A DNA stretch of 64,000 nt, from positions 18,166,001 through 18,230,000 of the forward strand of contig OX359246.1 in assembly GCA_947179485.1 (NCBI GenBank), written 5' to 3'. The notes beneath the pieces are model-generated. The model was not told where the DNA came from and ran no database searches. It saw only the letters and a program-made list of their open reading frames with translations. Source of the stretch: Allacma fusca (Eukaryota > Arthropoda > Collembola > Symphypleona > Sminthuridae). The number at the start of each line of letters is the position of its first letter. The first letter of the stretch is position 1. Made by a program: the position numbers and the translations under genes. Below are positions 1 to 64,000 of the stretch, piece after piece.

Positions 1-1008
1 GATAGGGAAATAATTCTTGTACCAACTAGGGTCTCGCCTAGCGCCGGACTCCGGAAACGCCCCCGAGAAGAGGGTCGTACGTTATGCCCTGTAGACTTTA
101 ACCGAACCCGAGAAACCCGGTAAAACTTCGAGGGCATAGCAAAGGATATATGAGGAGCACAAAATAATTTTAATTGTGAATTTAGGCGCCTTCTTAGTTA
201 CACAAACTAAATTTAAAAATCGGTCCAAGGATGTACGAACGACCCTGTACAGTGTGAACGTTGTTAAGCATTTGCAAGAGCTTTCATTCATCATATTCAT
301 ATGAGACGATACTGCTGATCAAAACGACTTCCTTTTCAACATTCATAAACGTTTTGATACCGATTTCTATAATTTTGTAATAAATGAAGGCTCTAAATGA
401 ATGAGGGTTATTTTTGGAGGAAGCCTGAAGGAAGGGTAAATTAGTTAAAAAATTGAAGCAGGAGTGATGCTGATGAAAGACAAATAATTTTAAACGCTTC
501 ATTTATTAGTAGAGAGAATTAAGTATTCTTTTTGAAGGCTTGAAGGAAGGCCATTTTATTTGGACTTTTCTGAGTTACTGCGAGGGAGAATAAATCTTTG
601 ACTTATCTCTCACCTCAAGTTACTCATTTGATCCCGCATCACTCACAGCCAGCGAATTACCTTCAATTAGTCAGTTTCCCCCTAAAATACACTTTTGGTC
701 ACTCCCCAACCAAATAATTCTACTGCAACAAAATGACATGGTGAATCATTGGATTTTAATATAATATTTCGAATTGTAAATAAAATATTGAGAGATAAAA
801 AAAATATAAATCAGCAAAATTTGTGAAGCAAGTGTAAACCAAGATATTTTTTAATTTTTTTATTGCAACGGTTTAATACAGTTTAAAGTTTGTCCAACAT
901 TTTTACGTCCGGAGACAGCATTTTTCACTGCGAAAGTTAATATTACACTAAAATGAATCTCCAGATTTCTACAAATACAGCGTTCTAAAATGTTTTTATA
1001 ACCGCCCA
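1..1008. repeat. Segmental-duplication block alpha, unit 1 (non-coding)
   Basis: From about position 230 this stretch resembles blocks at about 20260-20660, 24900-25689, 40200-40520 and 53700-54400. Shared landmarks are 'gaaggcttgaagg', 'ttacgtccggagacag' and 'gcgttctaaaatgtttt'. The first 200 bases have no counterpart I could see. Short open frames here are not conserved between copies, so no gene is called. Confidence 0.6.
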
Positions 1009-1388
1009 TGCAAAAACTGAAACCAACGGCTCACCACCGACCATGGCAATGCGCTGCAATCCAGCGACGGCCCAAAGCTGCTTTCCGTAGCAGTACCAAA
1101 CCCAGCTCAATCCCAGGTCTTACCCAAATGTGGCAAATAACTTCCGGCAGCATTCCGGAATGCTGGCGCTGGAGCCGTCCCGTAAAATTACCCGACCTGG
1201 CCAGTGCTGATAGAGATCTGGCCCATAACTGTAAAGCGAGAATCAAGCACATGCGCTATCCCATAAATGTACACGACGGCGGTTTATTATTTCCATCCGG
1301 CTGAATAAAGCTGATTGTGAGTCTACGCCATTCTTCACATAATAGCAAAAAGACAAGTCTGAACAAACTGCAATCTTTTAAAAGCGCC

Positions 1389-4300
1389 ATGGGGCTATAT
1401 TATGTAATACAGTTTTCTAAAGACAACACAGTCGAGGTTGCGCCAGCCTCATGGCTGTTTGATAACAATAATCAATGCAATTGGCCGCACGAAATTACGG
1501 ATAAAGTAAAATTAAACAATTTAATTAAAAAAGGCAACCACCCAAGTGAAAATCCCAAAATTTCATGGAAAATTTTCCAGTGCAATGTACTACTGGGTTC
1601 AGGTAATTTAATATTTTTAATATTATATTATTTTTATTCTTTTTATTATTAATGACTTGGATGACTTGGTTATTTGGTGCTAATTCTTACTAAATAATCA
1701 TACTTATACGACTTACTACAAACATTATATACATCATTCCGTTGGCTTTAATTTCTTAATAAGTTTAGATGCTGATATTTAAATTTCAATTTGACTACTT
1801 TAGACGATCTCCATATTGCAAGAACGGGAGCAAAGAAAGCTTCGAAAGCGTTAGAAGATTCCAGAAGTGAATTTGATTTGACTGATGCTGAAGTTGGAAA
1901 TACGGGTGGTGGTCGCGTGTTAAGAAAACAAGCTCACCGATCAAATTACAAGATTTACAAGAATACGACTGTTTTTGACGAAGAGATCCAAATAGATGAC
2001 ACTTCTGACACTAATACAAGAGATCATGATGAGCCCGCATTAATCCCCAACGTGTTTCAAGACTTTGCCTGTAAATTACTTCTATTATTAATAGACTAAT
2101 GAGGAAGTTTAAGCACGTAATGTGTAATCGCAAATTATTTAATTTAGCAACTGACACACCAGCACACAAACCAGAGCACATGTTACGAGTTTCCAGTAAT
2201 AATTTAGAGCAGGGTGACCAACAGTTTACATCGGAGATTTTCGCCAGACTTGATAAACTAACTTTGGACATTCAGCAGTTTCGATCGGAACTACAAAGTA
2301 ATGACAGCGCTAATATTTGTCCTGCTCAATTTAATAATTAATGCAACATTTATCTTGTAGATTTTGAGGTGGTAACCATCGAAAAATTGGTTAAAGTATC
2401 GAAAGAATTGGACCACGTCTCAAGAACCCTTGGACGACACTTGATTTCATCATTGCATGACGACGAACTTAACTTACCAGTCGGAATTTCATTTCCGCTC
2501 TGAGATGGACGCCAACTTGCAACTTTGCACCTCTGGCTGGAGAGTAATGACAAGCAAATTAAATTAGTAAGGAGTTTATTTATAATATAATTACATGAGT
2601 ATAAAAGGTAATAAATTAAGATAACAATTTTAGTGTTTACTATGTAGTATTATGCTTAATTTCAATTCGATTTGCAGGCAAATTATCTAAAAGGGATAGG
2701 AGGTTCAGATTTGAAGGACTGCATCAAGCGAATCCTTGAACGGCTTATTTCTCCAGAATTGGGCCGAGCTATGAACTTTTCGGGAGCGAATGCAAAAATA
2801 TCTTTTAAGAATCATCATCTACGCCCGTGTCTTATTGGTAAAAACTTTTTTATATTTAATTTAACTTTCAATTGTGCTTAACATCATACTTATTACACGT
2901 ATATGTATACTTTCCCCCTTGGTTATGCACTTGCATACAATCCTCCAAGCATTTTATACAATTGCCATACTCCTCTTTATCCATTCCTTGCTACTCTCAT
3001 TAGTACAAGTACTGTTACTTAAGCAAAGCCCAATAACAGTGGGAGACGTACTTATAACTGCATTTTTCATAGTATATATTCCCTTTAAGTAATAAATCCA
3101 CTAAGAAGCAAATCTGAGTATCTCAAACATTTTCCCCATTTAATATTTTCCCTCACAGATGGGGAACCAGTATTTGTTTTTATTACTGTTAATTAGAGCA
3201 TCACCCCGCGTGATATTTTAGGCCCGTACACGCCCGCGGACCGTAAATGTTTACCCTCGCCCGCCCGGCCTGAAATTAAAGTTCCACAATAAAGGCCGCC
3301 CGGCCCTTAAAATTTAAAAAAGCCCATATCCCGCCCGCTAATATCAGTCTAGTTTTTAAATCCATTGTAGACCCAGAATATTTTTTTGAATGAAATTGGT
3401 ACGAGCTGAGTTTGCTTCCACTGCAGAATTCTTACAATTATGTTTGGCCAGAGTTGATGTCCCTCCTTAGTAGATCATCTCGGGGCGGTTAACGTTTGCA
3501 GGTAAGCCCGTTAAAAGGCCCGCTCGGGCTTCGGGCGGGTACGGATAAAATTTATTACGCTTGACGGGTTACGGGCGGGTAAGGTCTTTTCAATTTTAAA
3601 AAAACCGTGAAAGCCCGTTAAAGCCTGTGAAAAATTCATGAGTGGTACATGCAGGATCAAGGGTTGTAAAAGTACTTTGTCTTGAATATACGGAACGGTT
3701 TTCAAACATTTGTAATTTTACCTCTTAAACGAAGCCTTCATAATCATTGTCAACGAACTAAGTTATAGGAAAGAGCCGGAAAATGGCTAGTTTGAAATAA
3801 ATTTAAACAGATATGGGTTGACTATAGGTTTGCATAAATTATGTGAAGTTCAATGAGTGCAGGAATATTCTAGCAGGCGTTCGCTCCAAGGAGGGACATC
3901 AGCTCTGGTCAAACATAATTGTAAGAATTCTGCAGTGGAAGTAACCCCAGCTCTTATCAATTTCATTTCAAAAAAATTCGAAAATTCAAAACAGAATAAG
4001 AAAATTGTTCTCAGTCTATAGCTATGGATTTACAAGTTGAACTAGTATTAGCGGGCGGGCTACGGGCTTTTTTAAATTTTACGGGCCGGTCCGGGCTTTT
4101 TGCTGAACTTTAGTTTCGGGCCTGGCGGGCTCGTGTAAAAATTTACGGGCCGCGGGGTGATACTCTACTCCTTAGCGTGATTGACTGCTAAAATATCCCT
4201 GCACTCATTGCACTTCACATAATTCATGGAAACATTTATTCAACTAGTATCTGTTTAAATGATTTCCAAACTTTCGATCTTCCGATTGTTTCCTTCAATT

Positions 4301-4847
4301 TAATTCGTTGACATTGAATGTCAAGGCTATTTGTAAAGATAAAATTAGAAACGTTCAAAAATCGTTCCATGTATTCAAGCCAATGTACTTTTACAACCCC
4401 TGTTCCAGCATGCTACACATAATTTTTTTCACGGGTTTTTACGGGCTTTCACGGTCATTTTTAACCGCATTGAAAAGACCGTACCCGCCCGTAACCCGTC
4501 AAGTGTAATACATTTTACCTGTACCCGCCCGAAGCCCGGGCGGGCCGGGCTTTTTACGGGCTTACCCGCACATTTCAAACGCCCCAGATGATCTACTGTT
4601 AATTATTACATACGTATTCTCCATGAAGTTATAAATTGTGGAATTCATATATTCTGACATGAATATAATTTCAAACTTTCTAGCTGCTTTAACGACAACT
4701 GAATCATCCGTTCCAACTGAAGTCGAAGTTGACAAGTACGTCCAAAAGTGGTTTGGAAATTCTGGAGATCGTAATGGCGGTCGCAAGGCTCGAAGGCAAC
4801 TTGCAAGTAATCAGCAGTCCGTTACAGCGCCAGAAGTCTTAGAATAA
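1389..4847 (+). CDS. DUF4806-domain accessory protein of transposon copy A (multi-exon, probably decayed)
   Basis: The first exon (1389-1602) starts at an ATG and encodes MGLYYVIQFSKDNTVEVAPA, which aligns with the first exon of the copy B gene (MEYYIVLFSVDNTLEVVPAS). It ends in a GT donor. Later likely exons are about 1804-2070 (after TTTAG), 2147-2339, about 2355-2500, 2677-2838 (the DUF4806 core, with KGIGGSDLKDCIKRILERL and FSGANAKISFKN) and about 4681-4847 (C-terminal helix, VEVDKYVQKWFG). Some exon frames end in stops, so the gene may be broken. The last intron is swollen by two nested hAT MITEs. DUF4806 proteins commonly accompany this type of invertebrate transposase; their biochemical role is not established. 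The stop lies 47 bp before the transposase ATG. Confidence 0.5.
3194..4595 (+). mobile_element. hAT-like MITE (outer copy), TSD CTGTTAAT
   Basis: The element begins TAGAGCATCACCCCGCG and ends ...CGCCCCAGATGATCTA. It is flanked by CTGTTAAT on both sides (3186-3193 and 4596-4603), an 8-bp TSD typical of hAT. Its ends are filled with GCCCG/CGGGC arrays. It sits in the last intron of the copy A DUF4806 gene. After subtracting the nested copy (697 bp) and one 8-bp TSD, its own length is also 697 bp. Confidence 0.85.
3471..4167 (-). mobile_element. Second copy of the same hAT-like MITE, nested in inverted orientation, TSD CTCCTTAG
   Basis: It starts TAGATCATCTCGGGGCGG and ends CCGCGGGGTGATACTCTA, which is the outer element read on the other strand. 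TSDs CTCCTTAG lie at 3463-3470 and 4168-4175. The 697-bp length equals that of the outer copy. The self-insertion produces an interleaved a-c-a'-c' inverted-repeat pattern that looks inexplicable until the two TSDs are seen. Confidence 0.85.
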
Positions 4848-4894
4848 TTTACTTTGTTTTAGACGTGTAAAGTGCTCCGTGATAACGAAACAAT

Positions 4895-6841
4895 ATGAGT
4901 CAGAAAACAAAAAGACGCAAGGTACTTAAGGAAACAAGTGAATTACTTTTAAGAATTAGATCTGTACAGGCAGTGACTAATGATCCTAATGATAATTCAG
5001 AAGTGTCTGCTGATATTCGAAATGCAATTTTAACATTACCACAATACAAAGATGCTAATGTGTGTGATAACGGTACGGATCAACTTACTAGCGATAGTGA
5101 AAGTAGCGATAGGGAAAGTAGTGAAAACAATAACCTATTTATTACATTGGCTGAATGGGCGTGTAAATATAACATAACTCATTGTTCTTTAAATGTTTTA
5201 CTTACAATCCTTAACAAACAGGTAAATAATCAACTTCCTAAATGTGCGCGTTCATTACTGTGTACTCCAAGAGCAACAAACATTAAGGAACTGTGCGGTG
5301 GGGATTATTTTTATCTTGGAATAGAGCAAAGCGTTAAACTGCGAATAAGACAGGGTCTGCGTTCAGATAATAGTATGCCATTTGTTAGTAAAGTGTATGG
5401 GCATATTCCAAATTTATTGACAATTTCTGTTGGATGTGACGGCGTTCCTATTTCTAGAAGTAGTAATAGTCAATTTTGGCCTTTAATGGGTATTCTAAAC
5501 CAGTCTACCTATCAAAGCCCGTTCCTTATTTCATTGTATTATGGCAAGACAAAACCAAATAATGTTAACCATTTTTTATGCGACTTTAGAACCGAGTTAA
5601 AAAATTGTATGACAATTCATTATTTGTTGATAACGTTTCCTATAACATCATAATTAGTGTATTTACAGCTGATGCCCCAGCGCGAAGCTTTTTAAAGTTT
5701 TGTAAAAACCATAATGCTTATTTTACGTGTGAAAAATGTAATGTTGAGGGCGACTGGGTTGGACGGGTTGTACTATTGGATTTAGATAGTTCGTTAAGAA
5801 GTGATGAAACTTTTGCTAAGCAGCTTCACGAAGATCACCATGTAGGACGTTCAGATTTATTGGATGTAAACATACGTATGATTTCCCAGTTTCCCACTGA
5901 TTATATGCACCTGATTTGTCTTGGTGTTATGAGAAAGTTGCTGTACACCTGGGTGAAAGGAAGCTTAAAGGTTAGGTTAAAAGGTTTTGACGTGAATAGA
6001 ATTTCGGAAAAATTGCTTAGTTTGAAGCGCTTTATTCCAGTTGAATTTAATAGAAAGCCCCGTTCTTTAAAAGAAATGGAACATTTTAAAGTAACGGAGT
6101 TCAGAACGCTTCTACTATATACAGGTCCGATCGCACTAAAAGAAATTTTATCCAAGGAACTTTATAGCCATTTTCTGCTATTAAGTACTGGAACATTTAT
6201 TCTTCTCAGTTCAGCTTCAACGAATCCAACTTTTAATTCTGTGGCAAAAGATTTACTGCGCCAGTTTGTAAACTTATATAGAATTTTTAACTTACAATGT
6301 ACATACTCTAATACATATTTCAGACGATTGTCTGAATTTTGGTAGTTTAGACAATTTTAGTGCGTTCGGTTTTGAGAACTATATGCAATTTTTAAAAAGA
6401 TGTCTCCGAGGACAAAAGCATAGTTTAGTTCAGGTTGCTAATAGGGTTTCCGAAGCTGAGCACGTGTTTAATTTAGCTAATAATTTATCCGAAAAATCAA
6501 AAGGTTTTGTTAATAAGTCATATGGCAATAAGTTTACGTATAAAAATGTACTTATATCAAATAATGCAAGGGATAATTGTTTTCTGACAAAAGACTTTAA
6601 AATGCTACTTATTGTAGACCTGAAAAATGCAGATGAAGGAATAATTGTTTGTAAAATATTTAATCGTATGGAAAACGTGAAATATTATCCTATTGATAGT
6701 CGCTCCTTATGTATTTTCAAATGCTCGTCTTTATCTCAGTCAGTGGAATTACCTATGTCATGTTTGTTAAAAAAATGTATTGCTTTTTTGGGGACAGCTT
6801 CTTACGTTTGCATGCCTCTAACTTTGGATGTTAATACTTAG
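4895..6841 (+). pseudogene. Tnp2/CMC-like transposase of copy A, frameshifted
   Basis: The ATG at 4895 opens a lysine-rich, then acidic N-terminus. A conserved segment follows with GCDGVPISRSSNSQFWPL, then TADAPARSF, a CEKCNVEGDW zinc-knuckle-like patch, HEDHHVGRS, FPTDYMHLICLGVMRKLLY and EFNRKPRSLKEM. The DYMHxxCLGVMRKL and DAPAR blocks are shared with copy B and typify transposases of this invertebrate family, which I place near the CACTA/CMC group. The reading frame breaks at an A-tract near 5605, where one base appears lost, and again near 6300, where a conserved segment present in copy B is partly deleted. It resumes at 6383. The product is therefore non-functional as assembled. Which residues are catalytic was not determined. 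Confidence 0.65.
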
Positions 6842-6879
6842 TAAGTTTTAATGGTTATTATTGTATTGTAAAGCAATCA

Positions 6880-6885
6880 AATAAA
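6880..6885 (+). promoter_or_regulatory. Candidate polyadenylation signal AATAAA
   Basis: AATAAA lies about 40 bp after the last codon of the copy A transposase and before the subterminal GC-rich end. It is a plausible 3'-end signal, but the motif is common in AT-rich DNA. Confidence 0.35.
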
Positions 6886-7324
6886 TCCCGTAGTTGTGAA
6901 TACATTGTACATTTCTAATTGCGAATATTACATATATAATATACTTATATATAAATGCATCAAAACACCAGCGCTGGCACGGCGCCGTTAAAAATCATGG
7001 CTAACCTCTGGCAATCAGCGCCGGACCAGCTCTTAGAGCCGGAGATGATGGCCAGCGGACAAATCGGTTACTCAGCCAGCGGTTACGTAGAGCGCTGGTT
7101 CAGTGCTGGCTCCGTAAAGTGTGGTTTCCTGGGTCCTTATTATAAACTACAACCTCTACCTTTATTTTAAGCGCTACTCTTAATATAAGCGCGCATGATT
7201 TAGGCATACAACAAGTCTCTACAACAGGGCTTGATTCGTAAGCCGTTTGGCTTTTAATTTCTACAGTCACACTACCACCTCTTTAAGTAATTGACCCTGT
7301 GAAGCACAGGGCTTTTACTAGTTA

Positions 7325-7405
7325 ACTGGCTCCTTATTTTCTGTGTTTGTATTTGCTGCGGAAATGAGAAAACGGTTTAACTGTAGCGCCAGTACCATGA
7401 AATGA
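7325..7405 (+). pseudogene. 3' remnant of an ionotropic-receptor gene (last 26 codons), unit 1
   Basis: The frame reads TGSLFSVFVFAAEMRKRFNC and ends in TGA at 7403-7405. It matches the C-terminal membrane segment and tail of the intact receptor ending at 43273, and the following DNA matches that gene's 3' flank. Everything 5' of this point is missing. An extra T lies just before the fragment (GTTAACTGG against GTAACTGG). The gene body was presumably lost with or near the insertion of transposon copy A. Confidence 0.8.
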
Positions 7406-9910
7406 GCCGTTCGAGTGAAGCCACAGTTATTTTCTTCCTGCAACGTAAAAGTAATTATGCTTTCGGCAAAAAATATTATCCTGATACCAACCACTGCCAT
7501 TTTATCTCCAGCAAAATCTGTCCTTTATGTGACATGATAAGAGGAAAGAATTCGTAGGAATCCGCAAATCTGTATTTTTATCAATGGTAAAATTATGAAC
7601 ACCTTTAAAAGGGACGTAAAAATTTTTCTGCGTTGCAAACATAGGTTCTTTAAGATGATTCGTTCGGAATTGGTGCAGTAATTGGGATAGGGTTTATATA
7701 AAAACATCTAAATTTTAAAATACGTATTTTCGAAAGTTTGAAAACTATTTGATATGAAATTAATTAAATTTTTTATTAAAACTTTATTGTAAGACGTGTT
7801 GTGCTGAGTGGGATGGACCAGATCTCTGATGATTCTTTCTATCTCAAAAAATAGGTCACTATTTAGATTTTTTTGAAATTCCCGGTCAAACATTTTTAAC
7901 CTGTAATTAAAATCTACATTTTATTCGGGGTTACCCGGACGGTTCGAAAGAGGTACTTATCATATTTGATACTTCCAAAGTTATCTTGAGTTATGTAATT
8001 CTTCCAGAAATGAGCACAGGCGCAATAATTACGCTTTAGTTCAATCAGAAAACGTTCATCATCATACGTAATTTTATTAAACTACGGCTGTCATTCCCTC
8101 TATCGATAAAAAAACAATTAATAACTATATAATGTCATTGACAATAGAAAGCGCAATCACTGCTTAAAATCGATGTTCTACTTATAAAATACGCATTTTT
8201 TAATTTAAATTTCTTCCAATTGAGAGCAGCTCATGGAATATGCACATCTGCATGCCTAGCAGAAAATCAAGCTTACAAACATTACGAAAAGTGCTGTAAC
8301 TGTATTTGTGCATTGCATCTATTTTTAGGACGGCGTCGGCCCACTTATAAGATGGTGTTGTCCGTTGGTCCGTCTGTCCCACAGTTTTCTTCCGAAACTA
8401 CCAGACCGATTTCGTTCAAAATTTTCTTAACATTTTTTAGGTCTAAAACTCTTATGAGTTTGTTATTAATTGAAATCGGTCGGCGTGTTCGTGCGCAAAA
8501 ATATATAATTTGTACTTTCCGCACTTTTCCTCCGAAAATGCTCGACAGATTTTCTTAAAAGTTTTGTGAACATTCTTGAGGCTATTATTCCTCAGATGAT
8601 TCCGTTATTGATTGAAATCCGTCCACGTGCTCGCACTTAAAAAAATAAAATGGGGCAAAATCATTGTTTTCTCCAGAACTGTTCCACTGATTTCAATGAA
8701 ATTTTTATACTCATACCAGTCCGTACTTGTACCGCTATTTATTTTTTAAATTATCAAAACATTTATTTAAATTTGTAACGGAAATATTTGAAATAAGTTC
8801 AACATAATGCAATAACGGGAGAAAGGTTAAATGGCAGTAGCTGATGCCGCCCTACGCGACAGCCATAAATAATCGCGGAGCGATTATTTTTAACTTAACC
8901 TGTCAAAATACCATCGGTAATATAGATACACATACAAAAGACTTTACATACCTATCTACTCATAGTTTTGATGGTATGCTGTGTTTGATTATTTTAACCA
9001 CTAATACATGAATTTAACAATATCTGAAGTGCTTACATGTTAACTCAACATAGCTCCTTTTTGCATAGCTTCAGGAGAACTTCGAACAATAAGGCTCAAC
9101 AGATTCCGTTGCCGCTCCAAAAAATTCAGCTAGACGTCACACCCGAATGTATGAAGGCATGCTAATTATACTATGTACGCTGTATCGTAACCTCGTGTTC
9201 GTTGGAATTGCTAATATTTTAAAGACTGTTCGCTGAGGACTGCCGTTATTAAATTTATATCCAATTATGTTCTGGAGCACCAAGGCATGTCCGTAACACC
9301 AAACTTTTAGCAACACATTTTCCTTTTGAGCAAAACTTAAAATGAACCGATCAATTGTTCCGGTGGATTAGAATAATAGTTATTAGATCTTTATTATTAT
9401 ATTTTATTTGTATTAACATTACATTTTAATTGCTGTAAGCAGAGACACTTCAAATAAACACTTTGAAAATATAAATTTTTAACAGCATATTAGGCAGCGA
9501 CAAAGGTATGCCTGCAGACAATTTATTCATGAAGTAGAGGAAATTGCAGCGATATAAATTCATCAGCTGCTTAATTAAATGCCCATGCACGCAAAAACGA
9601 AATCGAAGTTCCATTAAGATAAGGGAGTGACTATAAAACAATTATTATTTATCAAATAGTAAGCGTATTTTTAAGTACGATGGAGAATAATATGTTGGAA
9701 TAATAAATAATATACAATCAAGATCAAACGGTATAGAGTTGGATTTGAACTTCAGACTTCTGACGATCCGTCATTTTGATGTTAGCCCTAATGTTTCGTA
9801 TTTGATACGTCTGCTCTCCATCCTTAGCCTACACAGAATCCAAAATGCCCCAAACTTTTAAAATCGTACAAATTATTATACAGGTAAAAATAAACCAACT
9901 ACAGAGATTC
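7406..9910. repeat. Unit 1 blocks gamma, delta and epsilon (non-coding)
   Basis: 7406-7960 matches the DNA downstream of the intact receptor at 43274-43810. About 8590-9440 (block delta, with 'gccgccctacgcgacagcc') recurs at 22040-22460, 28250-28846, 43990-45860 (interrupted) and 63150-63480. About 9440-9900 (block epsilon) recurs before each coiled-coil gene. At 8330-8600 lies an unmatched stretch with 'gtccgttggtccgtctgtccc'. I see no protein-coding signal. Confidence 0.6.
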
Positions 9911-11928
9911 CTAAAAAATCTTTCTTTGACGTAATAATCTTCTCACGTGTGCAAATTTCTGCCTAAGACGGAGGTTCCACGTGTTTTGATCAACAAATTC
10001 GTGGAATATGTAATCAAACATGAAATCAGCCTCGTTAAGAAATAACCCGGCAAACTTATTTTCAGTTTCTTGGGTCTTTATAGCCACCAAAAATCCTAGA
10101 TCAGTTCCTTCAATCTCATATGCGAATGCCGCTTCAATACCTCTGAAAGCAAAAGTTCAAACCGTAAAATGTTAGACATATAAAATGTATTATGAATTGT
10201 TCTTTCTGTGAATTTCGTAGTTGATAGTAGTTTACGTTTTCGAAGTTGCAATAAATATCTCAGTACCCAATGGTGGGACTTCGGCCAACATTCTGGAACA
10301 CTCAAATGATCTGCATCCTCGGAGTTTCAATGAAACGTCCAGACAATTGACTACGATAAAAATTATTAAAGCATTCGATTGAGTCCCATCCCAAGAACTG
10401 TCTATTTTAATAACAAATATAACATTTGACGAAAATCAAGTAGAACACTAACCAACTTCCATAACACAAGTGAACACATCTGAAGAACCGACCAGGCTGG
10501 AGACCCTTCGAAAATTATCCAATGTAACAGCAAAGTTTGAGGATGTAGTTCTGATAGGGCTAAATATGGATCCTATTTCAGATGGAAGATTGGATTCGAA
10601 AATTTCAATATTCACAATCGAATTGGAGTCTGGTGTCATATGACCTCTTACAAAAAAAGATCCTTGATTTGAAAATATCTCAACAGGCGATTTGCTCCTG
10701 CCACACTACAACCAAATCCCATGATTACACTACATATTTGAAAGTAAATGATTCTCATGCGATTTTGTGCTAATACTTACCAACACCCAATGATCCGGCA
10801 AGTTCGAATACTGGGTCAACACAGAATACAGAGATGCATCCACAGGAAGGTCTCTTGGAGAAAATCCAAAGCCCAATACACAATACCCATTGGAATGAAT
10901 CCTGGAAATTATGGTCAAGCGCAATAACGTAGTTCCAATTGCGTAGGACCACAAGAATTCGCAGGAACCCCTAAAAATAAGATTACACAGATCAGGCTAA
11001 TTGTCCACACACAAAATTATGTACAAAGAGTAATTACATTCTAGCCAATATAATTTTGTTTCATTACCCAAATCCTTGAAAACATATTGCTTCAATTCTG
11101 TCACTACCGATCAGTGGGGGTAACCTTCGTTTTGTCCCACAATTTGGCGGGACATAATACAAGGGACTAAACAGGGTGGACTTCGAATAGTTGGCTGAAA
11201 AAATTGATTATGTTATTTCTCAGTCCTTCAATATCTCCATAATTATTATAATTGAACTAAGTTTTATTCCGTATTCGAAGAACACGACACTCACCCAACG
11301 TTATTGCGCAGGTCGGTGTCTCACAGAGCCACAAATTTGAGATCTTCGAAATTGGTTCTTCAAAAGCAATTATTGACCCCTCAATCTTGGACTTGTGATA
11401 TAGCTTTAATTCAACGATACGGGCTTTCACCCACTCTCTTTCTTCATCAAGGGTCATACTTCTAATTTTCTTGGGTGCGCATTCCCCTGACGGTTCTTTT
11501 TTAATTGAGCAAATGAGGGTTTCACGCTCGGATGGGCTCGATAAAAACTTACTTTCAGTGTTGGGATTATCGAAGAGAATCGTTCCTTTGATTTTGTTCA
11601 CATCCAATTGCATTTGGTTCATGCTTTGCTTCAAAGCGTCATTTTCATGCTTCAGTTCTCTCAACGTTGCTGATTGTTCCTCCAATTGGGATTTGAGGCC
11701 AGCTAACAATTCTTCCCTGCAAATTACATGCCATTATATTTTTCAATAAAATTACAGAAATATGCAAATATAAGTTGGCGGAGAACTTGTATGACAGTTA
11801 AAGTTTAAGTTGGAGTGAAATGCACGTAGTTTAGTATTTTGACTAATTTTTAGAGTACTTCTGAAGTAACACTTACTACGCATAAAATTCATGGAAAATT
11901 AGATTTTGATAGTAAATTTAACTTACAT
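9911..11928 (-). CDS. Lineage-specific coiled-coil protein, unit 1 copy
   Basis: The exon model is complement(9911-10142, 10236-10705, 10781-10970, 11068-11194, 11295-11716, 11927-11928). All junctions are GT-AG and every exon length keeps phase. The ATG is split: AT closes the first exon (11927-11928) and G opens the next (11716). The N-terminus MEELLAGLKSQLEEQ continues into heptad-like leucines (coiled coil). A polar linker follows, then mostly beta-like segments (IGTTLLRLTIISRI, VNIEIFESNL), and an Arg-rich tail. No known domain was recognised. One oddity: within 10236-10705 the frame meets TAG and TGA just after VMEVG. Either the copy is decayed, or the 51-nt GTTAGTG...AAAATAG segment is a micro-intron, whose removal keeps frame. 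Confidence 0.6.
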
Positions 11929-12738
11929 TTAGGAATCTGAATTTAGTTTCAACTTTTCGAACAATCCACTTCACAATGTACTAAATGATTATTGAAATTC
12001 TGTCTACGAATAAATACAGCGTAGAGCGGAAGCTACAAGTTGGCATACAGCCGACGACTGTCGAACCAAGTTGGCATACAATTGTCGGCCCAATCTACAA
12101 GTTGGCATACAGCCGACGGCCGACGATCCGTCCAAGTTAGCATACAGCCGACAATTGTCGATACAATCTAGCCTACGATCGAGATATCACCAGCAAGTTG
12201 GCATACAGCCGACGAATACAATGTAGCGGACAGCCGACAATCGTCGCTCCAACTTAGCATACGAAGTAATTCAAGAACATGCAAGTTTTTTCATAATTTC
12301 TTCAACCCATCTCCAAAGGAGACGAGGTCGAAAGGAATTCTGATTACAGGAAGGGGTAAGGTAGGGTATAACTGAAACGGCAAATTGTAATCCTCGTTCA
12401 GTCCCAAAACAAAGACAATTTTTACGATGACGTATAGGGTTCATTCTTTTATTACGTCATCAAAATTTTGCTATACTTTTACCCTCCTCCCCCTGTCTAG
12501 ATAATCAAGTTCATCGCCGACTGTTCACTCCCCTTCGTCCTTTTATTATGTCATCAGTAAACACTGACACACCTGTGACAATATCACGTGGTACGGTTTT
12601 ATTCGTATTAATATGAAGGAGTCTAAACGTTGAATTCAATACGTTTCATTCATACAATGAATGCTACTGTGTGAATAGACTGTAGTCTACGCAGCTCACT
12701 TTCAGCTTTTTTCAGCTTTGGCTTTTAGTTGTTTGGTA

Positions 12739-14553
12739 CATAGCTGCACTTACATATGCACTAGTCTAGTCAAGTCTAATCTTTGTTGGCCGTGGTATTG
12801 ACTAGTTTAGTCTAGTCAATTCACAATGGTTTCCAAGAAATCTTAGTCAAGTCAAGTCAAAGTCACTTTTTGAGTCGAAAATCCTATTCAAGTCATTCTA
12901 GTCTCCTAGTCACTTGCATTTTATTATTTATTATCTAAATCAAATCTAACCCAAACCCTGAAAACAATATCAAAGTAGTCCTTATTTAGTTTAACAGTTT
13001 TAAGTATGTATGAAGGAAATGTTCCATATAATTATAGGAATTAAATAATTATCTGGCATGAATAAAGAATTGAAACAAATTGTGAAATATTTTGATAATC
13101 AATGCACTAGAACGGTTAATGCTCAGGGAACTAACGGATAGTACCATTTCATAAGTCCAGTTTTGCTGAGTCTGGTTAGGCTTTTCTAATTATAAATTTT
13201 TTATGTTTAAATTAATAAATTCTGAGTACAATATTTGTTACTCCAACTGCGGTGGCTCTACAGAAGTTATGTGAGCACGAGCAATGGCCGATAGCTCAGA
13301 GAATAGTCCGAAATTAGTTGCGATTCTATCGTTATAACGTCAGTTTTTGTTATCTTCTGTAGATGTGATTTCATTTAGTTGTTTTTTTCTGTGCCTTTTT
13401 TGCGGGCGGGTTTTCTGGTGATGCTTTACTTTTCAGGATTTCTATTGTTCCTTCTTTAAAAGTTTTCTCACTACCTCAGATTTATTTTTGTATGAAATGT
13501 TTACTGCATTAGCTTCGGCCTCAATTATTCGGGATATTTATATAAATCTGTATGTCTGGTGAGATTTAATAGATTTTCGACTGGACCTTGGGCGATTCAT
13601 TTTAATATAAATGAGTGTTTTTATTAAATTTTAAAAAAATTACAACAATCGGCAAGAAAACTCCGAGTTCGTGGGGTTATATCTTGAAACAGGATACTGA
13701 CCCGAAACAAACCGCCATCGTTGTGTAGCAACAGTTCAAGGACAGTTGAGGTAAATCGAGTGGGATTGGGCCCCCAGTCACCAGACCTTAACCCACTTGA
13801 ACATCTCTGGGCGGAACTTGAGAAACAAATGAAGAATCGCCGCCAAAAAACAAAAATGTACTAATTGGAACATCACTGGGTGAAAGGGAGAAAATCCCCC
13901 CGGGGTAGCCCCGAATTTAATCGAGTCAATGCCAAGACGTATCCTAGCGGTCATACAGGCCATGGGCTATGTGGCTGGATATTGATTGTAGGTCAAATGA
14001 ATTTATTGTTTGAGTAGATAATTAAAATTTATAAGGGTGGGAACAATTTTTTGACCAATTATTTTGGGATGTAGGCCCCTGATCGATATTTTTGGTAGCG
14101 GGTTACACATTTGGTCAAAATAATTTCCCCGTAAATTATAGTCACATGCATGTCTTTTATTCTAGTGGTGTTTTGGTTTACCAAAATGTATATCATGAAG
14201 AATATTTGACATGAGGCCATACATGACCATGATATAGAAATTGCTTATGGTTTGGAGCCTTTATTGTCGTTAGGAGTTTACCCATTTCCTCCTAAAACTG
14301 CTTCATTGAATGATTTAGGCATCATTTCAAGACATTCACAAATTGACTAGACTAGTTCCTGCACATTTTTCACATAGTCAAGTCAAGCCAATCATTATAA
14401 TTTATAATGCAAGATTTTTCTAGTCAAGTCAATTCTTTGTGGTATTCGGTGCTTGCTAGCCAAGTCAAACTAGTAAAATTTACGAAAACCCTTAACTAGT
14501 CAAGTCAAGTCTCTCATTTCTTAGTCAAGTTTGACTAGACTAGTGCAGCAGTG
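12739..14553. mobile_element. hAT-like element with TAGTCAAGTC arrays, TSD GTTTGGTA
   Basis: TSDs GTTTGGTA lie at 12731-12738 and 14554-14561. Ends are CATAGCTGCACT and AGTGCAGCAGTG. Subterminal regions on both sides (12739-12920 and 14340-14553) hold inverted arrays of TAGTCAAGTC/GACTTGACTA. It is nested inside the 12028-15121 element and itself contains a Tc1-type transposase relic. Confidence 0.8.
13645..13862 (+). pseudogene. Tc1/mariner transposase relic (C-terminal catalytic region)
   Basis: The frame ILKQDTDPKQTA corresponds to the QDNDPKHTA motif of Tc1-like transposases. After two stop codons and a frame change, SPDLNPLEHLWAELEKQ (tca at about 13776 onward) matches the SPDLNPIEHLW signature that carries the third acidic catalytic residue. 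The relic ends at a TAA near 13862. It is clearly dead and lacks the N-terminal HTH region. Confidence 0.75.
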
Positions 14554-15756
14554 GTTTGGTAAACCTCAGTAATTTTTTTTATTTGAATTTCCCGCGGATG
14601 ATGTTACTGTCGTCATTTATATTAAAACCTCCCCCTCCTATCTTCGTCATCGTCATTTCTTCTTGTGCCCCCTCCCCCTTTGATGATGACGTAATAAAAG
14701 AATGAACCCTATACGTCATCGTAAAAATTCATGGCTTTGTTTTGGGACTGAACGAGGATTACAATTTGCCGTTTCAGTTATACCCTACCTTACCCCTTCC
14801 TGAATTCAGAATTCCTTTCGACCTCGTCTCCTTTGGAGATGGGTTGAAGAAATTATGAAAAAACTTGCATGTTCTTGAATTACTTCGTATGCTAAGTTGG
14901 AGCAACGATTGTCGGCTGTCGGCTAAATTGTATTCGTCGGCTGTATGCCAACTTGCTGGTGATATCTCGATCGTAGGCTAGATTGTATCGACAATTGTCG
15001 GCTGTATGCTAACTTGGACGGATCGTCGGCCGTCGGCTGTATGCCAACTTGTAGATTGGGCCGACAATTGTATGCCAACTTGGTTCGACAGTCGTCGGCT
15101 GTATGCCAACTTGTAGCTTCCTCCTAAAACACTGAACAACTGAACATTTCCCTAAAACACTGAACAACTGAACATTTCCCTAAAACACTGAACAACTGAA
15201 CAGCTGAACAACTGAACGTTACACTAAAACACTGAACCACTGAACAACTGAACCACTGAACATTATACTGAACAACTGAACCACTGAACCAATAGGAGTT
15301 TTTACCCTTTTACAGAGAAAGCAAAGATGTAATTTTAATCATCGTCATATTATAACTTGTAACCGATAATGGATCAAGTAACCGCGTGCGTCGATCGATA
15401 CAAACCATATTTAGGGTCGTACTAAACACTAAACCCCCTTAACCTCTGAACCTACTGAACCTACTCTAAAGAAACATGCAATTTAAAGATACAGTTTCAG
15501 AATTTTCAAACCATCCTCTGGACATGACTATTTTCTGAACCTCTCTGAACCCCCTCTTAAAGTCATTGCATTAGGTCTGAACCCCTCTGAACCCCATCTT
15601 AAAGTCAATCCACCAGCTCTGAACCGCTCTGAAAAATCTTACAGTCAATCCATCAGGTCTGAACCCCCTCTTAAAGTCCAAACATCACGTCTGAACTCCT
15701 CTGAACCCTTTCTCAAAGTCATTGCACCAGGTCTGAGTCCGTGTTTGTTCTAAATT

Positions 15757-15931
15757 CAGGGGTGGATTTACGGGGCGGCTAACCCTGGCCCGGCCAGGGT
15801 AAAAAATTTAGGGCCAGGGTAAAAAAATGTTGACTCAGGACCTCAGATTACATACATGCACATGCAAAGGCCCGCAAATCTATTTTTGGGGTTAGGGCCA
15901 GGGTAAAAATTATTTCATTAATCCACCCCTG
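15757..15931. mobile_element. Short hAT-like MITE, TSD TCTAAATT
   Basis: This 175-bp element has ends CAGGGGTGGATTTA and TTAATCCACCCCTG and perfect TSDs TCTAAATT at 15749-15756 and 15932-15939. Its interior contains repeated 'gggccagggtaaaaa'. It is nested inside the CTGAAC element. Confidence 0.85.
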
Positions 15932-15992
15932 TCTAAATTCTTCAGATGTATTTACTTATTTCATTCAGGGTTGCACAATTGAACATTCCATA

Positions 15993-16636
15993 TAGTGGTC
16001 GGAACGATTCAATTCAATTCAGAAATTTTCGATTCAATTCAATTAGTTATGTGGACTGAATCATAAACCGTTTTGAGATTCGGTCCAGTATAAAAACAAT
16101 TCAATTCAATTCGGTTTTACTCTATGAATTGAACTGAATTGAAAATCGTTTGTTTTTTGCGGAATAACAAATTAAGCACGCAGCACCTGCTAAAACACGT
16201 AAATGTGTTTTACTCATTCATTTAGAAATACATGAATTAATAATCATTTAATAATATCAAATTAAGTTTTAATATTAAAATTATTATTTAATTCATATTT
16301 CTTAACTTAATAATCAGAGTTGAATTAAATTATGAGACGTCAGAACATTGCTGAATGTAAGCTGTTTCGAATGATCCAAAACAATTACCACAACGTTAAG
16401 ACGAAAGTGTGCATATTTTTCACGCCTCTGCTTCACGCTATACGAGGTTTCAGTAACCGGTTAATTTGACCAATGATTAATCGTTTGGACTGCAATTCAG
16501 AGTAAACAATTCAAATCAGTCCAGCAGTGTGAACTGAATCGTTCGGTTCGGTTCAATATGTAAACCGAATTGAAAAAACTACGAATCGAATTGAATCGAA
16601 AAATTTCGGTTCTGGACTGAATTAGTCCGACCACTA
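15993..16636. mobile_element. hAT-like MITE with GATTCAATTC arrays, TSD ATTCCATA/G
   Basis: Ends are TAGTGGTCGGAACGATTC and GTCCGACCACTA. TSDs at 15985-15992 (ATTCCATA) and 16637-16644 (ATTCCATG) match at 7 of 8. Both subterminal regions are arrays of GATTCAATTC or its complement. It is related in plan, and in its TAGTGGTC terminus, to the element at 21080-21940. Confidence 0.75.
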
Positions 16637-17691
16637 ATTCCATGGCCTTTTGGACGTTCTCATTTTGTGTCATTTTGGGCACTTTGGGAATATTCAGCCT
16701 GAGGCATGTTTAAATGGACAATTTTATGAAATACGTTATTATTTTTTTATATTATCGGAAGATCTCGTTCGCGTGCGTGATGATGTAAAATTATCATTCC
16801 TTGGAGACTAAACATTGTTGTAAGAATGCAACACAAAAATATTTAAAACTGATAAGAAATCCATTGTTAATGAATTTCAAAACTCGTCATAAGCAGTCAC
16901 TGTAAATTTAAAGTGTTTGCCATGTAAAATTTCGAACTACAATTACTTTATTATTTGGGCGAATAAAAATTTACTATATAAGCTCATAGTTTTGAAATAT
17001 TTTATAACCGCAAAATCTCATCCAAAACTCAGTATTAATGAATTTTTGTTTTTGATAGATTTTTTGTGTTGTTTTTACTGTTCATTAACAAAATATGAAG
17101 TATTCACAGACACTAGCGAAATTGTTCTTTGAAAACCCCGTAAAGTCATCTATAATAAGGTTGAGTGTTTGCAACCCTTCAAAATGAATGTTGCTAAATT
17201 TTTAAGGTTTTTTTTAATTATATTTATTCAGCACAGGACTTCATTTCCAATTGAATTAAATTCCTAAAGATGGAAAATCATTACACAAATAGTAACAAAA
17301 TTTGAGAGGGTTTCAGACCTGGTGCATTAGCTTAAAGATGGGGTTCCGAGGGGTTCAGAGCTGGTTTATTAACTTTAAGATGGGGTTCAGAGGGGTTTAG
17401 AGAGGTTCAGAAAATAGTCATGTCCAAAAGCTGGTTTGAAATTTCTGAACCTGTGGCTTTAAATTTAATGTTTCCTTAGAGTAGGTTCAGTAGGTTCAGA
17501 GGTTAAGGGGGTTTAGTTTTTAGTTCGACCCTAAATAGGGGTTGTATCGATCGACGCAGGCTGTTGCTTGATCCATTATCGGTTATAAGTTATAATTTGA
17601 CGATGATTAAAATTACATCTTTGCTTTCCCTGTAAAAGGGTAAAAGCTCCTATTGGTTCAGTTGTTCAGTGGTTCAGTTGTTCAGTGTAAT

Positions 17692-17832
17692 GTTCAGTGG
17701 TTCAGTGTTTTAGTGTAATGTTCAGTGGTTCAGTGTTTTAGTGTAATGTTCAGTGGTTCAGTGTTTTAGTGTAATGTTCAGTGGTTCAGTGTTTTAGTGT
17801 AATGTTCAGTGGTTCAGTGTTTTAGTGTAATG
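17692..17832 (+). repeat. 28-bp tandem repeat, about five copies
   Basis: The unit 'gttcagtggttcagtgtttt' plus 'agtgtaat' repeats in perfect phase about five times in the right arm of the CTGAAC element. The left arm carries a related 28-bp period (CTAAAACACTGAACAACTGA plus ACATTTCC), so the arrays seem to expand independently. Confidence 0.8.
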
Positions 17833-17900
17833 TTCAGTTGTTCAGTTGTTCAGTGTTTTAGGGAAATGTTCAGTTGTTCAGTTGTTCAGTGTTTTAGGGA

Positions 17901-20900
17901 GACCCCTCAAATTTAACAGCAACAGTTTACAAAAGTCTTCCGCTTGAGGATGCGTATAGAGTGCCGTAATCATTTTCTACCTCTCATTGTCAACATAAGG
18001 GTGTGACTCCAAATTATTTAATTCCTTCTGCTTCTGCCTTCTTCTAGTAAATTTAGTTCCAGGTTTTATAAAATTTGCTTCATTGACATGGATCAAGATT
18101 TGAGGTCACAGGGTTCAAAGTAGTTTATTTTGTAAAAAAAGTTTTTTAAAATCTTGATTTTTTAATTCTTTAATTCTCATTCAGAATTCGTTTGGGAAAG
18201 TGTTTTAACGTACATTTGGGGGAAATTTGAAAGGCGTGTCCTGGAGCTATTGCACATGTCACTATAATGTGAATTCTGGTCATGACAGGAGGAGACAGGG
18301 ACCGCGCTTAGAGAAATTGTTCATGAGAGGCGTAATAAATTAAAGAAAAATGGCAGTTTGTCTTTTTATCATGGATGAACTGGCCGTTATTGGGAAGTTG
18401 CTTTCAACGGCTACGTGCTCAGGTCTGCGTGCATGCCCAGGTCTGTCCAGAATCCCTAAAAAAGCAACCTCTATGCTTTCACCAATACCTCAATAAGTGT
18501 CTTTTCCTGATATCTCCTGACCAACTTGATGTAATTCCAATATCAAAACCTTAAAGTCAATGGGAGATCATTGCGAACCTCCATGAATATTTATGTTCGC
18601 GTAATCTTCAAAGTCTTCAATATTTGAGGGTGTTCCACTAATCAGAAATACATGAAATTATATTTTAAGACGCTTTTCATAACTAGGATGTTGATATAAA
18701 ATTTTGGTGATGTGATCATCAAGGGATCACCCCTTAAATATTAGTTGAATCCTTAAGTTGGATTACCGGTCACTTATGTACATACATGACATGTTGAGCA
18801 TACCAGTTCTTTTTTTTCTTTCTTTCGTGCAAGAAAATGCTTTGATTTTCATTTATAAGAATAATATTTTGCACGAATGCAAGAAAACAATGAAACGCTA
18901 TTCTTTTTTAGCATTTCTTTTTTGTTTACTTGGGCAGGTTTAATTTATAGTAACCAAGTGTTAATACAACTTAGTCCTGTCCAAGTCAACGAAAAATAAT
19001 GTAGTAGTAGTAAGTAAAATAAAATAGTATGCGTGTACTTCTTATCGCCAATAGTTATCAGCTCATGAATAATTAGTTCAAGCTCAAGTAGAAAATTGTA
19101 TGAGTTAAAAATACGTATAACTGCATTGTACGGTGAACAGAAACTTAACCCCAGAGAACTGATTTGGAAGGTAGGCAAAATGTCCCCCTGTGGTTAAAGA
19201 AAGGCTTCATAAAATTTATCGAAAATTGTAGGTGAAGGAATGGCGGGTTATAAATAGCCATCGGATGTACTAAAGGCTTCGTTCGGATGATTTCTGACGC
19301 ATAAAACACAACCGATAGAAGGAATCTGGAAGGTAGGTTGCATATTTCCCTGGAGGTGGAAGGAAGGCTTCATAAAATTTATCAAAAATGGTAGGTGAAG
19401 GAAGGGTGTCGTCGACAAACCCGAGGACAACAACAACACTCGGCCTGCAATAACTCAGGGAGAATGACAAAGAACAAAATTGTAGCACTGGATGAAAAAT
19501 TACATTAATTTTTCTTCTAATTGTATGGATAATGAATGGGTGTAGAATCCACTAGGTGTTTTTTTGGGAAAATAAGTATTTACTGCAATTATTTTAACTC
19601 ATTAAATAATTCACTACAATTAATAAACTTTTTCACTTCATACCATTTTTCAGGCACAAATATTTCACCAAACAGGACAATTAATATTTAAATTAATAGT
19701 TAAATACTTTGACAAAATTTCTAAGAACTCTTTTTAAAATATAACAGTAGTTAAATAAAATAACTTCAAGGAAATATAAAATAGGAAAGTGCGGAGAGAT
19801 TTACGAGTACACCTCGACTCTACGGCTTTAGGACGAAGAATAATCTCTTCCAACAAATTCATTCCAAAAATGGACCACAGTAACTGTCCATATAGTAATA
19901 CAAAACGTTCAGCCCTCAACAGTAATAATTATTATTATGAGAACAACGTTCAAACTTATTATTAGTATTGCATTCCTAGATAATATTTATTCCCCAAGGG
20001 CTTGAACACTTGGTCCTCATAAATTCCCAGAACGTTCGTTCTCTCCAACTCCTCCAGCGTTCCTGGAAATTCCATAGCCGGAGGCACTACACAATCCATC
20101 CACAGCTGCAACTCCGCCATTGTCAGTTGGTGCTGCCTCCTGATTGGATCCCTTCGCTATTTTCCCTACCTCTACGTTAGGAATGTCAGCCATGTTATTC
20201 TCAACGTTACCAAGAACGTTACTTGAGAATGTCTCTGTTGCTTTTTGCGACGAAAAAGGGCAGGTTATAAGTAGCCTTCGGATAGAGACTTCTTGCGGAT
20301 GTTGCCTGACATAAAATACAAGCAGAAAATGTGTCGATACAGTTGATCAAAACTATTTCGTTTTCAACATTCATGCACGTTTTGATAGCATTTTTATAAT
20401 AATTCTGTAATAAATGAAGGCTCGAGATGAAGAAGGAAAATGTTTGGAGGAAGCCTGAAGGCTGTGCGAATTAGTTAAAAAATTGAAGCAGGACTGCTGC
20501 TGATGAAAGGCAAATAATTTTAAAGGCTCCATTGATTGCTAGAAAGAAGAAAGTCATTTTTTGAAGGCTTGAAGGGAGGCCCTTTCATTTGGACTTCTCC
20601 GTTACTGTGAGGGAGAATTAATCTTTGACTTATCTGTCACCTTAAGTTACTCATTTGATCCCATATACAATTCACAGCTCGTTCCCTATGACTATGACTT
20701 AAGTCTCATACTCATAATTCTCAGTGTGAAGAACTGTCAAAGAGCTCCCTAGAAAGACATTAACTTCCTACAGACGAGTATCTACACATATTCCCGAAAA
20801 ACATTTTATTCAAATAACGAGTCACTAAATTCAGAATGCTTAACAAATTCCGACTTTGGTCCATATACATAATCCCTGTGACCGCAATAATCAACGAGGT

Positions 20901-21071
20901 CAATCAGATTTTTCAAAAATTTATAAACAAGAATAGACTTCATAGCCTAAAATCAATTAAATGTTGGACCACTCAATTTTATTGGGAAAATCGTTTTGTA
21001 AACCTGCACAATAATTTATTAATCTTATTTGGCAATAATGACGCATACAGGGAAGTGGGCCATAAGGCCGT
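17901..21071. repeat. Unit 1/2 junction: blocks eta and alpha, and IR upstream remnant (mostly non-coding)
   Basis: 17905-18420 matches block eta downstream of the other coiled-coil genes ('ggtcacagggttcaa', 'cctggagctattgcacatgt'). About 19140-19480 and 20260-20660 are alpha-type repeats. 20690-21071 matches the region upstream of the intact IR genes. Apart from one 52-codon frame at 19962-20120, nothing looks coding. Confidence 0.55.
19962..20120 (-). CDS. 52-residue open frame, possible exon or gene fragment
   Basis: An ATG at 20120 opens MAELQLWMDCVVPPAMEFPG, followed by TLEELERTNVLGIYEDQVFK and a YYLGMQY end, then TAA at 19962-19964. The composition (few low-complexity runs, mixed hydrophobic and charged residues) looks protein-like, and local GC is higher than the surroundings. 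I do not recognise the family. It could be an exon whose partners are lost, or a captured fragment. It is absent from the equivalent place in the other units. Confidence 0.35.
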   Translation of the reverse strand: MAELQLWMDCVVPPAMEFPGTLEELERTNVLGIYEDQVFKPLGNKYYLGMQY

Positions 21072-21079
21072 ATACGGTC

Positions 21080-21940
21080 TAGTGGTCCCGATCTTTCAAT
21101 TCTGAATCAAAAAAACTCGATTCGATTCAATTCAATTCTGATTCATCATTTTTCGATTCAATTCAATTCTGATTCATCATTTTTCGATTCAATTCAAAAG
21201 ATGAATTGAATCATTTCATTCAATTCACTTCATGAATGAAATCACGCAAAATGCCTTGAATCGCGATTCAAATGATTCACGTGCATCGTATTTGTTTGCA
21301 TATCCCGTTAAAAAACTCTCACGTGTTTCTGAAACATTTTTGTTGGAAAAACGGTTAGTCAATTATTTCGTAAACAATAATTTTTGTACATTAATTACAA
21401 CATTTATTATTAATTATTATTACAGCATTTACTAACGGTAGATTTTAGGTCATAATGGGACAATTAATTAGCAGGATATGCAACTCGAATTTGTTAATGT
21501 TACAGTCAACTCTCGGTAAAAGGGAAGCTCGTGGCACCGGAAAAATTCGTCCCTTATAAACAGTGTTATACATTGTGTAAATGGGAATCGGGAATCGGGA
21601 CTGTGAATCCCAATCCCTTATATCAAAAAATCCCTTGTAAGGGTATCCCTTATATAGCGAAGGTGACTGTATTGACAATTTTATTGATAGTGCAACTGAC
21701 TTATATTCTTCCGCTGTTTTATGTAGTCATTATAAAATCCTTCAATAAAATGTTTATGTTACCACCTTTTGCTGTCTGAATGATTTGAATCATCATTCGA
21801 TTCAATTCAGCACGCATAAATGAATCAAATGGAATCCTGTGAATCGTGAATTGAATCGAATCATTGTACGTCATTCAATTCATAAGCTGAATTGAATCAA
21901 ACCGCAAATTTTGAATGGAATTGAAAGATTGGGACCACTA
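21080..21940. mobile_element. hAT-like MITE with GATTCAATTC arrays, TSD ATACGGTC
   Basis: Ends TAGTGGTCCCGATCTTTCAA and its complement are nearly perfect. TSDs ATACGGTC lie at 21072-21079 and 21941-21948. Unit 3 supplies the empty site at about 26709-26720 ('ggccgtaaccagtgacgg'). Both ends carry TTCGATTCAATTC arrays. A smaller MITE is nested at 21503-21669. Open frames inside are not conserved. Confidence 0.85.
21503..21669. mobile_element. Short TA-flanked MITE (pogo/Tc1-like), nested
   Basis: Ends CAGTCAACTCTCGGTAAAAG and TATAGCGAAGGTGACTG form imperfect TIRs. TA dinucleotides flank both sides (21501-21502 and 21670-21671). The CAGTCRAC...CG.TA terminus resembles pogo/Tigger-type elements. 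The 167-bp length leaves no coding capacity. Confidence 0.6.
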
Positions 21941-21948
21941 ATACGGTC

Positions 21949-22462
21949 CAGTGACGGTGTAACGATGTATAAGTTTAGATTACAAAAACGGAAGTAATAG
22001 TAAATAATTATCAAAAGTTCCTATGTAAGTACGAAAGATTCAACCTGCCAAAATATCATCGTTGATAGGAACACATTCAAACGACTTTACATACTTATCT
22101 ACGCATGGTTTTGATGGTATGCTGGGTTTGATTACTATTTTATAACCAGTAATACATAAATGTATCAATATAGGAAGTGCTTACACGTTAACTTGATATA
22201 GCTCATTTTTGAATATCTTGAGGAGAATTTCTAACAATAAGACCCTACAGATTCCGTTGCGGCTCCAAAAAATGCAGCTAGACGTCATAACCGAATGTAT
22301 GAACGCATGATAATTATACTATGTACATTGTTGCGTAACCAAATTCAAATTGGAAACGCTAATATTTTTGAGAATGTTCGCTGAGGACTGCCGTCATTAA
22401 ATTTATATCCGATTATGTTCTGGAGCTGGAATGCAAGTCCGTAACACCAAAGTGCTGGCAAC
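21949..22462. repeat. Unit 2: IR upstream remnant fused to block delta
   Basis: About 21949-22040 matches IR upstream DNA ('ggaagtaatagtaaataatt'). It then jumps directly into block delta ('ctgccaaaatatcatcg'). The whole receptor body and its 3' flank are missing here. Near 22461 delta joins the coiled-coil gene inside its exon 3. Both joins look like deletions. Confidence 0.6.
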
Positions 22463-22835
22463 ACATATTGCTTCGATTCTGTCACAATCGATCAGTAGCG
22501 GTAACCTTCGTTTCCGCCCACAATTTGGCTGGACATAATACAAGGGACTAAACAGGGTGGACTTCGAATAGTTGGCTGAAAATAATTGGTTATGTTAATT
22601 CTCAGTCCTTCCATATCTCTTTAATTATATAATCAAACTAATTGTAATTTCATATTTGAAAAACAAGACTCTCACCCAACTTTATTGCGCAGGTCGGGGG
22701 CTCACGGGCACTCAAATTTGAGAAGATCTTCGAAATTCGTTCATCAAAAGCAATTCTTGACCTCTCAATCTTGGACGTGTGCTGAAGTTTTAAATCCTCG
22801 ATCCGAGCTTTCACCCACTCTGTTTCTTCATCAAC

Positions 22836-23513
22836 CAAAGCTGGGCACATATCCTACATTTATGCATAAATATACGCAGTTTTTTATGTATGTTCGCACA
22901 TATTCCGAATATTTGTATGTATTTTATGTAGGCTGCGTGTTTCCACTAAAACAAATGTATGATATATGTATGGCATGAATACTGTATTTACGAGTATGTA
23001 TGTTTAAAAGGCCGGGGAGATTTAGGTATGTATTATGTATGCACCGTGTATGTTCAGCGAGCTCCATCTGTATTTTCTTGGCACGGTCTGTGTTTATTGG
23101 TGTATTCGCATTTATTATTTCCTGCTGCAATGCAAACGATTTCTATACGTTGTGACTGAAACCTACGAAACTAGAAATTAACAATTTTAAACTTAACTAA
23201 TTAACAATATACACGCGCGAAGCCATGCTTCATTAGTTTTTATAAAGGTTCAGAACGTTCTACATGCACTTTTATAGGCACGTGTACATATATTTATACA
23301 TAAATTTATTTATATGATGAATATATGTATGATTACATTTCGGGACAAATTAATGTATGCATATATGTATGATTGCATTTCTGGACAAATTTATGTATGC
23401 ATATATGTATGATTGCATTTCTGGACAAATTTTTATATGCATATATGTATGCTCTTCGTAAACTATAAAATGTATGTAGGATTTAGGATACGCAATCTTT
23501 TTGCCCAGCTTTG
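22836..23513. mobile_element. hAT-like MITE inside exon 2, TSD TCATCAAC/TAATCAAC
   Basis: Ends are CAAAGCTGGGCA and TGCCCAGCTTTG. TSDs at 22828-22835 and 23514-23521 match at 7 of 8 and rebuild the exon sequence seen intact in unit 3 ('catcaacggtcatac'). The interior is rich in ATGTATG/CATACAT motifs, with a 40-bp tandem repeat near the right end. Confidence 0.8.
23331..23450 (+). repeat. 40-bp tandem repeat, three copies
   Basis: The unit 'gattgcatttctggacaaat' plus 'ttatgtatgcatatatgtat' is repeated three times with few changes, inside the hAT-like MITE in unit 2. Confidence 0.75.
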
Positions 23514-23998
23514 TAATCAACGGTCATGCTTCTAATTTTCTTGGGCACGTATTCCCCTGGCGGTTCTTTTGTAATTGAGCAAATGGAGGTTTCAGGTTCG
23601 GATGAGCTCGATAAAAACTTGCTCTCAGTGTTGAGATTATCGACGGGAATATTTTCTTTGATTTTGTTCATATCCAATTGCATTTGGTTCATGCTCTCCT
23701 TCAAAGCTTCATTTTCATGCTTCAGTTCTCTCAACGTTATTGACAGTTCCTCCAATTGAGATTTTAGGCCAGCAAGCAATTCATCCCTACAAATTACAAG
23801 CCTTTATATTTTTCAATAAAATTACAGATAAATACAAATATAAGTTGGTGGAAAATTTTTATGACAGTTAAAGTTTAAGCTGGAGTGGAATGCACGTAGT
23901 TTAGTATTTTGACTAATTTTTATAGTACTTATGAAGTAACACGTATTATAAATAAAATTCATGGAAAATTAGATTTTGATTGTAATTTTAACTTACAT

Positions 23999-25689
23999 TT
24001 TGGAATCTGGATTTAGTTTTAGCTTTTCGAACAGTCCAATTCAGTGTACTAAATGATTACTGAAATACTGTCTACGAATGAATACAGTCAACAGTAGAGA
24101 AGTAAACCGTGAAAGTAGCTAAGTGGTGGAAGTGAAAACATTTCTTTTACAGTCACCTTGCCAGACCATTATCAGTCCAAGTTGAACAGCAACTGTTTAC
24201 AAAAGTCTTCATCTTGAGGATGAACAGGGTGCCATAATGATTTCCCACCTCTCATTGTCAACATAAGGGACTGACTCAAAACATTTTATTCCTTCTGCTC
24301 GCAGTAAATTTAGTTGCAGGTTTTATAAAAGCTTTTTTGACATGGACTCGGATTTGAGGTCACAGGGATCAATGTTTTGGAGAAAATGTTTTAAAATACG
24401 TTTGTGGTAAATTTTAAAGGCGTCTCCTGGAGCTATTCGACATGTCGACATGTCTCTATTCGGCGAATTCTGGACATGGCAGGAGGGGACAGGGACCAAG
24501 GTTGCAGAATTTTTGAGGCTAGAGCGGTGGGGGAGAAATGATTACGGCCTCATTGTACAAGTATTCGTACAGTAGAGTTCATTTTCATAAATATTCTGAT
24601 AATATCGTTCAATACATAGGGTATGCGTGTACGTCTTATCGCCAAAAGTTATCAGCTCATGAATAATTAGTTCCAGCTCAAGTAGGAAATTGTATGAGTT
24701 AAAAATAAATATACATTGTACGGTGAACAGAAACTTAACCCCAGAGGAGGAACATGGAATGCAGGGATAATTTTCCCCCGAAGGTTGAAGGAAGGCTTCA
24801 TAAAATTTATGGAGAATTGTAGGTGAAGGAAGGGTGGGTTATAAATAGCCATCGGAATGTACTAAAGGCTTTATTCAAAGGCGACATCTAACGCATAAAA
24901 TGCAAGGCAGAAGCGTGAACGTTGTTAAACCTTTGCAAGAGCTTTCATTCATCACATTCATATGCGACGATACTGCGTTGATCAAAACGACTTAGTTTTC
25001 AAAATTCATACACGTTTTGATACCGATTTCTGTAATTTTTTAATAAAGGAAGGATAGAAATGAAGGAGGGCTATTTTTGGAGGAAGGCTGAAGGACGGGT
25101 GTCTTGGTTAAAAAATTGAAGCAGGGTTGACGCTGATTTTTTTAAAATAATAATAATTATAAAGACTTCATTGCTTGGTAGAAAGAAGAAAGTCGTTTTT
25201 TTGAAGGCTTGAAGGACGGCCATTTTAGTTTGACTTCTCTGAGTTACTGTGAAGGAGGATAAGTTTTTGGCTTATCTCTCACGTCCAGTTTATTACTCAT
25301 TTGATCCCGTACCACTGATCGCAGCCAGCGAGTTACCCTCAATTTTAGTCAGTTTGCCTCAAAAATACACTGTTGACCACTCCCCAACCAAACAATTCTC
25401 CTATAACAAAATGTCATGGCGAATCATTAGACTGTAATATAATCTTACTAATTGTAAAGAAAACATTGTGGTCTCCGGAGCTAAACTCATGAAGCAAGAG
25501 TAAACAAAGATATTTAAAAAAAATTTATTGCAACGGTTTAATACAATGCAAAGCTTGTCACACATTTTTACGTCCGGAGACAACAAATTATTTTTGACTT
25601 CAAAAGTTAATATTGCACTCAAATTAATCTCCAGGAAATTTTCAACAAATTAAGCGTTCTAAAATGTTTTTCTAACCGTCCATGCAAAA
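23999..25689. repeat. Blocks eta and alpha, unit 2/3 junction (non-coding)
   Basis: 24170-24540 is block eta ('tgaggtcacagggatcaatg', 'aggaggggacagggacca'). About 24600-25689 is block alpha, ending at the 8-bp site ATGCAAAA where a MITE inserted. No conserved open frame was found. Confidence 0.55.
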
Positions 25690-26376
25690 TAGTGCATCGC
25701 ATGGGTTCAGGTCGCACCCGGGTATTTGGGTTCAGGTCCAGGTTCAGGTTCAGTATGGGTGCATGTATTTTGGACCTAATAATTTTGGGTCCTTTCTGGG
25801 TACAATATTTTTTACCCGTGAAATTGGGTACAGGTTCAGGTTCAGGACCAGGTACAGAGAAAAACCCGTTTTGATTTTACCTGTCAGGACCAGGTGTAAC
25901 ACATGAAAGACCTGAACCTGATCACAAAAGACCTGAAATGTTTGGGTTCATTAATTGAAAGTTAAAGGCCGGAGAATTTCAAGCTTCCAAGATTATTTCC
26001 ATCGCAAAAGCAATGGCAGGGTGTCCCAGGAACCAGAGAACTTGCATTCTTATTCATTTTAAATATATTTTGTAATATTTGTACTTTTAATACAAGATAA
26101 AAATTTAAAAAAGTTCGGATTCTCAAGTACCCAAACATGTTCAGGTCCGGTTCAAAAATACCCGGGTTCAGGTCGTCTTTTGGTTACTTTTTCAGGTTCA
26201 GGTACTAATCAGGTGCGGGTACTACAAAAATGCAATTATGTCAGGTTCAGGATCGAAATATTTGAACCTGTTAAATGGGTACATTTTCAGGTACAGGTTC
26301 ACACTTTTGAGGTACCCAAAGCTTGGGTCCAGGTTCAGGTTCAGGTTCGATTGTTTTGAACCCATGCGATGCACTA
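25690..26376. mobile_element. hAT-like MITE with CAGGTTCAGGTACAGG arrays, TSD ATGCAAAA
   Basis: Ends TAGTGCATCGCATGGGTTCA and its perfect complement. TSDs ATGCAAAA lie at 25682-25689 and 26377-26384. Most of the 687 bp is an array of the hexamers CAGGTT/CAGGTA on one side and their continuation on the other. It is related in terminus and motif to the larger element at 52312-53518, which keeps a hAT transposase fragment. Confidence 0.9.
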
Positions 26377-26384
26377 ATGCAAAA

Positions 26385-27230
26385 TGACGTAATCTGAAAT
26401 TCTTCCCTATTTCCTGTTTCTTTCCCTGAGACAGAATTTCTCCAAACTTGTTCTATACGACTGCGACTAAGTCTCATACTTACAATTTTCAACGTAAAGA
26501 ACTGTCAAAGAGCTCCCTGGAAAGACAATAAAACTTCCTACCGAGGAGTATCCACGCATATTGTCGAAAAACATTTTATTCAAATAATGGGTCACTAAAT
26601 TAAAAATATTGGACCACTCCCTTTTATGGATCAATCGTTTTGCAAACCTGTACAATAATTTATTAATCTTATTTAGCAATAATGACGGGTACAGGGAAGT
26701 GGGAAATAAGGCCGTAACCAGTGACGGTGTAGCGACGTATGTGGGTCACAAACGGAAGTAATAGTAAAATAAGTATCAAAACTTCATATATAAGTAGCAG
26801 TGTTTCAAACATCACTTTCAATTAAGCATTCACCAGTGCAATTGTCAGCAATGGCCAGCATATATCACGAAACGTAAATATTGTATTCTAAATCTTTGCG
26901 ATTTTTTTCTCAATACAAATCATTGCTACTGCAATGCCTGTCTGGTCAAATACAATCAAAATCAACAAAACTTTTCCCAGCGCTCCCATCTATTTGTTTT
27001 GAGAGCCGAGAAATAAGTAACATGACATACAATAACATCGGAAAAAATTGAAGGGTAACATGCTAGACCATCAAAGCTATTTTCATTTAATTTCAACATG
27101 TCATCGCAGTGATAAAAAGTAATTACGTGCAGGAGAAAGAACCTGTAGAATCAACGCTATTATTTATAGTGTACGAGCAATGCCAGTTAGCTGTCAGTGT
27201 CAATAATTTTTCCTAAAATATTTCTCAGTT
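26385..27230. repeat. IR upstream region, unit 3 (receptor body lost)
   Basis: 'cggaagtaatagtaaaataa' through 'aatatttctcagttcaa' aligns with the 5' flank of the intact IR genes (40960-41430 and 60650-61115). It resumes at 28109-28240 after an inserted element, up to the degraded equivalent of the start codon ('cacgggaatttggtaaatac' instead of 'cacgggaattatggctaatg'). The receptor itself is absent. Confidence 0.65.
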
Positions 27231-28108
27231 CAACTACAGTTCGATTCAAAATTTGCAGTTCAGTTCAGTTTGAGCAGTGAACTGAAACGAAAATTCGGTT
27301 TCGGTTCAGTTCAAGTAAAACCAGTTCAGTTCAGTTCAGTTTCACCCGATGAACTGAACTGAATCGGTGAATCAAACAGTTCAGTCGCAAGGGTTATGGT
27401 AAACAAGAACAATTGCGGATGTACACATATAGAGCTCCGAATTTAGTTATTCGAGTCAACCCCAGAAAAAAACTGATTTCTTTTTCCTTTTAACCTGTTC
27501 CTAATCGCATTCACCATAGCAATCAGTGCACTGGAGAATGCACAAATTATGATGACGGTAATGTACTCTGGAATGGCCCTGTTTCAGAATCTACTTTTAG
27601 TAATCCATTGCTTCCATTTAGCATTGCAGCTTTGGGCGAATTCAGTATTTACGTTTTCCTTAGGATTCGTATCAATTTTAATTTTTTCAGCTCCGTAATA
27701 AAACCAGAATTTTAAGTAGCTGTTGAAGTTTTAAAGAAAGTAATGCGAAATGCAACTTCTTTAGCCCCAAGCTTGGTCCAGCATCATAGCAATGTCCCAC
27801 GGAATTATTAAAAGAAAAATTGTTAAATAATAAAGTAGTTAATAAACTGTCCATTATTCGTTAAATAACTATATATAAGAATGAAAGATAAGAATGTACG
27901 TTGGTGGCGACATTTCCAGCAAGGAGCCCGTTTGCAAACCGTTTGAACTGCAGTTTGCATTACATGGTTCAGTTCGAATCAAATACTGAATCGAATTGTT
28001 CAGTTCAGTTCAACAGCTGAACTGAACTCTATTTATAGTGAATCAAACTGAACTGAACTGAACCGAATCGAAATTTTTCGGTTTTGAACTGAACTGGTCC
28101 GAGTACTA
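27231..28108. mobile_element. hAT-like element with CAGTTCAGTT arrays, left end worn
   Basis: Subterminal inverted arrays of CAGTTCAGTTCAGTT/AACTGAACTG flank the block. The right end reads CGGTTTTGAACTGAACTGGTCCGAGTACTA, the same plan as the TAGTGGTC MITEs. The left end is eroded and no TSD was recovered. It is inserted in the IR upstream region, as the intact counterpart 'cagttcaaactaaagtattt' shows. Between the arrays lies a protein-like fragment on the - strand. Confidence 0.6.
27443..27730 (-). pseudogene. Captured gene fragment with a membrane-segment-like C-terminus
   Basis: On the - strand a frame runs from just after a TAA at 27731-27733 to TAA at 27443-27445 with one internal TGA (27584-27586). 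It reads SYLKFWFYYGAEKIKID, then NAKWKQWITKSRF, the stop, then PEYITVIIICAFSSALIAMV followed by a basic stretch. A hydrophobic helix followed by Arg/Lys is typical of a final transmembrane segment and cytoplasmic tail. It is not the local IR sequence, and I do not recognise the source gene. Because it lies between the arms of a hAT-like element it is probably a captured host fragment. Confidence 0.4.
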
Positions 28109-28846
28109 GGTCAAAGTCAAGTATTTCGGGATTCGGAATCCAAAATTACGCATCATATTCCCGATTGAACTATATGTAGCTGTCTTTAGCCACGGGAATT
28201 TGGTAAATACGCGACCATACCATGCTTATTTTTGTGAACATTCTTTAGGCCAATTCCACGGATGATTTTGTTATGGATTAAAATCAGTCCAAGTGTTCGT
28301 ACTATAAAAACAATATGGAGCAAAATCTGTGTTGTCTCCTGAACTGTACTACCGATTTCAATGAAATTGTTATACGCACACCAGTCTGCACTAGTACCAC
28401 TGTTTGTTTTTTAAATTATCCAAACATTTTGTTTAAATTTATATCGGAAATGTTTTGAATAGGTTCAGCTTAACACAATAAAGGGAGTAAGATACATGGC
28501 CGTAGCTGACACCTCCCTATGCGACAGCATTAAATAATCGCGGAACGAGGAGGTTTAACTTAACCTGTCAAAATACCATCGGTAATATAGATACGCATAC
28601 AAAAGACTTTACGTATCTATCTACTCATGGTTTTGATGGTATGCTGTTTGATTTTTATAATATAACCAGTAATACATAAATTTAACAATATGTGAAGTGC
28701 TTTAAATGTTAACTCAACATAGCTCCTTTTTGCTTAATTATCTTCAGGAGAACTTCGAACAATAAGGCCCTACAGATTCCGTTGCGGCTCCAAAAAATGC
28801 AGCTAGACGTCATAACCGAATGTATGAACGCATGATAATTATACTA
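28109..28846. repeat. IR start-codon remnant and block delta, unit 3
   Basis: 28109-28240 is the last part of the IR 5' flank. Block delta follows to 28844. It is cut at TA (28845-28846) by transposon copy B and resumes at 33535. There is no coding content. Confidence 0.6.
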
Positions 28847-29230
28847 CCCAAGTAGCACCAATGCGTGAATGTAACGCGTATATAGCGTGCATGAATCACG
28901 AAAGTAACGTAAATTTTACGCTTCAAATTGGTTAAATTCTAGTTAAACTTATATTCAAATATTGGTGAAAATGTCCGGGTTTTGAAACGTAAAAATATTA
29001 ACGTAAATTTTATGTACACATATTTGTGTTACTGAAACGTTTAATTATGGTTGATTTTTTCATTCAAGCTAATTCGATAGTGTCTCAGTACGCTACTAAA
29101 TAATATAAGATTTTAAAATAAATTATTCGTTTGAGTTGGCATCTAAACCAAAATTTATTAAAACAGAAACAAGATGACAACGCCCGTTCAAAACAACTAA
29201 GTAATTAAAAAAATTAAATTGTCGGCATCC

Positions 29231-31152
29231 TTATTCAGAACCATTAGCAGGATCTTCATCACTGCATGGAGTTGAATCCGTTATGTTCTCATCCGAATCT
29301 GAATTATTCGGAATATCAATAACCTGACGCGTTTTCAACGGATTCTCATTCGATCTGAAAACAAATAAAGTATTTGCAATAAACAGTATTTGGTATGAAA
29401 ATGGGGGCATGTTCAACAATGCTAATAAAATACCTCAATTTTCTTTGCTTCACACGATTAGGAGCTGCTTTGAGCCAATCTTTAAGTGCGCCTTCAATAA
29501 CAGTCAAAGTACCAGTTTTCTTGCCGAAGTAATAATGGAAACAATCTAATTTGAAATACATTTATACTTAAAGTCCCGTAATTACGTAACAAAATATGCA
29601 TTTTATCTAATTGCTAGTGTACTAAACAATGCTTACTCGTCACAATACTGCATAGCTGAAAGTTTTGAAAAGCTCCCTTGCTATTACGGCCTTTCCAGTT
29701 CAATTCCCTTGCAACATCATCACTCATTAACTTCTTCATAGTTTTAAAAGTACACTCTCGCACTGAATCTCCACCAACTCCGTCCAAACGATCCGCCTCA
29801 AAACAAAAAATATAATGCATTTAAATTAAATTTTAAAAAATGCACCAGCAAATAGAATTTACTTACTACTTCATCGTATGCTTCTTGGTTTTTCAAAATG
29901 ACCTCTTCTAAATTTTCTAATTCATTCAAATCTTTAACTGGTAAATTCAACAACCGAGGTTTCCTTGAATTTCCGCGTACATCCTTCAATTGTGCCAGAA
30001 TTAATTCTTGATTGCTTTCGACCGTTCTCAATCGAATCTTTATCGCTGCTAGTGATGATAAAACTATTCCTCGAAAATCGTCTAAAATGTTTGCGTACAT
30101 GCGCGAGTTAATTATCAATAACCATTAGAACTGAAAGCAGCCGCTATTATTAAGGACGTATAATATTTGACACCAAATGAATCTACCTTTAGTTCCGTTT
30201 TCAGCATCAGTTTCTTTCTGTCGTATAACAGTCGAAGTTCTGCTTGTTTTAGGCGTGGGTACCTGTATTGTCAACGCTGGCTGCGAACATTGTACCTCCG
30301 GCATAGAGATTGGTTGAGAATTGCGAGGTGATATAATCATCTGTGCCGGATATTTTAGTCCAGTTTGTCCTTTTTCTCCAAATTTTGGCTTCTTATGGCT
30401 GTGATTCCTCGCAGTCTGCGTTGATTCCACTAGTTTTTCCGGAAGCTTACGCTTCCGTGGTGCGTCGGATTCCGAACTTGCATCCGTCAATCTGGACTCT
30501 TTCCGCTTAGCCTTTTGCCTAGCTTCCAGAAGAGTCCCTGCAGTAACAAAAATAAGCCATGGATAACAAAAAAGCACGTATATCATGAAAAACGAAATCA
30601 TGGTATTTGCGAAGAAAATATTTTATAAAATATTTTCTTGGACATCTGGTGTTCATAAAAATATTTCAGGAAGCTGTAATCGCAGACAATTTGAATAATT
30701 TTCCTTGCTCAACAATTGGTTTAAGCATACTAGCCTCAAATAGGTTTTAATTGCAAACCTTCTAAACTACTCATGAACTTTGAAAAGGTTCGCCTGTGGT
30801 TCAGTTCTATGGACCGTGTCAACACGAACAAACGTTTATAGGTCAATCAACATACATATTAGTTTTCCATTTTACATATTAAGTTCTGTATGTCCCTCGT
30901 GTTCTCGGAAATCTATAATATAAAACACCTTGTGCATAATGAAAACATATTACCGTAAGGTCCGTAGGATTTTGTAATCGGCAAATTTCCCCAGGTATCG
31001 TCATGGCCAATCCCTCTTGTGATGGCTCTTCTGATAAATGTTGTGTCGTGATTTTCAGGCCAGTAGCATTTTTGCCTTTCAGAATTAATCCAGGAAGCAG
31101 GAACAACTTCCAAAGTGTTATCTACACTGAACAGAACGATGTAGTATTCCAT
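29231..31152 (-). CDS. DUF4806-domain protein of transposon copy B (six exons, apparently intact)
   Basis: The exon model is complement(29231-29354, 29434-29545, 29637-29796, 29867-30081, 30187-30537, 30954-31152), with GT-AG junctions and consistent phases, giving 386 residues. Exon 1 encodes MEYYIVLFSVDNTLEVVPAS and WPENHDTTFI, an N-terminal module shared with copy A. Exon 2 is a basic, nuclear-type linker (EARQKAKRKES, APRKRKLPEK). Exon 3 has a coiled-coil-like helix (LAAIKIRLRTVESNQELIL) and LNLPVKDLNELENLE. Exons 4-5 form the DUF4806 core (KTMKKLMSDDVARELNWKGR, SKGAFQ, IEGALKDWLKAAPNRVKQRK). Exon 6 is an acidic tail. It likely aids transposition or its regulation. The ATG begins two bases after the transposase stop codon. 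Confidence 0.8.
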
Positions 31153-31154
31153 TT

Positions 31155-33105
31155 CTATTCCAAGGTGTGGAGAACTGGAAACAGAACAGAACTGGAATCT
31201 TTATAATGAAGAAACATCATTTTACATTTGATGAGATCTGCATTAAATGGTGGCGTAGGCTGCAACTTGTTTGACACTTTAAAAATACCCAGGGTACTAG
31301 ATTTACAAGGTCGTTCAAAAATATCCAATAAATCTTGAAATGCAGATCCGATTACAAAAACTGTGTCTTGTTGTTTATAAAATTTTTCTATTTTAACAAT
31401 TTTCCCGGAATGTAGCTGAACAAAATTATTAGGGAATTTTGACGATATTTTATAAGCTCCAAATTGTATATGTTCGTTCTGAACACCAACACTATAAATT
31501 TTTGAGCAAGAAGATTGGGGACAAAATGGTGGTTTGCTGAGCACACTGTTCCCAATTTCTCCAAGACGTTTAGCAATTTGTTCAAGTGGCTTACTTTTCC
31601 CTTTAATCAACTTTTTAATGGACTGAAGATTGTTTTCGTAAGGAAAAGCACTGAAGGAATCTAAAGTTCCGAATCGTTTGGCGTCATCCGTCAAATGAAG
31701 TAACCCATGGATATTGAAGGAAAGATGCTCTGTGCCATAAATTGCTTGAAAAGATCCAACGAAATATTCTAAGAGCGTTCGGGCATATTCGATTTGACTA
31801 TGTATTAGTTCATTGTGACACAAAATAAATACTGCTACCTGAAGGCACAAAAAATGGTCTAACTGGGTTTGATCGAGAATGTTTTTTAAGACGACAGGGG
31901 ATAGATAAATTAAAAAAAGACGAAGCTCTGTGGACTTCCACCTTGCAAGATCTGTCAGTGACCGTGGCTTTCTGCTGAACTCCGATACAATGTAGTTTCT
32001 GAGGCTAACCAATTTAGTTGAAATTTTTATTAGTTGGCTTCTACTTAGACGGCCTTTGAAATTCTTGTTATGGGACCAAAGATTTAGTAGTTTTTTTTGT
32101 TGCTCCCAGTAAAACAAGGTGCATATACTCGTAGGGAATTTGCGATTCAAATCCGATTCCAATTTCATTCAAAATGCTTTCCCCATGGTGATGTTCTGGG
32201 TGCATTCGGTGTCGTAATGATTCATCTGTTCGTTTTGCTGAAATGGCAGGCTCGTAAACTACTCTATTCTTGTAGTAAAATCCCTTCTGTTGACATTTCC
32301 CACAACCAAAATATCCGGTGTGGTTAAGTGTGTTTGTTATAAAAGCGCGGGCTGGTGCATCTGCAATTATCGCTCTAAATTGGACACGTATTACTGTTCC
32401 ATTCAAATTAATACCAGTGTTTTGGAGTTCCTTGGCTTCGTTTACAAAATATTGGAGAAAATCATTGCCGTTGTTGGGTTTGCTCATACCATGATAAATC
32501 CCAATCACGAACGGTCGGGTGTCTTTTGCATTAATGATCCTTGCTTGTGAAGGCCAAAGTTGGCTACCCGAACTTGCTGATATGGGAAGTCCATCGAAAC
32601 TTACATCCAAAACAATCGCACTTAATGTTTTTATTGTTTCTATTCTTTGAAGAATAGAATTTCGTAATCCAATGTGTATATAATTCCCCGGATCAAGTAC
32701 TTTAATTTCTAGCTTGCGCGGTGTCCTCAAAAAAGTTCTAGAATCCACAGGTACTTCAAGCTTCAAATTTGTTTTTAGATTTTGCAGGAGTTTCCTTAAA
32801 GATGAATGAGGAATGTTTTCATCCGAAGCCCACTTTCGTAACTCACAAAAAAATATTTCATGTTGTCGCTCATTTGTTTCCTCACTTAATAATATGTCGT
32901 CACTGGAGGTGTAAATAGGTGAGCTGGGACTAGTGAGATAAGTCGAATAACAATCGCTGACTTCACTTATTGTACTTCCGTTTTTTCCGGATTTATTCAC
33001 TTCACATTTACTTGATTGATTTTTGTTCGCTGGTTCCAGTTTTGAGTAGTCTTGAGCAAAGCTGGAGGCGAGTCTTCTTATGTGCCTATCACTATATTTC
33101 GGCAT
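31155..33105 (-). pseudogene. Tnp2/CMC-like transposase of copy B, one frameshift
   Basis: The N-terminal part (33105 to about 32090) starts MPKYSDRHIRRLAS and contains VSFDGLPISASSGSQLWPS, ADAPARAFI, a CGKCQQKGFYY zinc-knuckle-like patch, HPEHHHGES and YEYMHLVLLGATKK. The frame then slips at an A-run of eight (near 32090) and continues as LLNLWSHNKNFKGRL, EFSRKPRSLTDLARWKSTEL, SFNIHGLLHLTDDAKRFGTL and ending at TAG, 31155-31157. Removing one A restores a single frame of about 650 codons. The slip may be a real mutation or a homopolymer sequencing error. Otherwise no stop interrupts it. Two family-typical positions differ from copy A (DYMH is EYMH, CLGVMRK is LLGATKK). Confidence 0.7.
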
Positions 33106-33534
33106 TAAATTATACTGTTAATTATCTATAATGATTAATTAAATTACCTGTAACCACAAAAAAATACATCAAAAGATGCAGGCGATACACTTCACAATGT
33201 AGTAGGTCATATTTAGCAAGAGCACGTTCCTATCATGGCGGATGAATAGTCCAGTAATCCGTTTGGCAATATATTCTCATGCACAATATAATTATATGTC
33301 AGTAACGGTACTTACTTGAATCACTTTTGGCTTCAAATCAACCATGCGCACATGTTCGTCGCCCAATTAGTTTTCCTGGTAACGTTTATGAAACGTTCAA
33401 CTATATGCGTTTAATATTCGAAAATGCGTTATGGCGTTTTAAGCGTAAATATTAAGCAAACATTAAAACCAGCAAATAAAAACCCTAAAATTCACCATAA
33501 ATTTGCGCAACATCCAGTCACGGTGCTACTTGGG

Positions 33535-33958
33535 TATGTACATTAGTTGCGTAACCAAATTCAAATTGGAAACGCTAATATTTTTGAGAATGTTCGCTGA
33601 GGACTGCCGTCATTGAATTTATATCCGATTATGTTCTGGAGCTGGAATGCAAGTCCGTAACACCAAAGTGCTGGCAACACAACTTGCGTTTAAAAAATAC
33701 TTAAAATGAACCGATCAATTGTTCCGGCTGATAATTATTTCTCAATAATTATATCTTTATTATTATATTTTATTATCATTAATATTACATTCCTATTGCT
33801 GTACGTAGAGAAGTTTCAAGAAAACATACGTCGGCTAAACTATATTTTGTAATTATAAATTAACAAGTATCGTATATCTACAAGACATTTGACCCGTGTG
33901 CTTGTACAAGGGAACTATTTAAGTATAATTCCTGGGGGATATTTCAATAACAGTTACA
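33535..33958. repeat. Right part of block delta, unit 3
   Basis: It resumes 'tatgtacattagttgcgtaa' after copy B and runs through 'aatgaaccgatcaattgttc'. No genes were seen. Confidence 0.55.
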
Positions 33959-34059
33959 TATCGTCGGTGAAACTTCCTAACCAGCTAAAATAAAAAATGC
34001 TTAGAATACAGACCGGCTATTTAGCGCTGTCGCTCAATACTCACAACAGCCATAATTCC

Positions 34060-34570
34060 CCCATTTCCCTTAACTTGACCACACCTTCCGCTCCCCTTAC
34101 ACTAATCCCCACGTACGTACTACCATACGTACTACATCTATACTCTCCATCCCATTATTTCCCCTCCACTTCCCCTCCACCTCCAGTCCACTTCCTTTCC
34201 CCTCCATTTCCACACCACTTAACCTCCACCTCACATTATGTTACACTCCCCACCACTTACCCTCCGCTTACCCCTCAATTACATTCCCCTCCACTTGCCC
34301 TTCAATTACATTCCCCTCCACTTCCCGTCCGCTTACCCTTCAATTACATTCCCCTCCACTTTCCCTCCACTTTCTTTCCATTTTCCCTCAACTTCCCTCC
34401 ACTTTCCCTCCACTTCCCCTTCAATTATATACCCCTCCACTTAACCTACAATTACATACCCCTCCACTTTCCCTCCACTCAACCTACAATTACATACCCC
34501 TCCACTTTCCCTCCACTCAACCTACAATTACATACCCCTCCACTTCCCCTCCACTTCCCCTTCATTTAAA
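34060..34570 (+). repeat. Homopyrimidine minisatellite arm
   Basis: The + strand is nearly pure C/T with ACTT punctuation, built from CCCTCCACTT-like units with 'acaattacatacccctccac' sub-units. It is complementary in composition and motif to the following arm. Confidence 0.85.
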
Positions 34571-34574
34571 TACT

Positions 34575-35400
34575 GAGAGGAGAAGTGGAGGGGAAGTGGA
34601 GGGGTTGAGTATAAGAAGGGGAAGCGGAGGAAAAGTGGTGGGGTTATGTATTTGAAATAGAAGTGGAGGGTAAGTGGAGGGGTTGAGTATTTAAAAGGGA
34701 AGTGGAGGGAAAGTGGAGGAAAAGTGGTGGGGTTATGTATTTGAAATGGAAGTGGAGGGTAAGTGGAGGGGTTGAGTATTTAAAGGGGAAGTGGAGGGAA
34801 AGTGGAGGAAAAGTGGTGGGGTCATGTATTTGAAATGGAGTAAAGGGTAAGTGGAGGTGTTGAGTATTTAAAGGGGAAGTGGAGGGAAAGTGGAGGAAAA
34901 GTGGAGGAAAAGTGGTGGGGTTATGTATTTGAAATGGAGTGGAGGGTAAGTGGAGGGGTTGAGTATTTAAATGAGAAGTGGAGGGAAAGTGGAGGAAAAG
35001 TGGTGGGGTTATGTATTTGAAATGGAAGTGGAGGGTAAGTGGAGGGGTTGAGCATTTAAAGGGGAAGTGGAGGGAAAGGGGAGGAAAAGTGGTGGGGTTA
35101 TGTATTTGAAATGGATGTGGAGGGAAAGTGGAGGAAAAGTGGTGGGGTTATGTATTTGAAATGGAAGTGGTAAGAAAGTGGAGGGTTGAGTATTTGAAGG
35201 GGAAGTGGAGGGGTTGAGTATTTGAAGGGGAAGTGGAGGGGTTGAGTATTTGAAGGGGAAGTGGAGGGGTTGAGTATTTGAAGGGGAAGTGGAGGGGAAG
35301 AGGAGGCGAAGTGGAGGGTAGTGGAGGGAAGTTAAGGGTAGTGGTTTCGAAGTGGACTGGAAGTGGAGGGGAATTGTGGGATAGTGGAGGTAAACTCCAC
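34575..35400 (+). repeat. Homopurine minisatellite arm with about 100-bp higher-order period
   Basis: The + strand is nearly pure A/G, built from AAGTGGAGGG. A higher-order unit (GTGGTGGGGTTATGTATTTG, AAATGGAAGTGGAGGGTAAG, TGGAGGGGTTGAGTATTTAA) recurs about six times, ending in a simpler 31-bp period (TTGAGTATTTGAAGGGGAAG plus TGGAGGGG) near 35180-35290. Confidence 0.85.
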
Positions 35401-35536
35401 TCCACTTACATGATACACTGCAAAGGGAATTATGGCCGGGTTTCACTTTAGAGTTTCTAGCGGAAGCGCTATAGCCGGTTTTCATTTTAGGCATTTTAAA
35501 TTATAGCCGGTTAGGAAGTTTAGCCGACGATATGTC

Positions 35537-36475
35537 AAACATGGACATGGTTGATAATATATAAAGGACTTTTTCGAAAGCCATTTTGCTTGATAGCCTT
35601 TTCGAAAGCAGTTGAGTTGAAACAACAATCACAAGCATAACTACTTGTGTTGAGTGTTGGGCCCATACTAGCTTATGCTCTGATGAATGGAAAAGTGTGG
35701 ATTAGCTCATGATAAACAAACTCCAGGCTTGGGATTTCATCTTCGTTAACCTTAAAAAAGCGTTTGAATTTTGAGACAAAATTGAAGCTTTTAACAAACT
35801 CGGTGAAATACTGGTATGTATACTATACTTTTTTTAAAATTCTGGCAAATTTAATTTATATGCCTCGATGTAATTGCCGGGTTGAGCAAGACGGGGCAAA
35901 TAAACGGGTCAATTGTTCCGGCGGATTATAATACTAATTATTACATTTTATTGCTGTAGGTAGAGAAGTTTCAAGGAAACACACATACATTATACAAAAA
36001 TAAAATCCTATTTAGTAAATTAAAATTTTTAACGAAATTAGGCTGCGACAAAGTTGTGCCAGCTGATATTGTATTCGTGAAGTAAAGGAAACCATTGTAA
36101 AGATGTAAATACTTCAGCAGCTGTATTAATTGCCTCATTCACACAAAACCGTATGGAGGTGCCAATAGGGAGAGACTATAAAGCAATAATTATTATTGAC
36201 CAAATAGTATTCCTATTTTTAATTATGATGGAGAAAAACATCTTTGAATTATAAATACAATAGGATCAAATGGTATAGAGTTGAATTTGAACTTCAGACT
36301 TCTGACGATCCGTCATTTTAAGGGTGGCTCTAATATTTCGTATTTGATACATTTGCTCTCCATCCTTAGCCTATACAGAATTCAAAATCCCTTCATACTT
36401 TTAAAATCATACAAATTATTAAAAGCCAAAAATAACAAACTATATACATATAAAAATTTCTAAAATAATCGTTCA
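35537..36475. repeat. Blocks delta and epsilon, unit 3 (non-coding)
   Basis: 35537-35880 is unmatched AT-rich DNA. 35880-36475 is block epsilon ('ttcagacttctgacgatccg', 'catccttagcctatacagaa'), also present before 9911, 46359 and the window end. Confidence 0.5.
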
Positions 36476-38486
36476 TTATAATAAAAATAATCTCACGTAT
36501 GCAAAACTCTGTCTAAGAAGGAGGCTCCACTTGGTTTGATCCAACAATTCGTTCAACGCGTCATCAAACATGAAATCAGCCACGTTAAGAAATACAGCAG
36601 CGAACTGATTTTCATTTCCTTGGACTTTTATAGCCACCAAAAGTCCTAGATCAGTTCCTTCAACCTCAAAAGCGAATGCTGCTTCAATATCTCTGTAAGC
36701 AAAGTTCAAACCGGAAAATGTTACATACATGCCAAAGTAATTATGATTTGTTCTTTATACGAATTTCGTAGTTAATAGTAGTTTACTTTTTCCCAGTTGC
36801 AATAAACATCACTGAACCCAATGGTGGCACTTCGGCCAACATTCCGGAACACTTACATGATCTGCATCCACGGAGTTTTAATGAAACGTTCAGACCATTA
36901 ACTGCAATGTTAATTATTAAAACATTCAACGGATTGGGATTCCCATCCAAAGAATTACTGATTTTAATAACAAATAGACCATTTGACGGGAACCATCTGG
37001 AACATTTACCAACTTCCATAAGACAGTTGACCCCATCTGAAGACCCGACCAGGCTGGAGACCTTTTGTAAATAACCCAAGGTTACAGGAACGTTTGAGGA
37101 TGTATCTCTTACAGGGTTAAATACGGGTGCTATTTTAGATGCAACATTTGATTCGAAAAAATCAATATTCACAATTGAATGGGAGCCTGGGGTCATATAA
37201 CCTCTTACAAAAAAAGATCCTTGACTTGAGAATATCTCAACAGGCGATTTGCTCCACTCATCGTATGGCTATAACCAATTTAACCAAATACTACGATTAC
37301 GCTTTGCATTTTTGAAAGAACACGATTATCACTTGTTTTTATCTAATTACTTATATACTTACGGACTCCCAATAATCCGGCAATTTCGAATTCTCGATCA
37401 ACGCATCATACAGAGATTCATCCACAGAAAGGTTTGTTGTAGAAAATCCAATGCCTAATCGGCAATTCTCATCGCGATTCCAGCAAACTACGGTCAAGCG
37501 TAATGCCGTAGTTCCAATTTCGAAGGTGCACAAGAATCTGCAGGTGGTTTTTAAAAGTCTAAAACAGGCAATGGGAGAATTCACAAAAAAAAAATGATAC
37601 AAAAGGTTCCAAAAAAGGATTTTAAGCGTATGCTGGCATATTCCAAATTATTTTATTACCTGTTTCCTTTAAAACATATAGCTTCGATTTTGCCACCATC
37701 GATCATTGGCGGTAATCTTAGTTTCTCACCACGATTTGGCACGACATAGTACAAGGGATTACACAACGTGGATTTTGAATAGTTGGCTGAAAATAATTAT
37801 TTATGTTACTTCTCAATCCTTCCATATCCCCATAATTATAACTGAATTAATTTGCATTCCATATTTGCAGAACACACGACACTAACCCAACGTTATTGCG
37901 CAGGTCAGGGGCTCCAAGAGCTGCAAATTTGAGATGATCTTCGGAATTGTATTTTCAAAAGGAATTATTGACCTCTCAACCTTGAGATTGTCCTGTAGTT
38001 TCAATTCCTCAAAACGAGCTTTCACCCATTTTCTTTCGTCATCAACGGTCATACTTCTAATTTTCTTGGGTACGTATTCCCCTGGCGGTTCTTTTGTAAT
38101 TGAGCAAATGGAGGTTTCACGCCCCGATGAGCTCAGTAAAAACTTACTTTCAGTGTTGGAATTATCAAAGGGAACGGTTTCTTTGGTTTTGTTCACATCC
38201 AACTGTATTTGCTCCACAACTTTCCTCAAAGCTTCATTTTCATGCTTCAGTTCTTTCAAAGTTGCTGATTGTTCCTCCAATTGGGATTTTATGCCAGCTA
38301 ACAATTCATCCCTGCAAATTACAAGCCATTATATTTTCAGCCAAATTACAAAAATATACAAAAATATACGTAGGCAGGAAATAAAATTGACAACTAAAGT
38401 TCTTTCTATTCTGAAGCAATGCTACAAATAAAATTCATAGAAATATGAGTAGTAAGTTAGATTTTTAATGTAATTTTAACTTACAT
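36476..38486 (-). CDS. Lineage-specific coiled-coil protein, unit 3 copy (best preserved, 482 aa)
   Basis: The exon model is complement(36476-36692, 36787-37268, 37363-37558, 37660-37786, 37887-38311, 38485-38486). All introns are GT-AG, 94-173 bp, and the lengths sum to 483 codons without a stop. The ATG is split across the first intron (AT|G, context AAAAATGGATG). Residues 1-40 (MDELLAGIKSQLEEQ, KELKHENEALRK) form a coiled coil. 40-140 is a charged linker. 140-250 contains LYYVVPNRGEKLRLPPMIDG and IGTTALRLTVVCWNRDENCR. 250-410 has VEIFSSQGSFFVRGY, FVIKISNSLDGN and LKLRGCRSCKCSGMLAEVPP, probably beta-rich. 410-482 is IEAAFAFEVEGTDLGLLVAI and a helical tail. No known domain was recognised. 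Four copies with conserved exon structure argue for a real gene. Confidence 0.8.
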
Positions 38487-40890
38487 TTTTGAATCCAGCT
38501 TTAGCACTTCGAACAATCCACTTCACAATTTGCTAAATGATTATTGAAATTTCTGACTACGAATAAATAGAGTCTGGAAGTAAACTTTCAGAGTTGTTCA
38601 GTGGTGGAAGTCAAAAAATTTGATGTACATTCACCTTCATAGACCGTTAAATATCCAGAATTAGCAGCAACAGTGTACAAGTCTTTTTATCCTGAAGATG
38701 GGTACAGTGTGCCCATAATAATTTCACTCTTCTTGTCATCAAAAGGGAGTGATTCAAAATATTTTTTTCCTTGGGTTTGTTCCAAATTTAGTTCAAGGTT
38801 TTGCAAAATCTGCTTTATTGACATGGATCAGGATTTTTGAGATCACAGGGTTCAATGTAGTTTATTTTTTTAAAAATACATTTTAAAAATCCTGATTTCT
38901 TAATTCTGTAAATTCCAGTCAAAATTTGTTGGGGAAATGCTTTAACGTATATTTGGGGGATATTTTAAAGGCGTTTCCTGGAGCTATTGCACATGTGTGT
39001 ATGATGTGAATTCTGGACATAACAGGAGGAAATAGAAACCAAGGCTAGAAAATTTTTTCATGAGATTCATAATCAATAATAAATCAAAGAAAAATGAATA
39101 ACTTGTCTTTTTATCATCTAAGATCTGACCGTTATAAAAATAGTAATATAATAAATAATATAACCAAATGAGTATTAATAAAAGCTACAAGACAAGGGCT
39201 TTAAAATATTTCTATCTCAGATACAGATACATCACACATCGTCCATCATAAAAAGACAACATCAAGTTTGCTCCTCCTCCGACTTTTCTTCATTGGCGCT
39301 CCTTAAACAAATATTCTTTGAACTTGTTCCCTAGATTTTCCTGTATGTTTGTATTTCACAACACAGTGGCCTATGTAATGGCTCCGCCGAGAGACTTTTA
39401 AATTTCCAACAAATTTGAGTTAAAATATTTTCATAAACACTTTTTGTATGAGAATAAAAAAAATGAAGAAGCTATTAGCTATATTAATTATACTATGCTG
39501 TACATTCCTTTTTTGAACCCTGTGACCTCATATCTTGACCCAGGTGATAGATGTAGATTTTATTAACAAAAACGGGAACTAAATTTGCTGCTAGAATGAG
39601 ATTTTCTTAGTTACTTGCTTATTCGGACTAGAGAGATGGGGGAAAGTGGGGTTTTATAAAATCATGATTTCTTAATTTTTCAGCTCTCATTCAGAATTTG
39701 TTTGTGAAAGTGTTTTAACGTACGTTTGTGGGAAATCTTAAGCCCTTCTCACGGAACTATTGCACATATCTCTATTATGTGAATTCTGGACATGGCAAGA
39801 GGGGATATGGACCAAGGTTAGAGAAATTCAGGGGCTAGTGTGGCGGAGGAGAAATGATTATGACCTCCTTGTACAAGTATTCGTACAGTAGAGTTATAGT
39901 TTTAAAAAATAATCTGATAATATCGTTCAATACATTGGGTACGTCTTATCGCCAACAGTTATCAGCTCATGAATAATTAGTTCCAGCTCAAGTAGGAAAT
40001 TGTATGAGTTAAAAATAAGTGTACACTGTACGGTTAACATAAGCTTAGCCCCAGATACGAAACATGGAAGATAGGCAGAATTTTACCCCGAAGGTTGAAG
40101 AAAGGCTTCATAAAATTTCTCGAAAATTGTAGATGAAGGAAGGGCGGGTTATACGTAGCCTTCGGATGTACTGAAGGCTTCATGCGTATGATATCTGACG
40201 CATAAAATACAAGGCAAAAGTATGAACCTTGTTAAACATTTGCAGGAACTTTCATCATTTGCTACAATACGTTTTCAATATTCATAAACTTTTTGATACC
40301 GATTTCTATAATTTTGTAATAAATGAAGGCTCGAAATGAAGGAGGGTTATTTTTGGAGGAAGCCTGAAGGAAGGGTGAATTATGTAGTTAAAAAATTGAC
40401 GCAGGACTGATTATGATGAAAGGCAAATAATTTTTGTAGAAGAAATGTTAGTAGAAAGAAGGAAGTCATTTTTTTTTGAAGGCTTGAAGAAGGGCCATTT
40501 CATTTGGACTTCTCTGGGTTACAGTTTTTCTACTTTATCGAATATTGCGAACTTAATTTCGGTGAGGTTTCAGCAAAGATCAAGGCGAAATGGCACAAAA
40601 TTTTCACTCATGGTACACACCATAAAACATACGATCTGCAACGCTGGAAGTTTATTCTTTAATTTTTATGTTACCAGTCCCATATGCCATAAATTGAAAA
40701 TTCTGTGCTTCAGTAGCTTATACATATATGCGAGTAATTTCCTGACGGCTGAGCCTACCTATTTTGTAGGCTAGGGTTCAAGTGTATATTCTTGCACCCT
40801 ATTTTGCCTATAAGCCTATTCAGTAAAATCCTTACACCCTATAAATAGCCTACAAATAGGCACATATGTAGGATATGCGGACACTTTTGC
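38487..40890. repeat. Blocks eta and alpha, unit 3/4 junction (non-coding)
   Basis: 38640-39990 is block eta. Here it contains an internal inverted pair ('gacatggatcaggattt'...'cacagggttcaatgtag' at 38820 against 'ttgaaccctgtgacctcata' at 39515), also present in unit 4. 39990-40520 is alpha. 40740-40870 carries TAGGC/GCCTA motifs like the worn end of the element family at 47552. No gene was found. Confidence 0.5.
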
Positions 40891-41512
40891 GTACAATAAT
40901 TTATTAATCATGTTGGCAATAATGACGCACACAGGGAAGTGGGCCACGTGTACATAGGTTACAAACGGAAGTAATAGTAAATATTTATCAAAAGTTCCTT
41001 TGTAAGTACCAGTGTTTCAAACGACACTTTCAATTATACATTCCCTAGAGATATTGTCAGCAATGGCCAGCGTATTATATCACGAAACGTAAATATTGTA
41101 TTCTAAAACTTTGCGATTTTGTTCACACTAAACCAATGCTACTACAAGGTCCCGTCGAGTAATGCCCTAATAAACAAAACTTTTCATATAACTTTTTTGA
41201 TAGCCCAGAAATAAGTATCATGAAATACAATAACATAGGAAAACATTGAAGGGTAACATGCTATACCATCAAAGCTATTCATTTAATTTCAACATGTCAT
41301 GTGACAAAACGTACGTGCAGGCAGGAGAAAGAACCTGTAGAATTAATGCTTTATTTATAGTGTACGAGCAATGCCAGTTAGCTGTCACAGTGTTAATAAT
41401 GCTTCCAAAAATATTTCTCAGTTCAAACTAAAGTATTTCGGCATTCTTAATCCAAAATTACGCAGCGTATTCCCGATTGAAATCTTTATAGCTGTCTTTG
41501 GCCACGGGAATT

Positions 41513-43273
41513 ATGGCTAATGGGGTACGCGTATACCACGTTTATTTACTTTGTTGGATTTTTTGTTCTTCTAATCAATGTCAAATAAACGGTGTCGTTC
41601 AAATATATTCCAAAATTCTAAAAACATACTTTGAAGCCACTCATTTGGCTGCCTCATTAGAGGCATTTAACAACCTTTGTCAAACACCATTAAAAATATC
41701 AACATTTCAAGAAGATATTATACCAGGATTTGAGCTCTTGAAAAAAGATAATCTTCGATTCCTGAGAAATTTTCGAGTGAATTTTGCGTTTTACGGAACC
41801 GTCTCAAGCATAAAACACGTATTTAAAAATCCGAAAGTAGTACAACTGGATCAAATGAGTTTCCAAGAAATCTGTGAAATCATTCAAACTCACAGTACAG
41901 ATTTGACACTATTATTTTTGATTAACTCGAAGCAAAAGCAGAACTCACAATCCAGGGTTAGCAAACCCAACGAAAATTTTGGAATGCCAATTTATAAAAC
42001 GGACTCCCTCAGAAATCGTCACATTCAAGTTGGTGTGTTCGATTTAAAGCCCCAATATTTCAATTATTATGGAAGGGAAATTGGCACAGCTTTCAACCTC
42101 GTTTCAACTGCATCTGCAAAATTCAACTTCACTTTTACTCTTTCCTTCCCTGCTCCGGCTGTTATTCAGCTTGAGGATGGTACATTGGGTGGGCTGGAGC
42201 ATGAAATCATTAATGATCGTATTGACGTAATGGTTCTTTACCCAGTTAGTTTTGTCCGAGCAGGGGGCGTTGATGCGAGTACATTTTTCTCGGTGGTGTC
42301 AGTAGTATTTATTACATCCCTTCCGGATGTACACAATGATTGGCGGGCAATCATTTATCCCTTAGAGCCCAGTACCTGGTTGGCAATCCTTGCTACTTCG
42401 ATTATTGTAGGGATTTTAATGTTCACAAAAATCAAGGGTTCACCAGAAGTGAAAGACGAATTGTTCTTGGCAATCATAATTGTATTCAATTCTTTGATCG
42501 GACAAAGTTGCAAAATTCCTAACTCACTTGGACACCTTGGTTTAATTTGGACAATTACGTGCATTCTGTTTAGCAACTATTACCAATCAAATTTACTCTC
42601 TTATTTGACATATCCCACGGCTAAGGAAATTCCGACTAACTTTAAAGAATTGGCGACACGAAAGGATTTTCAAATACGTGTTCAAGATTTACCGGGAGGT
42701 CCAATGGAAGTTTACTTTAACAAGAGTACAAACAAAGATTTGATCAATGTGAGAAATCGCTATAAACCTATTTCAGACTTGATTAAATGTGCCACGGATG
42801 CTGTCACGGTGAAGAAGCAAGTCTGTGTTGGCTGGGATTTCATTCTTGAAGGAATTATTCAAACAAATGCTACAATCAATGATCAATTTTATTCTGTAAT
42901 TCAGTCCAAATCCACACCTTTATCTTTCCTGACGAGCGCAATTCTCCAGAAAAATTCTCCAATGCTCACTGCTTTCAACGTGGTAATGGGATGGATGAGA
43001 GATACTGGTCATTATTCCCATTGGCTGAAGGAAACCCAAGCTTTGATTAAACTTGTGGGGAAAAAGTGGATGAAAACTCAAAATGGAACTCAACTTTATG
43101 ATGATTTATTGACAAAATTTCAGGACTCGCATTCTCTGAACGTTAAACCCTTTGGGCTAAGTAACTTGACTGCAGCCTTTGGTATTATTGTAACTGGTTC
43201 CTTATTTTCTGTGTTTGTTTTTGCTGCGGAAATGAGAAAACGGTTTGACAGTAGCGCCAGTACCAGGAAATGA
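41513..43273 (+). CDS. Divergent ionotropic receptor (IR) chemoreceptor, unit 4
   Basis: This is a single-exon gene of 586 residues, starting at the ATG at 41513; the upstream in-frame TTG is unlikely. MANGVRVYHVYLLCWIFCSS looks like a signal peptide. Residues 20-280 form the extracellular N-terminal and S1 part (RHIQVGVFDLKPQYF). Membrane segments are M1 at about 287-304 (STWLAILATSIIVGILMF), a pore loop at about 318-333 (FLAIIIVFNSLIGQSC), M3 at about 342-365 (with SNYYQSNLLSYLTYP, equivalent to the SYTANLAAFLT region of glutamate receptors), and M4 at about 556-572 (FGIIVTGSLFSVFVFAA). S2 lies between M3 and M4. The family forms odorant- or taste-gated cation channels in sensory dendrites. 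Lack of introns is common in divergent, lineage-expanded IRs. The ligand is unknown. It is flanked 5' by the conserved IR upstream block. Confidence 0.85.
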   Translation: MANGVRVYHVYLLCWIFCSSNQCQINGVVQIYSKILKTYFEATHLAASLEAFNNLCQTPLKISTFQEDIIPGFELLKKDNLRFLRNFRVNFAFYGTVSSIKHVFKNPKVVQLDQMSFQEICEIIQTHSTDLTLLFLINSKQKQNSQSRVSKPNENFGMPIYKTDSLRNRHIQVGVFDLKPQYFNYYGREIGTAFNLVSTASAKFNFTFTLSFPAPAVIQLEDGTLGGLEHEIINDRIDVMVLYPVSFVRAGGVDASTFFSVVSVVFITSLPDVHNDWRAIIYPLEPSTWLAILATSIIVGILMFTKIKGSPEVKDELFLAIIIVFNSLIGQSCKIPNSLGHLGLIWTITCILFSNYYQSNLLSYLTYPTAKEIPTNFKELATRKDFQIRVQDLPGGPMEVYFNKSTNKDLINVRNRYKPISDLIKCATDAVTVKKQVCVGWDFILEGIIQTNATINDQFYSVIQSKSTPLSFLTSAILQKNSPMLTAFNVVMGWMRDTGHYSHWLKETQALIKLVGKKWMKTQNGTQLYDDLLTKFQDSHSLNVKPFGLSNLTAAFGIIVTGSLFSVFVFAAEMRKRFDSSASTRK

Positions 43274-44185
43274 GCCGTTCAAGTGAAGCCACAGTGAATA
43301 TGGTTTCGGCAAAAAATATCCTGATATCATCAACTGCCATTTTATCTCCATCAAAATTAGTCCTACGTGATAAGAGGAAAGAATGGATATGAATCCGTAA
43401 ATCTTTATTTTTATTATTGGTACAATATTAAACACCCTTAGAAGTAACATCACAATTTTTCTACATTCAAAACATAGGTTCATGAAAATGATTCGGTCGG
43501 AATTGTTGCAGCAGTTAGGAGAGATTTTGTGAAACATCAACTTTTAAGATTTAAAATGTGTCGAAAGGTTGAACACCAATCGATGTTGTTAATTCAATTT
43601 TTTATTGAAACTCTATTATAAGACGAATTGTCTTGATTGGCATAGACCAGGTCTCCGATGATTCCTTCTATCCCAAAAAATAAGTTAGTATTTTTTTTTT
43701 TAAATTCCTTGTCAAAGTATTTTAACTTGTATTGTGAAATCAAAATTTTATTCGGGGTTACCCGGACGGTTGGAAAGAGGTATAATATTTGAGACTTTCA
43801 ACGTTACCTTGAGTTTTGTAATAATTATTCTTCAATAAATGACCAAGTAGTAGGGTAAAAATATTAACTTATTTTTTAAACTTAGCGAATATATCAGCAG
43901 AAAGAAATTGCAATTTTATTACCCAGAACATCAGTTAACAACTACTGCAGGATGAATGATTTAGTTCTTCGTTTAACGTCCCTAATTTCACTTGTGAATA
44001 AAGGAATAAAAGGAACAAAATGGAACAAAATCATTGCTTATCCCGAACTGTTCCACTGATGTCAATGAAATTTTTATACGCATACCAGATACCAGTCCTT
44101 ACTAGTACCATTATTTGTTTTTTAAATCATCAAAAATTTTTTTTTACACTAGTAAAATAATTTAAAAAAATAAGTTCAACATAAT
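43274..44185. repeat. Blocks gamma and delta, unit 4 (non-coding)
   Basis: The 3' flank of the receptor (to about 43850) matches 7406-7960 and 62944-63140. Block delta starts near 43990 and is interrupted at 44186 by a hAT-like MITE. Confidence 0.55.
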
Positions 44186-45364
44186 TAGGGTATGTCGATT
44201 GAAAATGCCCTGCAGTATTTGCCCGCCCAGCTGAAAATGCCCAAAATGCCTGCCCACATGCCCAAAAAATGGGCATGTGGGCAGCTTTTGAAAATGCCCT
44301 GATTTTGGGTATTTTGGGCAGGGCAAGTTGGGCATTTTGGGCATTTTCATTGCACCAAAATTGGATTACTAGCATATATTCAGAATACAAATCCAAATGC
44401 ATGAAAGTGCAGCCAAGGAAACGTTACAAATGTGAATGTCTGGTTATTCGTTTGTTCGTAATATATTATAATGGCAAAAACAGCCAAATCAATTTAATTT
44501 CATTGACATGAAGTGATATCATTTATCACTCCTATGAAAATAAATTTCTATGTAAACAATAATATGAAATAAATTTACATATGCGTCACTGACGGGCGGG
44601 CAGAAATTTTATTTTCCTTTGAAGTACGAACCCCTAAATTAAAAATCTAATGGTAAGGGATCAGTCAAAATTTTAATGGGTGATGTAGCTGAATTTTATA
44701 CTCATTTTATTCTGCATCACTACTGTCTGCAGTTTGCAAGGATCAACCAAAAATGGCTCGAGTAAAAACCAATATACATCCTCCATGCAGGTCCCCAAAT
44801 ATTGTTGTTTCTAGTTTTATGGTGTATAAAACAATTATTGTATGGGTTCAACTTTTAACCGAAATGACATTTCTGATCGCAGTAATATACATGTATAGGG
44901 GTATGTGAATATTCCCAGGATGGTGGAAATTCATTTTCTTCTGCCTTTATTATTTATTTCTACAGTTTCAAAAATAGTTCCTATTATAATTTAATTTATA
45001 GCCGTATCGTGTACAGGTATTTCACAAATTGTAATGTTCAATATGACATATAGTATCCAAACGTATTTCATCACCGGCTGAATTAACTTCGTCAACATAA
45101 TGACATAAATCCAATAAAATTTTCAAGGTAATTTCGAACGATTTTTCTCCAAAATTACAAAGACATTTTCAAATCCATTGTCCAATGTATAGATTGTTCT
45201 ATTATACAGTATTCCACGATTCTGCCCAAAATGCCCAATTTGTCCTCGATGAAAATGCCCAATATGCCCTATTATGCCGCCCTCGCCCTGAAATGAAAAT
45301 GCCCTGGCATTTTGGGCGGGCAAGTTGCCCAAAATGCCGGGCATTTTCAAATCGACATACCCTA
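44186..45364. mobile_element. hAT-like MITE with GGGCATTTT arrays, TSD AACATAAT
   Basis: Ends TAGGGTATGTCGATT and its complement are perfect over 15 bp and continue as GAAAATGCCC. TSDs AACATAAT lie at 44178-44185 and 45365-45372. Block delta in units 1 and 3 provides the empty-site context. About 150 bp at each end is packed with AAAATGCCC/GGGCATTTT and GGGCAGG motifs. The central 0.9 kb is AT-rich with no coding signal. Confidence 0.9.
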
Positions 45365-46358
45365 AACATAATACAATAAAGGGAGTAAGGATAAGTGTCC
45401 GTAGCTGACGCCGCCCTAGGCGACAGCCTTAACTAATCGCGGAGTGGAGCTATGGTTTTTAACATGTCAAAATGTAACAATAGAGCCCTACAGATTCCCT
45501 TGCCGCTCCAAAAAATGCAGCCAGACGTTATAAGTCATAACTGAATGAATGATCGCATGATAATTATACTACATATGTACATACATTGTTGCTTAACCAA
45601 ATGCAAATTGGAAACGCTAATATTTTAAAGAATGTTCGCTGAGGATTGCCGTCATTAAATTTATATCCGATTATGTTCTGGAGCAGGAATGCATGCCCGT
45701 AACACCAAACTGGTGGCAACACAACTTCCGTTTAAGAAAGACTTAAAATGAATCGATCAATTGTTTAGGTAGATTATAATACTAATAATTATATCTTTAT
45801 TATAATATTTTATTATTATCAATATTACATTCTTATTACTGTAAGTAGAGAAGTTTCACTAAAGCATAAGTCGGTTATTCGACAATAATTATTATTATAT
45901 TTTGTAAATAATTATAAATTTTTAACAGAATATTAGGCTGCGACAAAGGTATGCCTACTGACAATTTATTCGTGAAGTAGAGGACACCATTGCAACAATA
46001 TAAGTTCTTCAGCAGCTAAACTAAATGGCCATACACGCAAAATGCAATAGAAGTTCCATTGTGGCGAGGTAGTGACTATAAAGCAATTCCGATTGACCGT
46101 ATAGTATTGCTATTTATAAGTATCATGGAAAACAATATTTTTTAATTATAAATAACATACAATCAAAATCCAACGGTATAGAGCCGGATTTGACCTTCAG
46201 ACTTCTGACGGTCCGTCATTTTGATGTTAGCCCTAATGTTTCGTATTGGATACGTCTGATCCCCATCCTTAGCCTAAACAGAATTCAAAATGCCCTACAT
46301 TTTTAAGATCATACAAATTGTTATACAGGAAAAAATACCAAACCACCTACAAAGGTTC
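45365..46358. repeat. Blocks delta and epsilon, unit 4 (non-coding)
   Basis: This continues delta from 44185 and then epsilon ('ttcagacttctgacggtccg'). No genes were seen. Confidence 0.55.
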
Positions 46359-47784
46359 CTAAAAAATCGTTCTTTGTCGTAAAAATCATCTCACGTTTGC
46401 AAACTTCTGCCTAAGAAGGAGGTTCCACTTGGTTTGATCCAACAATTCGTCCCACGCGTCATCAAACATGAAATCAGCAACGTTAAGAAATACAGCGGCG
46501 AATTTATTTTCATTTCCTTGGGCTTTTATTGCCACAAAAAATCCTAGATCAGTTCCTTCAATCTCATAAGCGAATGCTGCTTCAATACCTCTGAAAGTAA
46601 TCGTTCAAACAGGAAAATGTTACAGGCATGCAACATTTAATATGATTTGTTCTTTATGTGGATTTTGTAGTTGATAATAGTTTACGTTTTTCCAGTTGCA
46701 CTAAACATCTCCGAACCCAATGGTTGCACTTCGGCTAACATTCTGGCACACGCAAATGTTCTACATCCTCGAAATTTCAATGAAACGTTCAGACCATTGA
46801 CTGAAATAAAAATTATTAAAACATTCGATTGAGTCCCATCCCGAGAATTGTCTATTTTAATAACAAATAGAACATTTGACGAAAACCAACTGTAACACTA
46901 ACCAACTTCCATAACACAAGTGATCACATCTGAAGAACCGACCAGGCTAGAGACCCTTCGGAAATTATCCAAGGTAACAGCAGTATTTGAGGATGTAGTT
47001 CGGACAGGGCTAAATATGAATGCTACTTCAGATGGAACATTGGATTCGAAAATTTCAATATTCACAATTAAATGGGATGTGTCTCCCCGTGGAGATTTGC
47101 TAGATAACCGGGAGATATGACCTCTTACAAAAAAAGATCCTTGATTTGAAAATATCTCAACAGGCAATTTGCTCAAGCTAGACTACAACCAAATCCCGTG
47201 ATTAGACTACATCGTTGAAAGTACATGATTATCATTTGTTCTTGTGCTAATACTTACCAACATCCAATCATCTGGCAAGTTCGAATTCCGTTTCAACACA
47301 GAATACAGGAATTCATCCACAGGAAGGTCTCTTGGAGAAAATCCAATACCCAATAGGCAATTCCCATTGGAATTAATCCTGAAAATTATGGTCAAGCGCA
47401 ATAACGTAGTTCCAATTACGTAGGAGCACAAGAACTCACAGGATCCCCTAAAAATAAGGTTACACAGATCAAGCTAATTGTGCACACGCAAAATTATATA
47501 CAAAGAGTAATTACACTCCGGTAAACATAATTTTGTTTTATTACCCACTTCCAAAGATGCATTTCCTTCCTACAAGGATCCTACAAATAGGCATATTTAT
47601 AGGATAGGAACTGACTTTGCAAGAATTTATATGTAGGATAAGGAAGGCATGAAACATCTAATTAATAAAAGTAGGAATAGGATAGGAAGCCTCCTTCCGA
47701 GGAAAAGTACAAATAGGAAGGGCAGGAGTTAGCTGGCAAAGCATAAAGTATGTATGTAGGAAATCGGAAAGGCCTCAATCCTAA

Positions 47785-48206
47785 GGGAGCGTTCACAAAT
47801 GACGTCATCAAATTAGTGGGTGGGTGCTAACGGGAGATGATGATGTTGATGACGCAGTGGTAGGGTGGATTTGACCAAATGATGATGTCATCAACCGGCG
47901 AATGTTACCAACGATTTTTTTGCTTAACCGTTAACAGTTTTGGTAGTTTGATTCAACCTGTTTCGACTTGCTTACTTGCCGAAAATGCCGAAAATGCCAG
48001 GCATTTTCAAATTAAGACATTTTCAGGGCATTTTTAGGTAGGCAGGTATAAAACCCAGGGCATTTTCAATTGTGCAACCCTGGTGATGATGACGTCATTA
48101 CATGGGGTGGGTGCGTCGTTTCATCATATGATGATGTCTGATGACAAGTGTGTGACTGGGTGCCTAAAAACCAGTATTTTGGATGACGTCATTTGTGAAC
48201 GCTCCC
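47785..48206. mobile_element. PIF/Harbinger-like MITE, TSD TAA
   Basis: TIRs GGGAGCGTTCACAAATGACG (perfect, about 25 bp, continuing TCATC) are flanked by TAA at 47782-47784 and 48207-48209. Removing the element restores the palindrome 'tcaatcctaa'/'ttaggattga' of the host element, confirming the boundaries. The interior has GATGATGAT runs and a patch of GGCATTTTC motifs with a CAGGGTTGCACAATTG-type terminus, probably a fragment of yet another MITE. Confidence 0.75.
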
Positions 48207-48480
48207 TAAACAAATTGTTTAGGATTGAGGCCTTTCCGATTTCCTGCATACATACATACTTATGCCTGTATCCGTAAACGTGACCTAAGCGACATTTACA
48301 GACTAATGACAAAAGGAACTCCTCGACGATTCTACACGCAATTCCAACGTTTTTTCTGATTTTAAGGGGTAGGTATAGGAAAAAGGAATACGTGTTTTAT
48401 GTCAAAGGAACCTATATAGGAATATAGGAAGGCAGAGTTGTCCATGGTTTTAGAATATATGCATATATGTAGGCTCGAGG

Positions 48481-49667
48481 CAGGGTTCTACAGTCTTTGG
48501 TTTGATCAGTCCGAGTCCTCCATCAGTCCCACGTCTCATTCTGTCAATCAGTCCCAGTCAGTTTTGTATCCCGGATCTATCAGTCCCTCCCTATCAGTCT
48601 CAGTCCTGCTAAAAGTCCTTGCCAAAAGTCTCAGTCAGTCCACAAATGTATATTAATGTATTTAAGACTGCCAGAGCTCGCATAACGTTGAAACCACATT
48701 GAAAACGTTCAATTTCGGCAACTATGTTCCTATACACCCAGAAAGAAAATCCCCACTAATTGAAATTTGTTTATAATTTTCCAACCTATCCATTGCAGTT
48801 AAATAGGTGTAGGCGTAGTAATTTGGAAAATTAACCGTTCGGTACAAGAATTCAATATAGAGGTCATGAAAGGGACAAGTGATGGTGGTTATTTGGAAAA
48901 ATGAAATGATAGAATTACTCATAATATAATAAACTTTCAAAAAAATAATTTGGCTCTCTTTGTAACAAAACATTTTTCCAGTAAACATTTACAATATACT
49001 ACAACTAATTGTAAGTTGAATACTTCAGGAACAGAATGGTCTGCGAATCATGATTACATCAGAAGGATATAATTCAGTTTCACATATCGGAAAAAGTTAG
49101 AACTAATATTTCATTTTTGAATATGTAATCAACTTTTGGCCTTATTAAAAGTCAGTCACATCAGTTCATTACATACACTGATACTGCACTTATAGTTATA
49201 ATTTTAACGTTGCCCAACTAATTGTAATTTATCATTATTTATTATGAATAATGCAGCAGAACGTGGGAATTCTACTCAAGTGATTTGTACAATGTGGTGC
49301 GGGTGCGGGCCAACTAACAATATCTTTGTTAAACAAAAACAACAGATGGAAGCCATAGTATAGCTGGAAAGAAGAGACCAATGATAAAAATTAATTTAAT
49401 GAAACGTATCGGAAATACCCTGCCACTTTGATTTGTCCATGCGATTTTTAAAGATCAGTTCAGTACTTGCACTCTTGCACATGCTTGAGCTCATTAGCAG
49501 GCCTCATATCAGTCCCAGTCAGTTTTGCCTATGAAATTCATCAGTCTCAGTCAGTCTCAGTCTTAAAAAATAGGACTCTGTATCAGTCCCAGTCTGTCGC
49601 AGTCTTCAGTCAGTCCTATGATCTACCCACTCAGTCTTTCCCGTGAGTCCAAGACTGTAGAACCCTG
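48481..49667. mobile_element. hAT-like MITE with CAGTCCCAGTCAGT arrays, TSD GCTCGAGG/GCTGGAGG
   Basis: TIRs CAGGGTTCTACAGTCTT(T)GG are nearly perfect at both ends. TSDs at 48473-48480 and 49668-49675 match at 7 of 8. Both subterminal regions are arrays of CAGTC in the same visible motif ('cagtcccagtcagttttg' occurs on each side). The centre is AT-rich and non-coding. It is nested in the 47552-49771 element. Confidence 0.8.
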
Positions 49668-50646
49668 GCTGGAGGCTGGCATTTGGAATAGATATAGGAA
49701 ATATGTAGGAGAATATTATGATACCATTTAAAGGATGGATATACGTACTGCGATTCAATTATGCATCTTTGCCTACTTCCTTGAAAACATATTGCTTCGA
49801 TTCTGTCACTATCGATCAAAGGGGGTAACCTTCGTTTACTCCCACAATTTGGCCGGACATAATACAAGGGGCTAAACAGCGTGGACATTGAATAGTTGGC
49901 TGAAAATAATTGATTATGTTACTTGTCAGTCATTCCATATCTTCCTTAATTATAATTGAACTAATTTTTATTGCATATTTGAAGAACACGACACTAACCC
50001 AACTTTATTGCGCAGGTCGGGTCATAACCGGTCCGCAAATTTGAGAAGATCTTCGAAATTGGTTCTTCAAAAGCAATTATTGACCCCTCAATCTTGGACT
50101 TGTGCTGTAGTTTTAATTCCTCGATACGAGCTTTCACCCAAACTCTTTCCTCATTAAGGGTCATACTTCTAATTTTCTGGGGAAAGTATTCCCCTGGCGG
50201 TTCTTTAGTAATTGAGAAAATGGAGGTTTCACGCTCGGATGAGCTCGATAAAAACTTACTCTCAGTGTTGGGATTATCGAAGGGAATGGCTTCTTTGATT
50301 TTGTTCACATCCAATTGTATTTGCCCCACAACTTTCCGCAAAGCTTCATTTTCATGCTTCACTTCTCTCAACGTTGCGGACTGTTCCTCCAATTGGGATT
50401 TTATGCTAGCTAGCCATTTGTCCTTACAGATTACAAACCAATATATTTTTCAGTCAAGTTACAGAAATATACAAATCTACGTAGGCGGAAAATATATATG
50501 GCAGTTAAAGTATAAATTGGAGTGAAATGCACGTAATTTAGTATTTGTAAATTTTGGAGTACTTCTGAAGCAAAACTTATTACAAATAAAATACAAGAAA
50601 TTTGAGCCGTGAATTATATTTTCAATGTAATAATGTTCACTTACAT

Positions 50647-52303
50647 TTTGGAATCTGGATTTAGTTTTAGCTTTGCGAACAATCCACTTTCCACGTACTA
50701 AATGATTACTGAAATTCTGTCTACGAATAAATACAATAGAGAGGTAAACTCTCAAAGTTGTTTAGTGGTGGAAGTCAAAGCATCTGTGTTATATTCACCT
50801 TGACAAACCGCTATCTGTCCAGATTTAACAGCAACAGTTTACAAAAGCCTGCATCTTGAGGAAGCACAGGGTGCCCGCCATCCTTCCCCACCTCCCAACA
50901 TAAGGGAAGGTAATGACTCAAAATATTTTGTTCCTCCCGCTTATAGTAAATTTAGTTGCAGGTTTTATAGAATTTGCTGCATTGACATGGATCAAGATTT
51001 GTGTTCACAGGGTTCAATGTAATTCATTTTTCAACAAGGGTTTTTAAATGTCATGATTTCTTAATTTTTTATTTCTCATTCAAAAGTTTGAGAAAATGTT
51101 TTAACGTAGATTTGTGGAAATTTTAAGGGCTTTTCCAGAAACTATGGCACATGTCTCTGTAATGTGAATTCTGGACATAGCAGGAGGGGACAGTGACCAA
51201 GGTTGGAGAAATTTAGAGGATAGAGGGATTAGGAAGAAATAATTACGGCCTCCTTGTGCAAGTACGCGTGCAGTAGAGCTCGTTTTCATAAATAATCTGA
51301 TATAACCGTCCAACACATTGGGTATGCGTTTACGTCTTATCGCCAATAGTTATCAGCAAATGCATAATTAGTTCCATCTCAGGTAGGAAATTGTATGAGT
51401 TAAAAATAAACATTTTAGGGTGAACAGACGTTTATCAGTGTATGACGGTTTGAACTTGTTTCCTGGATTTTCCTGTATGTTTGTATTTCACAACACAGTG
51501 GCCAATATAATGGCTCCGCCGAGAGACTTAAATTTCCTGCAAATTTGAGGTAAAATATTTTCCCAAACCAATTTTATTTGAGAATAAAAAAAATGAAGAA
51601 GTATTTGCATTATTAATTATACTATGCTGTACATTACTTTTTTGAACCCTGTGACCTCATATCTTGACCCATGTGATAGATGTAGATTTTATCAACAAAA
51701 ACGGGAACTAAATCTGCTGCTAGAAGGAGATTTTCTTATTTACTCCCTTATTTGCGTTAGAGAGATGGAGGGAAAAAGGGTTTTTAAAATCATGATTTCT
51801 TAGTTTTTTAGTTCTCATTCAGAATTTGTTCGTGAAAATGTTTTCACGTACGTTTGTAGGGAATCTTAAGGACGTCTCCTGGAACTATTGCACATATCTC
51901 TATTGTGAATTCTGAACATGGCAGGAGGCGACATGGACCAAGGTTAGAGAAATTTATGGGCTAGCGTGGCGGAGGAGAAATGATTATGACCTCCTTGTAC
52001 AAGTGTTCGTACAGTAGAGTTAGTTTTAAAAAATAATCTGATAATATCGTTCAATACATTGGGTATGCGTGTACGTCTTATCGCCAATAGTTATCAGCAC
52101 ATACATAATAATTAGTTCCATCTCAGGTAGGAAATTGTAAGTATGAGTTAAAAATACACATTTTAGGGTAAACAAAAGTTTATCAGTGTATACCACTTAT
52201 TTAGGTCCGAGGTCAACGAAAAACTGCAGGGATTTTGCATGAGCAAAGCAAACTCTTAAAAGGGAACAAGCTTATGAATGCATGTCCAGAATTTTAGAGC
52301 TAG
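50647..52303. repeat. Block eta, unit 4 (non-coding)
   Basis: It matches 38560-39990 in order, including the internal inverted pair and 'ggctccgccgagagactt'. No conserved open frame was seen. Confidence 0.5.
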
Positions 52304-52311
52304 CCTTCAAC

Positions 52312-53518
52312 TAGTGCCCCTCATGGGTACAGGTTTTACCCGGGTATTTGGGTACAGGTTCAGGTACAGGTGCGTATCAGGTACATACTTTTTGTACCCA
52401 TTCAATTTGGGTACAGGTACAGGTTCATTCGTTAGATACCTGAAAACTCAGGTTCAGGTTCAGGTATAGGGACAGGTTCAAAAACCAATCTTGTGGGTAT
52501 AAACCCATCAGGTACGGGTACTCACTGGGTAATTACCTGAACCTGAATGTAAAATACCTGAACTTTCAGGTACTTCTCATTCAAATATAATTTCCAAGTA
52601 AAACCTGTAAATGTGCTGTTGATCTTTAAAAATTTATCCGAATTGTTGACCTTGTAACGTGTTACATTAAAATTTATATGTATAACCTCAGTCATGAAAA
52701 CTAATTCCACCATATAGGAACACGTGGATAGTTACCCAGCATTAGCTGGAATGACCAGAGATTTTTTAGCAGTTCGTGAAACTAGAGTACAGATAGAGCG
52801 ACCCTTCTCCGATGGCAAAGTTTTTCTGACGCAAAAACGTTTATATAAGAGTGGAGATACGGTAGTAAATGTTTTTTTCTACAAGCTTGGCTGGAATTAA
52901 AATCCGGGGAGTTTGAATCTAAAAAAATGTTTTCCATTGCGAAAGCAATTTCAGGTTGCAAAACAAATTCTTAATCGTTTAATTTATCGGCATTATTGAA
53001 CATTTAGAAAGTATTACGCTGCATTTGTATTGTTGCATTGAACTTATTCGTATCGTAGATTTTGCTATCTGTTACCTTTTCAACCTTTATGCAATCATTT
53101 ATAACTACTGATAATTCTAGTACTTTGTCATGCTTCCGAAGAATAAAAAATAACAAAAATCTAATATGATAAATAAATTTATTAAGTCGAAATGTCTTGG
53201 TGGCAGATATTTTAATTTTTTATTTCGTGTAATATATTTGATAATCGTTTAAATTAGTACAATCGGAAATACCCGGGTAGGTTCAGGTACTTTTAAAATA
53301 TACCCGGGTACAGGTACTTTTTTGGGTACTTTTTGGGTACAGGTACTTTTCAGGTACAGGTACTTCTGATTGAGTTTGAGTACAGGTGCAGGTTCAGGAA
53401 AATTGAACCCAGGTATTCAGGTACAGGTACGGGTATAGGTTCAAAAAATCCATGTACCCATGATTCAGGTACAGGTTCAGGTCCAGGTACAACATTTTTG
53501 TACCCATGCGGAGCACTA
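52312..53518 (+). mobile_element. hAT element with CAGGTACAGG arrays and transposase remnant, TSD CCTTCAAC
   Basis: Ends are TAGTGCCCCTCATGGGTACA and the complement of TAGTGCTCCGCATGGGTACA. Perfect TSDs CCTTCAAC lie at 52304-52311 and 53519-53526. About 250 bp at each end is an array of CAGGTA/CAGGTT hexamers. The middle keeps the C-terminal part of a hAT transposase, which ties this terminus type (and the related 25690-26376 MITE) to the hAT superfamily directly. Confidence 0.9.
52718..52900 (+). pseudogene. hAT transposase fragment (C-terminal dimerisation region)
   Basis: The frame, which has no ATG, runs from after a TAG at 52715-52717 to TAA at 52898-52900. It reads SYPALAGMTRDFLAVRETRV, then ERPFSDGKVFLTQKRLYKSG and FFYKLGWN. 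This is the YPxLAxMARDxLAIPxxxxxxERxFS...W pattern of the hAT C-terminal dimerisation domain, with the invariant ER-FS retained as ERPFS. The rest of the transposase is gone. It is positioned between the two repeat arrays of its element. Confidence 0.85.
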
Positions 53519-53526
53519 CCTTCAAC

Positions 53527-55144
53527 AAAGACTTCGTTGAAGACGACTGACCGAAAGAAGGAATCTGGAAGGTAGGCTGAATATTTTCCGGAAGGTTGAA
53601 GGAAGGTTTCATAAAATTTATCAAAAATTGTAGGTGAAAGAAGGGCGGCTTATAAATAGCCTTCGGATGTACTGAAGGCTTCATGCGTATGATATCTGAC
53701 GCATAAAATCCAAGGCAGAAGTGTGAAACTTGTTAAACATTTGCAGGAACTTTCATCATATGCTACATTACTGTTGATCAAAACGACTTCGTTTTCAATA
53801 TTCATAAACGTTTTGATACCGATTTCTATAATTTTGTAATAAATGGAGGCTCGAAATGAAGGAGAGTTATTTGTGGAGGAAGCCTGAAGGAAGGGTAAAT
53901 TAGTTAAAAAATTGACACAAGGCTGATTATGATGAAAGGCAAATAATTTTAAAGGCTTCTTTGATTAGTAGAAAGAAGGAAGTCATTTTTTTGAAGGCTT
54001 GAAGCAAGGCGATTTCATTTGGGCTTCTCTGAGTTACTGTGAGGGAGAATAAATCTTTGACTTATCTGTCACCCCAAGTTACTCATTTGATCGCGTACCA
54101 CTCACAGCCAGCGAATTATGTACCCTCAATTAGTCTGTTTCCCCCCAAAATACACTGTGGGTCACCCCCCAACCAAACAATTCTACAATAACACAATGCC
54201 ATGGTGAATCATTGGATTTTAATAAAATCTTTCTAATTGTAAATAAAATATTATTGTGAGATAAAAATATATAAAGGAGCAAAGTTTGTGAGGCAAGTGT
54301 AAACGAAGATATTTTTATGCTTTTTATTTTAATGGGTATTACAGCATAAAGTTTTTACGTCCGGAGACAGTAATTTTTAACTAGGACGTAAATCCTGACT
54401 TTACAGGCTGGCAGTGGCTGGGAACTTAGGCGATTTCTCTCTATGCCATACCTGCCGTTCTTTTACTTATCAATGCTTTTCCATGATGAAACTAACTCTA
54501 TGCTCATGACTCCGCGATTGAAAAAGCTCGCAGTGTTCACTAGTCTTTGATCTCGTAAGAGTGCATAATAGTGCTAAATTTACTACTCTCGATCAATCGG
54601 GTATCAGGAGTAGATTAATTATTATTAATTGAACTAAGTTCGGTTCAATTACGGTTATTTTCCACCCGGAAATAGCAAATTTCGGTGCAAGTGCAATTTC
54701 TGTCTACTTAAATTGCAATTACAAAAGCATTAAACACTCGCAATTACCGGTTAAGCACAACTGAAATTGCAAGAAATTCAATTTCAATTACAAGTGGTTG
54801 TACTGCAAAAAGTTGCAATTTTAAAATTACTTATCAATTTAATAGCAACTTGACTTCGTTTCAAATTTGAGCACAAAATTCCACAAAATGCCTTAATAAG
54901 TCGAAGTGATTCGAAGTGAAACATTAATAACTAAACCTGCTAGTAACCGCAAATAATCAACCGAGGTCAATCAAATTTTTCGAAAATCTAACAACAAGAA
55001 TACACTTCATGCCATGAAATCAATTAAATTTTGGGAAACTCCCTTGTATGGACCAATCGTTTTGTAAACCTTTACAATAATTTATTAATCCTATTTGGCA
55101 ATAATGACGCATACAGGGAAGTGGGCCACGTGTACATAAATAGG
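53527..55144. repeat. Block alpha and IR upstream flank, unit 5 (non-coding)
   Basis: 53530-54400 is alpha, 54400-54900 is unmatched AT-rich DNA, and 54950-55144 matches the IR upstream region just before 'ggttacaaacggaagtaata'. No gene was seen. Confidence 0.5.
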
Positions 55145-55782
55145 TTACAAACCATAGATGTAGGTTTTTTTCCCACTCGCACTCACACTCGCGCTTCCAT
55201 AAAGAAAAATCCACCACTCCTACTCGTGCCCACTCATAGTCTGTCTGAGAATGTAAACCTCCTACTCCTACTCTCAGCGCTAACTTCAAATCTCACCACT
55301 CCTACTCACCACTCGTGAGTTACTCAATGTTTTCATCGAAATATTTAGATGATTAAACTAAACTTACCTTGCGGTTTAATCATAATTATATGAAGAGACT
55401 CGTCCGAATATATTACATGGTAGTAGTCTCCATCTATGCATTGGTCCACGAAATTTAAAGACTTAAAATCTCACTTCTCACTATCCCGCATGGTATCACT
55501 ATTACATCCATAACGGTCATTCTTTTAAAGCATTTCCGGTTTGTTTATTGGGGAGTCATGAGCATTAAGCGAAATGACTGGGAGGGCGGGTGTAATATAT
55601 TCGGACGAGTAATCTTCATATAATTATGATTAAACCGCAAGGTAAGTTTAGTTTAATCATCTAATTATATTTCAGGACTCGTCCTCTATATTACATGGTA
55701 GTTGTTTAAAGTGCAAACCGGAAACCACTGTCAAGCAATTCTCTGATCGCACCGATTTTATTCATATTCAATGGCCTTGAAA

Positions 55783-56768
55783 TTACATTTTTAGGACAGA
55801 ATTTGAGAAAACTGTATTATCTACAATCGGACGTTGGTAGAAAGTTGCAAAAACTGATGACGATGGCGTCCAGCCTGCTGTTTTGCGAATGACTTCGATA
55901 TTTACGCCTTGTCTGGAGGCTGCTGAAGTTGAAGCGTGCCTAGTACTATGAGCAGAAAAAGTATCTGTATTAATACCGCTGTTTTTCAGCAATATTTTTA
56001 TCCATCTGCCTATAGTCTGTGCAGTAACTCCCTTGTGAGGTTTTGTTATTGATATAAACAAGGATTCACAGTCGTGTCGTAAGGATGCAGTAAGGTTTAG
56101 GTACGCAAGCAAAGTAATGTTGGGACATAACTCTGGGTCTGATTTAAAACTTGGAAGATATAGACATGGTTGGGGTTTTGAAATTCTTGACGTTTTTATC
56201 CTTGCCGAAACCAAGATCTTCGTCCTTCATTATCGAATTTAATATCTTGTAGCTTTATTTTTGAGAACGTCTGAACTCTATGAGCTGTAGTTAATGCCAG
56301 TAGACCTGCGAGCTTAAGGGTCAGTTTTTCTAGCCCCAATTCGGCCGTGTTAGGGAGAGACTTTAAGTAAGTAAGAACAAGCTGAGGATCCCATGTTTGG
56401 TCATAGCGTGGCTTAGGAGGTCTTAAATTCCCGAGCCCCTTAAAAAATCGAGAAACATTTTGGTCTTGACCTATGCTTCCACCTGAGATTAAAGATACAG
56501 CGGATCTGATGGTGTTTAGTGTGGCATATGAAGCCCCTTCCTCAAACATTTTCTGTAAGTATTGTAACACATTTTGCGTTGAGGAGCTAAAAAGGTCGAC
56601 ATTTTCGTGTTGGCAGTAGGCATGCCAACCTTTTATTGCAGACGAATATTGATTTGAAGTTGATACGGTCATTGAGGATAACATAGTGTCTATGCAGCTT
56701 TCAGGTACCCCTTGTTTTTTGAACCCTTGCCGGAAAGCTTGCCGGCCAACAGGGACAAGGACCTCCAC
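55783..56768 (-). pseudogene. DIRS tyrosine recombinase, frameshifted
   Basis: The N-terminal SAM-like/core-binding half (56768-56196) includes STSNQYSSAIKGWHAYCQH and ends in the catalytic-domain start LLALTTAHRVQTFSKIKLQD, whose Arg is the first catalytic residue. The frame slips near 56205 and continues as KTSRISKPQPCLYLPSF, LFISITKPHKGV, QTIGRWIK, FSAHSTRHASTSAA (the H-x-x-R box), AGWTPSS and ATFYQRP with the nucleophile Tyr. All catalytic positions are still present, so the single frameshift is the main lesion. In DIRS elements this enzyme inserts the circular DNA by site-specific-type recombination without TSDs. Confidence 0.85.
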
Positions 56769-58650
56769 AGTGGATGTTGAGCTCTGGAATGAGAAGACAA
56801 AAGTGTTTTCCGTGGGTTAATCTTAACTGCCGGTGATACCAATAGGTCCCGAAACATGGGGAACTATGCCTGTGTTGGCCAGTCCGGAACAATTACAATT
56901 CCACATGCTTCTTCAGACGCAATTTTTTGTAAAACTCTCAGTATCATGGCAAAAGGAGGAAAGGCATAGAAATAAAAGGACCTCCAAGTAACTGTGAAAG
57001 CGTCTACGTAGCTAGAGTAAGGATCTGGGTACCAACTAGCAAACATACGGCATTTAGAATTTCCATATGTAGCAAACAAATCTATTTCCGGAGTGCCGAA
57101 TTTCTTACAGAGGTCATTATAAACGTTGTGATCTAGAGACCATTCATAGTCATCGCTTAGTACCCTTGACTCTCTGTCTGCAGTAATATTTTCCGCTGAC
57201 GCAATGTAGCTGGCAAACACCATAATATTACGTAACTCGCACCATTGCCAGAGTGTTCGTGACAAAGAGTTTAAATCGTCAAACTGTACACTACCCATTC
57301 GATTAATATAAGCTATTGCCGTCGTATTATCTATACGAAGCAAAATATCGCAAGAATATTCGTTTATTACAAAGCACTGTAAAGCATAAAAAGCTACTTA
57401 TAATTCTAAATGATTTATATGAAATTGTTGCTCTCTTCGCGTCCAAAACCCATGTGTTTTCTTGTTACCCATGCAGGCACCCCAGCCTGTTCTGGATGCG
57501 TCGGAGAAAATTGTATACTTATAATTTACCGTTTTAACGGATTTAAAACTCAATGGAATCGATTTTAGCCACCACTGCAGATCCTTTTTAGCTGCTAAGG
57601 TGATTGGCATGTTCCCTTCATAATTACCCTTGCACTGTAAGAGGCTTATGAACTTGAGTCTTTCGAGGGACTTAGTATACAGTGTACCATATTGAACTGC
57701 CTTACAAACTGCGTTAAGTATGCCCAATAATCTTGCGAACCGTCGGATTTTGCATGAAGACAACTGAAGGAACGTATTAATTGTCTGACAGATTTGTTGG
57801 CATTTTTTGTCGGGTATTTTTATTGTCATATCCTTGGAATTGAAAAGAAATCCCAAATATTCGCATTCTTGGGAAGGCTGTAACATGGATTTTTTAAAGT
57901 TTATAATAAATCCTAGAGATTCTAAAACGGAAATACACACTGAAATTTCCCTCTCACAATCAAAGTGCGAGTACGAAAAAATAATCATGTCATCTATATA
58001 AACAACTAATCGGTAGCCTTTCGTCCTCAAGTACCCACAACAGGTTTGAGAAGTTTTGTGAATAGCCAGGGTGCTACAGAAAGCCCGAAAGGCAAGCAAC
58101 AAAATTCATACAGAAGATTGTTCCAGTAGAATCGTAAATATTTTCTATCACGCTTTGCAATGGGAATAAGGAAATATGCATCTTTGAGATCAAGTTTACA
58201 CATGTAGTCGCCTTGACATATTAATTTTGAGGCCAAACGAATGTCCTCCATTTTGAAGTGATTGCATTCCAAGAATGTATTATTATGTATTGTAAGTTTT
58301 TTCAAATTTAAAATAAATCTCTTTGAGCCATTAGGTTTTGGTATTAAGAAGACCTGTGAGATAAATTCCCCATTACTATGCTCACAAGGTTTTATAGCCC
58401 CATTAAGAATCAAGGTCTTTATTTCCGCATCCATAACCTTTGCTTCGGATGGATTTAATTTCATGGATTTAGGTACTATTGACTGGTGTGGTATTGACTT
58501 AAATGGTAGTCTAAATCCCCTTGTCCATGTCAAAATATTCTTACTTCTCGTTAAACCCCTCCATTCATTTGTAAAGTATTGTAATCTGCCAGCGTACGTT
58601 CTTACGTTTAATGGTGCCGACGGCGCGGACTCCGTTTGGGGCTCCGGTGG
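56690..58650 (-). pseudogene. DIRS reverse transcriptase / RNase H polyprotein, multiply disrupted
   Basis: The frame opens before 58533 (GRLQYFTNEWRGLTRSKNIL) and overlaps the gag-like frame. RT blocks are visible: QVFLIPKPNGSKRFILNLKK, CKLDLKDAYFLIPI, CCLPFGLSVAPWLFTK, then YRLVVYIDDMIIFS with the YIDD catalytic pair, and CEYLGFLFNS. A -1 slip near 58040 separates PVVG from YLRTKG. RNase H follows (TIFSDASRTGWGACMG, then LRIDNTTAIAYINRMG) with a TAA between HLEL and VAFYAL near 57398. The C-terminal DIRS domain has DLFATYGNSKC, DAFTVTWRSFYFYAFPPF and IVPDWPTQ, then a TAG where Trp is expected. It ends near 56690. Confidence 0.85.
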
Positions 58651-59774
58651 TCTCGGTGATAACGCCCGCCCATCGCCAGTGGTTTCTTCTGGTATTGCGG
58701 GCGTTTCCCGTTTAAAGGAGCTCTTTTAAATGGTGTGACGTGAGTTTCTTTAGCCTTATCAACATTAGCCGGGCCAGGTTTATCACGTCGCAACTCCTTT
58801 CCCACCTTAGAAATATTTTTGGCAGCTTCTATTTTCTCTTTGAAATTCTGCCCATACAAATAACCATCAGCAGGAGTTTGGTCTGCCACGCTCTTCATTA
58901 GAAAGTTGAGAGTGGGAGTTATATGTGCTCGTCGGGCTAATGATAATTTGCACTGTAAGTCACAAAGAAGTCTGCCCGCATCATTTAGAGCCTTAACCGT
59001 TTTAACTTTTGCTGAGAGATTACCAGACTCTGTAACTTTCAGTTCCAAAGCGCTCGTGATTGCGGTAGCAACGGCAGATATTCCAGCCGACAACTGATTT
59101 TGCTGAGAAACCATATAGCCCTCTTTTTTGAGCAACTTGGCATTTTTTGTTATGCTAGCTTGAACTTCTGGATTTAGAATTGGCGCATCGAGTACCTTGC
59201 AATTTACCGGTACTGGGTGTGCGTCCATTAGCTTATTATAGCTTTCAGTTTGCAGGCCATCTTTAATGAGATCAGACCAAACTGCTACAAGCGGTTCGGG
59301 AATAGGGGTTCCCTCTACTTCCTTTGGTCGGTCTGTCGTTCCAAGAATCTCATTCAAGTCAGGATCTATAGGAGCGTGAATGGAAAGAACAGACGGGGAC
59401 CGAGGAGTCTCAGTTAAGTTGTAACGTGGACTTGCTGAATGCCTCAGAGTTCTTTGCTGAACATGGCAAGGGCTCCTCCGAACTCTTGGTGAGCGAGAGC
59501 GACTAGGTGAGATCGACCTGGTAAAACTTCTCCTGCCGGAGTGTTGTAATTGTCGCCTTCGAGGCACGCTGCTTGCGTGACTCTCGCTCCTTTCACGGGA
59601 ATAAGAAGCATGTCTCCGTGCCGAGCCTCTCGGACTGCGGTCACTGTGACTGCGTGATTTCGTTTTTCCCGAGTGTTTTTTGAGATTTTTGGACAGTGAC
59701 TTCACCTGCCTTCTCAGGCTTTCAATCGTGTCATCATCCGATGAACTAGAGGTTGAGCGGGATCTTTTCCCCAT
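58608..59774 (-). CDS. DIRS gag-like protein, 388 aa, uninterrupted
   Basis: ATG at 59774. The first 130 residues are a very basic Ser/Arg-rich region (SRSTSSSSDDDTIESLRRQV, many RS and SPR motifs) with a short coiled-coil-like stretch. The middle (residues about 150-320) is a globular gag-like segment (VAVWSDLIKDGLQTESYNKL, STAVATAIT-like helices, LLCDLQCKLSLARRAH). The C-terminus is basic again (GKRPQYQKKPLA, RSPKRSPRRRHH). No CCHC zinc knuckle was seen, as is usual in DIRS gag. It probably packages the RNA template. It overlaps the start of the RT frame. It is the only frame of this element without a lesion. Confidence 0.7.
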   Translation of the reverse strand: MGKRSRSTSSSSDDDTIESLRRQVKSLSKNLKKHSGKTKSRSHSDRSPRGSARRHASYSRERSESHASSVPRRRQLQHSGRRSFTRSISPSRSRSPRVRRSPCHVQQRTLRHSASPRYNLTETPRSPSVLSIHAPIDPDLNEILGTTDRPKEVEGTPIPEPLVAVWSDLIKDGLQTESYNKLMDAHPVPVNCKVLDAPILNPEVQASITKNAKLLKKEGYMVSQQNQLSAGISAVATAITSALELKVTESGNLSAKVKTVKALNDAGRLLCDLQCKLSLARRAHITPTLNFLMKSVADQTPADGYLYGQNFKEKIEAAKNISKVGKELRRDKPGPANVDKAKETHVTPFKRAPLNGKRPQYQKKPLAMGGRYHRDHRSPKRSPRRRHH

Positions 59775-60651
59775 GACTCTGCGGACAATAAAGCCAACCC
59801 CACTATGAAAGAAATTCTGACAAAAAAGGCTTCAAATAATGAAAATCAGTCTGTTTAATGAGATCTTGTTAATTAATGTGAGTCTTACCCTTACCCTCAC
59901 ACTAATTAACACCAAAAAACCACCTGAAAATCTGAAGAAGGAACCAAACTGTTGAGCTAATAATCAAGCGTGTGGACGCAATGCACGAAATGAAGAGAAT
60001 GACCGTTATGGATGTAATAGTGATACCATGCGGGATAGTGAGAAGTGAGATTTTAAGTCTTTAAATTTCGTGGACCAATGCATAGATGGAGACTAATACC
60101 ATGTAATATAGAGGACGAGTCCTGAAATATAATTGCAAATATTAAGACAAGTTTTCCTTATCAATAAAAAAGCGAATATTGAGCAAAAAATCGTTCTATA
60201 TAATTTCAAAGTCAAACTCAATGCAAATCACGACCGACGAAGCTTACAATAATTGCAACAGCGTCTGGAACCTGGAAGCATGTTCAAGATTTCTTTCTAA
60301 TCTGTGATATATTGTGTCTTCCAATGCATGACTTGTACATACATACATAAGTCGGCATTCCATACGATTGTTTGTATGAAATTATGAAATATTTGGCAAT
60401 AACCGCCAATCTTTTAATCGTGGCAGTGCTAGCTTTATGCGGTTAATACAAAGGTACGAGAAATAGCGAGTAGCAAAGCATGCTACTCCTACTCCTACTC
60501 TTTTTCTATGCTACGATTTATACCACTCCAATTCACGACTTTTTTGGCGCCTTCACTCCTACTCTTTACCTTGCTACTCTCCTGTGAGTGTGAGTAGGAG
60601 CGTGTTGAGTGCACTCGTCACTCGCGAGTAGCCTCCATGTATGTTACAAAC

Positions 60652-61197
60652 GGAAGTAATAGTAAATATTTATCAAAAGTTCCTTTGTAAGTACCAGTGT
60701 TTCAAACGTCACTTTCAATTATACATTCGCTAGTGCAATTGTCAGCAATGCCCAGCATACTATATCACGAAACGTAAATATTGTATTCTAAAACTTTGCG
60801 ATTTTGTTCACACTAAACCAATGCTACTACAAGGTCCCGTCGAGTAATGCCCTAATAAACAAAACTTTTCATATAACTTTTTTGATAGCCCAGAAATAAG
60901 TATCATGAAATACAATAACATAGGAAAACATTGAAGGGTAACATGCTATACCATCAAAGCTATTCATTTAATTTCAACATGTCATGTGACAAAACGTACG
61001 TGCAGGCAGGAGAAAGAACCTGTAGAATTAATGCTTTATTTATAGTGTACGAGCAATGCCAGTTAGCTGTCACAGTGTTAATAATGCTTCCAAAAATATT
61101 TCTCAGTTCAAACTAAAGTATTTCGGCATTCTTAATCCAAAATTACGCAGCGTATTCCCGATTGAAATCTTTATAGCTGTCTTTGGCCACGGGAATT
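60652..61197. repeat. IR upstream flank, unit 5
   Basis: This is the same region as 40970-41512. From about 60772 to the ATG it is base-for-base identical as far as I can read, whereas the 120 bp before that differ at about seven sites. A 61-codon open frame at 60931-61116 (also at 41246-41431) is conserved only because of this identity. It is not called as a gene. Confidence 0.6.
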
Positions 61198-62943
61198 ATG
61201 GCTAATGGGGTACGCGTATACCACGTTTATTTACTTTGTTGGATTTTTTGTTCTTCTAATCAATGTCAAATAAACGGTGTCGTTCAAATATATTCCAAAA
61301 TTCTAAAAACATACTTTGAAGCCACTCATTTGGCTGCCTCATTAGAGGCATTTAACAACCTTTGTCAAACACCATTAAAAATATCAACATTTCAAGAAGA
61401 TATTATACCAGGATTTGAGCTCTTGAAAAAAGATAATCTTCGATTCCTGAGAAATTTTCGAGTGAATTTTGCGTTTTACGGAACCGTCTCAAGCATAAAA
61501 CACGTATTTAAAAATCCGAAAGTAGTACAACTGGATCAAATGAGTTTCCAAGAAATCTGTGAAATCATTCAAACTCACAGTACAGATTTGACACTATTAT
61601 TTTTGATTAACTCGAAGCAAAAGCAGAACTCACAATCCAGGGTTAGCAAACCCAACGAAAATTTTGGAATGCCAATTTATAAAACGGACTCCCTCAGAAA
61701 TCGTCACATTCGAGTTGGTGTGTTCGATTTAAAGCCCCAATATTTCAATTATTATGGAAGGGAAATTGGCACAGCTTTCAACCTCGTTTCAACTGCATCT
61801 GCAAAATTCAACTTCACTTTTACTCTTTCCTTCCCTGCTCCGGCTGTTATTCAGCTTGAGGATGGTACATTGGGTGGGCTGGAGCATGAAATCATTAATG
61901 ATCGTATTGACGTAATGGTTCTTTACCCAGTTAGTTTTGTCCGAGCAGGGGGCGTTGATGCGAGTACATTTTTCTCGGTGGTGTCAGTAGTATTTATTAC
62001 ATCCCTTCCGGATGTACACAATGATTGGCGGGCAATCATTTATCCCTTAGAGCCCAGTACCTGGTTGGCAATCCTTGCTACTTCGATTATTGTAGGGATT
62101 TTAATGTTCACAAAAATCAAGGGTTCACCAGAAGTGAAAGACGAATTGTTCTTGGCAATCATAATTGTATTCAATTCTTTGATCGGACAAAGTTGCAAAA
62201 TTCCTAACTCACTTGGACACCTTGGTTTAATTTGGACAATTACGTGCATTCTGTTTAGCAACTATTATCAATCAAATTTACTCTCATATTTGACATATCC
62301 CACGGCTGAAGAAATTCCGACCAACTTTAAAGAGCTGGCAATACGAAAGGGTTTTCAAATACGTGTGCAAGATTTACCGGGAGGTGCAATGGAAGTTTAT
62401 TTTAACAAGAGTACAAACAAAGATTTGATCAATGTGAGAAATCGCTATAAACCTATTTCAGACTTGATTCAATGTGCTACGGATGCTGTCACGGTGAAGG
62501 AGCAAGTCTGTGTGGGCTGGGATTTCATTCTTGAAGGAATTATTCAAACAAATGCTACCATCAATGATCAACTCTGTTCTGTAATTCAGTCCAAAACCTC
62601 ACCTTTGTCATTCCTCGCTAACGCAATTCTGCAGAAACATTCTCCAATGCTCTCTGCTTTCAACGTGGTAATGGGATGGATGAGAGATACTGGTCATTAT
62701 TCCCATTGGCTGAAGGACACCCAAGCTTTGATTAAACTTGTGGGGAAACAGTGGATGAAGACTCAAAACGAAACCCAACTCTATGAAGATTTATTGACAA
62801 AATTTCAGGACTCGAATTCTCTGAAAGTTAAACCCTTTGGGCTAAGTAACTTGACTGCAGGATTTGGTGTTGTTGTAACTGGCGCTTTATTTTCCGTGGT
62901 TATCTTTGCTGCGGAAATAAGAAAACCGTTTAGCAGTAATTAG
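61198..62943 (+). CDS. Divergent ionotropic receptor (IR) chemoreceptor, unit 5
   Basis: This single-exon gene of 581 residues is the paralogue of the gene at 41513. The first about 365 residues (signal peptide, N-terminal domain, S1, M1, pore loop, M3) differ at one position only (HIRVGVF against HIQVGVF). From LTYPTA onward the S2 lobe and M4 differ at roughly two dozen residues, for example AEEI/AKEI, QLCSVIQ/QFYSVIQ and FGVVVTGALFSVVIFAAEIR. The C-terminus is shorter, ending KPFSSN. Divergence concentrated in S2 could alter ligand binding; the shared 5' part suggests a gene-conversion tract. The membrane plan is as in the unit 4 gene. It lies downstream of the hAT/DIRS nest. Confidence 0.85.
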   Translation: MANGVRVYHVYLLCWIFCSSNQCQINGVVQIYSKILKTYFEATHLAASLEAFNNLCQTPLKISTFQEDIIPGFELLKKDNLRFLRNFRVNFAFYGTVSSIKHVFKNPKVVQLDQMSFQEICEIIQTHSTDLTLLFLINSKQKQNSQSRVSKPNENFGMPIYKTDSLRNRHIRVGVFDLKPQYFNYYGREIGTAFNLVSTASAKFNFTFTLSFPAPAVIQLEDGTLGGLEHEIINDRIDVMVLYPVSFVRAGGVDASTFFSVVSVVFITSLPDVHNDWRAIIYPLEPSTWLAILATSIIVGILMFTKIKGSPEVKDELFLAIIIVFNSLIGQSCKIPNSLGHLGLIWTITCILFSNYYQSNLLSYLTYPTAEEIPTNFKELAIRKGFQIRVQDLPGGAMEVYFNKSTNKDLINVRNRYKPISDLIQCATDAVTVKEQVCVGWDFILEGIIQTNATINDQLCSVIQSKTSPLSFLANAILQKHSPMLSAFNVVMGWMRDTGHYSHWLKDTQALIKLVGKQWMKTQNETQLYEDLLTKFQDSNSLKVKPFGLSNLTAGFGVVVTGALFSVVIFAAEIRKPFSSN

Positions 62944-64000
62944 CACCAGTAGCAGGAAATGAGCCGTTTGAGTGAAGCCATAGTTATTAGCTTCCTGCAA
63001 CGTGTGGTGAATATGCTTTCGGAAAAAATATTGTCCTAATATCATCCACTGTAAGTTTATCTCCAGCAAAATTCGACCCACATGTTAAGAGTAAAGTATT
63101 GGTAGGAATCCGTAAATCTTTATTTTTATCCATGACAAAATATTATATATACAATAAGGCCCTATAGATTCCGTTGCGGTTCAAAAAAATGCAGCTAGAC
63201 GTCATAACTGAATGAATGAACGCATCCTAATTATACTATGTGCATTGTGGAGTTACCAAATGCAAGTTGGAAATGCTAATATTTTAAAGAATGTTCGCTG
63301 AGGACTGCCGTCATTAAATTTGTATCCGATTATGTTCTGCAGCAGGAATACATCAAACTGCTAGCAACACAACTTCCGTTTGAGCAAGACTTAAAATGAA
63401 CCGATCAATAGTTCCGGTGGATAAGAATATTAATTATTATACTTTATTATTATATTTTATTTTTATTAATATTACATTATAATTACTGCAAGCAGAGAAG
63501 TTTCAAAAAACATTTTGTAAATATAAATTTTTAACAGAATATTAGGTTGCGACACAGGTGTGCCTACTGACATTGTATTCATGAAGTAGAGGAAATCATT
63601 GCAACGTTATAAATTCTTCAGCAGCTGAATTAAATGCCCATGCACGCAAAAACGGAATGGAAGTTCCATTGTGACGAAGGAGTGACTATAAAGCAATAAT
63701 TATTATTGACCAAATAGTATTCCTATTTTTAAGTATGATGGAGAAAAACCCGCTGGAATATTAAATAATTACAATCAAGATCAAACGGTATAGAGTCGGA
63801 TTTGACCTTCAGACTTCTGACGATCCGTCATTTTGATGTTAGCCCTAATGTTTCGTATTTGGTACGTCTGCTCTCCATCCTTAGCCTATACAGAATACAA
63901 AATGCCCAAATTTTTAAGATCATACAAATTATTATACAGGAAAAAATAGCAAATCAACTACAGAGATTCCTAATAAATCTTTCTTAGACGTAAAAATCAT
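62944..64000. repeat. Blocks gamma, delta and epsilon, unit 5, to window end
   Basis: 62944-63140 is the IR 3' flank, 63150-63480 delta, and 63500-64000 epsilon ('cttcagacttctgacgatcc'). By synteny a fifth coiled-coil gene on the - strand should begin within about the next hundred bases. Confidence 0.55.

Follow-up and report, generated by a model that had tools for sequence, protein, structure and literature searches.

Elements of the Window

The window, that is, the whole 64-kb stretch of DNA that was analysed, contains 14 hAT-like elements, small and for the most part without genes, four of which (D, G, I2, and K) come in addition to the ten listed in an earlier note. Two ionotropic-receptor-like ORFs are also present in the window. 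The hAT-like elements are the following:

3194..4595 (3194-3470 plus 4176-4595), + strand: O, outer GCCCG element, hAT-like; TSD CTGTTAAT; 14 copies of GCCCG
3471..4167 (697 bp), - strand: I, inner GCCCG element; TSD CTCCTTAG
12739..14553, + strand: C, TAGTCAAG element; TSD GTTTGGTA, exact
15757..15931, + strand: D, small GCCAGGGT element; TIR CAGGGGTGGATT; TSD TCTAAATT, exact
15993..16636, + strand: E, TTCAATTC element; TIR TAGTGGTCGGA; TSD 7/8
21080..21940, + strand: F, TTCAATTC element; TIR TAGTGGTCCC; TSD ATACGGTC, exact; empty site near 26716
22836..23513, + strand: G, TATGTATG element; TIR CAAAGCTGGGCA; TSD 7/8; three paralogues with empty site
25690..26376, + strand: H, CAGGTTC element; TSD ATGCAAAA, exact; TIR match 16/16
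27234..28107 (ends approximate), + strand: I2, TTCAGTTC element; TSD decayed; insertion seen through two paralogues (41420 and 61105)
44186..45364, + strand: J, GGCATTTT element; TSD AACATAAT, exact; clean empty site 8801-8808
47552..49771, + strand: K, TAGGAA element; TIR CAAAGATGCAT; TSD 7/8; empty site 11052-11070
48481..49667, + strand: L, TCAGTC element; TSD 7/8; TIR match 16/16
52312..53518, + strand: M, CAGGTAC element; TSD CCTTCAAC, exact
52718..52897, + strand: hAT C-terminal dimerisation fragment inside M (PF05699); 60 codons open, then a stop
55153..60643, + strand: N, ACTCCT/CTCCTAC element; TSD TTACAAAC, exact; empty site 40955-40966

O and I are two copies of one family, the copy at 3471 sitting reversed within the copy at 3194. 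Several elements have other sequences inside them: C carries a Tc1/mariner-like DDE_3 remnant, K encloses L plus an element with a TAA TSD, and N is split by a DIRS-like retroelement with nested ORFs.

Three further elements, listed without strand, look like a separate, fold-back-like class:

12028..15121: GGCATACAGCCGAC element; TIRs of ~438 bp, 98% identical, with inverted tandem units; split by C
15122..17900: CTGAAC element; inverted tandem arrays at both ends; carries D and E
33957..35534: CCCTCCACTT element; inverted tandem arrays of several hundred bp; TIR CATATCGTCGG

These had been described as following the plan of the hAT-like elements without a visible TSD. The inverted tandem arrays are indeed there, and inspection of the apparent ends by eye gave no TSD for any of the three elements, but long TIRs with inverted tandem subrepeats are present in this class (CTGAAC, GGCATAC, CCCTCC). 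With their long TIRs and no TSD seen, the CTGAAC, GGCATACAGCCGAC, and CCCTCCACTT elements need to be kept apart from the hAT-like set.

Target Site Duplications, Tips, and Empty Sites

An 8-bp TSD was found for 13/14 elements, exact in nine cases and matching at 7/8 positions in four (E, G, K, and L); that of I2 has decayed. All ten elements listed earlier as having such a duplication do have one, exact in eight and 7/8 at 15993 and 48481. A short TIR starting with YA (CA/TA) is the rule in the hAT superfamily, and YA-type tips were observed at both ends of 13/14 elements, I2 failing at its approximate coordinates. hAT elements also favour TSDs with T in the second and A in the seventh position, and the TSDs here show this bias (14/26, p = 0.016).

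Duplicated copies of the locus gave empty sites for six of the 14 elements, namely F, G, J, K, N, and I2 (the last with its decayed TSD), the counterpart copy of F having partly lost the TSD region. For H and M, pre-insertion sites are suggested only, and the remaining elements have no counterpart within the window.

A strict scan, combining an exact TSD, YA tips, and at least 13/16 TIR matches, returned eight matches, whereas 50 shifted controls averaged 0.08. Five of these correspond to the elements, two lie within inverted repeats (3433 and 15399), and one (10609-16872) is unexplained. With the TIR threshold lowered to 10/16, the same scan gave 12 matches against a control mean of 3.5 and a maximum of 9. 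The loosest TSD-plus-TIR scan left 118 matches, after the prior removal of 24/142 with low-complexity TSDs, against 90-113 across six shifted controls; being near the control level, this count proves nothing alone, and the strict scan is taken as the evidence.

Subterminal Motif Arrays

Each element carries a family word of 5-8 bp in 8-22 dispersed copies (four in the smallest element) over ~250-300 bp from the tips. All motif matches fall within the outer 250 bp in 12/14 elements, and 17/18 and 21/22 do so in L and M, respectively. That the elements have short-motif arrays of their own, as proposed previously, was confirmed against both shuffles and 40 control windows. The commonest 6-mer reaches 10-20 copies in 11/14 elements but at most eight in all of the control windows (0/40 reach 10), and the commonest 8-mer is found in at least six copies in 10/14 elements compared with at most four in the controls. 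The latter were windows of 700 contiguous bp drawn only outside the listed insertion intervals, and for long elements the score was taken from 350 bp at either end; at each word length, 1/40 control windows exceeds all of its 60 shuffles.

The filter of the word scan skipped words made of two different letters, and GCCCG was scored in a separate test. It is present in 14 copies in O and 14 in I, a number reached by 0/1000 shuffles, and in six copies in the 31,340 bp of non-element sequence; the best 5-mer apart from GCCCG is no better than shuffles. D is a weak case, its 175 bp holding four copies only of an 8-mer (0/200 shuffles had as many), and the word of G, TATGTATG, could be simple-sequence drift.

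The additional proposal that each motif had been amplified into a minisatellite was not sustained for most elements. Ten of the 14 elements overlap no TRF tandem array (score of at least 50), the other four (F, G, H, and M) conforming in part to the head-to-tail pattern, and the motif positions of H and M were kept while the spacers diverged. When these two elements are aligned, motif columns are 84-85% identical and other columns 52-61%, a conservation to which the tendency of the aligner to stack motif copies contributes. Independently of any alignment, 15/24 CAGGT sites of H have a counterpart in M that is on the same strand and equally far from the tip (within 2 bp), compared with a mean of 21% and a maximum of 50% in 154 shifted comparisons. 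The M sites not kept in H amount to 8/18 on the left and 6/14 on the right.

It is unlikely that the arrays are functionless minisatellites or microsatellites that replication slippage built up from a starting unit close to the tip. Such slippage would account for the TRF arrays overlapped by F, G, H, and M and for the words of E, F, and I2 that follow one another head to tail, two or three at a time, but not for the ten elements free of tandem arrays, nor for motif positions shared by H and M among columns that have diverged so far. I2, moreover, has ten separate clusters over both ends with an identical base throughout. The interpretation of the motif as the subterminal binding site of the transposase is supported by the subterminal position and by the H/M sites conserved above their spacers, but O and I, with 85% identity in motif columns and 81% in the remainder, show hardly any contrast.

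Probable Assignment to the hAT Superfamily

The transposase fragment within 52312-53518, which was to anchor the hAT assignment, matches PF05699 (E = 5.5e-4, 20.1 bits) below the Pfam cut-off of 21.4. M, the element covered by the six-frame Pfam scan, is the one element of the 14 with a hAT coding fragment; the other 13 are assigned by the length of their TSDs and by their tips. Within the 64-kb window, neither an autonomous partner nor a BED domain was observed for any family. The TIR-plus-motif pattern of the CAGGT family had no match in viral contigs, and its occurrence in two bacterial MAG contigs is close to the number expected by chance when 257 Gb is scanned with 19 fixed bases.

Some elements might belong to another superfamily with TSDs of ~8 bp, such as the P element, and have been pooled through convergence. 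The hAT-like coding sequence, confined to M and weak, would allow this, as would the heterogeneity of the tips, which start with CAAAG in G and K, with CATA or CACT in C and N, and with TAG/CAG in the others. We regard it as quite unlikely, since 13/14 elements have YA-type tips (the coordinates of I2 being approximate) and 13/14 have the 8-bp duplication. hAT identity, as originally suggested, is backed by the TSDs, the tips, and the sub-threshold dimerisation-domain fragment of M. The elements of the window are probably non-autonomous (Ds-like) members of the hAT superfamily, from about ten families, with arrays that are putative transposase docking sites.

Array Orientation and Comparison with Known Systems

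The arrays had been described as lying in opposite orientation at the two ends, and this was contradicted by the strand counts: among the ten elements listed earlier, six are same-strand, three opposite, and one is a tie. Over the 14 elements, the majority strand is the same at both ends in nine (C, D, G, H, J, K, L, M, and N) and opposite in four (O, E, F, and I2, with F and I2 weak), with a tie for I. Same-strand calls are weak for D (four copies) and J (8/12), and the strongest one-strand arrays are those of L (TCAGTC, 18/18) and M (CAGGTAC, 14/14). At the family level the same-strand to opposite count is 8:2 (p = 0.11), so that only the inverted rule is called wrong and a same-strand rule is not claimed. 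If most families do have their docking words on the same strand at both ends, neither end would be read as the mirror image of the other.

We compared these layouts with parts of the published work on related systems (PMC10368747, PMC3688188, PMC3260210, PMC3143072, PMC4763223, PMC2872659). The subterminal transposase words given there are AAACGG for Ac, C(G/A)ATTCAT for Herves, AATTCA/TGAATT for Kat1, and AAG(T/C) for Hermes. In maize Ac/Ds, non-autonomous relatives retain copies of a 6-bp word, bound by the transposase, over the outer 200 bp, and the words here are likewise subterminal; the accounts consulted describe one family with one word, whereas about ten families with private words are found here. 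E and F repeat seven of the eight bases of the Herves motif of Anopheles gambiae, the comparison being with the published motif alone: CRATTCA has 30/45 of its window copies in E and F, and the full 8-mer three of nine. In the Kat1/MATa region of Kluyveromyces, too, the repeats of the hAT transposase are subterminal hexamers, and Hermes has many asymmetric subterminal repeats per end, bound by several protomers via BED domains. The polarity of the two ends differs in Kat1 and is mostly the same here; the Hermes word is of 4 bp, with inner repeats antisense on the left and sense on the right, unlike the mostly same-strand arrays of the window. As far as the portions consulted go, this end polarity in Kat1 and Hermes counts against the docking-site reading. 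Galileo and Foldback, as described in the same sources, resemble the CTGAAC, GGCATACAGCCGAC, and CCCTCCACTT elements in having long TIRs that contain tandem repeats, in Galileo with multiple THAP-domain sites; they are unlike them in that no transposase was recognised and no TSD found in the elements here.

It is very unlikely that the words serve the element otherwise, for example in the RNA, in silencing, or as sites for host factors: the same-strand arrays of 9/14 elements, strongest in L and M, would suit it, but host-factor sites are expected to be common to families and each family has a private word, and hAT transposases are known, from the work cited, to bind such words.

Returning to transposase docking, we infer that the short tip of an element would be cut by the transposase, and that the family words near the tips are probably docking sites for the DNA-binding domain of an absent autonomous transposase. 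By analogy this domain may be a BED finger, and several protomers could be gathered on each end before cutting.

Possible Word Switch between Related Elements

Related elements differ by one base of their words. The ratio TTCAATTC:TTCAGTTC is 22:2 in E and F together and 0:14 in I2, and at the variable base AA:AG is 13:0 in F, 9:2 in E, and 0:14 in I2. A one-base motif difference between related elements is seen also at old aligned sites, and suggests a switch of the binding code. For the variable base of H and M, six ways of counting gave p = 0.011, 0.026, and 0.029 on the one hand and 0.054, 0.15, and 0.16 on the other; p-values from motif counts within one element assume independent sites, which these are not. 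Aligned H/M sites are mixed at this base, and the concerted change is weaker than first thought.

We propose, tentatively and with more doubt than confidence, that hAT families split by a one-base switch of the docking word at all sites of both ends, together with the transposase, after which sister families stop cross-mobilising, most words being same-strand at both ends. Related families would thereby diverge as the transposase changes, and the steps between F, E, and I2 would show such a switch at different moments, as would the T-to-A shift, a partial one, that separates H from M. The array layout is already known in hAT elements, and the less expected part is that the word of relatives seems to have changed in concert at almost every site. 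Searches of open-access papers turned up no account of sister hAT families changing their motif in such a coordinated way, and the parts of the Hermes work consulted describe no word switch between families. Joint change of a transposase and its many sites is hard to observe, since every site must follow; with related families side by side and insertion sites revealed by duplicated copies, the locus provides a natural series in which to follow it. About ten families of one plan can fit into a single 64-kb stretch.

hAT-like elements in the window

We identified at least 14 hAT-like elements in the window. Ten of these, starting at 3194, 3471, 12739, 15993, 21080, 25690, 44186, 48481, 52312 and 55153, had been listed in an earlier note as each having an 8-bp target duplication (TSD), and all are real, with the duplication present in 10/10 (eight exact, two at 7/8). 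Four are new:

15757-15931, hAT-like element
22836-23513, hAT-like element
27234-28107, hAT-like element, TSD decayed
47552-49771, hAT-like element

A strict scan (exact TSD, YA tips and 13/16 TIR matches) returned 8 matches in the window, 5 of which are elements; 50 shifted controls averaged 0.08. The matches of a looser TSD/TIR scan were barely above its controls. The GCCCG elements at 3194 and 3471 belong to a single family. The latter is inserted in reverse within the former and has its own TSD; after separation each measures 697 bp, and their identity outside the motif, disregarding gaps, is 81%. A hAT transposase fragment had been taken to anchor the superfamily assignment: a dimerisation-domain fragment is indeed present in 52312-53518, with a match slightly under the Pfam cut-off, and the other hAT assignments rest on TSD length and tips.

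Comparison of the window with itself revealed one locus in several tandem copies, which lets an insertion in one copy be checked against the empty site of a sister copy. Two of the ORFs in these copies resemble ionotropic receptors (DNA identity 95%; Lig_chan matches under the Pfam cut-off):

41492-43273, ionotropic-receptor-like ORF
61177-62943, ionotropic-receptor-like ORF

Collinear self-matches gave unoccupied counterparts for the elements at 21080, 44186 and 55153, as well as for those at 22836, 27234 and 47552, all absent from the earlier list. The counterpart of 44186 holds a single copy of AACATAAT and that of 55153 a single copy of TTACAAAC, while the target is partly missing in that of 21080. 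For 25690 and 52312 a counterpart was suggested by collinear blocks; because the flank alignments are poor, both were left out of the empty-site count.

Subterminal motif arrays

The arrays of a private short motif are also real. One 6-mer reaches at least 10 copies within at most 700 bp in 11/14 elements, a count matched in every one by 0/200 dinucleotide shuffles; the top count across 40 non-element 700-bp windows was 8. The two GCCCG elements do not reach this mark, their two-letter word having been excluded by the filter. Tested separately, GCCCG occurs 14 times in each (0/1000 shuffles reach this count) and 6 times in 31,340 bp outside the elements. The 175-bp element at 15757, below the 10-copy mark, has four copies of one 8-mer (0/200 shuffles). 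Motif matches are confined to the outer 250 bp in 12/14 elements, which is partly trivial for short elements and non-trivial for those of 1179-1815 bp (12739, 44186, 48481, with 17/18 matches, and 52312, with 21/22).

Opposite orientation at the two ends, in contrast, is not the rule that had been proposed. By majority strand, the two ends agree in 9/14 elements and oppose each other in 4, with 1 tie (6, 3 and 1 among the ten listed earlier). Every TCAGTC of the 48481 element (8 left, 10 right) lies on one strand, as does every CAGGTAC of 52312 (5 left, 9 right), and 12739 is a clear same-strand case (AGTCAAG, 3 left, 6 right). The inverted plan was found in the outer GCCCG element, near the tips of the TTCAATTC/TTCAGTTC group (weakly at 21080 and 27234) and in three fold-back-like elements. 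Counted by family, same-strand placing leads 8 to 2 (p=0.11), so neither orientation is general.

The description of the arrays as minisatellites, as opposed to docking sites, likewise does not hold for most elements, since Tandem Repeats Finder arrays occur only at 21080, 22836, 25690 and 52312, the other 10/14 elements being without. The elements at 25690 and 52312 are related, and their identity in motif columns is 84% (left end) and 85% (right end), against 52% and 61% in non-motif columns. As the aligner favours agreement in motif columns, the sites were checked alignment-free: 15/24 CAGGT sites of 25690 have a same-strand site in 52312 within 2 bp at equal tip distance, against a mean of 21% and a maximum of 50% in 154 shifted comparisons. 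Such retention would be expected of sites kept during element activity, not of slippage. There is also turnover, with 8/18 left and 6/14 right sites of 52312 lacking an equivalent in 25690. The GCCCG pair showed no clear contrast between motif and the rest (85% vs 81%).

Apparent coordinated change of the word between sister families

The tips of the elements at 15993, 21080 and 27234 share a skeleton of TIR, first site, A/T-rich spacer and second site. The ratio TTCAATTC:TTCAGTTC is 22:2 in the first two vs 0:14 in 27234 (p=1.2e-8), or 17:1 vs 0:10 by clusters (p=8e-7). By eye, the outer two sites that align at each end have G as the variable base in 4/4 cases in 27234 and A in 7/8 in the others. 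The shared skeleton argues that the sites predate the family split and were changed in place. The best cause we can offer is that transposase recognition would shift first and the sites then follow. It is possible that one variant instead spread by gene conversion between ends, but the spacers are not homogenised. The word shift between 25690 and 52312 is weaker and mixed (p<0.05 in 3/6 ways of counting).

Transposase-bound subterminal words have been reported for Ac (AAACGG), Herves (C(G/A)ATTCAT) and Hermes (AAG(T/C)), and proposed for Kat1 (AATTCA repeats). Of the 45 CRATTCA in the window, which hold 7/8 Herves bases, 30 lie in the elements at 15993 and 21080, together with 3 of the 9 full 8-mers. 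Because such words are published for hAT transposases, the plan is known and the present elements are new members; the earlier observation is true, partly misdescribed, and its explanation already known. Judged from sequence, what goes beyond the known plan would be that sister families apparently switch their word and that the words often lie on the same strand at both ends.

Fold-back-like and other elements

Three elements had been assigned to the same plan:

15122-17900, CTGAAC element
12028-15121, GGCATACAGCCGAC element
33957-35534, CCCTCCACTT element

They do not follow it, having long TIRs with inverted tandem units, as in Foldback/Galileo; no TSD was found by eye. Galileo repeats are reported to contain THAP-domain binding sites. 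A direct repeat of ~60 bp (33772-33829 and 35925-35984, 85% identical) lies on both sides of the insertion holding the CCCTCCACTT element.

The window (G+C 36.7%) is eukaryotic in content, with introns, DNA transposons and a DIRS-like element. The latter (55338-60134) lies within the ACTCCT element at 55153, and its ORFs encode reverse transcriptase and tyrosine recombinase. A Tc1/mariner-type DDE_3 remnant (13688-13861; E=4.4e-5, under cut-off) lies in the TAGTCAAG element at 12739. A 4.7-kb DNA element (28847-33533; TIR CCCAAGTAGCACC, target duplication TA) has ORFs matching DUF4218 (E=5e-5, under cut-off), and its insertion site is unoccupied at 22320, 45572 and 63237. ORFs of a related set (35-37% identity) were found at 4886-6841. 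Nested in the 47552 element is another (47785-48206; TIR GGGAGCGTTCACAAATGACGTCA, target duplication TAA), which we take to be PIF/Harbinger-like. It encloses a piece with GGCATTTT motifs whose tip, CAGGGTTGCACAATTGAAAATGCCC, resembles that of the 44186 element.
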